Position numbers and translations under genes: made by a program. From the NCBI RefSeq assembly GCF_026210795.1, contig NC_089432.1:2046001-2110000 (forward strand): a stretch of 64,000 nucleotides of DNA, read 5' to 3'. This DNA is from Rhizophagus irregularis (taxonomy: Eukaryota > Glomeromycota > Glomeromycetes > Glomerales > Glomeraceae). Below, in pieces: positions 1 to 64,000 of the stretch (positions are counted from its first letter, which is position 1; every line of letters starts with the position of its first letter). The notes beneath the pieces were generated by a model. The model saw only the letters and a program-made list of their open reading frames with translations. It did no database searches and was not told the origin of the DNA.

Positions 1-3000
1 GATATGTTTACGCGAAAACTTGTTTACGTTTAAATCTAACGAATGTAAAATCACTCTGGAAGCATAACTAGTGGTATTTTTCGGCATAAATATTATCCGT
101 AAAACCCGAGTCGATCTCGAGTCGTATAACGCAGGTAAAAAAAAACCCCGACATCTTTTTTTTTGAAAATTATGTCACATTTTGCTTTTCATTTAAATAA
201 AGAAATAAATTTTCACAAGGTAATTATTCATTTTGGTTAAATTGATAAATATTTTCCAACATTCATGGTAAATCGTCTGCTTAGTATTTGTAATGAAAAA
301 TATCTCTTATAAGGTTATAGTGCTTTACAACGATTAACATATTTATCAACGTAATAAGCAGACGTATGTGACATTCGTGTGATTTTATCTTAATTAGATA
401 CGAAAGTTTAAATTTTATATTATTTATATTGTACTTGTTATAATATCGCTAACACTTACTAAAAACAATATAAAAAAACGATATCAAAAAAACTAGATTG
501 TCCATAATATGGGAGCACATAAACCAATAATTGTTAGTATTAATTTTGATGAGAATTCTAAAGGTAGTCACCAATCATTAAAAAATATTTTAGAAAGAGA
601 GATCTACTACTAAATATATGTACTGTACATTGTTTTGGTAAGACCGTTATACATGCTTGAACACACAACGTGATTTTCACGTCAAAAAATTGTAATATAA
701 AACGGTTTACTAAAAAAAATTATGAAATACACTTGATTAAACAGAACCTAAAAAGTCAAAGACTATATATACTGTAATAAAGGGGCACGTTTTATAATTA
801 TTCTTATTAAAAAAGAGTAATCGAATAAAGTTTCAATTTAATTAACTAAGTTTCGAATTCCAAATAATTTATTCGTATCACAATTAATATGTAGTGAACC
901 AATATAATTATAAATTAATCTACTGAAATAAATCGTGGATTATTATTCTACCAATAAATCACTTGGGTGTTTTCCCAGACCTTGGGGTTATTCTTATAAA
1001 CCTTGTGGCACAGCTGATCATTATTTACATTTTCATTTTATCATAGTCACATCATTTTGTACTCTTCTCTTGGCTTTTACGAACATGGAATTGGATGTGA
1101 AATTGATGGTCAAATTATTTTTCTTTATTTTCCATATTAAATATTTTTTTTTATTATTATTATTTTCATAATAGTGTATAAAATAAAAATAAAAAAACTA
1201 TTAAATTTGATAAAGTGTGCTTAATGATTGCCAAGGACATGTGCGCGTTTTTTTTTATAGATTTTATAGTGTAATTTTAGCAAATAATATATACTTATTG
1301 TATAATATTTAGGCAATAAACGTGCTGTTTTCGATTGAGGCCATTTGATTGGCTCAGAATGTGCCACGAAGTGGCACAATCTTACCAGCCTAACAGCTAA
1401 AGACATATACAATAAGTGTTTTATTATATAGACTCTCACGATCATACTAGTTGTAATGATTATTTATTATATATATTACCGATAAAGCTATTCAATAAAT
1501 GTAAAAAAAGTACAGTGTGATCCTATAAGGATATATAATAAAAGCATTTATAATATTAGAATAAAATAATTCTTTATACAGTAGTTGTCTAGTAGTATTT
1601 ATTAAGCATTACATTTAATGGTTATTAATTTATTTTTACAACACTTTTCTGTCATAAAAAATTCCAAGATACTCCAAATAATCTCTACAGTAAAAAATTA
1701 ATATAAAATGTTACACTTACACATGCATTATTGCAAAGAATAAATGTTACACGATAAAATGGTTACGAATATAAAAAATAAGTTTTATAAATAAAAAAGA
1801 ATTATGAAAAATACTTTTCATTTTTTTTTTATTAAAATTACGATCATTTTAAGATAAACGTTTCTTCGCTTCCGAAAAAAAAAACTGCGGAAAATTTTCC
1901 AAGTACAAAAATTTTTCTAATACTACGTAAAAAATAAGACTTACCTGACATTATAGCTAAGATAAGGTGCCTGAACCGGTCCATAATTTCCACCCTAAAC
2001 AAGAGACGTTCTTTTAAAGCAGCTGATATTTGTCGAAAGATATGGGTTTATCGCGTATCATCTTTTCAATCAAAGATTTCTCAACAGCAACCACAAAATG
2101 TTAGCCTTTATGACGTCCTAAATTGTCAATGGTTGAAATGGCATTATAGTTTTCATCAAATATATTAGTTTGAATCCAAACCGTGATACACCGATACTAA
2201 ACTTTATAAATCACTGTAACTAGTAACCCGTTATTAACGGTTATAACAAATATCCGTTAATATCGGGTTTACGATTTAAATTTTAAACTAACGGGGTTCA
2301 AAAATTGAATATCGGATACAACCGAAAGTTTAATCTTACAAATGATATTTTTGTAACGGATTATCGTGTTATCGGTTTAAACGGGTTAGCTAAACTTTTC
2401 GGTATTTTCATGTGATGCATTTTATCAGAATCATCGGATCCGAATCATCGGAAATATGAAACCAAGTTTATTCAAAAAATCATGTTCTCAAAAGAAATGC
2501 ATCTAATTTTGATACTGATAAATAGAAATTGTATTTTATTGTATTCAATTTTAATATATAATAATAGTAATAAAAATAATAAATGATTTAAATATTTTTA
2601 AATATTAGAATTATTAAAATTCGATAAAAACATGCTGCGAAACCATTATTAACCAGTTAAACACCCGCTATCCAACCGTTAAAACCCCTTTAAGCAACCC
2701 GCTATCCAACCGTTATCGTCCCGTTAACCAATCCGGGCTAACTCGATAAGAAAAGGGTTAAATTTTCCTTGATGCCAACCCGAGTTTGTATTACCCCAAT
2801 GGGTCAACCCGTTTACCTGTTAAGAACCGGTCTGAACACTAGACTGTAACATTATTTTTTTCGGTTAATATCTTTTTTTGTAAGTTCCGTCGTATATTTG
2901 TATGTTTTCTTTTTTTATTAATTTAATCCGATTTATAATGGCCATGACATATTGTTGCACTATACCTTACATAATGCAAAAGTATTGATCTTGATATTGT

Positions 3001-3500
3001 ACGACTAGTCTTCTTGATAGACCTATATGGTGGCACCATATAAACATATCAAGATGCATACCCTAAACCTATCAAGAACGATATTTTCACCTATAATAAT
3101 AAGGTAATATATGTCATGACCTTAAGCGTAGCACTAAAATTATTTCAATTATTAAGAAAAGAGATCAAAAAGAATTATTATCCACTTTTTTGTACATAAA
3201 TTCAAATATATAATCACATTCAATAATTAATTTGAAAATAAAATTTTTTTAAAAGTTTTATTTATAATTTTTCTAATGCGCATACGCAAAATTATTTTAA
3301 GTTATGCTACCAATAATCACAACATAACAATAATTCGAATTTAAATCAGAGTTTCTAAAAATATTCGCACAAATTAGCACTTATCATTTAATTAAGTAAA
3401 GTACTTTAAAATTAAAGTTTTATAATTAATTTATTTAACGTGCGAGTCATGCGAGTCAAAAAAAAAAGCTGACTTTTAATGACTAGAACCACATGACATA
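1..3500. other. Gene-poor AT-rich stretch
   Basis: No intact gene of convincing length or composition is seen. A 34-codon frame (509-613, plus) reads like a fragment of a protein but has no supporting context. From about 2180 to 2860 the DNA is enriched in CCGTTA/AACCCG words and is listed separately as a repeat. The rest is A/T runs without a clear reading frame, RNA gene or inverted repeat. Confidence 0.5.
1965..2860. repeat. Repeat rich in AACCCG/CCGTTA words, possible hAT-like end
   Basis: The segment carries many short copies of CCGTTA and AACCCG. A 17-nt word, acccgctatccaaccgt, occurs twice about 33 bp apart (near 2663 and 2696). The right edge, around 2830-2845, reads gaaccggtctgaacact, whose reverse complement resembles ends of hAT-type elements. 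The left edge near 1970 has a weaker match, tgcctgaaccggtcc. I see no transposase frame and no secure target-site duplication, so the element class is tentative. Confidence 0.3.
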
Positions 3501-4431
3501 CAGACTCCGGCAAAAGTAATGGCGGTCAGTTTTTTTAATATAGCACATAAATTTTATAATGAAGCTATGAAATCTTTTTTTATTTTCGAGAAGAAGGGTC
3601 AAAAATACATATATTTTATTATTTGATAAATATTTGGTTTGACCTCTATTTGCATCAACACATGCTTCAATTTGATTTTGCGTGCTTTATCACCAATAAC
3701 CTCGCTATTAATAATTGTGCTATTTTCAAAATTATTTTACTTTTTTCTAAATAAATTGAGAAGTGGCTCGTAAATTTTTTTCTTTTTTTTGTATTACCAT
3801 CTCCTTAATATACTGCTTCAAAAACAATCCAATGTTCTCATTATGATTTGAGATTTGGGCTTTAAAATGATTATGAAAAACTCACAAATTTTCATACCAC
3901 CTTAAATATTCTGAAAGTTGTTATTTTACATCTCTATTATAATAATAAGCTCATCAATGGCCTAAAAAATTATTTGGTAAGTCAAAAATACACATATTTT
4001 AAAGTTTTCTTATTGAGAATTAAAATAATGTGAAAATGACCATTATTTCGATTTGGCAGTATTTTTTAAGATATAGCTTTAGTATTGACATTTAAAATAA
4101 AATATTTAGAATTTTTGCATTTTTTATAAGAGGGGTATATATTTCTTACAGAAATGCAAAAAAATTCTAATTCAATTAGAAAATTCCTAAAAATTTGTTT
4201 CAAGAAAAAGTTAACACCCTCATATATAAATTTAATTGTAATGAGAGCTATTTTGGGTATTAAAATAAAAATAATGTTAATATTTGAAATTACTTTTTTT
4301 TTCATTACCTTTTAAATGAGCATTCTACCGTTTAATTTGGTATAAAAAGTAATGCTCTGATTGGAATAGTTATGAAGTTATGATCAAATTAAGAAGTGGT
4401 ATTCCCACCGCCATTATTTTCCCGGGGACTG
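3501..4431. mobile_element. Tc1/mariner-like element remnant with inverted ends
   Basis: The left end begins CAGACTCCGGCAAAAGTAAT and continues GGCGGT; the right end read in reverse complement is CAGTCCCCGGGAAAATAATG followed by GGCGGT. The two ends are imperfect inverted repeats of about 25 bp. Both are flanked by TA (3499-3500 and 4432-4433), the target site used by Tc1/mariner elements. At about 930 bp it is shorter than a full Tc1 element, and its interior is AT-rich with only broken frames, so it is either non-autonomous or a decayed copy. The longest internal frame (4066-4305, minus, 79 codons) shows no transposase motif that I recognise. Confidence 0.7.
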
Positions 4432-4433
4432 TA

Positions 4434-6722
4434 AATTTGGGGCGATCTGCGAAATGCAATGCATCAATGTCATTGCACATTTAGACTCTCAAATTTGAAG
4501 TCAATCATGCGCGTCACGGACATTACAAAAAGAACTTTATTAGATTGAGAAAGTAGTTTGTTGAACATTACTAAACTTCTATTTTGCCTTGTTTGTCCAT
4601 TACTGTGTATTGTATGTGTTATTTTTTTTAAAACGAACTTTTAATGTAACGTGATTTGCTATAATTCTTTTTCTCTTAATATTAAATTTATTTTAATAGA
4701 ATAATAAAGCAAATATAGCAATGAATCAACCTTTGAGAATCTATTAACCTTCTAATTTCAATATTAAAACTTCTGATGTAAATCATTATACAAATTGACC
4801 ATGATACGAAAATAAAATTAACTTCAAAAAATTGATAATGCAATATAATCTTAATAGGCATGATATCACATGTTTCTGATGCACATCAGATGTGTCATAC
4901 AAAGGTAAAATATTTTATAACTGCCAAATTTTAACTCGGGTATGCCCGGTCATACTCGGGTAACTGGATAATGGTTCGCAGCTCTAATGCTATGCTGCGA
5001 GATCGGCATGATAAAAAGAGACAAACTCTTTATCATTATGATAAATAAGTTGTCGTTATGTAATTCGTTCCTTATGTGATATTTAATTATTTTAACCTCG
5101 TCATAATATATTGATATAAATTTTAGTTCGCAGTTCGGTGATATTCTTAATAACCCTCCTATCAATAACAAATTCCAATAATAATAATTTTAATCACAAA
5201 ATTAATTAGGAAAGCCGAATATATTGTTTGATTTATGTGGCGCATGTAAAACAAAATCAATATTTACAGTCAAGATCTCTTTTTTAGTACTTTAAATTAA
5301 ACTTGCTAAAAGTACATAAATATACCTACTATATATAGTATGTTATTTTATGTTCTAAAGACGATAATCTCTTCATTGAAAACCCTAATTATAGTTCAAG
5401 TGAATTTTAAACACAACATAATCGGCACAATTAGTAATATTGTTATTTCCTTATTTATAATTACTATTTAGTGATTAAATACAAAAATGTTTCTATTGTT
5501 TACTATATATCCCGATATGGATGATAACAAATTCTTGTATAAATATATACAAATTTCCGTATGAGAAGTGATGTGGTCAATTCCATTCGTATATTAAATA
5601 ATCAATGCGTTCGATGTTATAATTCAAAGTTGGCCACCCATCAAAAAAAAAATTTATATTTTTTTTTTTGATGAACTTTGACTCGAAAATTTATCGAAAA
5701 AATTTTTTCGCTTCCTCGCTTTCGATGAACGTTATTAATAACAGTCATGACTTTTGACAAACGTCTCGTCTCAGTCGTTATTCGATCATTATGAAAAGCC
5801 ATACGAAAATTAACTCTTGACTCTAGTTTACGATCTTTTCTTAACGCAAAACTTTAAGCTTATTGGAATACTTATAATAAGGAAGGAAATACAAGTAATA
5901 TTTTATATGTAGTATAATTGGATAATTAAGATATCGAGCATAATTTTATCGCTTATCGTTTGTTTTTTATTTGCTCCCTTGAGAACGAAAATATATAGTT
6001 ATAGTCTTTCCTTTATTTGTTACCGTTTTTTTCATCTTCGTATAAGAAAATAAGAGCTAAACTAATTAGCCAATACGTATTTTTTATTTACGATACAGTT
6101 ACATATATTTACTATATGTACTATACCGATATACTCTTTTATTTTTACTTTTTTTTAAGATTATTCTTACATAAATAAAAACTATCAATATATATCAATT
6201 TTTTAAGTTGATTAAATGATTATAATGTTCGTATAAAATACTTTAATTGGTTGATCTGAATCTTTTTTAACCAATTATCTGCAGATCTAGCACTTTCATA
6301 TCAGGTATTTCCTTCAATTAAACAGGCCTCGGTCCTTTGCAATTTTGGTCATATGCAAAATAAACAATCTTATTTGTGTAACAATGAAATACAGTATCAT
6401 TGTCGCTCAAACTGTAACTCCCCAAAATGAACGAGGACTAGCATGTACCGTGTTCATCTTAATTTTAACGTCTACAAAAAAAATTGTTTTCAGTTATTTC
6501 CGAATAAGCAGCGATTTCCCTAATTATTGCAGCTACTGTACGTTAATGAGGCAAAATTAGTAAAGGAAGTTATTGCGGCCCTATAATAAGAAATGTTCAA
6601 AAAAACATATTTGCATGTATTTTATGGATTTTATGTACACTATGCACTCTCTATATATGTATGCATAAGGTTCATATATTCTTTTGTACATTTTATACAC
6701 AGAGAGCTCTTTTAATTTGCAT
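4434..6722. other. Intergenic AT-rich DNA, no gene seen
   Basis: No frame here has coding character. The short frames at 4950-5171 and 6345-6560 are low-complexity and have no recognisable motif. No RNA gene or clear repeat was noticed. Confidence 0.5.
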
Positions 6723-6728
6723 ATTTCT

Positions 6729-7194
6729 GTTGTGCCTCAGATCGATTCTTGCCTCAGATCGAAGCTCACGCACCTCAGATTGAGATTGTCACCTGACGCA
6801 CCTCATTTGAATCATGCAATAAAGTCTGTTATAAGTAAAGTTTTTTTCTCATTAATTAAACCACTTTTTGTAACATATTCAAACTTGTGTGCCATAATGA
6901 GTTACACGTTTCCTGAAATTTTACTTGTGTTTTATCTTAAAAATCATTAAATTTTAAGTCATTTTCAAATGAAAAGATTTTTATGAGTATGATTCCAACT
7001 ATTCTGAAATTTTAGGATTGTATACTTAAAATTATGATGAATAAGTTTACTTAGTACTTAAAAATACATTAAAGTTGGAAAATTTGATGTTTAATTATAG
7101 CTCATTTTATTAGCAATCGAGGTGCGTCAGGTGACAATCTCAATCTGAGGTGCGTGAGCTTCAATCTGAGGCAAGAATCGATCTGAGGCACAAC
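6729..7194. mobile_element. 466-bp element with 76-bp terminal inverted repeats
   Basis: The first 76 bases and the last 76 bases are inverted copies of each other with one mismatch that I can find (CAGATCGAAG on the left against CAGATTGAAG on the right). Both ends begin GTTGTGCCTCAGATCGATTC. The direct repeat ATTTCT flanks both sides (6723-6728 and 7195-7200), consistent with a target-site duplication. Each arm contains internal copies of CCTCAGAT. The 310-bp centre is AT-rich and has no transposase. This fits a non-autonomous MITE-type DNA element; the near-perfect arms suggest recent insertion. The frame at 6684-6950 runs across the left arm and is not a gene. Confidence 0.85.
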
Positions 7195-7200
7195 ATTTCT

Positions 7201-9058
7201 ATACATTTTATAGATAATTTATGTATATTATTCATTTTATTATGTTTTCTGAACATTCCCTTTTTATAGAAATTGTGAGTGGCCTAAATTTTGTTACTGT
7301 ATAGAATCGAAAAGTAGAATATAAATAGTCACCTTATAATAATCTACTGATTAATATGTCTTAGGACCTTATTAATATGTACACTCTGCGGGTTTTTTTG
7401 TTATTGTGTTGATGTAATAGTGCATTATAATCAAGTTGGGTACATATTAATCAATATACTATAATGCTCCATGTTGTTGCCTTGCTTTTAGGCCCTTTTT
7501 ATTGCTATGAAGCTTATTGCTAAGAAGCGCACCCTAGTTGGCAAAATAAATTACTTTGCCGGGTGAGTAAATCTGGGGTTAATTTCAGCCAGCACTACAT
7601 GATTTGAGGGATCCAACTCCGGGCAACTCGGCACCATGGTAGCGTCATGGTAGTGTCATGGAAAGCTAGGGAAATCCTATTAATTTCAATTTTATATCAG
7701 CTTGGATGCCAAGTTATAGTGCTCCAAATTCGGCCAAAAGTTATGGAATAGTGCTGACCGATTCAACTGCGCCTTGAGTTCCTTCTTGGTGACTTTCGAG
7801 AAACTTTCAAGCTACTTTCAGCGTCCCAGTAACTGGATCACCATGAGATTTTCATAGTAATATGGCATCATCAGCTGTCCCTAGGAAAACTTAATATATT
7901 TACTGAGGACACTTCTAGGGACAACTATGCTATCGATTTTGAGATTTTTAAGGTGATTGACTATGTTCTTCTATTTCTGTCCCTAGTGTCCCTAGTGTCC
8001 CTAGTAAAAAGTAAAATTCTAGGGAAAATTCGAAATCACCCAGTATGCTATATATGTATGCTATATTTGTATGATATATGACTATGGGCAAAAAAAATAA
8101 AAAAAAAGTATGAGTTTGATTTTTTTCTAGGGTCGCTAGCCTATAAAAAATTTTCAGAAAAATGATCATTTATCAGAGTTTTTTCCAGAATTTTTTTTAT
8201 AGGGTAGGGTCAATAGGGACACACATCTAGAAGGCTTTCCAGAATTTTGAAAGCGCCAAAAAAGTTACTTCTTGTGTATCGAAGTGTCCCCACATTTTTT
8301 TCTAGGGACAAATTCCTAGGACTAACTTCCTAGGGCCAACTTCCTAGGGCCAACTTTCTTAGACCAAAGTTTTCATAGGGTCGGATCTGCTACTGAAGCC
8401 ATCCTAGCCAGCTTGACTAGCTTTATTTGATGGCAATGCTTTCGAGATCGATATTTACCTGAATGCTTTTTACATGCGCCGTATGGCTTTCATATAGGTG
8501 CCTTCCAGTGAACTTTACACTCTTCTAGGCGATAGAATCCCTCGTTGCATACTGCACCATTTTGAAGAATAAATGGACAATGATTTTTATATGTCTAACA
8601 CTAATGATTCTAATAAATTAATTTTTATTTTAAACTTTTTTGAAACGCGTGTAGAATATGTAGAGGTTCAGCCAACTTCCCCGCAAAAATAATTCCCGTA
8701 AAAATAACGCAAAAATAAGGTATGTATATGCCAGAAGTTATATATGCACCGAATTTTTCTCATTATGGACTTTTGTATTTAGGAATCGAAATGAGCGAAA
8801 ATCACTCTCAATCGTCTTATCGTTTCTTGTGGACAACTTCATGCTCTTCCACACGATAGAGCTATACAATCAGTTACAGTTGGCATGAGTCAACAAGTTA
8901 GCGCACTTGTACTAGGCTACTAGCTATAATTCGAAGCAATTTGGGGACATCCTTTAATAATATTCTCTTAAAAAATTCGACAAGTTTATCCCAATGGAAT
9001 GTCTATGAAACCGCAGGCCTTGATTTCTGATTTTTTCAATGAGCAACCTCGAAAATTA
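7201..9058. other. Intergenic region with degenerate CTAGGG words
   Basis: No gene is supported. Between about 7860 and 8370 the words TCCCTAG and CCTAGGGCCAACTT recur, including three tandem copies of CCCTAGTGT/CCCTAGTAA near 7980-8008. The segment 7480-7860 and 8380-8560 is less AT-rich than its surroundings and may be a decayed transposon, but no frame or inverted end shows it. Confidence 0.4.
7860..8370. repeat. Degenerate short repeat, CTAGGGACA family
   Basis: The words ctagggaca, tcccta and cctagggccaactt are scattered in both orientations through about 500 bp, with a short tandem run of tccctagtg near 7980-8008 and of ttcctagggccaac near 8325-8360. It looks like a decayed minisatellite or transposon interior. 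Function is unknown. Confidence 0.45.
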
Positions 9059-9560
9059 CATAGAAATTATACGCTAGAATCGAAAGTTATTCAAAAAAAA
9101 CTGCAAACCAAACACTGAAAGTGGTGTATCAGTTGCTCTGTTCATTTAATTAAATGTATGAGTTTTAATGAAATGCATTTAAAAATCAATGAATAACGAA
9201 GGACAAGTAAAATCACGTGCTAATCGGCCATTTTATTAGCTGCGGCAAGTTAGTACAAAGAATCATTACATCATAAATAAATCATAGTACATAATCAATT
9301 AAACTTTTATACTATATAGACTATAGTTCCCACACAAGCCTCTTTAGGCCGTTTTTGCTATACTAGCATATAGGGTGGGAAAAGGGGGGGAAGCGTGATT
9401 ATACTTGTCCTTCGTTATTCATTGATTTTTAAATGCATTTCATAGAAACTATACGCTAGAATCGAAAGTTATCCAAAAAAACTGCAAACCAAACCGCGCA
9501 ATGGTAGTGTCACCTTGGTTTTAAAAACTGAAAGTGGCAGGTGCACCCGTGTATCAGTCA
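9059..9560. repeat. Direct duplication flanking an inverted-repeat element
   Basis: A block starting catagaaa.tatacgctagaa is present at 9059-9112 and again at 9441-9495, followed in both places by an ACTGAAAGTGG word and gtgtatcagt. The second copy contains an extra stretch (cgcgcaatggtagtgtcacc onward) that the first lacks. The direct copies bracket the inverted-repeat element at 9168-9443, so this is a composite or duplicated insertion. Confidence 0.6.
9168..9443. mobile_element. 276-bp MITE-like element with about 50-bp inverted repeats
   Basis: The left arm (9168-9217) begins ATGAAATGCATTTAAAAATC and continues through AATGAATAACGAAGGACAAG; the right arm (9394-9443) is its inverted copy with one clear mismatch (aaaatcacg against tataatcacg). 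The interior is 175 bp without coding potential. The outermost boundary is not certain because the flanks are themselves direct repeats. Confidence 0.7.
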
Positions 9561-9749
9561 TTTCATAAAGTATTGTTATTGAGAAAGCAGATCACGTGTA
9601 ATGATGCAATGCCTGTGCGACATAAAAACATATGCTTAGGCCCTTTCACAGAAATATTTTTTTTATCCGCCTACTATCACTATAAAAGCACCATGTCTGC
9701 TCTCTGAAAGTAATACACCAGCTTATACCTCTACTAGCGTCACTGGAGT

Positions 9750-10690
9750 TGAGACGGTTTTGTTAGCGGACGATATTAAAAAATATGACACGGCTGAACT
9801 TTTGAAGGGCCAGAACTTAGGGCTTAGCGAAACGTCACTCAAAATTTTAGAAAATTATGATGTTACTGGTCGTGCCTTCCTCAAGATGAAAGTGTGTACT
9901 TCCTGTAATACTTGCGGAGTTCGCTAAGGAGTGTAAGGGAAAGAAGTTGAGGTCTTTCTCCTATCTCGGTTTGAGTAAGGTGTTAGCGAAATATGGTCTC
10001 GATTCCGATGGTATAGATTCCATCCCGCTCTTCTCTCCCCCAACTTACGAAATTTAAGACGATAATAAGTTTTTCAAGCACTGCATGGCAGAGATACTTC
10101 TTAGGTTAGGTTCCTACGGTACATTAGACAGCTTGGAGGCTGCGTAATGAATATATGGTGACGCTTCTTTATTCTGCTATATATATCGTCATGGAAGAGA
10201 CGAATAAGGAACTTAGCATGCGACCTCAATATGGTATCGTTGAGGAAGAAAGTAAAGGACGGGTTGATTATGCGATTAAGGTATGAGATTTTTTATTGGC
10301 ATTCACCACGTTAACTTTACCACTGACCAAAATACTACTTGCTGTGTGAACGAATAGGAAGCCGAAGATCTTATTTACATTACAGGGGACAAACAGCATA
10401 AAATTCCCGTAGGTGGGACTGGCACTTCCTTCTATATAGTCCTGAAAAAAATTCCAAGGCAAGCGATACTGCCTATTCAATCGAATTTATCAAGAAGGCC
10501 TTGGTTAATGATTCCAAAGAGTATGCTAACCTCCGTAAGAGTGTGAGGAAGGTTTTGGGTATAAGGAAAGAGAGATGGATAAATTCTTGGATGAAGCACA
10601 AAGAAAGTGTTGGCGATGAAACAAGGCTAAGGAGAAGAAACTTCTACGTGAGTCAGCTAAAATCAAGTCCAGAACGTCACTTCGGACTTT
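9750..10690 (+). pseudogene. Decayed SAM-domain-type gene
   Basis: In broken plus-strand frames this segment encodes pieces that read as protein: ADDIKKYDTAELLKGQ, LGLSETSLKILENYD and GRAFLKM (9758-9890), then FAKECKGKKLRSF and LSKVLAKYGLDSDGIDSIPL (9925-10030), then HCMAEIL and LRLGSYGTL further on. The first pieces resemble a SAM domain, and the arrangement resembles a SAM-containing family that is repeated in Rhizophagus genomes. At least two frame changes and several stops separate the pieces, so no intact product is possible. Base composition is richer in G and C than the flanks, as expected of former coding or transposed DNA. Naming beyond SAM-type is inference. Confidence 0.6.
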
Positions 10691-10879
10691 TCACAACCGA
10701 TAACAATTTCAGTAGATTCGAAATTATCACGTGACAAAAACCCGTTGCCATTGGTAACGAACTAACGATCAGGATTCGAAATTATCACTTAGTATAGATG
10801 ATGATATCTCTGCTTCACAAGATTAAAGATAAGAAAGCAAAAAGAATGATATATAAAGAAATATACCCAATGTCACTCA

Positions 10880-11270
10880 AGACAATTTGCGAATTCAAAC
10901 CCATAGAGTTAATGCTATTTGGAGAAAAGGGGTTGGGGTAGATAGAATTAAATTAGTCACTTGTAGCGCGAGTGATATTTCTAGATTAAACAATACTCAA
11001 ATTCAAAATATTATAGGTTATGTGAATGCGAAAACCGTTACCAATGGTAACGATCAGAGTCATGTGACTTCAGCAGAATCAGTCTCACCTCAAGCAAGTT
11101 ACTGTAGAAAATGGAAATCAGCTTCCCTATGATCCTGAATCAGCGAAGTTGTTACCCCAAGATGAGGTGGAATATTGTCTTAGCCGTAACTCTTCAAGCA
11201 TGGCATTGTTGTGTAAAAAAGTATTGGTATTTACATGGCAAATGGGGGATCAATAGTCAAGGCGGTATAA
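10880..11270 (+). pseudogene. Decayed coding sequence of unknown family
   Basis: An open plus-strand stretch (10887-11132) contains the protein-like pieces RVNAIWRKGVGVDRIKLVTC and SASDISRLNNTQIQNIIGYV. After a frame change it continues with ISLPYDPESAKLLPQDEVEY. I do not recognise the family. There is no credible start, and the second half is out of frame with the first. It lies just downstream of the decayed SAM-type gene and may be part of the same degenerate unit. Confidence 0.4.
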
Positions 11271-12146
11271 GATATTATTCTACTACATGAACAAAAATAT
11301 GTATTTTTAATTGCAATCAATAAAGCAAAAGCATTAGGTGCAATATATTTACATATCAATATCTAGTATGTGTTGAGAAAAGTGTGGATTGTGTTTATAT
11401 GCTAATATTTCTCGATCAGCAGTTTTTCATCTGGTGATCCACATTAGGATATATAACCGTGTATTACGGGAGCACCATATAATTTATTCTCGAAATTTCC
11501 CGCATATATTCAAGCTTTTGCATGCAAAAAGACCCCTTGTTGATCCAGGGACACGACCCCAGTGTTTATTATAATTTTAAGGAGTGTCCGCTGATCTGAT
11601 TTTCGTGATGAATCATAATAGCATAATTTTCCAAAAATTTATTCCAAACATCGTTCCTTAAACTCACTACAAATCATATAAAAAGGTAAGGACTTAAATC
11701 CTTTTATCCGCCTCGTGCAAGTAAAGCAAAAAAAAAAATCAAAAGCAATATTCAAACTACCACAACGAGGTATATTCCGTAAAGTAATAACAAAGTTACT
11801 AGTTTGGTTGATTTATTGACTTGATTCTAGAAAATCGTCATCACGATGCTAATCATTTTTTTCCGGCTCCATAGATGCTCAAAGATAAAAAGGACATATT
11901 ACCTTTCTTGATTCTGCGCATTTGATATTCGCTGAGAAAATCGTGATCACCATCATGTGCCTAATCAGAAGTAAGCTTATTCTATATTATAAGCAACAAG
12001 TATTAATTTTTTGGCTTTCTATCACCAGATTTCCGTCACATGCCGAGATACAGTGCGCATTATATCGAATAAATTTTCCGAAAATAAAGTTATAAGCATC
12101 TTCAAGTGCCGAGATGTTTGGTGCAGTATCGAAGTGACGATAAGTT
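11271..12146. other. Intergenic, no gene seen
   Basis: No convincing frame, RNA gene or repeat was found. The frame at 11389-11574 has no recognisable motif. Confidence 0.4.
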
Positions 12147-12335
12147 ATGAGGTACAAGGTTACACATATGCTTAATACATCATTGCGATCTGCAGATCGT
12201 TGGGTATTGGTGTGCCGTCGAATGGAAAAATTTCCTGAGGAGAGTTCTTTAATACGTGCGAAATTTCAAATTGTTAAAGAATGGATTGAGATGAAACCCT
12301 ATGAAGGTAATGAAGTAGATTATGATAGAATCTGA
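12147..12335 (+). CDS. Small hypothetical ORF (62 aa)
   Basis: A 62-codon frame starts MRYKVTHMLNTSLRSADRWV and ends YEGNEVDYDRI. Its composition (mixed charged and hydrophobic residues, few homopolymers) is more protein-like than most short frames here. No domain is recognised, and there is no upstream exon or neighbour to support expression. It could be the last exon or a fragment of a decayed gene. Confidence 0.25.
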   Translation: MRYKVTHMLNTSLRSADRWVLVCRRMEKFPEESSLIRAKFQIVKEWIEMKPYEGNEVDYDRI

Positions 12336-12907
12336 TAAAGAAAGTTGAGAAGATTTTCAGATTCCACAAGCTAAGTAATTTTATGCAATACAATTCCTTA
12401 TTTTATCTACTAATTATAACCTTTTATATATTTTAGAGTACAAGGCAATCATTCCAGATAAAATTGAACTAATGTATGACTAGTGAGTTCAAGCAATTTA
12501 ATAATGTTAGAGTGTAATCTTTGATTGTGCATACATTCAAACTCAATAAACACTATTTCAATTGTCAACCGCAATAATAGTAAAGCCTTCGGTACATTCT
12601 TGTTTATACATCAAATTTTATATTTTTTATTAAAAAAAAGAAAACTTATCGTATCATACTAATTTGATTGGACGGAAATTATTGTGTAACATGTTCAAGA
12701 GAACGATAAAAAAAAACTAATAGTATTTCTTTTAAAACAGGAATATAACAGATTTATTTATCTCATATATTAAATCTATAATTTTTTAAATCAGAATTCT
12801 TCTTTATTCAACTTCATAATTTTTGTCGATGGTTTACACTCTAATTAAAAAATCTTCTAAATCACTTTTACCCAACTATTTTCTAACGAATATTTTTTTT
12901 TTTTTTG

Positions 12908-14009
12908 TTATTCAAACTTAAGAAAAACCGAAATGGCTTCGGCATAACGTCCTTTGGCGAAATGGCCATCCGATAAAATGAACTGAAATTATATATCGAA
13001 GAGCTTATGTTAAGTAAATATATAGACAAAATGTCTAAAACAAACACAAAGTGCAGTTTATAGAATAATTGTCATATAATTACATTTTTTTCTACTGAAT
13101 TCTAATCTTTTTTGACTCGATTGCACGTGTTCAGTAATTCTGTCGGTTTGCGAGCCGATTCTTTTGAGATTTTTCCTATATAAAAGAAAATAAAAGAAGA
13201 TGAAGTAAATGGATTATTTACTCAGTAAGCGTAGAAAAATTGAAATGGAAATCATAATAAAAGGTGGACTATTTTATCGTTCAAAAAACAAAGATCAACA
13301 AAAATATATATATATAATATAATAGTAATAATAATAATAATAATTGCGTAAGGGGATAAATGTTATTTAAAGATAGGATCACATTAAAAGAAAAATTAGG
13401 AGATATCCAGAAAAGTCTTATGCGTATAAAGGAAGGTACATGACCAATACCTCCACAAGAATCTCCAAATAAAACCTAAAATATACAGCCTCCAAGCGAA
13501 AGTTTGAGATCAATGAAGTATATTTAATGAATAGATATTAGGGATGAAAAATTATCTATGCTTACTTTCTTTTTCTGCGTCAACAAATTTGTGACCACAT
13601 CGAGAACTTCAGTAGAAACCGCTGGATCGTCTCTTAGGATGTATAGTGTGTTAAAGAAAAATTGATTTGTTTTTCTCGTATCCTCTGCTGTAGAAGGCCA
13701 ACAAGAGGAGACCCAATTAGAGAAATCCAAGAGAGACCACTGAGAGGGAGGAAAGAGTCGGAAATAATTTATCTTCCCGTGGGAAAGTGAGAGGTGGTTA
13801 GGAAGCTTTTGAACCTCCATAGAGATCATCATGGCAGGTCCACGCTTTAACCCGTATTCTATCAACCTTTCCTCTGTTAAGTTAGGAAAAATAACTCCAT
13901 CGATTTTTTTTTCACGAAGAACCTGAAAGTCTTCATCATCCAATCGTAGGTCTTTACTTTTCAAAAAGGATATCAATTCCTCAGTGGACCATTTGTACAT
14001 AGCAGACAT
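12908..14009 (-). CDS. SAM-domain protein, probable in-frame stop near the C-terminus
   Basis: The first exon (14009 down to about 13566) begins MSAMYKWSTEELISFLKSKD; an ATG five codons earlier (14024) is possible. It continues DEDFQVLREKKIDGVIFPNL and LTEERLIEYGLKRGPAMM, a SAM domain of about 65 residues, a fold used for protein-protein contacts. The uninterrupted frame reads through to a stop at 13524 (166 aa), but a GTAAGC donor at 13565 suggests splicing. A phase-consistent continuation is 13475-13451, 13175-13096 and 12982-12908; the last piece encodes ILSDGHFAKGRYAEAISVFL and a stop. In that model one in-frame TAG lies at 13104-13102, 27 codons before the natural end. The gene may therefore be truncated or decaying, or it may use a weaker donor upstream of the TAG. 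The SAM part is secure and the downstream exons are tentative. No partner is suggested by the neighbours. Confidence 0.6.
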
Positions 14010-14435
14010 TTTAATAATATTCAAAAATATTAAAAATGTTATAACAAGATATAATGGTAGTTCCTAGAAAATCCTAATATTTAAATCAGGAGTAAAATAG
14101 ACGCGTCAGCAGGTAAAGAGAACATGTTAATTCCTTTTATACGTGTTATAGAAGAAGAAATATTTGGGCATACTGGCTATTTTATTTGATAGCGAAAATT
14201 ATTAAAAATAGAAACACGTGTACTATTGACAAAATTTAAATATGTTAATCTAAATAGATGTGATACAATACACTATAGGTAAACTGGATGATGTAATAAT
14301 GGAAGACAGTAAACACAGATTATAAAGAGAATGTTCATTTAAGAAAAATTACATCATTGAAGAGTTGAATTACCGTTGGAGGTAAAAATTCAAGTAAAAC
14401 GATTCCCGACACATTATTTTTTTAAGTTTATATTA

Positions 14436-14610
14436 CAGTCAGTGCAACCATAATGAAACTGATTTGAAAAAATGTGCATTTAAAGAGGGAGTGCATTTAG
14501 GGAGAGAAATTTATATAATGTTTATATACTTCGGACTGAGCAAGAGGATGCATTTAAAGAAAAATATATAATGTGCATTTAGAGAGAGTGCACTTAGAGG
14601 GAGTTGACTG
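14436..14610. mobile_element. Small MITE, CAGTCA ends, TGCATTTAAAGAG interior
   Basis: The element starts CAGTCAGTGCAACC and its end read in reverse complement is CAGTCAACTCCCTC. TA flanks both ends (14434-14435 and 14611-14612). The interior repeats words of the type tgcatttaaagag and tgcatttagagag. The same words and the same left end occur at 41139, so this is a small pogo/mariner-type family. No coding capacity. Confidence 0.55.
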
Positions 14611-14734
14611 TATTACTTTTCTATAGACGTAATATTATTATAATGCTTGTAATAATTAATCTTTTTATTAATATGTAATAATAATTTTTAAAATATATCG
14701 TGGTTTATTGTAAAATTAATATTTGAAACTAGGC

Positions 14735-14850
14735 AAAAAGGCATTTGAATTATAAATAATATGACACAATATATATCGTCGTATGAAATGAAGGAGGAAT
14801 TGCAAAAGATATAGATAAAGCTGCTTATTGGTATGAACAATCTGTATTAT
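14735..14850 (+). pseudogene. Fossil Sel1-repeat fragment
   Basis: Plus-strand pieces read KKAFEL near 14736 and, after a broken spacer, EGGIAKDIDKAAYWYEQS at about 14791-14844. The latter matches the final Sel1 repeat of the kinase-Sel1 genes (KNIDKAIYWYKKSAEQ). Everything upstream is lost and stops intervene, so this is the decayed tail of another family member, in plus orientation outside the present array. Confidence 0.6.
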
Positions 14851-15855
14851 TTTACAATAATTACTTTAAATTTTATTGAGCATATACGTCGTTTTTATTT
14901 ATGAAATAACAAAAAAGTATAATTAAGAAGGCGGTTCAATTAGTTTAGTTTCCGACCTGGCCAAATTATAAAAATAAATATTGTAAAACATTTATAGTTA
15001 AATTATGCACGTATAATGATAAATTCAAATCTTGGTTATAAAGTCAGAGTTAATATAGTAAATGGAAGTTCATAAGATCAGTGAGTTAGTAGATGTGAGA
15101 AGAAATTGCAGAAAAGATCAAATATCCACGTACATGGGCTTTTAAAATAAAATAAACATGAATAAAACAGCTATTCTAATAGTTTGATTTTTATCATTTA
15201 TCATTAGATACTAGTCGGATTTTGAAAGTGCCGTATATGGATACAAGTCTTAAAATGAACTGACCTGCTTTCATGCGTGATATTTGTAAAAATTTTATTT
15301 GAATATTTTCGTTTCATCTCCATATTTTCTTTAAAAACTCGTGAATCTTTGTTACATGATGACAAAATCTCAGCCAGCCGAATAATTTTCATGATTTGAA
15401 GCTATAAATAATTTTGTTTTAATCGAAACGATTAATATTGAGTCTACGTCTACTAAATAATCGAGACTCGAACTTTTTCCATCAAATTCGGTAATTTGAT
15501 CGATCAATTCCTAGATTGCAGTTATTGGGTTAATTAATCCCTAAAACAAAGTAGAACATAATGATAAAAGCTTTATTATATCCTTTAAAATAAATTCATA
15601 CTCGGAGTCGTGGCCAATGTTTTTTTTTTAAATTATTCCTTTTCTTTATTTTTTTTAGTAGATCAATATACTTTTTATTATAACAATTTTGTTCTTATCA
15701 CGTCTTAATTGTCTTATTAATAAACCTACTCGATGAATAAGTCAATCATATTCATATTAAATTTAAGGAGCATAAGAGAAAAATAAATATTTCTTAGTTA
15801 CTTAAATTCAAAACAAAAAATTTAAAAAACATAAAAAGTTACTAATTATATAATT
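14851..15855. other. Intergenic, no gene seen
   Basis: The stretch is AT-rich. The 62-codon frame at 15204-15392 (minus) has no motif and no homologous position in the paralogous genes. This region is the 3' flank of K1. Confidence 0.4.
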
Positions 15856-18628
15856 TTATTCATTATTAATGTTTCTCTTTTTCCGTTTACTCTTTCTGGA
15901 ACTCTCCATTTCATCTTGATCATCATCTGATCCTTGCTCATATTTACTAAATATTTGCTCAATATCTTTCTCAATATCATTACCTACACTGCTATCTAGG
16001 CGTTTAGCCCTTTTATATAGTTCATACGCCTTTTCTTCATTTACATTCGTTTCAATCCCATGTTGATAATAGTACCCTAATTGTATCATTGCATTTGGGT
16101 ATTCATTTTCGGCCAACTCATTAAATAATTCAAAGGCTTTCTTAATATCCTTATCGACTCCTTCCCCCGCTCCATACATAGTAGCAAGCATATATTGGGC
16201 TGTCCAACTACCTAAATTCGCTGATTTTTGATATAGTTCAAATGCCTTTCTTTTATCAACACTGGTTTCGATTCCATTTAGATAATAATGTGCCAAATAA
16301 CAAATCGCATCTGGATGTTCACTTTCATCCAATTTTTTAAATAATTCAAAAGCTTTCTTGTTATCTTTACTAACGCCCTCACCTTTATCGTATATACAAG
16401 CAAGATTAAATTGAGCTTCATTATATTCATAATCTGCAGCCTCCTCAAATAGTTTCAATGCCTTCTTCTTATTTGAGTTAGTTCCAATTCCATCATGATA
16501 GCAAGTCGCTAACATAGTCATTCCAGATATACTTCCTAATTTTTTTGCCTCTCGATATAACTCTAATGCTTTCTGAAGGTCAATATTAGTTCCAGTTCCA
16601 TATTGATAACAATATCCTAAACGTTCTACTCCGTCTGGGTAATTTTCATAAGCCAATTCTTTATATAATTCGAAAGCGGTGTCAGGATCCTCATCAACGC
16701 CATTCCCCTCTAGATAACATTGAGCAAGATTATATTTGGCTATAATAAGGCCTTGTTCTTTAGCTTTTTTATATAACTCGAATGCTTTTTCTTTATCAAC
16801 GTTAGTTCCAATTCCATAATCATAACAATACCCTAAATTATTTTCACCGGGCGCATTTCCCAAATCTGCAGCCTTTTGATATAATTCAAATGTTTTTTGT
16901 TTATTAACATCAACTCCAATTCCATGCTCATAACAATGAGCTAAATAACTCATTCCATATACATTTCCTAAATTTACTGCATCTTGATATAATTCATAAG
17001 CTTTTTGTTCATTAATTTCTGTTTCAATTCCTAAATGATTGAATCTACCAAGAATAACTAATGAATTTGAATTATTTTGATTAGCTGAAATAAAATTAAA
17101 TATTAATCGTGAAGTTATGTTACGTTCATTAAGATATTCAAGAATTTTATGTTTTTCCTCTTCTATTTTCATAGAACTAAGTAGTTCAATTAATTCTTTA
17201 ATATTATCATCATTAACCTCTATTTCATGTTCTTCTTCGACAGCCATTTCCTCATCATAATTATGGTCTTCATTAACTACATCTTTCTCAATACTTTCTT
17301 CAACGTGGTCATTATCAACCACGACATTTTCATGATCATCGATAACCATTTCGTCACAATTTACGTCATTTGCTTCTATAGTTTCATATTCGATTTTCTT
17401 AATACTTGAAGTAATTTGACGCATAGTTTGACGATTATCTGGTTCTATGTCCCAACAACCTAAAGAAGAAAAATTCATATTTTAAATAAATTTTTTAGCC
17501 AATTAAATCAATTAATCATCTAGTACATGATTGAGTTTAAAATAAAATACTTGCCAGTATAAATATTTATATAATCATCGGGTGTATCACTAACAGGAAT
17601 TTCTCTACGGCCACTGAAAATTTCCATAGCTAATGCGATATCGTACGGTTCATTATCAAAAGGAGGACGACCGCTGGATATTTCCCACAACAATACACCC
17701 ACACTATAAACATCACTCTTTTTATTTAATGAATACACTTCAATCTCATTATCCCTATTTCTTTTCCTGGTAAAACTCTTTGGATCAACATAAGGAATCA
17801 TTCCAATTGATTGAGGATCGGACGCTTCTTCAATTCTTTTAGATAGGCCAAGATTTGCTAATTTAATATTTTTTTGATGTATTAATATGTTATTAGAATG
17901 CTATTATTAATTATAATAAAAGAGAATTAATTATAATTACGTAAGATATATGCGTAATATATAAAATAATAAAATAAAATAAATGAACGAATACCAAATT
18001 ACGGTGTACAATTTCTTCGTCATGTAGGCATGACACAACGTGAACTAATTGAAATGCTAGATCGAATTTGTCATTCCAAGTAAGATTTTTGAAATTTTCC
18101 TTCAAATAATTTTTAAGGGTGCCACTATCGGCATATTCCATTACTAAAAAGAAATCTTTTGGATTGTTTTCTTATTAAGAAAAAAGAAAAGATCGGTTAA
18201 CATTATTTTATTTCATCATGATAACAATTCACGTCATACAAAATATGTAAAAATAATATACCCGTTACAATACCACAAAATCGAATAATATTATTGTGAA
18301 AATCTATTTGACGCCGAAGTTGTATCTAAATCGTAAAATATATTAAAAATATGTATATATTTAATTAATTAATTACGTATTATAAATAATTATAAATTAT
18401 TACCTCATGAACTATTTCTTTAAGTGTGGTTTTGCTGAGATTATAAAAAGATTTCAAAACTAAATGTCCATGAAAGTCATTCCAATTTGCACGGTAAACC
18501 TTTCCAAAATTACTGGAACAAATTTCTTGTATGTTACTAAAATTTTTATATTCATATTGTTTAATATTTCTGCTCGCTATTGCATTTTCGATCCAGTTAT
18601 TCCATTCGTTTGAATTTTCAATTTGCAT
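15856..18628 (-). CDS. K1: pseudokinase-Sel1 repeat protein
   Basis: Five exons with closing phases: 18628-18404, 18325-18262, 18170-17995, 17900-17555 and 17459-15856, giving about 804 residues. The first exon opens MQIENSNEWNNWIENAI. The kinase-like domain spans roughly residues 35-290. The glycine loop is altered (EICSSNFGKVYRANW) while the ATP lysine is kept (LVLKSFYNL, K59). The catalytic HRD is HRN (VHRNL, about residue 154) and the DFG is NLG (LANLGLSKR, about 170), so catalysis is unlikely. The C-lobe ends in CWDIEPDNR. An acidic linker follows, rich in D, E and N, then about ten Sel1 repeats (helical pairs forming a scaffold) and a basic tail, SRKSKRKKRN, that may be a nuclear signal. 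Intron 4 begins with GC (G|GCAAGT) instead of GT. The TKL assignment is inferred from family resemblance. Confidence 0.85.
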
Positions 18629-19367
18629 ATTAAAATTATTTATTATAATAACTTGTAACTAAGTGTGTTTTATTGTTAATTGTGTCTTGTAATTAACCGT
18701 CGCTGGGAGAACTTTTTTTTTTAAAAAAAAACCAACAAAACAATACTCGCTCAACATTTATATATGCATGTAGTCAGGTGATCAGTCGATCATTTTATTT
18801 ATAGTAAATAATAAAGAGGCGGTGTTGCAATAATTGCGTTTTTTATGCCACCCGCACCCTAGCCACCTTTCAAAATTGTTCAAATTGACAAGCCACACAA
18901 CCACATCCGTTCATTCCGTTGGCGGTTGTAAAACATGAATATCTTATGTAATCGTAAAAATTATTTTAGTCCCGAATATTTGAAATATCGAATTTTAAAT
19001 TATAATTACCGGTTGTATCCGGTTGGTTAAAAGCTTATCAAGGGTATTAAATCGGTAATTACTCAATTAGTGAATGGACATATCAGCGGATTTGTTTCAT
19101 CACATGTCATTTGCTATAACAAATTTATTATAGAAATGGGAAAACCAAATTCTCTAATTAATTTACTATATTCGGCTGACATGTGATGAGAAAAAATTCA
19201 TTGCGAAGATCGTTCGTGTATAAAAAAGAACCGAAAAATAAAGGTATAATCCAACGGTCGAAGAAAAATAAAAATTAGTTATTCAACGAGTATATTTTTT
19301 CTTTTCTTTTCTTTTTTTGAAATCTAATATTTAAAACCACTGCAATCACGTGGGCGTTACGTTTAGA
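18629..19367. promoter_or_regulatory. K1 upstream region
   Basis: This is the 5' flank of K1 on the minus strand. A TATATAAAT word (18764-18756, minus) lies about 130 bases ahead of the ATG and could be a TATA element. Other paralogs have similar words closer to their starts. No gene was found in the interval. Confidence 0.25.
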
Positions 19368-19479
19368 CTAACCACATAAATAACAATTTACAATTGTGTA
19401 ACTGCAGTGTGTAATGCAAAGTATAAATCTTGATTTTTTACATGATAGGCACGCTTCATACGCGATTGCCGTAATTAAA

Positions 19480-20285
19480 AAAAAAGCAAAAAAGAAAGAA
19501 GCAAAAAAAAAAGTTATGTAGAACAAAGTTAAAGAAAGAAAAAAAGAGAACAAAGGAACGAAAAAAAGAACCCATCTATATGGAACCGAAATACCAAAGC
19601 GCCGAAATTGCCGAAGAACCAGGTCCTATCGAGGAAATGAAATTAGCACAAAGTTAAAGAACAAAAAAAGAACGGAACCGAAATGTTAAAGCACCGAAGT
19701 TGCCAAAGAGCCAGGACCTAAAAGGAAAGAAGAGTTAGAACGATAGAACAAAGAGCCGAAATGCCGAAGAGCTGGAATCTAAGAGGAAAGAAGAGTTAGA
19801 ACAATATAACGAACGAAAAAAAAGACAAAAAGAGAAAAAAAATGAAAAAAAGTACCTTGGAACCTTGAAACCGAAATATCAAGCCCGAAGAGCTGGGACC
19901 TATTGAGCAAAACATAAAAAACAAAAATAAAATCCCTTGGTAAACTATATAATTTTGCTTTTCTTACTTTTTTTGAGATGTTAAATGAGTTATATTAATT
20001 GGAAATTTTTTACATTATAGTTCCCCGTTATCCTTATGTACTTGCATTTGAACCATCTGTTATTGAAGTGCGTCATGTCTGGGAGGAAAGAATAGTCAGA
20101 ACGAACAAAAAAAAATGAAAAAAAGATGCACCTTAGAACCAAAGAGCCGAAAATTGAAGAGCCAAAATGCCGAAGTGCTTGGACCTAAGAGAAAAAAAAG
20201 TTAAAACGAAGTTAAAGAACGAAAAAAGAGAATAAAGGAACGCAAAAACAAGAACCACCTGTATGTGAAACTGAAATGGCAAGGC
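19480..20285. repeat. Degenerate purine-rich minisatellite
   Basis: Units of roughly 80-110 bp recur with words such as gaaccgaaat, gccgaagagc, caggacctaa and gaggaaagaagagttagaac. At least six partial copies can be followed from about 19555 to 20290, with an interruption near 19930-20040. One strand is almost entirely A and G. Short plus-strand frames read as lysine/glutamate-rich peptides but are broken by stops, so this could be a decayed repetitive coding region or a simple minisatellite. Confidence 0.6.
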
Positions 20286-20289
20286 GCAG

Positions 20290-21108
20290 GTATTATATAT
20301 ATATAATTAAAATTTTACTTTATATATGTTTTTAAGTTTTAAATATTAACTGTTAACGTAGTTAACAGGTGAATCCTAGTATGTATTTAAAAATTTAACC
20401 TGATCTCAATTGCATCGCCTTCTTACAAGAAAACAGTAATTCTTGTATATACCAGTAATTTACTTGGTTTACTACGCGTTTTTCTTCCTGTACTGTATTT
20501 TTTTGGCCTAATACTTAAATGTAAGGGTTTGAATTTACATGAATATATTGCACGTGAATATCCCGCATTGACTAATTACATGTGCATTTATGTTTTTTTG
20601 CAATCACAGATAAAAAGCTAAAAAAGGAATTAAATTTAAAATTTATTATACTCCTTAATTATCCTATTAACTATATACGGTACAATTATATAAAACACAT
20701 CTCACAATTAATCTTTTTAGAGATCAACTATTTTCTTAAACATAATCATCATCGTGGCTTCGTTGATCACGTCATAATTACATCAATTAACTTATGATTC
20801 GTCCCAATTTTGTGTCGCACTAATTTTTTTTAGTGCTGTCAAAAAAGTGCTGAGCATGATCGAACAGGAGGGTTAAGTAGTGTTTGTGCTACGTCTTTTT
20901 TTTTTGTTTACAGAAAGCGCAGAGTGCTGTCAATTTAAACACTATATATATATAATTAATTTAGTAATTCAGTTACTATCAATATATGATCATGATGAAT
21001 AATACTTAATATATTAAAACTTTATTTAATAAATATGTAAATTAATTATAATTAAAAAAATAAATCTAATAAATAAAAAAAAAAGATGTCAAAATAAAAT
21101 TGCTAAAT
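20290..21108. other. Intergenic, no gene seen
   Basis: A 71-codon frame (20582-20797, plus) has no motif and is rich in I, N, L and Y, as expected of random AT-rich DNA. It is the 3' flank of K2. Confidence 0.4.
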
Positions 21109-23101
21109 TTAATCATTTAACGAATCATCATTATCTTTGATACCTTCTCCGGACTTAATGGATGAATTTGTGAATATCGCCTTATAATGATGATGACGTT
21201 TTTTAGATTTTTTATTGTTCTTTTGCACATTCTCATCATAATATCTTCGCTTACGATCAGTTTCTTCAAAAGATTCATCATTTGGAAAAAGTTCTTCTAA
21301 TTTATTTCTAGCATCTTGATCTCCTTGTTCAGCAGATTTTTTATACCAATAAATTGCTTGATCAATATTTTTTACAATTCCTTCTCCATTTTCATACATA
21401 AAAGCAAGATTATTTTGAGCTGTAATAATATTTCCTAAACCTGCAGCTTTTTCATAAAGTGTAAATGCCCTTTTTTTATTAATTTTAGTTCCAATTCCAT
21501 GTTGATAACAATATCCTAAATTATTTATTCCAAACATATTTTCTAAATGTGCAGCATTTCGATATAATTCAAGCGCTTTTTGTTCATTAATATTTGTTTC
21601 AATTCCTAAATAATTAAATTCTCCAAGTAAAACTATAGAATTTGAATTTGAATTATTTTGGTTATTTAATAACCAATTATAAATTTCTTGCGAAGTTATC
21701 TTATTATTATTTAAATAATCAATAATACTTAGTTTTTCTTCGTACCCTTTTTTTTTCTTCGTAAGTAAATCAACTATCTCATTAACCACCATGATAAATT
21801 TATTTTTTTCTGATGAAATCACTTCATCCAAAATTTGATCTTTTAATGATTTCAATTTCTTAGCAACCTCATTCATATTTGGACGATCATCTGGTTCGCT
21901 ATTCCAACAATCTAAATATATACATACATTAGTGTATAATTTAATTAATTAGAACATATATATTTTTTATAAATTATAATTTAATTTAGATCATATTTAC
22001 CAGTATAAATTTTTACATAATTTTTGGATGTTTCAAAAACAGGAATTTCTCTACGACCCATTGAAATTTCTACGGCTAAACCAATATCATATGGTTCATT
22101 TTTGAAAGGGGGATGACCGCTGGTTATTTCCCATAGTAACACACCCACACTATAAACATCACTTTTTTCATTTGATAAATACATTTCTATTTGATTGTGT
22201 TCATCTCTTTGTCTAATAAAACTCTTTGGATCAATGTAAGGAATCATTCCTGATAATTTTGATCGAAAATTTGACGCTTCTGTAATTCTTTTTGACAGGC
22301 CAAGATCTGCTAGTTTGATGGTATTTTGATGAACTAATATATTATTGGAATTCTATTTTTAAATGCAAATACAAACATAAATAATAAGAATTTTGAATCA
22401 TGATTTCGTTTAGTATAATAATTCAATTATAAAAATGTAATTACCAAATCACGATGTACGATTCCTTCATTATGTAAACATGATATAACATGAACTAATT
22501 GAAATGCTAGATTTAATTTATCGTTCCAAGTGAGATTTTCAAAATTTTCTTTTAAATAATTTCGAAGAGTACTACTATCTGCACACTCCATCACCAAATA
22601 AAAATCCTTTGAATCGATTCCTTGTTAAAAGAAAAAAAAATTCAATTAGTTAAAGTTGAATAACATAATAACATCATTTTATCATTGTGATCCAATACTT
22701 CATCGTAAAATATTATTAAATACTTATAATACCTGCAACGCCATAAAAGCGAATAATGTTCTCATGAAAATCGACTTGATGTTGAAGTTGTATCTATAAA
22801 TTAGGAACGTTATTGTAAATAATTAATTATGAATGAAATATGTATTATTATATGATAATTTTACCTCATGAACAATTTCTTTAATCGTAACTTTATTTAA
22901 ATTATAAAAAGATTTTAATGCAAAACGTCCACTGAAATTTTTCCAATTTGCACGAAAAACTTTGCCGAAACTACCGGAACCAATTTCTTGAACGTTGTTA
23001 AAATGTTTAAAATCAAAATATTTAATAAGTTTATTATATATAGCTTCTTCAATCCAATTAGTCCACTCATTTGAATCGTCAGTATTATTTATAGTTTGCA
23101 T
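21109..23101 (-). CDS. K2: kinase-Sel1 repeat protein, short repeat array
   Basis: Exons 23101-22865, 22793-22733, 22620-22445, 22352-22001 and 21911-21109 join in phase to about 542 residues. The glycine loop is intact (EIGSGSFGKVFRANW), the lysine lies in FALKSFYNL, and the catalytic loop is IVHRDL followed by NSNN. The metal-binding motif is DLG rather than DFG (LADLGLSKR), a substitution tolerated in some active kinases, so activity is plausible. The kinase segment ends with CWNSEPDDRP. After a linker (NNNKITSQEIYNWLLNNQ) there are about three to four Sel1 repeats ending in the conserved AIYWYKKSAEQGDQDARN. A basic tail containing DRKRRYYDENVQKNNKKSK could be a nuclear signal; only K1 has a comparable tail. 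Its four introns sit at the positions seen in the paralogs. The gene lies in the same orientation as K1 and K3, about 2.5 kb from K1. Confidence 0.87.
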
Positions 23102-23896
23102 TTTGGCTAATGTGAGAAAAAGTTTTTAAAAATTGCAAACAAGCGTTTGTGAAAATTATATGCATAAATCAATGATCACCTCATTATATGTTCGCCTAAA
23201 TTGGGAATTCATTGTGTGTAAATTTTGATTCGTCTATTCAAACTATTGTTCAGTCATTTTGGGATTAAATGACCGATATTTTTATTATATTGCAAGCGGT
23301 ATTAGTAGCATTAATTCCTATTGGTCACCACAGTATTCCTAGTGACTGAACTATAACTCAGTTATTGGATGGAGGATATCGGTCTTCGGCCGATATCTCT
23401 ATTTCCCATCCAATAACTATTTATTATTATTAAAATTCAAAACCAAAAAGGGTCAAAAAAATTATTGTTAGATAAATGAAGGTTTTATGTATTATTTATT
23501 TAAAAAAGATGATATTGTTTGTATTACGAAGAAGAAACTATCTGGTTTACACCTTGCCATATAAAATTCTTATTTAGTTTACTTAATTAATTTGATCAAA
23601 TGATGTTATTTTTGATCAAATGTGTGTACCGGTACCCTTTTTATTTGTATTATGCACTGCCGACGTTGGCACGACAAATAGATCGACTTAATCAAACTAT
23701 ATCTTCATGTTTTGTTTATGATACATGCACGAATCAGACGCAATGGCTCAAAAGCTTATTACTTTAATTTGAACCAACTTGCGTCACCACGCTTACGTAG
23801 TATAATCTTTATTTGTAATATTCGTTCATTCTAAAAATAAATTTTCTAAAGATAAATCAAAATTAACTTTTAAATGAAATTTACTAATTTGATTAC
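23102..23896. other. K2-K3 spacer with a hairpin
   Basis: This stretch is the 5' side of K2 and the 3' side of K3. It contains the palindrome listed separately (23361-23417). No gene was found. Confidence 0.4.
23361..23417. repeat. Palindromic hairpin, about 22-bp arms
   Basis: The left arm GTTATTGGATGGAGGATATCGG (23361-23382) pairs with a right arm at 23390-23417. The right arm carries about six extra bases (tctattt) in the middle; the loop is tcttcgg. It could be a residual terminal inverted repeat of a deleted element or a hairpin-forming site. No flanking direct repeat was recognised. Confidence 0.55.
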
Positions 23897-26061
23897 TTAT
23901 TTTAAAAGTTGTTTCAACTTCATTTGAGCATCTTGATCTTGTTCTGCAGATTTTTTATACCAATAAATTGCCTTATCTAAATTTTTCTCCGTTCCTTCTC
24001 CTTTTTCATACATAAATGCAAGGTTATATTGAGCTACACAATTTTCTAAGTCTGCTGCTTTTTGATAACATTCAAATGCCTTTTCTTTGTCAACATTAGT
24101 TCCAATTCCATGTCGATAAGAATGTCCTAAATCATTCATTCCGGACGTATTTCCTAAATTTGCTGCCTCTTGGAGTAATTCAAATGTTCTTTGTTCATCA
24201 ATTTTAGTTCCAATTTTATAGTAATAACAATCTCCTAAATTTTTCATTCCATATGTATTTCCTAAATTTGCTGCCTTTTCATATAACTTAAATGCCTGTT
24301 TTCCGCTAGGACTTACTCCAATTCCATTTTCATAACAATATCCTAAATTATTCATACCAGATATACTTCCTAAATCTGCAGCTCTTTGATATAATTCAAA
24401 TGCCCTTTTTTTGTTAGGAATTACTCCAATTCCATTTCGATAAAAATAACCTAAATTATTTATTCCAGAAATATTTTCTAAATTTGCAGCTTTTTGATAT
24501 AATTCAAATGCTCTTGACTCATTAATATCTGTTTCTATTCCTAAATAATTAAATTCTCCAAGTAAAACTATATAATTTGAATTTGAATTATCTTGATTAC
24601 TTAATAACCAATCATAGAATTCTAATGGAATTATATTATGATTCTTGAGATAATTAAGAATGATCTGTTTTTCATTTTCTTTTTTTTCTTCTATCTTATC
24701 AAAAAGAATAACCATTTTATCAACAATCATACTATAATTAGTTTCATTTATAAATTTTTCTTTTGCTGCTTTCAATTTATCGAACACTTCGCTGATAGTT
24801 GGACGATCATCCGGCTCACTATTCCAACATTCTAAATAAAAAAAAATATATAATTTTAATAAATCGAAACATAATTTAAAAAATTATAACTTTAAAAAGT
24901 TTTTGGATTATATTTACCAGTATAAATTTTTACATATTCTTTAGGTGTATTGGGAACTGGTACTTCCCTATAACCATCCAAAATATCCATAATCAGGCCA
25001 ATATCATGTGGTTCGTCAGGAAAAGGAGGATGACCGCTTGATATTTCCCACAATAATATACCAATACTGTAAACATCACTTTTTTCATTTAATGAATACA
25101 TTTGTGATTGACTATCTACTTGTGCAAAACTTTTTGGGTCAGCATAAGGAATCATTCCAACTGATCTAGATTGAGGATCGGACGCTTCTTCAATTCTTTT
25201 GGATAAACCAAGATTGGCCAATTTGATGGTATTTTTATGAATTAATACATTATTAGAATGCTATTATTAATTGTAATAAAAGAGAATTAATTATAATTAC
25301 GTAAGATCTATGCGTAATATATATAAAATAAATGGACCAATACCAAATTACGGTGCACGACCCCTTCGTCATGTAAACATAACACGACGTGAGTTAATTG
25401 AAATGCTAGATTAAATTTGTCATCCCAAGTGAGAGTTTCAAAATTTTCCTTCAAATAATTTCTAAGGGTACCACTATCGGCATATTCCATCACTAACGAA
25501 TAATTTTTCGTATTGTTTTCTGATTAAAAGAAAAAAAATTAACAAAATTTAATTATGTTACACCATGAGTTTGTATATAACCATAATTGGATTTTTTTTT
25601 TTTGCAATCCGTTCAGATTAATAATAAAGAGATTTTTTATATTATAATTACAATGTTCCATTTATACTAATTACATTAAATATTTATTATACCTGCTGTA
25701 ATTCCACAAAAGCGAACAATATTATTATGAAAATCTAATCCACGCTGTAGTTGTATCTATATCATAAGAAAATAATATAGTTAAATAAAACAAGTATGAT
25801 TTACAGTGAGGTCACATTAAAATATAGTACCTCATGAACAATTTCTTTGGCGGTGATTTTATTAAGATTATAAAACGATTTTAATGCCATGTGATCCTTA
25901 AAATTATTCCAATTCGCACAATAGACCTTCCCGAGACTTCCGATACTAATTTCTTTAATATTACGAAAGCGTCCATAATCATAACATTTAATATTCCCTG
26001 TAGAAATTGCTTCTTCAATCCAGTTAATGTATTCATTTGAATTATCAATATTAGCTTGCAT
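23897..26061 (-). CDS. K3: pseudokinase-Sel1 repeat protein
   Basis: Five exons, 26061-25831, 25756-25693, 25519-25344, 25260-24918 and 24831-23897, join in phase to about 582 residues. The N-terminus is MQANIDNSNEYINWIEEAIS. The glycine loop has diverged (EISIGSLGKVYCANW), while the lysine in MALKSFYNL is kept. HRD is replaced by HRN (VVHRNL) and DFG by NLG (LANLGLSKR), as in K1, so it is a likely pseudokinase. The C-lobe closes with CWNSEPDDRP. The last exon holds a linker and six to seven Sel1 repeats, for example ISGMNNLGYCYENGIGV, ending AIYWYKKSAEQDQDAQ. Intron 3 is nearly the same sequence as intron 3 of K1, which points to a recent duplication or conversion between them. A TATATATAC word lies about 65 bases upstream of the start. 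Confidence 0.87.
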
Positions 26062-27740
26062 TATGATATTATTTTCTACTGTAGGAAAAGAAACTCTGAA
26101 ACGTTATAACTTATGAATTACAGTATATATATTATTGTACGTTAGATCAGACCATAGTTTCCAAATTGGTTATTTGAGCGACGATTTTTGATTAAATGCT
26201 TATTTAGGCATTTATTTCTTTCATTTTATGCACGAGCTATAAAAAAAATTTCTGCTCAGAATATTGGTGTGTGACAAATTCTCCCTAGCTCGGTGTGTAA
26301 TAATTTTGATCCGTCAATAAAGTCCGCTTATCAAATGTTATTAGGCGGAAAGCAAATCATATGAATCATGTGAATCTATAGATAAGAAATGGAAGTATCT
26401 ATGATAGATAATGCAAAAATTATTTGTACTTACTATTTTGTAAAAGAAAGCAAGAAATAGTAATTTTTGGTTTACAAATATTTATTTATCTTTAGTGAAA
26501 AATAAATGGTTATTTTTTATAAAGTCCGTAATAACCGTAGTAATATTTAATTTATATGCGGTAAAAGGTAGAGTACTAATAGTACTTAATGTGTGATACT
26601 AAATTTCGGTAAACACAAAAAAAAGTTTAAACAACTGTTAATTACAAAGCACGTAATTTCATTCGTTCACAAACCTCCGGAAAAAAATCAGTATTTTTGC
26701 ATATTCCTTAAATCGGTAAAGTTATTTTCAAACTAAACCATTAATGGTCATGATTGCTAAAGAAACATAAGATTCTTTCATCATTGAGAGGGCTGAATTC
26801 GTTTATTTAGCATCATTAATAAATTCCGTTAGATTGAAACATCAATAGGCGTCTTAAAATATATTTGGTTATATTTCAAAGGTGATTTTGATTTGACTAA
26901 CCGAATTTGGGTTAAGGAATCCATTTTATTATACTGATTAGTAAGATCATTTTAACAATGAAAATCAATTTTGTTACAACCAATTATATGTCAGGAAACC
27001 ACAACTTTTTTTTCGATAGGTTATATACTACTTAAAATTTTTTTGATATTAATTAAAAACAAGTAACTTTTTATATATTAAAATATACAGTATATCACAT
27101 AAAAAGGAACTGGAAATTTTTAATACGTTGAAATATCATATTACAAAAAAAATTTATACATAACTCGCATTCTTCCAAGTTATCATTAAGTCACGTGACT
27201 GAATTAGAAGGACGATTTAGTCGCTCGAAGAACAAAGTTATGGATGAAATGACAAAGTTCTTATTATGTTTTTATAATAATATCTTGTTTTTTCTGTTTT
27301 CATTGATTCATTATTAGGCCGTTCCAACTTAAAATCTAACAGCTAAATTTTGAAAAACCTTTTATGTATAAATGCTCCTTTAACTTAAATTATGATTTTC
27401 TGGAATTTTCTGAAATTTTCCAAATTTTCCCAAAACTTTTCCATTCAAATTTTTCAGAAAGTCTGGGCGTTAAACAAACAATTAAATTCGAACGGCATTA
27501 CCAAAAAAAAAAAAAAAAATCTCCGAGATGACGAGAAATTAGCTGCGCTATATTTCTCTCATGATCAAATTGTATGTACACAAATTCAAAAAGTTACTTT
27601 GACGAATAATCATTCTGTTCTAATATTCAGTACACATATATCTGATATATTATAATAAATTTTTAATTTAATTTTACAGAAAAATTAAAATTACAAAAGA
27701 TTATAAAGAATTTTATAATTATTTTTATGCCGTAAAAAAT
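26062..27740. other. Intergenic, no gene seen
   Basis: The first part is the 5' flank of K3. The 87-codon plus frame at 27392-27655 contains homopolymer-driven runs (KKKKK) and no motif. No RNA gene or mobile element was recognised. Confidence 0.4.
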
Positions 27741-29180
27741 TTAAATCCATTCCAGTTTTTCACTTATATTTCCATCAAAACCAATGAAATAATTTTTAAT
27801 TATTCCTTTCGCTTTATATGGTTCGATTAAATCTTCTAATTGTTGCTTCTCTTTCAAACTCATAGAAGTACATATTTTTAATAACATAGGATTTCTATCT
27901 TTCCAATTATCTAAAAATAATTTTATATGATTTAATTCAATTATCTTATTAGAAAAAAATTTAAAATCAAATAAATTAATTGAAGAAGATTTAGCTAACA
28001 TTACAAATAATTTATCCCAACCAAATAATTGAGAATCAGTAACATCAATAATTAATTCATTTAAAAATTTACAATTAATTAATAAATTATCAAGTTCTGA
28101 AATAAGTGAATTGTCATAAAAAACTAATGATAATTTAAGATATCTTAGATTTGGACAATTTTGATAAATAGTTTGAATAAGTCTTTTATCTCCACTAACA
28201 TTAAAAACAACACAATATATGCTAATTTCAGAAAGATGTATTTTCGTGCTTTCAATTAAATTTGCTAAAACATCAGGTGGAACTCCATGACCCTTTATAT
28301 TTTTAATAATTTGAAATGATCTAAATTTAGATAATTCACCAAAATTTTTATTGTATGGTAAATCAATTTCAAAACTTAATAAATTTACAAGGTATGAAAG
28401 AATCCTTGTATAAGGTAACCAATCCATTCTCAAATATTGGATAGTATCTGCATGTTTAATTAATGATTCTTCAAGAGATTTGTGTAATGATTTATTCATT
28501 CTTGTTAAATCGATGAAACTTACGTCATTTAGTTTTTCTTGTACTTCAATTAATTTAATGATTCCAGAAATATTATCAATAATCACATTTTGATTATTAA
28601 TAATTCTTAATCTTTTGATTGATTTACATGTTCTAGCTAATAATTCTAGAATATTCTGACTGATTTTACAATAAATGGATAATGATTCAATTTCTGAAAA
28701 ACAATGTTCCACCCCTAGAATATAATGTAATTGATAATTAAAATTTCTTGGAATTGAAAGATGAAGAAATTTTGTATTTCCATTAATAAATAATTTTAAT
28801 ATCTCATTCCTTATTGTTATAGTAGACATAATACTTTTTTGAGAAATGAGAGTTATTATATTTTCTATAAGAAAGAAATTTAAATATTTCCAGAAACTAA
28901 TATAATTAAATAAAGGTCGTTGACTTGTTTCTGTAATAAGATCATCAATTACTTGTTTTTTCAATAAATTTCTTGATTCTTTTGATAAATGTGAAAATAT
29001 TACATTAAATAATATTTTTTTTGAATTATTGGTCATAAAATATTGACCAGGATTTCTCCATAAAATTGATACCGCAGTTATACACCAAGTTTTATTAACC
29101 AAAAGACATGAATAAATGGATTTTTTATCATTTAAATCTTCCAATATTTGGAAAAGGACGTCTTCGTTGAGATACACCAT
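27741..29180 (-). CDS. F-box protein with LRR-like C-terminal region
   Basis: A single uninterrupted frame of 479 residues. The start MVYLNEDVLFQILEDLNDKK and the following SIYSCLLVNKTWCITAVSIL and WRNP form an F-box of about 45 residues at the N-terminus; F-boxes bind Skp1 and bring substrates to SCF ubiquitin ligases. The remaining 430 residues are leucine- and isoleucine-rich with irregular repeats such as CKSIKRLRIINN, CPNLRYLKLSLVF and CKFLNELIIDV, typical of degenerate LRRs in fungal F-box proteins. No signal peptide or membrane segment is evident. It is unspliced, unlike the kinase genes around it, and lies between K3 and K4. Substrate is unknown. F-box families are large in fungi of this type, so this is probably one member of many. 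Confidence 0.85.
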   Translation of the reverse strand: MVYLNEDVLFQILEDLNDKKSIYSCLLVNKTWCITAVSILWRNPGQYFMTNNSKKILFNVIFSHLSKESRNLLKKQVIDDLITETSQRPLFNYISFWKYLNFFLIENIITLISQKSIMSTITIRNEILKLFINGNTKFLHLSIPRNFNYQLHYILGVEHCFSEIESLSIYCKISQNILELLARTCKSIKRLRIINNQNVIIDNISGIIKLIEVQEKLNDVSFIDLTRMNKSLHKSLEESLIKHADTIQYLRMDWLPYTRILSYLVNLLSFEIDLPYNKNFGELSKFRSFQIIKNIKGHGVPPDVLANLIESTKIHLSEISIYCVVFNVSGDKRLIQTIYQNCPNLRYLKLSLVFYDNSLISELDNLLINCKFLNELIIDVTDSQLFGWDKLFVMLAKSSSINLFDFKFFSNKIIELNHIKLFLDNWKDRNPMLLKICTSMSLKEKQQLEDLIEPYKAKGIIKNYFIGFDGNISEKLEWI

Positions 29181-30430
29181 TTTTTCTTTATTATTTTTTT
29201 TTAGAAAAAAAAAAATTAAAAAAATTTGCTATATGTATATATTTATCATATTTCGTGTAACAAATATTACGTTTCATGTTATGGACCACATAGACTGGGT
29301 ACCGTTGATCTTAATCATGTAAATTAAATACTATTCCACACTTCATCTCTTATTTAGGGTATGAATTACTATGTATGGAGTGTTTTTTTTATCGAGATAA
29401 ATCATCTTTTATTAATTAAAAATTTAGCACCACATACATATTAGATTCAAATAACTCCGCTTTTTGGATATATTATGTTTATTAAATGTACACTTTACGT
29501 ATTCTATGATTGTAAATTTATAGTTTTTATTAATGTTTGCGATACAGATCTGCAAAACATGAGATCTGCAAATTAAACATACGCGGGACAGAATCTCATG
29601 CGCTATAATATGTCATCATCCTGTATCATGCACAATACAATTAATACAATTTAAATATTTACCAATTAGTGTTACTAGCGGACCGCTTCGATCCGACTTA
29701 AAGCTAAAGCCGCCAACCCGCTAAAAAAAACTCGATCGAACTGCATCGATTGAAACTTGAAAGTAAAGTACAAGCGTGAAGCAACCGATAGAGCTAATGG
29801 GACAGATCAATCACCAATGGAGTCCGATTAGACTGTGGTTCAACTGATAGTGATTCTTATTTATATATTAACATGTGATTTATTATATGTATTGTTTTGT
29901 TACAATAATAGAAATTTTTTTTAATGATTAAGTGATTTAAAAAACGATTATATTAAGATTTATCACCTTATTACACTAAAAAACCAATTTATTAATTAGA
30001 ACCTTTTTTTTTTTTTTTTTTACGCTATTTTTAAGTTTTACCATCTACCAATCAGCTACATCAACCTCCCATCGAATTAATTTTTTCAAGTCGAACGAAC
30101 CAAAAGACCATTCAGATCCAGTTTAGTTCGAAATACGTTCAATTAAACAATTTTCTAACATATATTTCGATTTCCAATAAAGACATAACGTCAGTTGCAT
30201 GGTAAAATATCTAAGACACACTATTATAAATTAAATTTATTTATTTATATGATATATTGAAAATATTCTTTACTTAAAGGCTTGTAAATTGCAATCAGTA
30301 AATATTAATCAATAAATAATTATTTAAGTTTATAATAATTATATGCTAATTTCTATAATATAAACCTAAATCAATGTTTAAACAAAGTATTACAAAATTA
30401 AAAATTTATTTTAAAAATTCCATATCATTG
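29181..30430. other. Intergenic, no gene seen
   Basis: This is the 5' flank of the F-box gene and beyond. Some less AT-rich sequence at 29650-29860 has no open frame. No RNA gene or inverted-repeat element was seen. Confidence 0.4.
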
Positions 30431-30692
30431 TTCTGCGGCTTTTATACTTTTTCGAATTTGTCGTGGCGCATCATTTTTTGAAACAAGATTATGCATAATG
30501 ATCTATTAGGTTAGTGTCAAATTGATAAATCATGGCAATGTACTCTTTATGTGTATTGATATCCCGTGTTGATTTCCGAATTCTTTTTAGATCGTCTTCT
30601 AATGATTAATCATTAATGTAATGGGCTTTTCTTTTTCTGGCAATTTCCTTCGCTGCAGTTCTTCGGAATTTTCTGCAGAAGAAGCCATCTTG
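30431..30692 (-). pseudogene. Decayed small gene of unknown function
   Basis: The minus strand starts MASSAENSEELQRRKL near 30691, but the better protein-like reading is split over frames: AKEIARKRKAHYIND, then SLEDDLKRIRKSTRDINTHK and EYIAMIYQFDTNLIDHYA, then LVSKNDAPRQIRKSIKAAEQ and a stop near 30431. A stop after HYIND and another after DHYA separate the pieces. It may be a real short spliced gene with sequencing errors or a decayed gene. The family is not recognised. Confidence 0.35.
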
Positions 30693-30960
30693 TGAAAGGT
30701 CATCTGTTATATTCAATGTCAGTTTAATAATAATAAAATAATCATACTATATGTTTTCTTCCCAATTTTGTTTCCGGTCGAGCTGTTACAGTACGTTGAA
30801 GTCATTAAAATATCTTGTATGAAAGCCAGCTTTACAGAATTAAGATTACGTCACTTTTTTACTAGATCTGTTTAGTTGCCATATTTGGGATTGTCATTAT
30901 GCTAACAGCTAGCCCAAATAACCCAAAAAGCTACTGTATGGGGATCATCTGATTCACGTA

Positions 30961-30968
30961 TATAAAGT
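30961..30968 (+). promoter_or_regulatory. Possible TATA element of K4
   Basis: A gtataaagtaa word lies about 65 bases before the K4 ATG. K3 and K5 have comparable words 45-65 bases upstream. This is pattern resemblance only. Confidence 0.3.
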
Positions 30969-31029
30969 AAACATTTTACACGGAGTTTTTTATTTCTACT
31001 TTTTCTCACATCATTGACCATCATCAAAA

Positions 31030-33753
31030 ATGCAAGCTAATACTAACAATTCAAATGAATGGATTAACTGGATTGAAGAAGCTTCTTCAAAAAAACTTAT
31101 TAGACATTTTGAACATAATCGTTTTTATAACTTTCAAGATGTTTGTGACGGAAGATATGGGAAGGTTTATCGTGCAAATTGGAAAAATTTTCACGAAAGT
31201 TTTGCATTAAAAACTTTTTATGATTTTAATGAAATTACAATTAAAGAAATTGTTCATGAAGTACTAAATCATAATAATTATAATGCGTTTATTAATTAAA
31301 TATATTCAAGTTTCTAATTTATTCTTATAATTTAGATACAACTTCAAAACAAAATCGCTATTAACGAAAATATTATTAGATTTTATGGCATCACGAAAGG
31401 TATATTATTTTATTTACTTTGTATATATATAACGGCATTTATATATCATCGATGATTTAATATATTCTAATCGTGAATCTGAATCAATTAATTGTTTTCT
31501 TTCTTTTAATAAGAAAATGATTCGAAAAATTATATATTGGTAATGGAATATGCCGATAGTGGTACCCTTCAAAATTATTTGAAAGAAAATTTCGAAAGAC
31601 TCACTTGGGATGACAAATTAAATTTGGCATTTCAATTATCTTGTGGTGTATCTTGTTTACATGATGAAGAAATTATCCATCATGATTTGGTAATTATTAC
31701 GATTATCTTATATCATTGTTTGATGATATTTATATCTTACGTAATTATTTATTTATATGTTAATAATAGCATCCTAAAAATATATTGATTCATCAAAATA
31801 CTCTAAAATTAGCCGATCTTGGTTTGACAAAGAGAATTAATGAAGCATCTAATTTTCAATCATTTGGAACAGTTCCTTATATTGATCCAAAGAGTTTTGT
31901 TAGAAGACGAAAAAATGGAAAAAATGAAGATAATCAAACACAAATATATTCGTTAAACGAAAAAAGTGATGTTTACAGTGTGGGTGTGATATTGTGGGAA
32001 ATATCCAGCGGACGTTCTCCTTTTGTTGATAAAATACCTTATGATATCATTTTGGTAAATGAAATTTTAGGGGGTCTTCGAGAGACTCCTGTTGCAGATA
32101 CACCCAAAGATTATATAAAAATTTATACTAGTAAATATTCAAACTCAATTATGCATTGTATGATTAAATTGGTTTAATTTACTAATCGATTAAATTGTGC
32201 ATATTTTTTTAGGTTGTTGGGACATCGAACCAGATAATCGACCAACTATCAATCAAGTTATTTCAGTCATTACGGACATTATAAATATTATTACGAAAAA
32301 TGATGAAATTTCTAACGATGACGATGTTGAAATGAAAGAGATTTCCGATGATGATAATGTTGAAATAAATGAAATTTCTAATGATGATAATATTGAAATA
32401 ATTGATGTGAATTATGATATAGGTAATCAAATGGTTGACGTGAATTATGATATGGATTACGAGATGGTTGACGTGAATTATGAAATGGTTGACGAAATGG
32501 TTGACGTAAATTATGAGAATGACGTAAATTATGAGAATCATGACATAACTGAGGATATCGAAGACCGTGAAGTAGTGGTTGATGATGATCACGTTGACGA
32601 AATAATTGATCGTCTCAGTAATGTAAAAGAAAATGAAGAAAAACAATGTATTCTTGATTATCTCAATAATAATAAGATAACAATACAAAAAATATATGAT
32701 TTTATATCAAGTAATCAAAATAATTCAAATTCAATTGTTTTACTTGGAAAATTTAATTTTTTAGGAATTGAAACAGAAATTAATGAACAAAAAGCTTATG
32801 AATTATATCAAAATGCTGTAAATTTAGATAATAATGTATATGGAATAAATTATTTAGCTCATTGTTATGAGAATGGAATTGGAGTTAGTGAAGATAAGCA
32901 AAAGGCGTTTGAGTTATATCAGATGGCTGCAACTCGGGGAAGTGCATCTGGAAAATGTAATTTAGCATATTGTTATGATAACGGAATTGGGACTAGCATT
33001 AATAAAAATAAGGCGTTTCAGTTGTATAAAGAGGCTAAGAGAATAGGACATAGTATAGCGCAATATAATCTTGGCATATGTTATGAAGAGGGAAACGGTG
33101 TTGATAAAGATCATAATACTGCTTTTGAATTATATAAAGAATTAGCCGAAGACAAATATCCCGATGGAATAGAGCGTTTAGGATATTGTTATCAACATGG
33201 AATTGGGACTAGTATTGATGAGAGAAAGGCGTTTGAATCATATCAGGATGCAGAAAGTTTAGGAAGTATATCGGGGATGACCATGTTAGCAACTTGCTTC
33301 CATGATGGAATTGGAACTAGAATTAACATGAAGAGGGCTTTTAGACTATTTGAGAAGGCTGCGAATTCTGAATATAAAGAAGCTCAATTTTGTCTCGCTT
33401 GTATATATGATAAAGGGGATGGCGTTAGTAAAGATAACAAGAAAGCTTTTGAATTATTTAAAAAATTGGATGAAAGTGAACATCCAGATGCGATTTGTTA
33501 TTTGGCACATTATTATCTAAATGGAATCGAAACCAGTGTTGATAAGAGAAAGGCATTTGAACTATATCAAAAATCAGCGAATTTAGGTAGTTGGACAGCC
33601 CAATATATGCTTGCCACTATGTATGAAAATGGAGTTGAAACCGTAAAAAATATGGATAAAGCAATATATTGGTATAAAAAATCTGCGGAACAAGGAGATG
33701 AAAATGCTCGAAGTAGATTAGAATCTTTAGAAGTTAATAATGACTTTATTTAA
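31030..33753 (+). CDS. K4: kinase-like Sel1 protein with altered HRD
   Basis: Exons 31030-31260, 31336-31399, 31514-31689, 31770-32130 and 32213-33753 join in phase to about 790 residues. The N-terminus is MQANTNNSNEWINWIEEASS. The glycine loop is partly degraded (DVCDGRYGKVYRANW) and the lysine is present (FALKTFYDF). The catalytic motif is HHD (IIHHDL) and the metal motif DLG (LADLGLTKR). The aspartates remain but the HRD arginine does not, so activity is uncertain. The C-lobe ends CWDIEPDNRP. A roughly 110-residue acidic linker contains tandem VDVNYD/VDVNYE motifs (about 32404-32540). Nine to ten Sel1 repeats follow, ending AIYWYKKSAEQGDENA. About 205 nt of the repeat region are almost identical to K1. 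K4 runs opposite to K1-K3. The frame at 32263-32688 on minus is an antisense shadow. Confidence 0.87.
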
Positions 33754-34089
33754 ACGTTATTGTTGGATTTAGATTTATTAACTAGCTGAATTCATGAATT
33801 TAAATTATATACACGTACATTTATGCAGATTTTATTTAAACTTTACCGAACAATTAGGTTAATTCTCTAGAGGCCTTCTGATTAGAGTATAAACCAAAAT
33901 AACATTAATTAATAGTCTTTTAAAATAAAAGAACATTCTAGATATGTCTTTTTTCTAAAAAATTACCATTTTTATATTACATAAAGTATGTTTTGTATTT
34001 TGTGCATAAGCATAATGGTTTAGAATCAAATATATATTACTTTAAACGCGCGAAATTTTTTATTCTCACAGCGGCAAAATAATACCAAA
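33754..34089. other. K4 3' flank, no gene seen
   Basis: AT-rich, with no frame or repeat of note. Confidence 0.4.
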
Positions 34090-34285
34090 GTGCAAACCAA
34101 TACTAACTATTCAAATGAATACGTTATTAAAATTTAATTGTAACTTTTGCAACATTAAGAAAATTTGTTCCTGAAGCTTTGAGAAATTCTATTGTGCGAA
34201 TTTAATATAAAATTATAAAATTTTAAAGGACATTTTGTATTGAATAATCTTGATAAAGTCATTGCAAAAAAACAACGATCATGAG
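34090..34285 (+). pseudogene. Fossil first exon of a kinase-Sel1 gene
   Basis: The sequence gtgcaaaccaatactaacta followed by ttcaaatgaata matches the start of K4 (atgcaagctaatactaacaa, ttcaaatgaatg) with the ATG changed to GTG. About 120 bases later, LNNLDKVIAKK and a CATGAG|GTA junction correspond to the FYNLNKVTIKEIVHE end of exon 1 with its splice donor. The middle is scrambled and no downstream exons were found. It marks a lost plus-strand family member just downstream of K4. Confidence 0.6.
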
Positions 34286-36361
34286 GTATTTATAATGTAA
34301 TATTATATTAGAGCTAGAGTTGTATTTATTTTTGAAATTTGCGCGATGTCGTAACGTATGTTACAACGTTGTATTGTCGTATTATAATAATATAACAGCA
34401 TTTTTTTAATATATAATTAGAAGAAATTAATCTTGTGTATTAGTTGCAACATGCGTTACAACGTTGTATTGTAGTAATTCCGTCATCCTCAACTCTACAT
34501 TATATTACGTTCCTACTAACTAGGATAATGTTATCAAGGATTTTATGTTAATAAAAAAAATGCATTTACATTTTATTAAAAGGTTGCAAATTTGAAACCA
34601 CTGTAATAACTCAGTACAGTTATGTAAAAAATGAAGAAGTTATAGAAAATATTAATTTAAGTAATTTTTGGGTGTATAGAATCTGCAGTGTAAGGAGATC
34701 AAGATATTCGAGATAGAACAGAAAAACTTTTATGATTGTATTGAAGGAACGCATACGTGAGCGAATAATGCGAAAGTATCATTAAAAGAATAATAGTAAG
34801 CATGTAAAACAACCTTGTTCTATATCGGTAAGCATAGATCGATCAAGTTCATGTTTAGGAAAGCACCGAAGGTAAAACTGAATCATCAAATGTGCAAAGT
34901 TAGACGGTATTTCTCAATTTATTCTTTTAATAATTTACTTTAAAGAATTAATTAATTAATTAATTACAAACTTACAAATATATTTATGTGATAACCGCTA
35001 AAATCAAATCGGTTTCCAATCGTCGGTTCTGTATATTAAAAAAAGCCGATAAAAAATCGATCGGTTAATTGTATTTGTTTAATATATTTTAAAATAATTA
35101 CCTTTTTTTTTTAATCAAGAATCCTTATTTACACGTATAGTAATTCTCATTTTTGAAATGAAATTATGCAAATACAATTTTTGCTCGTTGATCACGTGAT
35201 TTTTCGCATCACATAATCGTTAAATGTTAAAGGACATGATTAAAAAAAATTACAATCAATTTATTTTATTCCGTTTTGTGGACGGATTTGACGATATGTG
35301 CGTGTAGATTCGTACTATATTTAACTTAAATTAATCATGCCTGTGGAAACTTTCACTTGATAATAAGAAAAAGAAGTCAAACACGGATATAGATCTGTCA
35401 TAACAGTATATTTACAGTGAAATTACATCATTTTATTTTAGATAAAACAACTGATCAGAGTAGTTAGTAATAAAAAGAATGAAGGATGTGATAATCTGAA
35501 TTCTAAATAATAGTGTACCTTTAAATTTCGTTTACCGTATTAGTACATTTGAAATACATTGATGTTTAAATTTCCGTTCCGTTAGTCAGTTGATGTTAAA
35601 TTCTTTAAAAATAGGCTAAGATGTGAATTTAAAATGTGACATGATAATGCTTAAACGTACTTTTTAGTAAAAGAAAGTAAAAAAGTGTAATTTTAACGAT
35701 GTGTAATTCTTGATATACTGTATTTGTCTGGAGCGATGTACTGGCAAAAAATAAGTATTGCGTGAATAATGTGAATATTTTCATCGATAAACTTCAATAC
35801 TTCAATATCTACTGATAAGTTTGAAAAAATCACCTTGTCCAGTAAAAATGTTATCCTCCATAATTGTATTATTATATGTCACTCGAAATTTTTTTTGTAT
35901 AATTAATGTGTTCACAATCAATATTTTATCGGGGTGAACCGATTTTTACCCGTCTAATTATTATAATTTATATTTACTCCTCTCGCTCCGGGCTTACAAT
36001 TGTTCATCTCTTAGCATATTTCAAAATATACTGTTTTGTATTTAAAGAAAAGAGATGTTATAGGTAAACAAAATGAACGATCTTAATTATCCAAACAAAC
36101 CATACAATTTAATCTTTTAATTAAAAAAACTATTTTATCTTTAATTTCAGTAATTGCTTAAAAGCTCGCGTCATCACGCTATTGTCACGAAATAAATACA
36201 TTTTTTGATTCAATAAAATTGTTTTACGGTTATTGAACGTACTTAAGATTATTTTTATTTATAAGCTTGTTAACCAATATATTTGGATTAATTCGGAAAA
36301 TTACATATGAAGAGAAAAAATTTTACTTGTAATATAACAAATTTTATACAAATTTGATTAC
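34286..36361. other. Intergenic, no gene seen
   Basis: The 18-base word gttacaacgttgtattgt occurs at 34360-34377 and again at 34455-34472. No gene or RNA was recognised in the rest, which ends in the 3' flank of K5. Confidence 0.4.
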
Positions 36362-38362
36362 TTATCCTAAAAGTTCTAATTTGTTTAATTCGTTTTTAGA
36401 TTCTTGATCTCCTTGTAATGCAGCTTTTTTATACCAATAAATTGCTTTATCCACATTTTTCACAGTTCCTTTTCCTTCTTCATACATAGAAGCAAGATTA
36501 TATTGGGCTATCCAATTTCCTAATTCTGCGGCTCTTTTATATAATGTAAATGCCTCTTTTTCGTCAACATTAGTTCCGATTCCACATAGATAACAACGGC
36601 CTAAATCATTCATTCCAGACATATTTCCTAAATTTGCTGCTTTCTGATATAACTCAAATGCCTTGTTTTTATTAATTCTTATTCCAATTCCAGCTTCATA
36701 ACAACATCCTAAATTATTTATACCAGTTGTACTTCCTAAATTTGCAGCTTCTTGATATAATTCAAATGCCTTTTTTCTATTAATCTTAGTTCCAATTCCA
36801 TACTGATAAAATTGTCCTAAATTATTTAGTCCAGATATATTTCCTAAATCTGCAGCTTTTTGATATAACTCAAGTGCTTTTGATTTATTAACATTTGTTC
36901 CAATTCCTAAATATAAAAATGTTCCAAGTAAAACAATAGAATTCGAATCGTCTTGATTATTTGATATGAAATCATATATTTCTTGTGAAGTTATATTACG
37001 TTCATCAAGATAATCAAGAATTTTTCGTTTTTCATTTTCTTTTGTTTCTAATATCATACTAAAATGATCAACTATTTTAGCTACAATTAGGTTAAAATTA
37101 GGTGGTGAAATTGATATATTCATCATCTTATTATTAAATTCTTTTAAATTAGAAATCACCTCTTTTATAGTTGGACGTTTATCTGGATCACCGTTCCAAC
37201 AATCTAATATATGAAATAACAAATTTTAAAGAAAATTATTTTTCTTAATCAATTAGAGCTATTATAACAAAATAAGTTTAAATGTAACTTTACCAGAATA
37301 AATTTTTACGTAATCTTTGGGCGCATTTAAAACTGGTATCTCTCTGCAACCTTCTAAAATTTCATTAATCAAGTCAAGATCAAATTGATCATCACAAAAA
37401 GGAGGACGACCAGTAGATATTTCCCATAACAATACTCCAATACTGTAAACATCACTTTTTTCATCTAATGAATATACTTGTATTTGATTATTTTCGTTTC
37501 TTTGTCTATCAAAACTCTTGGGATCAATGTAAGGAAGCGTTTCAAATGACTTTGATTGAAGACCGAATACTTTTTCAATTCTTCTTGTCAAGCCAAGATC
37601 CGCTAATTTGAGGGTATCTTGATGAATCAATATATTGTTTGAGTGCTATTATTTATTAAATTCGATAAATAATAGAGTTAAAATTATTGAATGAATCATA
37701 AAAATCTTTATAGTATACGTTTATTACCAAATCATGATGTACAATTTCTTCATCATGTAAGCATGATACGACATAAGATAATTGAAAAGCCAAATTAAAT
37801 TTATTATCCCAAGTAAGTTTATAATAATTTTTTTTTAAATATTCTCTGAGAGTTCCATCTTCTGCATATTCCATTACCAATGAATAACTTTTCGATAGAT
37901 TATTTTTATTACCCACTAATATATATATAAAAAAAAAATTACTGTGGGCCTTACAATTTACAAAGTTAATTATGAATATTATTAAATATTACCTTTTGTA
38001 ATACCGTATAAATGAATTATATTCTTGTGAAAATTGACCTTACGTTGTAATGTAATCTAAGACCATTTTAAAATTTTTAATTTTGATATATTATGTTAAC
38101 AATAATCAAACCAATTTAAATTATAATATACCTCATTAACAATTTCTTCAGCTATTATTTTATTGAAATTATAAAAAGTTCTCAACGTAAAAGTTTTACG
38201 CAAATTTTTCCAACTCGCACGATAGACTTTTCCAAAACCACCGGAACTGATTTCTTTTATGTTATGAAAGTATTTAAAATCATAGTATTTAATAAGATCT
38301 TTAGAAATGGCATCTTCAATCCAATCGATCCACTCGTTTGAATTGACAGTATTTTTTTGCAT
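36362..38362 (-). CDS. K5: kinase-like Sel1 protein lacking the ATP lysine
   Basis: Exons 38362-38132, 38056-37993, 37915-37728, 37645-37294 and 37203-36362 join in phase to about 558 residues. The start is MQKNTVNSNEWIDWIEDAIS. The glycine loop is near-consensus (EISSGGFGKVYRASW), but the beta-3 lysine is arginine (FTLRTFYNF, R61), a change that usually abolishes phosphotransfer. The catalytic loop is HHD (IVHHDL) and the metal motif DLG (LADLGLTRR). Exon 3 is 12 bases longer at its 5' end than in K1-K4 and encodes GNKNNLSKSYSLVMEYAEDG. The C-lobe ends CWNGDPDKRP. Five to six Sel1 repeats follow, ending AIYWYKKAALQGDQESK. Scaffold function is likelier than catalysis. A TATATAATAA word lies about 45 bases upstream of the ATG. 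Confidence 0.87.
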
Positions 38363-38401
38363 TTTGAAGTTATTTGAAGAAGATGGGTTGGGTAAGAATG
38401 C

Positions 38402-38411
38402 TTATTATATA
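38402..38411 (-). promoter_or_regulatory. Possible TATA element of K5
   Basis: TATATAATAA on the minus strand, about 45 bases before the ATG. Support is positional only. Confidence 0.3.
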
Positions 38412-39165
38412 GTTTCAGCATATTTTAATCCAAAATTAACTACCGGAATTAGTTACCATTTAAAGTTGATTTTACAATAAATGTTTTTTTTTCGTACTTG
38501 TAAGTACAAGAATTTGTGGTTACAAAATGAACGTGTCAGGACACGAACATGTTTTTCTTTTACGCCAAATTTAGACTTCTAAGGAATTTTACTAAATTTG
38601 GTAAGTCTGAGAAAAAACTATTCATAGTCATAATCATAATATTAATAGAAAAAATGATGGATGATTCATTTTTACGTAGCACGTTTTTAGCACAATCAAC
38701 TTAATAAAAGCGGTAACTATATTCCATAAAACCGTATTTGATTGTTTTATTCCGTGGGTTTTCAGTAAAAGCAGCAATGCAGCATACTCATGAATTAATA
38801 GATTTTGTCGATCATTACAAGTTTATCAATAACAAATACATCATGACTATTACTAAAAAAAAAAGTAATCGAAAATCCGACTTCCAATTAATTAATTTAA
38901 GCTATACAATTTAATTTTAATTATTTGTTTTACATTATATAAGGGATCATGTTCTAAAGTAATTGGTGTAAAAAAAAGCATTATCATATGCGCGTGGTTC
39001 AACTGCGGTACAGTATAAAAAATAATATTTAAAATATCACAAACTTTTTCAATTACGATAATGAAACTCGTACAATAGTATAAACTGTAAAATTGATAAT
39101 AAAAACAGAATCTAAGTTTTACTAGTTGAACGAAAATCAGGTTTCAAAAATAAAAAAAGTTATAT
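38412..39165. other. Intergenic, no gene seen
   Basis: Upstream flank of K5. No coding frame or repeat was recognised. Confidence 0.4.
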
Positions 39166-39410
39166 CCAGGACCCAGAAATATATATATAGGAGTCAGGTG
39201 ATGAAAAAAAATTTTTATTATGAGCTGTACGCATTTTTTCAGGGCCGGAATTATGATAATGTCAGTCAGTTATTATAATAGGAAATAAAATTCTGACTGG
39301 TATTATTATTAAAAAATTATCTAAAAAGGAAAGATTTTCATGATTTTTTTTAATTCAAAATACGCAAACTCAAACCTGACCCTTTTATATATATTTCTGG
39401 ATCCTTCTGG
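39166..39410. mobile_element. 245-bp MITE with about 35-bp imperfect inverted ends
   Basis: The left end reads CCAGGACCCAGAAATATATA then TATAGGAGTCAGGT; the right end in reverse complement reads CCAGAAGGATCCAGAAATAT then ATATAAAAGGGTCAGGT. The interior contains ggaaagattttcatgatttt, which also occurs near 48023-48043 in a related copy. There is no coding capacity. The exact boundary and target duplication are unclear. Confidence 0.65.
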
Positions 39411-40297
39411 AAATACAAGAAAAAAGAATTAAAAAAATTAGAAAAAAGTTTAAAGTCGATTATTTAAAGAATTAAATTAACCTTTTAATACTCCCTTATA
39501 ATACTAAATAAATCATAATAATTAACGTTATCCTTTTCGAGTGTAGGTAGTACCTCTGCTTGCTTTAGAAAGGCAGAATATTACAATGTGCCATAATTGC
39601 ATAAGAAAGCTAGTAAGGGAGACAATTAACTATTTTCAAGACGATTTGGTCATGTCCAGCACACCCTACAGAATTTACAAATTTTTTTAGTCACCATCTC
39701 CTCATACCATATGAAGTTTACCTTATGCCTATGCTAAGCAGGGAACCCCAGGACATCTATGTGGCCATCATAGAATCTATGGCAAATGGTCTCATATAGT
39801 ATTCAATAACAACAATTAAGTGTATGCCATGACATAGAAATATGTGTCATTTCCACGGATATGGATCGACTTGGGGATCACCTATGTGCGTGGCATTATT
39901 GTAGCTACGACTTGTGCACAAAACAGATGACTACATAGCCAGTAGCAAATGGTACGTACTACTAGCACATAAACCTGTCAACCATAACAGTCCACCATCC
40001 GGAAGACTTTCAGCGATCCCTCCCCCGGTGAACACGTACTCAGCCGCGTCTGGGCGAAGATATAGTTGAGTATTTGGGTGAAGTATTTGGGTAATCTCAA
40101 GTAGTTGAAAAAAAGGAGGTAAGGTCTTTTTATATATTTTTTTGTAGTACAAACTTTTTTACAAATTATGTAATTTGCAATGACTCATTACTGCACTACG
40201 CCTCAATCAATCACAATATTCAACATAGCGATCAATCTATCTAAATTGTCGCTTATGTCGCGTAACTTTTTACAAAAATGTCGCATATTAATATATA
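39411..40297. other. Intergenic, no gene seen
   Basis: Less AT-rich DNA at 39540-40080 has no protein-like frame longer than the 73-codon minus frame at 39931-40152. That frame has the mixed composition of a fragment but no recognised domain. Confidence 0.35.
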
Positions 40298-40432
40298 CAG
40301 TCAAACTCTGATATAACGATATCATATGAAGATCATTGAAATTCCGATATATCAAATTATACCGATATTTACTCTCATATAGTGGGAAAGTAAAATTTAA
40401 TATATATCGTATCGAATATCAGGTCTTGACTA
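40298..40432. mobile_element. 135-bp MITE, pogo/mariner-like ends
   Basis: The left end CAGTCAAACTCTGATATAAC and the right end in reverse complement TAGTCAAGACCTGATATTCG form imperfect inverted repeats of about 20 bp. TA flanks both ends (40296-40297 and 40433-40434). The interior repeats cgatat words. Ends of this kind (CAGT.AAACTC.GATATAACG) are typical of pogo-like elements. It is non-coding. Confidence 0.65.
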
Positions 40433-40774
40433 TATTAATAACATTTCCGTTTATTTCTGGTTAACAGTACTATTATTTTTAAAAAAAATTCTTAATTAAA
40501 CATATACAAATTATTTAAGACGTGTTGACATAGCTAAAAAAAGAGTTTCAATATTACCGATCGTTCCTATTACTTAGGTCATCGCAATATTATATATTGC
40601 TTATCATTACTGCAAAAACACTTGAAAAAGTAATAATTGGGTGTCGGAGAATTATTACTCCAAATCTGATCTCAGTCGTGCAAATTTAAAACCAGGTAAA
40701 TTCTAAATATAGATTTAAACTTTTTCAACTCCTCCATTTTCCTTTCCTAAAATTCTTCTATTATATACTACGAT

Positions 40775-41747
40775 ATGTCTTTTTTCAATTGGTACAAAAA
40801 TCATTTATTCCGAAGACCAATTCTAATACAAACCATTACTATCTACTGGTAAATGTTTGTTTGCTTGATGAAATACATAATTTGATATTATAAATTTGAA
40901 TTTATTCAGGAACATTATTTGTTACAGGAGATATTATAGCACAACAATTTGTTGAACAAAGAGGGTTAAAATCTCAGTTTTTACAGAACTTTAAGACTTG
41001 GAGGATTTGGTTTATGTATAGCTGTAAGCATTATTATTTAAAAGATGAAAATTTTATTTCTAAAAATTTTTTATAATAAATTAAATAAGGGACCATCCAC
41101 GACTATCTGGTATCGAAAATATTAAGTAATTTAAAATACAGTCAGACCTCCATAATTGCACACCCATTGGGACCATATGCATAATTTTCAAAATAGTGCA
41201 TTTAAAGAGAGTGTGCATTTATAGAGGTAAAATAATTAGAGATCATATAAGCTTGGGACCAAACTAGAGGGTGCATTTAAAGAGACTAGTATACATAGTC
41301 ATAGTGGGTGCATTGTTCTTTAAAAATCCCATGTTAGGTAATATATACCCTTACATTATAAGATTAATTATTTTATTCCTAATTTATTTATTTATTTTGT
41401 TTTCTTTTTCTATAAAGGACTATTAACACATGTCACTTTAGATCAAGCTATATTCGCACCGTAAGAAATATCTCAAATTTTAGAAAAGCTTGGAGATGTA
41501 AATATAAATTCCTCTCAGAATATTTATCTTAAAGATATTGTTTTACTTAAGTTAATATTAATATTCTCAATATACACAGGCTTTTGTACCTACTTTAATT
41601 AATAATTATCGGCTGTACAATTGCTCAATTTTCAATTTATTTCCATTGAATTATAGGACTTTAGTTGTTAATTGTGTTGCACTTGGTTGGAATACTTGTT
41701 TATCTGTTATCAATAAGAAAAGTTCCGACAAAGCGAGTGTTAAATAG
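40775..41747 (+). pseudogene. Mpv17/PMP22-family membrane protein pseudogene
   Basis: Pieces in order match this four-helix organelle membrane family. 40775-40848 encodes MSFFNWYKNHLFRRPILIQT. 40910-41023 encodes TLFVTGDIIAQQFVEQRG and, in another frame, RTLRLGGFGLCIA. 41090 onward encodes GPSTTIWYRK. 41418-41460 encodes VTLDQAIFAP. 41580-41747 encodes NYRLYNCSIF and FPLNYRTLVVNCVALGWNTC, then a stop. Splice signals (GTAAAT, GTAAGC, GTAAGA, and CAG/AAG acceptors) survive, but the frame fails at the first junction, inside exon 2, in exon 3 and at the last junction, and a MITE-like sequence lies in an intron. Either the gene is dead or the assembly carries several indels here. Members sit in mitochondrial or peroxisomal membranes. 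Confidence 0.75.
41139..41335. mobile_element. MITE copy related to 14436-14610
   Basis: It begins TA|CAGTCAGACCTCCATAATTG and contains gtgcatttaaagagagtgtg and gggtgcatttaaagagacta, words shared with the element at 14436-14610. No inverted right end was found, so the copy may be truncated. It sits between two exon remnants of the Mpv17-family pseudogene. Confidence 0.45.
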
Positions 41748-42988
41748 GAAACGAAATAAATGGAATTGACTACTAGTGATAAAATATTTTGTTATAAATA
41801 AACTTTAGTTGATGGTCTAGTAAAATGAGGAGATTCTTCGAACGTATTTATTCGCGTCTTATAACTATCAGTCTCTCTTTCTTTACCGAAATTGGCATCA
41901 TCTTAAAAGAAGAAGAAACGTCTGATTCTTCTTTTGCTTCGTTCGAGCAAATCTTTACAAAATTATTTTGATTATATTTATTAAGTCTATTACCATAAAT
42001 GAATTATTATAAAACCAGAAAGTCAATGGAATGTAACGATACAAACAAATTAAAATAAAGATACGGAAAATGACATTAAAGAAGTATTCTCTACGATGAT
42101 TTAAATGATTTAATTAAAATCTAGACAATATAATGAGTTCGAAAATGAGGAAATAAAAACGTAAATGCAATTACTTGGCATCTAGTAATTGTAAAAGGAT
42201 GAAAATTGGTCGAGTTATACTATGATTATTTAATGTCATTAGCATTGATAGATTCCGATTAAAATCTTAATGTCCATTAGTTCGTCATTAATCAATCACC
42301 ATTCAACACATCCTGATAGGAGAATCCAGTGTATTATGTTTTATCCTTCTGCCACTAGATAGGTTATAGTTTGGGACGTTCCTTAAGAGTAATAATGATT
42401 TCTATCAAAAATTTGTGCTTTCCAAAAGAATTATAAGAATATTTCATTTAATGATAAATATGTTACAAGGTTTTTATATTTTACATTCTTATTTTCAATT
42501 TATATACAGAAATATGGCAAAACATAAATTTGTAATGTTCGATTTAAAATTTGAATAATATTCGTTGTTATTTTGGGTATATACCGGAATCAAGCGCTAA
42601 TTTACTAGCATAACTAAATATTAATACTCGGGTCTTACTCAACGGTTTCGATTATCATTGATACTATATGTTAGTAGTAATGATAGTAACTTTTTTAAGA
42701 AGCGAGGTATTGAAATTTCATCATGAGAATAAAATATTAACAGCGCGAGACTTCTACGCGGAGTTTAAAGGCGCACAATATATATCACTTGCAAAAGTAT
42801 ACGGTTTTCCATCCAAGTTATCGGACGTTATATATAAAATTTGAATCATGTTTCGATAATTGTGCAAGTCCTAAATTCGCCAATCATTCGTTATTGATAT
42901 ACTGTCGTTCAAACTTCTCTTCCATTTATTTTCATATAACCATGAATATTTTGAAGCCCAAAGTGGATTCCATTTAAGGCTGTCTTTT
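41748..42988. other. Intergenic, no gene seen
   Basis: No convincing frame, RNA gene or repeat. The 62-codon frame at 42789-42977 (plus) shows no motif. Confidence 0.4.
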
Positions 42989-43156
42989 TTAAACGTGAAT
43001 ATTTATTTTTTTTTTCGTCAAAGTAGTATCATTTAATTCTTCTTCTTTACTATCAATTTCGTTATCTTTAATATCACTAATTTGAATAATTTTTGTATTC
43101 TTAACATTTTGACTCCTTTTTTTTGTGGTCTTTTTTTCTTGAGGAGTAATAATCAT
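42989..43156 (-). CDS. Small lysine-rich hypothetical ORF (about 55 aa)
   Basis: The minus frame starts MIITPQEKKTTKKRSQNVKN and continues IIQISDIKDNEIDSKEEELN, ending in a lysine run and a stop. The basic N-terminal half and acidic second half resemble low-complexity tails of nuclear proteins. No domain, splice partner or conserved neighbour supports it. It may be a terminal exon fragment. Confidence 0.25.
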   Translation of the reverse strand: MIITPQEKKTTKKRSQNVKNTKIIQISDIKDNEIDSKEEELNDTTLTKKKINIHV

Positions 43157-43804
43157 TTAGGTATTTTGTGATGTCTCACAAAAAAAGAAAAATTAGACTA
43201 TCATTTTATTATACCTTGTATAACGATAAATTTTCTGCACAGAATGTACTTTGTTCAACATTATCTGTTGTGTGCACATGTGCACATCCAATTTAGAAAA
43301 TTGTGCACACGTGCACATTGTACACAATGGATTTATACACTATTGTTCTAGAACATGATTGACCAAAAAATCGATAAAGTATACATTTCAATTAAGAACT
43401 ATGTTCAATTTAAATTTAGAAACAGAAACAGATTTAATAATTCCTTGGAAATAATAATAATTTTTTGTATTTACGTAAGAAATCTTGTGTTTAAAGATAC
43501 TGTTAAATGACTAAAGTTACTAAATCTTTGTCTTTAAAACGAGGAAATAATAATTTACAGATAGTAGAAAAACACAAATTCCTAAACTTTTATTTAGTTA
43601 ACACATCTAACGGGCGATTATCCAACTGATACCATCAAAATCTCACATCCATATATAAAAGAAAATCATTTTAAATAATACGTTACAAAAGATGTTCTTT
43701 CCAATTTACCAAATTTATCCAGGAATTTCAAATTTCGTGCGATCTTTTGTGCAATCTATCCTACATAACTGTGACGTAGAAATGTCTGGTGATACTATCC
43801 TATC
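43157..43804. other. Intergenic, upstream of K6
   Basis: Contains a run of tgtgcacatgtgcacat near 43271-43287 and a second gtgcacacgtgcacattgt near 43302-43320, both partly palindromic. No gene was seen. Confidence 0.35.
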
Positions 43805-43812
43805 TATAAATA
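43805..43812 (+). promoter_or_regulatory. Possible TATA element of K6
   Basis: TATAAATA, close to the TATA consensus, about 95 bases upstream of the K6 ATG. Confidence 0.35.
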
Positions 43813-43902
43813 GTTAAAAATATTTGTATATTCTTCTTTAAATTCTACCTTTATAAAACCATAAAATTAACTTCCGCAGTAAAAATTTTCCTGCACTTAA
43901 CA

Positions 43903-46520
43903 ATGTCTAATAACACTGAACTTATTAATAATTCAAATGAGTGTAATTGGATAGAAGAAGCAATCTCTAAAAAACTTATCAAATTTTATGAATTTGGCCA
44001 ATTTTATAATATTGAAGAAATTGGTTCTGGAGGCTTCGGAAAAGTTTATCGTGCAGATTGGAAGGATTCTCATAAACGTTGTGCACTTAAATCTTTTTAT
44101 AATTTAAATGATGCTACAATTAAAGCAATTGTTCGTGAGGTAATAATAATATCAAAAAAAAATGATTCAATTATTATAATATTTACATTTCTAGTATAAT
44201 TTATTATTATTATTATTTAGATTCAACATCATCGTGAAGTTGATTTTTATGATAATGTTATCCGTTTTTATGGCGTCACAACTTTCAGTAGGGATATGAT
44301 AAGTTTTCAATAATCATTGTTTAACATATAATCATTAATTAACTTGTGGATTTTTCTTTTTAAAAGGAAATCAAATCAAAGAATATTCGTTGGTAATAGA
44401 ATATGCTGACGGTGGTACACTTCGAACTTATTTGAAAGAAAATTTTGAAAATCTTACTTGGAACGATAAATTTAGTCTTGCATTTCAACTGGTTTATGCA
44501 GTATCATGCTTACATGGTGAAGGAATCGTGCACCGTGATTTGGTAATTAATCAATTTATGATTTATTATAATTGTTTTTATTTAATGCTCATTTTATCTT
44601 AGTTTAATCTTTTTATACTTAATAATAGCACTCCAAAAATATATTAGTCCATCAGAATACTGTTAAGTTAGCCGATTTTGGACTTTCTAAAAGGATTGAG
44701 GAATCATCCAATCTTCAATCAAAAGTATTTGGAATGATTACTTATGTTGATCCAAAAATATTCAATAGAAGAAGAAATATTAACAATAACCAGCCAGAAG
44801 TATACTCGTTAAACGAGAAGAGTGATGTTTACAGTATTGGCATACTCTTATGGGAAATTTCTAGTGGACGACAACCTTTTTGTAATGAATTGAAAGATCT
44901 CGGTTTGGCCATGGAAATTTTACAAGGTCTTAGAGAGGACCCCATTCCTGATACACCTGAAGAATATATGAAAATTTATACTGGTAAATACTATTTAAAC
45001 CTATGATTTAAAAATAATACCATTTCAATTAATATATATTTTTTATAGATTGTTGGAATATTGAACCTGATAACCGTCCAACTATCAACCAAGTGTTTGA
45101 TAAATTAAAAGAAATTATAAAAAAAGAAAATATAATTATCAAAGACTTTCACTTATTTAATGATAATAAAATTAATGAAATTACACAATCATCTAATAAT
45201 CAGCAGCCAATTTTGGATGGTGAGATTTCTGAAAATATTGATTCATTACATGGAGATTTGTCTCAAATTATTCAAAATTTCAATGTGATGAATACAGAAG
45301 AAATAGAAAAATCTTCGATGTCATCAAGTAACCAATTTGAGAACAATAACTTCGATGTAATAGTTAATGATATATTAATTATTATTTTTAATGATAATAA
45401 TGAAGTAACAAAGCGAAAAGTCCTAAACTATCTTAATAACCGTAATATAACTTTGCAAGAAATTAATAATTTATTATTAAATAATCAAAATGACTCAAAT
45501 TCTCTTGCCTTACTTGGAGATTTTAATTATTTTGGACTTGGAATTTGTATTAATAAGCAAAAAGCATTTAAATTATATCAAAAGGCAGCAGACTTAGGGA
45601 ATTTATTTGGAATAATCAGTTTAGGATATTGTTATTCTAATGGAACTGATATTTATAAGAAAAAAGCATTTGAATTATTTCAAAAGACAGCAGATTTAGG
45701 AAATTCGTCTGGAATAAATAGATTAGGATTTTGTTATCAAAATGGAATTGGAACTGATATTGATAAGAAAAAAGCATTTGAATCATATCAAAAAGCAGCA
45801 GATTTAGGAAATTCGCCTGGAATTAATAGTTTAGGATATTGTTATCTAAATGGAATTGGAACTGATATTGATAAGAAAAAAGCATTTGAATTATTTCAAA
45901 AGGCAGCAGATTTAGGAAATTCGCCTGGAATAAATCATTTAGGATATTGTTATCAACATGGAATTGGTACTGACATTGATAGAAAAAAGGCATTTGAATT
46001 ATTTCAAAAAGCAGCAGATTTAGGCAATTCATCTGGAATAAATCATTTAGGATATTGTTATAAACATGGAATTGGAACTGATATTGATAGAAAAAAGGCA
46101 TTTGAATTATTTCAAAAAGCAGCAGATTTAGGAAATTCATCTGGAATAAATCATTTAGGATATTGTTATCAACATGGAATTGGTACTTACATTGATAAGA
46201 AAAAAGCATTTGAATTATTTCAAAAGGTAGCAAATTTAGAAAATTCATCTGGAATAAATAATTTAGGATATTGTTATCAATATGGAATTGGAACTGATAT
46301 TGATAAGAAAAAAGCATTTGAATTATATCAAAAGGCAGCAGATTTGGAAAATGTAGATGGAATAAATAATATAGGATATTGTTATAAAAATGGAATTGGA
46401 ACTGACGTTGATAAGAAAAAAGCCTTTGAATTATATCAAAAGACAGCAGATTTAGGAAGCAGTTTAGCTCAATATAATCTTGCTATGATGTATGAAAATG
46501 AAGGAACTGTTAAAATATAG
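43903..46520 (+). CDS. K6: kinase with intact catalytic motifs and homogenised Sel1 repeats
   Basis: Exons 43903-44139, 44221-44287, 44367-44542, 44629-44983 and 45049-46520 join in phase to about 768 residues. All key kinase motifs are present: glycine loop EIGSGGFGKVYRADW (residues 39-53), lysine in CALKSFYNL (K63), HRDL (157-160), DFG in LADFGLSKR (D176), and CWNIEPDNRP closing the C-lobe near 280. A serine/threonine kinase of the TKL type is likely. A 150-residue N/E-rich linker leads to about ten Sel1 repeats (from about residue 433). Their DNA repeats with a 108-bp period and very high identity. The frame ends at TAG (46518-46520), while the expected last repeat (IDKAIYWYKKSAEQGDQE and on) continues in the next frame to TAA at 46607-46609. 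One base appears to be missing from an A run at 46512-46515. Without it the protein loses about 30 residues. Confidence 0.87.
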
Positions 46521-46609
46521 ATAAAGCAATTTATTGGTACAAAAAATCAGCTGAACAAGGAGATCAAGAAGCTCAAAATAGATTAGAAAGACTTAAAAAT
46601 AGGAAATAA
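46521..46609 (+). pseudogene. Out-of-frame 3' end of K6
   Basis: Reading from ATA at 46517 gives IDKAIYWYKKSAEQGDQE, AQNRLERLKNRK and a stop at 46607-46609. This is the conserved last Sel1 repeat and tail of the family, displaced by a single-base frameshift relative to K6. It is listed separately so that the natural end is recorded. Confidence 0.75.
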
Positions 46610-47890
46610 AGAACAATTCATTTAAAATATTTGTTGAACATTTAAATAAAATCACCGCTACTACAGTTATTTACTATTTTCCGTTTTTTATTTTAAATAT
46701 TTAAAAGAATAGTTTTAAACCAAAAATTTTTTTGCCAGTACTTTATAATTCTTATTAATATTTCTTTAAGAAACAAAGTGCTATTTAAAATTAATTTCAT
46801 TCATTCAAAAAATTAATATATATTTAATACAGTATCGAATTAATTGGCATAAATTTTATTTATGATTATTAAATTAAACTAATAAATCAGTCAAAGGACT
46901 ATTTTAATATTGTTGTTAATTAAGTAATTAAAAATAATAGTAGTTAGTCACATTTTATATAAGTTTAGGTCATTTTCTACAGTGTGTATAATTGAGACTT
47001 AAATCGTAATATTAATTAACCATCAGCATTGATTTTTTAATTGTTCACTTGTGATACTAAATATAGATATTTTATTTTTCTGGAAAATATCGATATTACA
47101 TAAGGTCTGATTTGAAAATAATTACTATTTACGAATGATATGAATAAATAATTAAATAAAAAGATTACTCAATATTTAATATATAAACAGAGATATAATC
47201 TTTAGAATATCTCGCGTAAAAGTGTCTTAATTAACAATATAAATACTCTTTCTTTTTTATTAAATACTTTATAAAAGTATTCTTAGTATTTGGATTAGAA
47301 CAATTGTGTGATTCTATATAGAGCTTACTTGAAATTAATGGTATTATTTATAATATTAAATACTATATTTTATTTTTATATGGTTACAACACTTGATCAA
47401 AGTGAAGTTCCTTATAAAGTATAGGCAAAATTATTTTGACATGGATGGAATTGAAAATATTCATCATCATGCTAGCTTTATATTTTACAGAGATCATAGT
47501 TATGTAACTGATATTTTAGTATTGCCTGTATTTGTATAATTTAGAAACACTTAGTATAATTAAAACAACTTTTAATAACTTCTAAAATGTACTGTAATGT
47601 GAGATAGATATTTTTCCCAAAATTCAAAATAAATAAAACAAAAATTATTATTAATTACAAATAATCACATAATTTCACAATTTCAAATTTGGAAGCTTTG
47701 TATTTGATAAAAATATTATAACATTATTGTTTTCATTAGTATAAATAAAATTTGCATTTGAAATTGATGAAAAATTCATCTAAGGAACAATTTTGCCAAA
47801 ATTGTTACAAATTTACAACGTAATAAAATCATTATTATCTTACTTCTTTCGTATGTTTATTACATTAATTTTAAACTCCAACAAGAATCA
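46610..47890. other. Intergenic, no gene seen
   Basis: Very AT-rich, with no frame above about 60 codons and no repeats noticed. Confidence 0.45.
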
Positions 47891-47894
47891 TGAA

Positions 47895-48115
47895 ATATAT
47901 AAAAGGTCACGACATCCAAAAAATTTTACTATTAGCCGCATTTTGTCAGGACTGAAATGGTGATAATTTTGGTTAATGTTCAAAAAAGATGATAACTAAA
48001 TTTTCACCCGGAATTACCTAAAAGAGGAAAGATTTTCATGATTTTTTTTTTTGGCTGGTTGGACGCAAACTTCAAACCATATATATTAAGGGTTAGAGGC
48101 CTGCAAACGGAACCC
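47895..48115. repeat. Copy of the 39-kb MITE family
   Basis: It shares gaggaaagattttcatgatt (near 48021-48041), a preceding poorly conserved block with caggactgaaat and gataat, and a following acgcaaacttcaaacc with the element at 39166-39410. The ends (atatataaaaggtcac and catatatattaagggtt) are weak inverted repeats. The copy is diverged. Confidence 0.5.
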
Positions 48116-48345
48116 CTCTTCACTTTATTTAAAAATTATTTAATAATATAGCTCGTAAGTCGTAAGTTATAAGATATTTATTTAATATAATATTTACATA
48201 AAATAATTAAATTCCTTATTTAATAAAATTATTTACGATATAGCTTGTAAGTCATTTGTTTTTTCTATTTTTATATATTTTATATAATATTTATTTGTTA
48301 ACTGGATTCTTGTATTTAAAAATACCTGAATTGTAAGTTATTACA

Positions 48346-48464
48346 CAGTGAAATTCGATATAACGGAACCATCCGTTCCAGTAAAAATATCCGGTAAAAA
48401 ATTTCGATATACCGGATTATATATAAATCACATGAAATTCCGTTATATCAAGTTTTTATTTGTG
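48346..48464. mobile_element. Small pogo-like MITE
   Basis: The left end CAGTGAAATTCGATATAACG and the right end in reverse complement (AAAACTTGATATAACGGAATT) share GATATAACGGAA in inverted orientation, with ccggta/cggat words between. The right boundary is approximate. Confidence 0.5.
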
Positions 48465-51400
48465 CAAGATGTGTTACGAATATTGAAAATTTAGATTATT
48501 TTCATTTAAAACATTATTTGAGAAATTTTATACACTGAAATTAACTAAAACTTAAAAAAATCATTTATTCAACCCTGTTTTTGCTTTTTCTTACTTCACT
48601 ATTAGACATTTTCAATAAAAAAGTTCGCTTTTCAAATAAAACAACTTATTTAGGAAATTTTATTTATATTATATCCTTATGAAGTGATGAAAAGTTTCTG
48701 AATATATGGACTAGGAATGTTAAATATTTATAATTCAAAACTTAACAAAGTTCAAACGTCTTTTAAACTCAACCTGTCTCGGCCCGTATTCCAATTGCCA
48801 CCCTACTTGGATTTGCGGTATTTGGCTGTAGTTTTTTAACCTAAACTATCAGGTGACCCGTGATCATGACGTTAATTATCTAGCGAGCGAATGTAAGCTC
48901 CTTGTCTTCTCTCCACGGTATAACTTCGGAAAATTAGCAAGTCATTACTCGGACCAATGCGGGCTACCGTTGGTTTTGATTCACCGTAATCTTATTACGT
49001 AATCGCCTGATTGCAAGCACGCGCTACCAAAGTACTTGCTTTCGGTGAATTTATTCATTACATTCATACTAGGTATAATTTGGTCTTACGAAGATTACGA
49101 AATAAATGCCTTGGAAATACAAAACTATTACAACCACAGACAATAACAATATATAATAAAATTTCTTGTATTTTTTTTTCTAAAAAAAAAAGATACGATT
49201 CGATATAGAAATAACATCTACTAATTTTTGATTTTATATATATAAAAATACTCTTTCTCAGTATTTAAATGAAGCAATGAACAATTATTATATAAAGCCA
49301 ATTTGCAATGTATAGGTAGATCACTTCTAATTTTTTTCCGCAACATGTAGGAGATCCATTTAATCATTAAAAACAAATCAATATATTCACAAAAAGTTTT
49401 GTATATAAAAATAACCTCCCGATACCATGAAGAATCGCTTACGAAGAACAAATACTTTACGGCAACATGTCAGGAAAAGAGTTAATCACGTGTCCGATTT
49501 GGTGTCATCTATACAACATATACAAAATATTATTTTTTCATAAATTCTAAATTTTTACTGCTGTTTCGATTGAGGGACGATAAAAAAAAGTCTTGGCAAG
49601 CAACGAGGAATATACTATCGTCACTTTAATAGAATAAATAGTGCAAAACCTTCTTGAGACAGGTAACAAGAAATTAACTCAAAGTACGGTTACAGCATTT
49701 CACAACTATTTATTTCAGTAGCTCTATTTTACGGTACAAGCGAGAAGTAGTGGTAAATGTTATTCTTGAAAAAAATGAGTTAATTCATAAAATTCTATTT
49801 CAAAGAATAACTCCCTAACGTCAAGTATATGATATTAATGGCGTTTATACTATAGCTTTAGCCATTTACAATTTTGGTACAAAATATTATGGAAAATGCA
49901 GTCGTAAGTCGTAACGATCTTGCACTTTATTATTGGAACTAAGTGAGTTAAAAGAAATTTTTTGCTTTTGAATCCACATTCGATATTAAAAAATTTTAAA
50001 TCCTTTAAAGCTTATATTGGCTTGATGGTGAACATTATCAACCGCCTTGGAGATTTGTTTTATATTGAACATCTATAAGAACATATCTGGATCAATTTTT
50101 CTTCAAGTTCTCTTGAAGAATTTGATTTATGAAAGATTCAGAATTATTCTAATGAAAAACAGATGTTCTATCCTGATCATACATAACTCAAAAATTTTTT
50201 GTACCAAAGAACTTGATACTGCAGGTATTGATTTAGACGTTTATCTAGATAATTTGTATGTTCATATTTGCTAACACCTCCATAGTTTTTATAAATGAAA
50301 AAGATCAATATGAAGGTGAAATGGAGGAGAATGTTAGTTGCTTCATTTATCGTTATTTTAATGATTATATGTTCAACGTAACTCTTTTTACTAAAAGAGA
50401 ATCTATTATTAGATGGATGAACAGTAATGTAATAAATGATCTCTACAACAATTGATCTCACTTCCAGTCCAACTCAACAGCTTTAATACTATTGCGATAA
50501 AAATATAATATGATGCACTTTCAAACGATAATTCTAATTAAGAAGTTATCAGAAGGCCATATCAACTATGTAGTACTAAGCAATTTCGTTTAACTGCCGC
50601 TCAAGCGACTTGTTACAGGAATTAGCAGTAACGAGCAATGAAGGAATTTATTATGTTTGGAAAGTACAAATAATGCTCTATCAATATCAATATGACTTGT
50701 TGCAAAAGTCAATACTGAAGTAGGTTGTTTTTCTTCTGGTATGTGCGTTTGAACAACTAGGGAGCGCAACTTCAATATTTTGTTGTGGGTTATTACATTA
50801 AAGGATTACATTAAAGGAGAGTTACGATAGTTAATAAGTATGGATGAAAAGTGGTGGCTTGTTTATCTCATTTATACCATCTAACTGTAATACATTTTGT
50901 ATGGTCATTATCGATTTGACATAGCACTAAATCAGATTGTATATATTATAAAATAATTATGAAGGTTGACATTACGGCACGGTGTAGTTTTTCAGTACTT
51001 AAAAGTATAAATCAATAGAATTTTTAATTATTTGTATAATTTATTATTTATCTTCAAAATATTATTTCAAGATTCTTGTAATTTTGTTAATTAGATCAAA
51101 TGGTTTTTATTGAGTTATTTTGATTTTATATTATTCCATTAATTTCACTTGTTAGCTATGATCTAAGTGGTACTATTATAAATCTTCTCTTGGGCAATTA
51201 ACTCTGTATGATGTTATATAATGAATGCGAATAGACTAAACTCAAACTTAAACTCATATAAATATCTCAGAATTTTTAAATACTTTGTATTGTATATCAT
51301 CATTGACACCAATATGAATTAAAGTTGAGAGTTTTGGCTAATATAAAACATGTTAAAATGAATAATTAGACAATTTGATTTCATTTATATATTACTTATT

Positions 51401-51600
51401 CAAACTTTCAGAGATACTTACGATATTCATATTCACATTATTCGCCTGATCGTCATCATTCAATAGATTCAGCTCTTTGCAATTGGCGGCTATTTTTCAT
51501 TTGTTAAATATAATCCATTTTATCAATAAATTATACTACCTCCAGAATAAAAAATAAGTAACCAAATGTTTTTTACCTTATCCAATAATTTTGTCCAGCG
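48465..51600. other. Gene-poor region with possible fragments
   Basis: Several short frames occur (49011-49208, 50047-50274, 50258-50455 plus; 49221-49451 and 50590-50775 minus) without recognised domains. Pieces such as NIWINFSSSSLEEFDL-like sequence near 50085-50130 and the 65-codon frame at 50258-50455 could be relics of coding DNA, but no gene can be assembled from them. Confidence 0.3.
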
Positions 51601-54600
51601 ATATGTTTAAATAAATTAATAATCAAACAATCCACATACCAAATATTTATTCATTCATCCAGCAATAAAAATCATGTTAATAGAATATTACAATAATGAC
51701 AAACAAAGAAATAAAAATCAAACCACATTCTAGGATATTTTTGAACTCTATATAAATTATCTAATTCGATAAAATTCACTCGTTCATTTCTTTGAAGTCC
51801 AAAATAACTCGGTCACAATTGATCTTTATATTTATCCAAGCCAAATCCAATTTTATAATATTAATTATCCATTGTTCTTCCATACATTTATCACTTGAAA
51901 TCTTTTAATCCATTAATTCTTTCAACACATCACTATCTTCACACTTTCCACATTTATCCAAACAATCAACAATAATATTTTATATTTATCCAGTAATAAA
52001 ACAACAAATTAGTGAAATACCTTATTAATAAAGAAAATGAATAAATAAAATAAATAATCAAACCATATCCTAGAATACCAAAATTTTTAATTTATCCATT
52101 GCTTATCCAGATCAATGTTATAACAATTCTAAAGATTCATTCATTCATCTCTTTAACAATTAAAAAAATATAAAAATCAAAATCAATATTATCCATCCAT
52201 TATTTCCATATCTTTGTTTATCCAGTATTCGGTAAAAAATATGTTATAACGATATTCTATAGTTTTCGATCACGTTACTTTAATTATTTTCTTAACTGCT
52301 AGGCGGTAAATATTCATACACTTATATTAAAATTAACGGCAAATAAAATCAAACCATATCCACATAGAATATTATATCTCCAAATAAATCAACAATTAAC
52401 ATATTTCTATTTACTGAGCATATCGTGGTTGAAAATTATATAGTTATCATTTATCCAGATTTATAATAACTTTCATTTGTTATCCATTTATTACTAACTT
52501 CCACACAATTATTTTATCCGGCAATAAAATAAATATATCAGAAAAATATTTCACATCCAGATAATTAATCTTTACTTTATATAAAGCTCCAATTCAGCAA
52601 TAACTAAATAGATCACATGAAATTCAATTGCTTTGCCATATCCATATTATTGCATTTCTCTTTTCAAACAATTGTATATTCGTCCAGTAATAAAAAAAAC
52701 TCAAATTAGTAAAGTATTATTTTAATAAAAAAAAAATAAGTAAATAAAAAAAACAACCCATATTCTAGAATATTAAAATTTTTAATTTATCCAACAAAAT
52801 TATTCAAATTATCTTTATAAACCAGCCAGTAATTAATATATCATATTTATAAATTTCATTGCCTTCCATTTTAGTATAATTCATCCATTGTTTCCAAATA
52901 ATTTTCATTTTGTTCAACAATAAAAAAAATTAATGTGAGTAAAATATTATAAAATAACAGAAAAATATAAAATAAATACAAATCAAACCATATCCAAAGC
53001 ATTTAAGATTTATATTTTCAAATCAATTTAATATCAATTAATTCCAAAATAATAATAATATTATATTTTCTTCCATTGTATTTGTATTATCATCTATTAT
53101 TCTCCACTACCAATATCAGTATCATAATCTTAATATTTCCAGAACCATCTATTTTTCTCCACTATCAATAATTAATTTTTCAGTTTAACATCCAAATTGT
53201 TCAAAATTTTGATATTATTTATTTGTATATTTCCATTTCACATTTTTTATTCAGTATCCAGATAAAAAAAATATGTTAGTAAAATGTTATATAAATAATA
53301 AGAAAGATCACAATTTTAAAAATCAAACCATATCCGAGATTATTTCATCAAATAATTTGTCTAGTAACATTTTATGAATCAAAAAATCCATTATTTTCCA
53401 CTACCAATAATTAATCTTTTCCAGTATCATATAATTAATCTTTTTCAGTATCAAATAATTAATCTTTCCAGTAACATATAATTAATTTTTTCCAGTAAAA
53501 TATACTAATTAATCTTTTCCAGTATCATGTAATTGATTTTTTTTAGTTAATCCTTTCCAGTATAATATAATTAATCTTAATATTTCAAGTATTGTCTACT
53601 ATTCTCCACTATTGATAATGAATTTTTCAGTTTAGCATCCAAATTGTTCAAATTTTAATATTATTTATTTATCTATTGTCTTTCACATTTTCTATTCAGT
53701 TTCCAGATAAAGAAAATATGTTAGTAAAATGTTATATAATAAGAAAGATCTCAAAATTTTAAAATCAAACCGTATCCGAGATTTTTTATCATATGATTTT
53801 GTTTAGTAACTCAAAAATCCATTAATCTTTTCCAATAAATCTTTTTCAGTATCAAATAATTAATCTTAATCTTTCCAGTATTTTCTTTTATTTTCCACTA
53901 CCAATAATTGATCTTTTCCAATATCAATATAATTAATCTTTTCCAGTATAATATAATTAATTTTTTCATGTATCTTATAATTAATTTTTTCAATATCATA
54001 TAATTAAACTTAATCTTTCCAGTACCATTTATTATTCTCCACTATCAATAATTAATTTTTCAGTTTAGCATCCAGCATCCAAATTGTTCAAAATTTTAAT
54101 ATTATTTATTTATCTATTGTCTTTTCACATTTTTTATTCAGTATCCAGATAAAGAAAATATGTTAGTAAAATGTGATATAAATAATAAGAAAGATCACAA
54201 TTTTAAAAATCAAACCATATCCGAGATTATTTCATAAATAATTTTGTCTAGAAACATTAAGAATCAAAAAATCTATTATTCTCCACTACCAATAATTGAT
54301 CTTTTCCAATATAATGTAATTAATCTTTTCCAATATTCATATAATTAATTTTTTTCAGTATAAATAATTAATTTTTTCCAGTGTCAAATAATTAATTTTA
54401 ATATTTCCAGTATTATCTATTATTCTCTACTACCAATGATTAATCTTTTCCAATATCATATATTAACTTTTTCCAGTATCAAATATAAATTAATCTTTTC
54501 CAGTAACACATAATTAATTTTTTCCAGTATCATATAATTAATCTTTAAACTTTCCAGTATCATATAATTAATCTTAATCATCTATTATTCTCCATTATCA

Positions 54601-55360
54601 ACAATTAATTTTTTCAGTTTAGCGTCCAAATTGTTCAAAATTTTAATATTATTTATTTATCTATTGTCTTTTCACATTTTTTATTCAGTATCCAGATAAA
54701 GAAAATATGTTAGTAAAATGTTATATATAAGAAAGATCGCAAAAATTTTAAAAATCAAACCATATCCGAGATTTTTTCATTAAATGATTTTGTCTAGTAA
54801 CATTTTAAGAATCAAAAACCTATTATTCTCAACTATCAATAATTAATCTTTTCCAATATCATGTAATTAATCTTTTTCAGTATCAAATAATTAATCTTTT
54901 CCAGTGACAAATAATTAATCTTAATCTTTCCAGTATTATCTATTATTCTCCACTACCAATAATTAATCTTTTCCAATATCATATAATTAATCTTTTTCAG
55001 TATCAAATAATTCATCTTTTCCAGTAACATATAATTAATCTTTTCCATTATCATATAATTAATCTTTTTCAGTGACATGTAATTAATTTTTTTTAGTATC
55101 ATGTAATTAATTTTTTTCAGTATCAAATAATTAATCCTTTCCAGTATCATATAATTATTCTTAATCTTTCCAGTACCATCTATTATTCTCCACTAACAAT
55201 AATTAATTTTTCAGTTTAGCATCCAAATTGTTCAAAACTTTAATATTGTTTATTTATCTATTGTCTTTTCACATCAGTATCCAAATAAAGAAAATATGTT
55301 AGTAAAATGTCATAATAAGAAAGATCCCAATTTTAAAAATCAAACCATATCCGAAATCTT
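51600..55360. repeat. Degenerate satellite, long-period part
   Basis: The signature aatcaaaccatatcc recurs at about 51720, 52061, 52351, 52751, 52983, 53322, 53763, 54209, 54755 and 55338. Each is preceded by a ttagtaaaat(g/a)ttat word. From 53.2 kb onward each unit also contains atccaaattgttcaaaattt, tctattgtctttcac and tattattctccactaccaat. Between these anchors sit variable numbers of a roughly 25-bp subrepeat of the type ttttccagtatcatataatt aatc. The period grows from about 230-400 bp at the left to about 440-580 bp at the right. No gene; the frame at 54953-55150 is a translation of the subrepeat. Confidence 0.85.
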
Positions 55361-56680
55361 AAGCAATCCAAATAAATATGAACTCTAACTACATCCAATA
55401 TAAATATATTCATTCTATGTTTATATTAGCTCTAGGAAAAAAAAGAAAAACATGTTAGTAAAATGTTGTACTAATAAAAAATCATGTAAATAAAGTCAAA
55501 CCATATCCAAAGATTTATCTTATCTCAATTATTAACTCTAGAAAAAAAAAATAAATAAAAACATGTTAGTAAAATATCATACTATTAAAAAAATATACAA
55601 CAAAGTCAAACCATATCCGAAGATTTATCTTATTTCATTCATCAACTCTAGAAAAAAGAATGAAAAATATATTAGTAAAATGTTGTACTAATAAAAAAAG
55701 TCATGATCCAAACCATATCCAAGGATTTATCTTATCTCAGTTATTAACCTTAAAAAATAAATAAATAAATAAATAAAAATATCAGTAAAATGTTGTATTA
55801 TTGAAAAAAAAGTCATAATCCAAACATATTCAAGGATTTATCTTATTCAATTTATCAACTCTAGAAAAAAAAATGAAAAACATATTATTAAAATGTTGTA
55901 CTATTAAAAAAAACATGTAATAAAGTCATCATATCCAAAGGTTTATCTCAATTATCAGCTCTAGAGAAAAGCATCTCATTTATCAGCTCTAGAAAAAAAA
56001 ATGAATAAAAAACATGTTAGTAAAATGTTGTATTATTAAAAAAAGGTCATAATTCAAACCATATCCAAGGATTTATCTTTCATTTATCAACTCTAGAAAG
56101 AAAAAAATGAAAAAACATGTTAGTTAAATGGCGTACTATTAAAAAAAATGTGCAAATAAAGTCAAACCATATCCAAGGATTTATCTTAATCTTAATTATC
56201 AACTTTAGAAAAAAAAAAGAAAAACATGTTATTAAAATGTTATACTATTAAAAAAAATCATGCAATAAAGCCAAACCATATCCAAAGATTATATCTCAAT
56301 TATCAGCTCTAGAGAAAAGCATCTCATTTATCAGATCTAGAAAAAAAAATGAAAAGCATGTTAAAATGGTATACTATTGAAAAAACATGCAATAAAGTCA
56401 AACCATATCCAAGGATTTATCTTATCTTATTTATCAACTCTAGGAAAAAAAAATGAAAACCATGTTAGTAAAATGGTGTACTGATAAAAAAAGTCATGAT
56501 CCAAACCATGTCCAAGGATTTATAATTATCAACTCTAGGAAAAAAAAATGAAAAATATGTTAGTAAAATGTCATACTATTAAAAAAACATGCAATAAAGT
56601 CAATAAAGTCAAACCATATCCAAAGATTTATTTTATCTCAATTATCAATTCTAAAAAAAAAAAAAGAAAATAAACAAATA
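55360..56680. repeat. Degenerate satellite, short-period part
   Basis: About eleven further copies of the same anchor (caaaccatatcc(a/g)a(a/g)gattta) occur at intervals of about 100-130 bp (55495, 55605, 55707, 55808, 55925, 56050, 56160, 56270, 56398, 56500, 56607). Each unit reads anchor, then tatcaactctagaaaaaaaa, then catgttagtaaaatgttgta, then ctattaaaaaa. The 25-bp ccagtatcat subrepeat is absent here, so this is a shortened form of the unit to the left. Confidence 0.85.
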
Positions 56681-57430
56681 ATAAAATCAAATGAACTTTT
56701 TGAAGTTTCTAAAGTCCAATCACTAAAAATAGAAAAAGTAGAAGAGAGAGAGAAGTTAATGGATTGATAATTTAATAAAATAAAACATTAATCTCTTATT
56801 CTATTATTCTTTCACACTCTTCCATGCATTTTCATTTGTCAGTAAATAAGAAACTTAAATTAGTAAGTGTCATAAATAAAAACCAAACTGATATTGGCAT
56901 ATATATTAACCTGATTAATCTTAGGAGATAAAAAATCGAATAGCAGATGACTATTTGAATGATACAGCAAGAAGGAGAGTTGAAGGTAAACCAAAAGTAA
57001 AGGTAGTTGTATAAAGATAAAACAACTGAGAGAAGAAAGGTTACATTTGCTGATTTTTGTGGATAGTTTCATGTGAGTAAATGGTTATATTTTGTACATA
57101 CAGAATATTGAAAAATATGTATAATTATTATTATGTTTTTGGTGAAATAAGGAAATTTCGGAACTCTTTCCGCTTCCCTTTTTTTACTATAAATCCGCAG
57201 TAAAATTACATTTGGTTTTCCCGGAAGTTTTTATTCTTGTTTCCCATAATAAATACACTATAATTTCAGAATTATTGTTAGCAGTAGTTTTATAAGATGG
57301 TATGATGGTAAGTCGACAGTAAAAGATAGAAGAGAGAGAGATAGATGGCAATTATGGAGGGAGGTATCAAACCAAGAGATGAAAGAGGTAGAAGAGGACA
57401 AACCGAAATATCTTAAAGCTTTAACAGCGT
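56681..57430. other. Intergenic, no gene seen
   Basis: The frames at 56860-57072 and 57258-57611 on minus are antisense to purine-rich DNA and lack motifs. Confidence 0.4.
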
Positions 57431-57439
57431 CATATCCTA

Positions 57440-58190
57440 GGATTGCATTTTCGAAGTCCGGCCTTGGAAAATTCTGACTTATTACAAGCCAAAAAAGGAC
57501 CTGGAGGAAACATTGTTGAAGGCGGCCGAAAAACGAGATGGCACAAAATGGGCATTTCGGACTTTCAGGGAAGTGAGGGACCAAGTGTGAGCGGAAGGAA
57601 AGGAGAGACAATAGACAACGGAAGTGACAAGCGCTGTTCGAGCGACAAAAAAGAAATCTTTCGTTCAGGTCAGTAGATTCGGATAAACTTCAAAGTCGCC
57701 ATGGATGGAGCTTGGACAAGCTTAGCAAAGAGGTGATATATCCCTCGGTCAAGCCGGAAGAACTAGTAGAAATAGTAGATAACCTTAGGAGAGATAATCA
57801 GCCACGCGATCCAAAAAAAGAAGGACAAGGATAAAAAAGAACAGTGTATCGAATGCCTCGCCCTAAAGTATGTAGTAACTGAGAAAGACGTGGTTGATTT
57901 TATTAACGAGAATAGTGACATTTAGTACAAGGGTGAGATGGAAGTGGACGAAGATGACGACCGCCACTTTTGGAAACAGATTACGCATCATCTGGTGATC
58001 AATGAACTCGCGGCCAAAAATGTGATCCTGCGGTTCATACCATACAATTCTAATCGGGTTCCAAGTAAAGACGAAGTCAAGGATTTTGACACTAACAATG
58101 AAAAGATGAAGGCTCGTCTTGCGAAAGAAGATAAGACGAAAATAGTGGAAGTACTGTAGATGAACCGGTGGACAGGCCTAAGAAAATAAG
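57440..58190 (+). pseudogene. Decayed gene of a repeated family, unknown function
   Basis: This stretch is noticeably richer in G and C than its flanks. Broken plus-strand frames give DKLQSRHGWSLDKLSKEVIY and PSVKPEELVEIVDNLRRDNQ (about 57680-57800). The longest intact piece, 57938-58159, starts MEVDEDDDRHFWKQITHHLV and contains RFIPYNSNRVPSKDEVKDFD and TNNEKMKARLAKEDKT. After the stop, EPVDRPKKIRID continues in another frame. At least three frame breaks separate the pieces. It is similar in style to repeated gene families of Rhizophagus, but I cannot name the fold. Confidence 0.5.
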
Positions 58191-58199
58191 AATCGATGG

Positions 58200-60022
58200 A
58201 GGGTGAGTTTTTTTAGGATAGTCTTCTAGAATGTGGGTTTTTTGCTGGATATCGTAGATAGTGAATTTTTTACAAAAAATGTTCGTGTGTGTGCCACGAT
58301 GTTAAATCTAACCAGCAAAATGACCATTTCACTTTGGTGTTAATTCAATTATATGGTTCAACAGTGTAAAGGGGTAACTGTTAGTAAATTTAATAGCCGA
58401 ACTAAAGGAGTGGGTCGGTAACTTCGTAGTTAGCGCTAGGAAGAATAACAAAGGCGTGGACTGGCATCAACAATAGAGTAAAAAAACAAGACTATACCAT
58501 GTACGTTGAATAGCTAAACTAGTTTCTAACATATCACAGTTCTTCAGTTAAAAGACGAGGTTGGAGTAAAGATGGTTAAGGCAAGAGAGAAAAGAAGACC
58601 TAAAAAAGAGAAACCTGAAAAAAAAGAGGTGAGAGAAAAAAAGACTAAATTTTTAATCCATAATATCCTACGCGTCAGAATGATATACGTGTTATAATAT
58701 AAACGACGCGACTAAGAGTGAGTCATAGTACTCACATTGCTTTAATTGATTTAATTGATTAATTAACTAATATATAACATACCACAAGCACATATTCAAT
58801 TTCCTATTTAATAAATATTACTCATGATATTTTGGGCTGCCAATATAATAATATTATGTAATAAATAGTTAGGATATTGTTATTGATTATCAATCGTTTG
58901 AGCCAAAAAGAATCAATAAATCTCCATTTAGCCAATAACATATCGGCTGATTGGAAAAATCAATTAATATTTAAGCTCAGTTGATGGGTTCATTATATAA
59001 CTTATTGATGAACTGATATGATCAAGTTTAAATATTTTTTACTATACCTGATATATAATTAAATACATATTAAATTTTAGATGTTTAAGAATATATATAT
59101 TCCCAATAAAATTTATCCGTTATTTCTGTAAAAACTAAAAACTCCGTAAAAATTTGCATTTCACGGATCCATTTATGGAAAATGTAATAATTCGATAATT
59201 TCCGTAATATAAAGGTTACTAATTCCGTTACGGAAAAAAAGATGGATATAAAAAGCGGATCAACTTTTTTACGGAATTGTGTATACAGAAGTTGTAAAAA
59301 TATTTCTAAATACATTGTGGGTTACCGAAATTTACAGTATATACATAATAAATACTCGGAATTTATCAAAATGGGTGTGATTTATACTTCCAACAACATT
59401 TCTAACATTACAGTTGATATTTTATGGGTGTTGTATATATTTATATTATCGTACGGCTAAATCGGCTAATGCAGATCGATAAACTACCGATATTCAATAT
59501 TGTACGCAAATAAACTATTGATATCAATATTGTACGATAATGAAAATATCGGTAATTATAAAGAAAAATAGCAAAAGATAGATTTTTACAAATAATACAT
59601 AAGTCAAGTCCCAAAATGACCTACATATTAAAAGTACTTGCTCGGCATCAATTCTTTTTTTTTGAATCTTTCCATAAACTTTATCCAAGAAATAATGATT
59701 TTAATTTTTCATGCCTACATTTAAAAATATACAAGAACACGTATTCTAAATTTTGCCAGATTCATATTCTTTAGATAATATTTAAAATAATGTTAATAAT
59801 GTTACAATATTTTTATTCTTTATTTCTTTATAAAAATTTTATTTTATAAGTGATTATAACTACTTTATTATCTAATATTAGATATAAATTAAAATATATT
59901 ATCCGAAATAATAAAAAAACTGTATTCAAAATGACGGAATTTTATTAAGCGTAATTATCATTTAAAAGACCCAAGAAAAAATAACCATTAAAACTAGATT
60001 AATAAAAAAAAATTTAAATCCA
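58200..60022. other. Intergenic, no gene seen
   Basis: A lysine/arginine-rich fragment near 58570-58650 (PKKEKPEKKE-like) is too short to assign. The words attccgt/acggaa recur at 59105-59280, including the palindrome ttccgttacggaa at 59222-59234, and tcaatattgtacg occurs twice near 59490-59550. The rest is featureless. Confidence 0.35.
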
Positions 60023-61165
60023 TTACTTTGAATCTTTCAACTCATTAGCAAGATCTCTAATTTTTTTTCTCATATCAGAAGGAAGTAAAAGATTCTGTTC
60101 ATTAACTTCTAAAATCTTCTCAAAATCTATTTGATCTGAATTTGATTGTAATTCAATAATTCTTTGATAAAATTGATCAATAATAGAAAGTACAAATACT
60201 CCGCAATCTGACAAAAATTTAAAAAATTTACATTAATTATCAAAATATTGTTATATAATAAAAAATAAATATGTAAGTTACCTGAACCTAAAATAAATTA
60301 AAAATATCCAATTAATTGAAATTATTTAAATTAATATTAAATATTTGAGTTAAATACATCAATTTTAACATACCATTTTTTTGTTGAGGTGTTTTTACAA
60401 CGACAATATTATTTCCTAAAAATGGAATTTTTTTTTTAAAAAAAATATCATAATCTAATCATAATATAATTTTTCATTTCTTTAATACCTACTTTTGACT
60501 TCTAGAACACCGGAAATTTTATCTGCAAATTTATAAGCAATATAAGAATTCATATTATTAGCACTATCATAATATAAAAATTTATTATTCTGTTTTACGT
60601 AAATTAGCAAAGACCAATGACTTCCTCCAATAAAACTTTCTAAGGACTGTTTATTATTTACTGGAATGAATATTATATCAGCAGAAAATATTTGTTTTGG
60701 AAGTGCGCTAGCAAGATATTTCGCATCTTTATAAAAATAAATGAAATATATGTAAATAGAATAAAATAGGTAAATGATATTAGAACAAAAAAAAAGTGGA
60801 TGAAAAAAACCTTCAATATTTGTTATGAGAAAACTCATCGATGCTCGCAAAAGATTTGGTTTAACCTTGGATTCTTCTTTTATAGAATAATTGTATTCAA
60901 GATATCTTTTAAAGGAAAAAAAAATGTTTTATTTTTAGAAATATTTATGAAAATCAAGTAATGATTTCTTACATACTCCAAATAAAAATCTACGCATCGG
61001 TCATTCAACCATCTATCATCGTATAAGAGTCCATAATCCTGTATTGGGTGAAAAAAAAAAATAATTTAAAGAACATACTTTCGATACAAAAATTTATAAG
61101 AAATATTATAATTATACCTCTGGAGCAAGCATAGCGTCTTTATAGTATAAAGTAGAGGTTAACAT
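60023..61165 (-). CDS. NEDP1/SENP8-like Ulp1-family cysteine protease
   Basis: Seven exons join in phase to 223 residues: 61165-61118, 61038-60977, 60905-60811, 60726-60493, 60415-60374, 60287-60282 (6 nt) and 60207-60023. The start is MLTSTLYYKDAMLAPE; then DYGLLYDDRWLNDRCVDFYL, the N-terminal Ulp1 motif, follows. The catalytic His lies in GGSHWSLLIYV, the Asp in FLYYDSANNMN, and the Cys in NGSDCGVFV, with the oxyanion Gln in TPQQKN. Size and the SHWSLL...YYDS spacing match NEDP1/SENP8 (human about 212 residues), which removes NEDD8 from cullins and other targets, rather than the larger SUMO proteases. NEDD8 specificity is inferred. The microexon supplies bases of the Gly-Ser-Asp before the catalytic Cys. 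No neighbour is functionally linked, although the F-box protein 31 kb away belongs to cullin-ligase biology. Confidence 0.85.
60282..60287 (-). other. 6-nt microexon of the NEDP1-like gene
   Basis: GTTCAG lies between an acceptor TTTTAG and a donor GTAACT. Spliced between AAT-G (60374) and AT-TGC (60207) it gives codons for N G S D C, restoring the active-site motif. Without it the phase is unchanged, but the product would lose Gly-Ser and read N-D-C. Confidence 0.8.
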
Positions 61166-61829
61166 ATTTGAGAAAGTTAAGTTCACATTTCACCAATAGT
61201 AGGCTCAAGTAATTAATTGCGTTAGAGTTTCACAATGTTTAACAAATTATTACTCTGCAAATATTTCGTCATTGCGCATTTTTTGTAATACATGTAACGT
61301 GATTTCTTTGTGTCATTGTAGAGTTGCACATGATTTATAGTATAATTTCTAACGTTAACTCCATTTTAACTTCGTTATTAACCCGTTTTGAGTTTTGATA
61401 TGTAAGCAAAAACATTATTACGTATTTACGTTCACAAGTTCATTACATAATTTAATTAGTAAATCAAACAGCTTTAAAAGTTTAAGCCTTTAATATTATT
61501 TATAATGCTTGAGGTAACAAATTTGCCATAATAGTTAAATTTGGATTAATTATAATGGATTTGTTTCCGATATACGTTAAATATCTAACTTTTTTTCTTT
61601 AGAGTGCAGAAAATAAAATAACTTATCAATTGATGATTTGAATAATTCATTTATCTAAGTGGTAATAATATTTTGTCTTTGAGTGAAATATAATATTTCC
61701 TATTTGTGTCATTTTATTTCTACCCAACCTTAGAAAACATTATTATGACATTGAACATGATTTTAATAAAACAGCAAGAGATTAACAAAATACTTTAATA
61801 TAAACGTTTCATGCTTTTTGCGTTCTACA
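61166..61829. other. Intergenic, no gene seen
   Basis: Upstream flank of the NEDP1-like gene. No coding frame or repeat was noted. Confidence 0.4.
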
Positions 61830-62404
61830 GTATATCTGTCAATATCAGATAAAGTAGTAGTGTACATCCTTCATCCGCATAAAATATAGCTTTTTTATTC
61901 TTAGCGTTAAAACCAAATCAGCCATGTATCTTATTACTGTGTGCGCCTCATGAAATTTTGCATTATCGTCTGTAAATGGATAAACTAAAAAAAAAAATTA
62001 CAATTTCATTATCAACATGAAAGATTGAAAAGTACTTATACCCTATCAAATTCAGATGACGAACAGCCACAATTATCATAAAATATTACGGTACAGGAAT
62101 ATTAGACATATAATATAACATTGACAAAAACATCCATCCCTTTAAGAACTTGGACTAGATTGACTTTTTGAGCGTAATCTACGCATAAGTTTCTGCACCT
62201 TTTTAACTTTTTCATTTTCAATATCGTCCTATTCTGTAAACACGATAATATGAGAAATTCTTGATATTTTTTTATAATAAATCTATTGCTTAAGCTTTAA
62301 GTTTTACCTAATTTAGCGTCAAGTTTATGCGTGACCTGTCCTTTTGTAGTATGTCGTAAAGTATCACAGCCAGTTTGCTGAATAATATGGATATCAAATT
62401 CAGG
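61830..62404 (-). pseudogene. Frameshifted gene of unknown function
   Basis: Exon-like pieces on minus are bounded by good splice signals. 62404-62308 encodes PEFDIHIIQQTGCDTLRHTT and KGQVTHKLDAKL. About 62228-62146 encodes DDIENEKVKKVQKLMRRLRS, KSQSSPSS and a stop. The junction between them is out of phase by one. A further piece near 61980-61840 encodes TDDNAKFHEAHTVIRYMADL and then, after a one-base shift, NKKAIFYADEGCTLLLY. A basic, serine-containing helix (EKVKKVQKLMRRLRSKSQSS) is the clearest feature. Either this is one or two decayed genes or the assembly has indels. The family is not recognised. Confidence 0.45.
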
Positions 62405-62691
62405 CTAGATAAGTCGAAATAAAATTTTACGTAGATAAAAAATTTCAGAATTACCTTGCGAAATAAGAGTTTACGGCTGGTTATATTATATTTATAAAAT
62501 ATAAATGTTTAATGCAAAATAATAGCATTATTATTTAAGATATAAAATTTGATATATGTTTGGCATATTACTTTAATTAGTTGTAACTTTCTCTTTTTTT
62601 TCTAACAAAGAATAAATATATTTTATTTATAATTTTCAAAAAATAAGTACACATAATTTTATTTACATCTATATTATATAAACCAAATTTT

Positions 62692-63980
62692 TTATTTCTC
62701 AAATTTTTTTAATTGATTTTGAGCAATTTTTAACCCTTGTTTAGCAGATTGTTCATACCAATAAATTGCATTATCAATATTTTTCATAATACCTTTTCCA
62801 TTTTCATACATGAAAGCTAAATTATATTGAGCTGTACAACTTCCTAAATTTGCAGCCTTTTGATATAATTCAAATGCTTTATTCTTATCAATAATAGTAC
62901 CAATTCCATATGAATAACAATATCCTAAATTATTTATTCCAGAAATATTTTCTAAATTTGCAGCTTTTTGATATAATTCAAATGCTTTCTGTTTATTAAC
63001 ATTAGTTCCAATTCCTGAATAATTAAATTCTCCAAGTAAAACAATAGATTTTGAATTATTTTGACTAATTAATAACCAATCATAAATTTCTTTTGATGTT
63101 ATATTACGATCATTAAGATAATTAAAAATTTCTTTTTTTTCTTTTTTTTCGTCCGATTTATTAATAAGATCAACTAATTCATCAACTATGACGTTAAAAT
63201 CATTCTTAATTTGATTACTTGATGATTTTAATTCATCGACTACCTGGTTGATAGTTGGACGATTAATTGGTTCACCATTCCAACAATCTAAAAAAAGGGG
63301 TAATAAATTTTTTAATTAATCAATTAAATTAATTTTACTTGTGAAACATAATTAATATTATATTTACCAGTATAAATTTTTATATAATTCTCGGGTGTAT
63401 TAGGAATAGGTTTCTCTCTTAAACCTTGTAAAATTTCTACAGCCAAACCGATATCATATGGTTTTCCCTCAGCATAAAAAGGACGTTGACCACTAGATAT
63501 TTCCCATAATAATACTCCAACGCTGTAAACATCACTCTTTTTATTTAAGGAATATACTTTATTATTGTTTCTTTGTCTGCTAAAACTTTTTGGATCGACG
63601 TAAGGAATTACTCCAAATAATTTTGATTGAAGGTTGGAAGATTCTTCAATCCTTTTCGATAATCCAAAATCGGCCAACTTTATAGAATTTTGGTGAACCA
63701 ACACATTATTAGAGTGCTATTAATAAAAAAGAAAGTTTTATAAGTCTATATAAGTCATAACAATTTATAAAACCATGACATATAAAATAGAATACCAAAT
63801 CACGGTGCATGATTCCTTCATCATGTAAGCATGATACAGCGGAAGCTAACTGTAATGCCATGTTAAATTTATCATTCCAAGTAAGAATTTCAAAATTTTC
63901 TTTTAGATATTTTCGAAGAGTACCACCGTCAGCATACTCCATTACTAACATGTATCTCTTTGAATTATCACTTTGAACCT
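62692..63980 (-). CDS. K7: kinase-Sel1 repeat protein, 5' end outside the window
   Basis: Three exons are visible: 63980-63796, 63716-63368 and 63287-62692. They join in phase to 375 residues and a stop at 62694-62692. Exons 1 and 2 should lie beyond position 64000, so the glycine loop and ATP lysine cannot be judged. The catalytic loop is MHRDL followed by HSNN, and the metal motif is DFG (LADFGLSKR), so this copy is probably active. The C-lobe ends CWNGEPINRP. A linker (NDRNITSKEIYDWLLISQ) and three to four Sel1 repeats follow, ending AIYWYEQSAKQGLKIAQN. The last exon has no early ATG. Orientation matches K1-K3 and K5. Confidence 0.85.
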
Positions 63981-64000
63981 CTTATTATATTAAAAAAAAA

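Follow-up and report, generated by a model that had tools for sequence, protein, structure and literature searches.

Two constrained pseudokinases in a local clade of kinase-Sel1 genes of Rhizophagus irregularis

K1 and K3, two of seven kinase-Sel1 genes that lie close together in the R. irregularis genome, carry asparagine in place of both catalytic aspartates; they are not visibly decaying, and constraint on them is as strong as in intact relatives. With K2, K4 and K5 they form a private local clade, and we infer that K1 probably serves as a non-catalytic scaffold or competitor that shares the targets of K4. The window, as the whole analysed stretch of 64,000 nucleotides is called here, had been given a preliminary description in which seven paralogs of one five-exon layout were placed within 48 kb, and all seven gene models were recovered in place:

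15856..18628, minus strand: K1, pseudokinase-Sel1, 804 aa; exons 18628-18404, 18325-18262, 18170-17995, 17900-17555, 17459-15856
21109..23101, minus strand: K2, kinase-Sel1, 542 aa; exons 23101-22865, 22793-22733, 22620-22445, 22352-22001, 21911-21109
23897..26061, minus strand: K3, pseudokinase-Sel1, 582 aa; exons 26061-25831, 25756-25693, 25519-25344, 25260-24918, 24831-23897
31030..33753, plus strand: K4, kinase-Sel1, 790 aa; exons 31030-31260, 31336-31399, 31514-31689, 31770-32130, 32213-33753
36362..38362, minus strand: K5, kinase-Sel1, 558 aa; exons 38362-38132, 38056-37993, 37915-37728, 37645-37294, 37203-36362
43903..46520, plus strand: K6, kinase-Sel1, 768 aa; exons 43903-44139, 44221-44287, 44367-44542, 44629-44983, 45049-46520
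62692 to beyond 64000, minus strand: K7, kinase-Sel1, 479 aa; exons 3-5 at 63980-63796, 63716-63368, 63287-62692 (the DNA next to the window supplied exons 1-2, which fall beyond its end)

The splice pairs of the predicted models are GT-AG with the exception of intron 4 of K1, which is GC-AG; this check is independent for introns 1 and 3 only, because the script imposed GT/GC and AG on introns 2 and 4. Four of the seven proteins (K1, K2, K3 and K6) were scanned with Pfam, and each has a PF07714 kinase domain (residues 33-289 of K1, E 1.3e-40, and likewise in the others) together with Sel1 repeats, in 9, 2, 4 and 8 stretches respectively. Judged from the predicted start codons of these four, the kinase match begins at residue 33-37, with about 31-36 residues and no Pfam domain ahead of it. 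In K6, otherwise motif-complete, a frameshift ends the open reading frame inside the last Sel1 unit. No upstream sequence common to K1-K6 was matched (600 bp each, E 1e-3), and shared promoters across these six genes were rejected on that count.

The catalytic motifs were as previously described, with HRN and NLG in K1 and K3, HRD and DLG in K2, HHD and DLG in K4 and K5, arginine for the VAIK lysine in K5, and HRD and DFG in K6 and K7; all motifs are intact in these last two, including the Gly-loop and VAIK lysine of K7. Three of the substituted motifs were located as follows:

17995..18006, minus strand: K1 HRNL, catalytic Asp to Asn, at the end of exon 3
17845..17864, minus strand: K1 KLANLGL, DFG Asp to Asn, from the genome pattern search
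25205..25224, minus strand: K3 KLANLGL, DFG Asp to Asn, from the genome pattern search

The first glycine of the Gly-loop is absent from K1, K3, K4 and K5, and in all K1 has lost two of the three glycines and K3 one, the first. When loss of the VAIK lysine, the HRD aspartate or the DFG aspartate is taken as the sequence criterion, K1 and K3 class as pseudokinases through both aspartates (HRN and NLG), and K5 through its lysine to arginine change only, which makes its status doubtful. In textbook kinases the two aspartates serve as base and in metal binding. Both are asparagine in K1 and K3, in addition to the Gly-loop losses, and it seems improbable to us that either protein keeps weak phosphotransfer or carries out a different transfer reaction, even though the VAIK lysine, the αC glutamate, the catalytic-loop asparagine and the DFG glycine are retained in both and some pseudoenzymes, according to the available text of PMC10211241, may still catalyse reactions.

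K2, K4, K6 and K7 retain every catalytic residue (lysine, αC glutamate, HRD aspartate, catalytic asparagine and DFG aspartate in K2 and K4) and are not filed as pseudokinases, a class that was rejected for K2 and K4 on this ground. K4 and K5, in which HHD replaces the HRD arginine and keeps the aspartate, are of the non-RD type. For comparison, 105 kinase domains were assembled, comprising the seven of the window and 98 out of 104 retrieved loci with a match to exon 4; the retrieved loci were near relatives from the best 150 of each of three match lists, plus pattern matches, and the set leaves out L004, L005, L009, L011, L032 and L087, in which exons were missing, so that it covers near relatives and not the whole kinome. 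The HRD arginine is missing in 23 of the 105, in one of them (L021) by frameshift, and the DFG phenylalanine is leucine in 10, so neither HHD nor DLG singles out a pseudokinase in this family. The graded series of pseudokinases seen in the preliminary description is not supported by this comparison, since K2 and K4 are catalytically complete and HHD and DLG recur in relatives; the series is nested local evolution, and mostly phylogeny.

The motifs are no product of chance: genome-wide, KLA-D-[F/L]-GL was found at 332 places compared with 1 in the control, and KLA-N-[F/L]-GL at 11 compared with 9. Kinase exons account for 5 of the 11, namely K1, K3 and three of the nine others, those three being from other subfamilies; from a list of 13 Asn-pattern places, K1 and K3 were examined. 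Catalytic aspartates have also been lost in L035, L054 and L081 among the near relatives and in L005 and L009 in other subfamilies. Measured over 74 conserved columns, K1 departs at 7 and K3 at 8, of which four in each are the first Gly-loop glycine, both aspartates and the DFG phenylalanine, and K1-K5 depart at 6-8 sites as against a mean of 1.1 and a maximum of 8 in 89 relatives.

In the tree of the 105 domains K1-K5 group as a private clade (SH-aLRT/UFBoot 95/99), in which K1 and K3 are sisters (96.6/97) and K5 is the sister of K4. K6 and K7 fall in other clades, and the idea of the seven genes as a single tandem array was rejected for this reason. When the four catalytic columns were removed, with 21 taxa, K1+K3 was still recovered (92.2/86 for protein, 95.8/63 for DNA); a grouping due solely to the shared asparagine columns is thereby rejected, the pair persisting with lower support. 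The AU test does not reject K1+K2 (p 0.29), K2+K3 (0.060) or K3+K4+K5 (0.21), so the aspartate losses could be parallel, in which case part of each of the K1 and K3 tips could predate them, and the sister relation of K1 and K3 is favoured, not proven.

The motif-poor members had been thought to be selected and not dead, and for K1 and K3 this held within this genome, where the dN/dS check proposed earlier gave values for K1 and K3 that are not near 1. Their pairwise ω is 0.132 at a dS of 1.6 (LR 82 against ω = 1). On the K1 and K3 tips ω is 0.171 compared with a background of 0.165 (2ΔL 0.03), ω = 1 being rejected (2ΔL 77), and a 40-taxon fit gives 0.159 compared with 0.189 (2ΔL 0.65). The stop-bearing copies in the latter fit have an ω of 0.280 (n = 7, 2ΔL 7.1), this control using seven of nine lesioned copies with the frameshifted L021 and L044 left out, and other copies that have lost an aspartate have an ω of 0.266 (2ΔL 3.7, just below 5% significance). 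Since the stop-bearing copies also reject ω = 1 (2ΔL 52), low tip ω alone is no proof of present function, and on the K1K3 stem ω = 1 is not excluded (2ΔL 2.18). Neutral simulation on a branch of K1 length produced a mean of 13.3 stops in the kinase part alone, and none of 2000 runs was free of stops. A reading of K1, K3 and K5 as mere pseudogenes in the course of being lost is already contradicted and has, in our estimate, very little chance of being right: catalytic residues are lost, K1-K5 depart from the conserved columns beyond most relatives and many relatives are broken (a stop lies in the kinase exons of at least 9 among the 105), but the frames of K1-K5 are open through all five exons, neutrality would predict about 13 stops in the kinase part alone on a branch of K1 length, and neither a disabled frame nor a dN/dS near 1, the pair of signs by which a decaying pseudogene is known, was found (ω for K1+K3 0.159-0.171).

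Unexpectedly, the kinase domains and the Sel1 arms do not seem to share one history. The Sel1-arm segment joins K1 with K4 (99.5/100 for DNA, 99.5/99 for protein) and rejects the K1+K3/K4+K5 topology (p-AU 0.0002 and 4e-6), whereas the kinase codons of seven sequences favour that topology (p-AU 0.95). The kinase side of this conflict is weak, the three K1+K4 topologies having p-AU values of 0.055, 0.012 and 0.088 on the same codons, with one rejected at 0.05. Within the arms lies a nearly identical block:

16173..16401, minus strand: K1 Sel1-array block of 229 bp, shared with K4 at 97.8% identity
33397..33625, plus strand: K4 Sel1-array block of 229 bp, shared with K1 at 97.8% identity

Identity across the remaining exon-5 alignment is 71.7%, and 0 of 5000 block shuffles reach the value of the block; dS between K1 and K4 is 0.175 inside it and 1.354 outside. 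The next genome match among the best candidates scored is 78%, and a third gene as donor was rejected on that basis. The alignments place the K1 arm in one lineage with that of the catalytically complete K4, and the exchange of the block later. Such array exchange, together with the large expansion and the differing lengths of the Sel1 arrays, would suit the symbiotic or self/non-self sensor-adaptor family for which these genes were first put forward as candidates, and HRD-Arg-lacking kinases, here the 23 of 105, are tied to innate immune signalling across kingdoms in the available text of PMC8463890. We nonetheless regard this role as unlikely, as diversifying selection was not apparent in the few exon-5 pairs tested, whose ω, with the exchanged block set aside, is 0.11-0.34; every pairwise ω computed was below 1.

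The explanation that we prefer is that K1-K5 diversified within some 22.5 kb of a single R. irregularis chromosome and would have lost catalytic residues along their branches: the DFG phenylalanine, to leucine, in all five, the first Gly-loop glycine in four, the HRD arginine, to histidine, in K4 and K5, the VAIK lysine, to arginine, in K5, and both catalytic aspartates in K1 and K3. The pseudokinase state of K1 and K3 would most simply have arisen once, in a common ancestor, with both genes evidently constrained since then like their intact relatives. K1 and K4 combine arms of common lineage, one patch of which was later exchanged between them, with kinase domains that apparently have different nearest relatives. 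On this view K1 would work without phosphotransfer and bind the partners of K4 via the shared arm, as scaffold or competitor, and the retained VAIK-Lys/αC-Glu pair and the hydrophobic leucine of NLG would maintain a kinase-like fold. It is also conceivable, if rather unlikely, that K1 is a self-tuning decoy, its arm and that of K4 matched by repeated exchange as the kinase domains diverge into "off" and "on" versions; the pseudokinase would then track, and compete for, the evolving targets of K4.

A possibility that we rate below the shared-target explanation, but take seriously, is that the kinase family, being very large, undergoes ordinary birth-and-death in which catalytic residues drift in certain old copies; K1 and K3 would then be retained on grounds that have nothing to do with the genes around them, and there would be no particular local system. 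The family is indeed large: a rough first scan gave 2,954 candidates for a single exon, KLAD[F/L]GL occurs at the 332 places mentioned above, and 2,533 kinases are given for R. irregularis in the available text of PMC10234402; the aspartate losses elsewhere and the lack of common upstream sequence also agree with it. It accounts less readily for an ω in K1 and K3 that equals the background, unlike that of the stop-bearing copies and, at just below significance, of the other aspartate-loss copies, or for the fact that the Sel1 arm is shared with a gene lying close by.

A compact group of duplicated signalling genes in a root-symbiont fungus holds two enzyme-dead-looking kinases that are maintained by selection and can be separated by it from decaying copies. 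Their residue losses map to a local clade of old standing, and the shared arm names K4 as candidate partner, so that the expanded kinases yield a few testable pairs. HHD and DLG, on the other hand, are unsafe as pseudokinase marks in kinase-Sel1 genes.

Our literature search, in the texts available to it, found no function for kinase-Sel1 genes, and found pseudokinase-Sel1 genes treated nowhere except where Glomeromycotina Sel1 proteins, said to be Glomeromycotina-only, are filed as MLKL homologues (PMC8778642). The likeness there is a kinase-like domain with Sel1 repeats. MLKL acts via an N-terminal four-helix bundle (available text of PMC10197012), for which the short leader in the four scanned models leaves no room, and membership was rejected. 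The high-copy kinase and Sel1-like "Class C" genes of R. irregularis (PMC8647823) are of the same species and the same kind of expanded signalling genes, but that account, in the available text of PMC8647823 and PMC10234402, is without pseudokinase clades, selection on them or kinase-pseudokinase exchange of Sel1 arms. The closest kinases of known structure are TK and TKL, the first match being labelled EGFR for both K1 and K6, with CTR1, RIPK1 and LIMK1 within the top 60 matches of both and MLK and BRAF for K6 only. The primary study on TKL-group pseudokinases is reportedly that of Kwon et al. 2019. Such pseudokinases are said to predominate in plants and fungi (available text of PMC10211241). 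They resemble K1 and K3 in a TK/TKL-like kinase domain that has lost catalytic aspartates, but here the losses map to one private local clade and the pseudokinase has a Sel1-arm lineage in common with a neighbouring complete kinase. HER3 and the JH2 domain of JAK2 have asparagine for the HRD aspartate, and ULK4 has it for the DFG aspartate, and these act through allostery or scaffolding. They are animal proteins with other partner domains and without a Sel1 arm, but share with K1 and K3 an asparagine at a catalytic aspartate position.

The window corresponds to C4:2046001-2110000. Each of the seven gene models, K1 to K7, predicted from genomic sequence alone, has five exons. Exon 1 encodes the Gly-loop, the VAIK motif and the αC Glu, exon 2 the remainder of αC, exon 3 terminates at HRD-L, exon 4 spans the catalytic Asn to DFG, and exon 5 encodes the C-terminal end of the kinase followed by a linker and the Sel1 repeats, together termed the Sel1 arm. 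The exons of K7 absent from the window were found intact in the directly adjoining DNA, and every motif listed in the preliminary description was recovered. A GC-AG splice pair fits intron 4 of K1 (17460-17554), with all other introns of the seven models being GT-AG. The acidic linkers from kinase to Sel1 arm are long in K1 (17100-17460) and K4 (32213-32650), where the latter carries internal repeats, and far shorter in K3 and K5. K6, in which all motifs are complete, has a frameshift close to its 3' end (46500-46520), with the other frame continuing the last Sel1 unit; this could be genuine or an assembly error. A QV of 36.27 is reported for the published assembly (PMC10234402).

The motifs were compared across 105 near-relative kinase domains, seven from the window and 98 from elsewhere in the genome (L-numbered loci). 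The HRD Asp is present in 100/105, being lost in K1, K3, L035, L054 and the frameshifted L021, the DFG Asp in 102 (lost in K1, K3 and L081) and the VAIK Lys in 103, with Arg instead in K5 and L097. Within this set only K1 and K3 have lost both Asp. The stop-free copies with a single Asp loss are:

C4:2829810-2831110, L035
C4:4531380-4532680, L054
C16:3855750-3857050, L081

Genome-wide, the pattern KLAD[F/L]GL was found at 332 places versus 1 for the control, and KLAN[F/L]GL at 11 versus 9, the kinase exons among these 11 being K1, K3 and three of the nine others (L004, L005 and L009). A second motif-flanking pattern gave 270 places with Asp versus 12 for its control, and 13 with Asn, K1 and K3 included, versus 19. 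Census and genome-wide patterns agree, so HHD and DLG are common variation and HRN together with NLG is rare. HHD and DLG had been proposed as grades of pseudokinase; the HRD Arg is missing in 23/105 domains and the DFG Phe is Leu in 10/105, which is ordinary variation, and K4 and K5 are non-RD kinases. NFG also occurs in kinase exons of other subfamilies, at L005 (C13, about 1991.86 kb), L009 (C28, about 1844.2 kb) and L004 (C11, about 351.3 kb); as L005 also has HYN and L009 HRE, double Asp losses arose outside K1/K3 too. The APE Glu is missing in all 105 near relatives (e.g. window 44629-44983; Lys in 74, Gln in 28, Arg in 2, Asn in 1), a DPK/DPQ motif replacing APE, and the αF Asp is retained in 100/105.

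In the protein tree of the 105 domains K1 to K5 form a clade without any other member (SH-aLRT/UFBoot 95/99), within which K1 groups with K3 (96.6/97), K4 with K5 (96.5/100) and K2 takes no firm position; K6 clusters with one C4 copy and two C14 copies, and K7 is placed elsewhere. The ladder of the proposed graded series is, as read from the tree, a nested local history. K1+K3 persists in 21 taxa without the four catalytic columns (92.2/86 protein, 95.8/63 DNA), where three alternatives, K1+K2 (0.29), K2+K3 (0.060) and K3+K4+K5 (0.21), survive the AU test. One double-Asp loss before the K1/K3 split is the simplest reading, not the sole one.

The suggestion that the pseudokinases are constrained rather than dead was upheld for K1 and K3 when dN/dS was computed. 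Pairwise, ω is 0.132 (dS 1.6), and in a 16-taxon branch model the K1/K3 tips have ω 0.171 versus 0.165 for the background (2ΔL 0.03), with ω=1 rejected (2ΔL 77); on the short K1/K3 stem ω=1 is not rejected (2ΔL 2.18). In a 40-taxon model ω is 0.159 for K1+K3, 0.163 for K4+K5 and 0.280 for seven stop-bearing relatives (2ΔL 7.1 versus one ratio); L035, L054 and L081 pooled give 0.266 (2ΔL 3.7, narrowly missing significance at 5%). The branch method therefore picks up a degree of relaxation in the broken copies but not in K1/K3. This control is partial, as broken copies also reject ω=1 (2ΔL 52) because their tips cover time preceding the break. Neutral simulation along a K1-length branch gave a mean of 13.3 stops, with 0/2000 runs stop-free and both Asn kept in 12%. 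A set of 89 relatives has 74 columns with a conservation of 95% or more; K1 differs at 7 of these and K3 at 8, and in each of the two, four of the differences are both Asp, the DFG Phe and the first Gly of the Gly-loop. The corresponding numbers are 7 for K2, 7 for K4 and 6 for K5, and the 89 relatives average 1.1 (maximum 8), so the whole K1-K5 clade is more divergent than most relatives.

At least nine of the 105 relatives carry a stop in kinase exons, some via frameshift. Directly beyond K7, L011 (C4:2112300-2114600) has HCD and DFG, a broken exon 4 frame and no recognisable N-lobe exons; in this stretch, then, the broken copy is one that keeps both Asp and the Asp-less copies are whole, the opposite of what decay alone predicts. 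About 90 of the best 150 K6 exon-4 matches, counted by hand, lie on C4. Other features of the window are:

13524-14063, SAM_Ste50p-like ORF, match below cut-off
27741-29228, F-box-like gene between K3 and K4, match below cut-off
60482-60928, Ulp1-type peptidase fragment

Exon 5 of K1 and K4 is co-linear across 1,068 bp (82%). In a segment of 105 residues that spans the linker helix to the first repeats, K1 is sister to K4 (99.5/100 DNA, 99.5/99 protein), and the K1+K3/K4+K5 topology is rejected (p-AU 0.0002 and 4e-6). The kinase codons prefer K1+K3/K4+K5 (p-AU 0.95), and of three K1+K4 topologies on them (p-AU 0.055, 0.012 and 0.088) one alone is rejected at 0.05. An older exchange of the Sel1 arm between the K1 and K4 lineages is the favoured reading of these alignments. 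Downstream of the segment a 229-bp block is 97.8% identical between K1 and K4, versus 71.7% for the remaining exon-5 alignment, with dS 0.175 inside and 1.354 in the array outside, and ω 0.031 and 0.151, respectively. Its score of 194, versus at best 63 in the other 20 pairs, was matched by 0/5000 block shuffles, and the next genome match is 78% over 173 bp. The two copies lie on opposite strands, 17 kb apart. A later patch of gene conversion is the well-supported reading of this block.

K1 and K3 are constrained, both catalytic Asp are replaced, and the K1 arm shares its lineage with that of K4. In protein kinases the hydroxyl group of the substrate is held in place by the HRD Asp, and metal is bound by the DFG Asp; with both gone, phosphotransfer should be abolished or crippled. 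K1 may bind the targets of K4 and tune its output as scaffold or competitor, and K3, with a different arm, might play the same part toward other targets. Non-RD kinases are tied to immune signalling in other systems (PMC8463890); for K4 and K5 such a link would be only an analogy.

Kinases and Sel1-like genes are described as expanded and highly methylated in R. irregularis, such high-copy genes lying close to Mutator-like elements (PMC8647823, PMC10234402), and in plants and fungi the TKL group reportedly predominates among pseudokinases (PMC10211241). A literature search covering mainly open-access papers listed nothing on selection on pseudokinase-Sel1 genes or on arm exchange. The unusual feature is arm sharing; the nearest published counterparts are Sel1-bearing Glomeromycotina proteins, which are filed under MLKL (PMC8778642).
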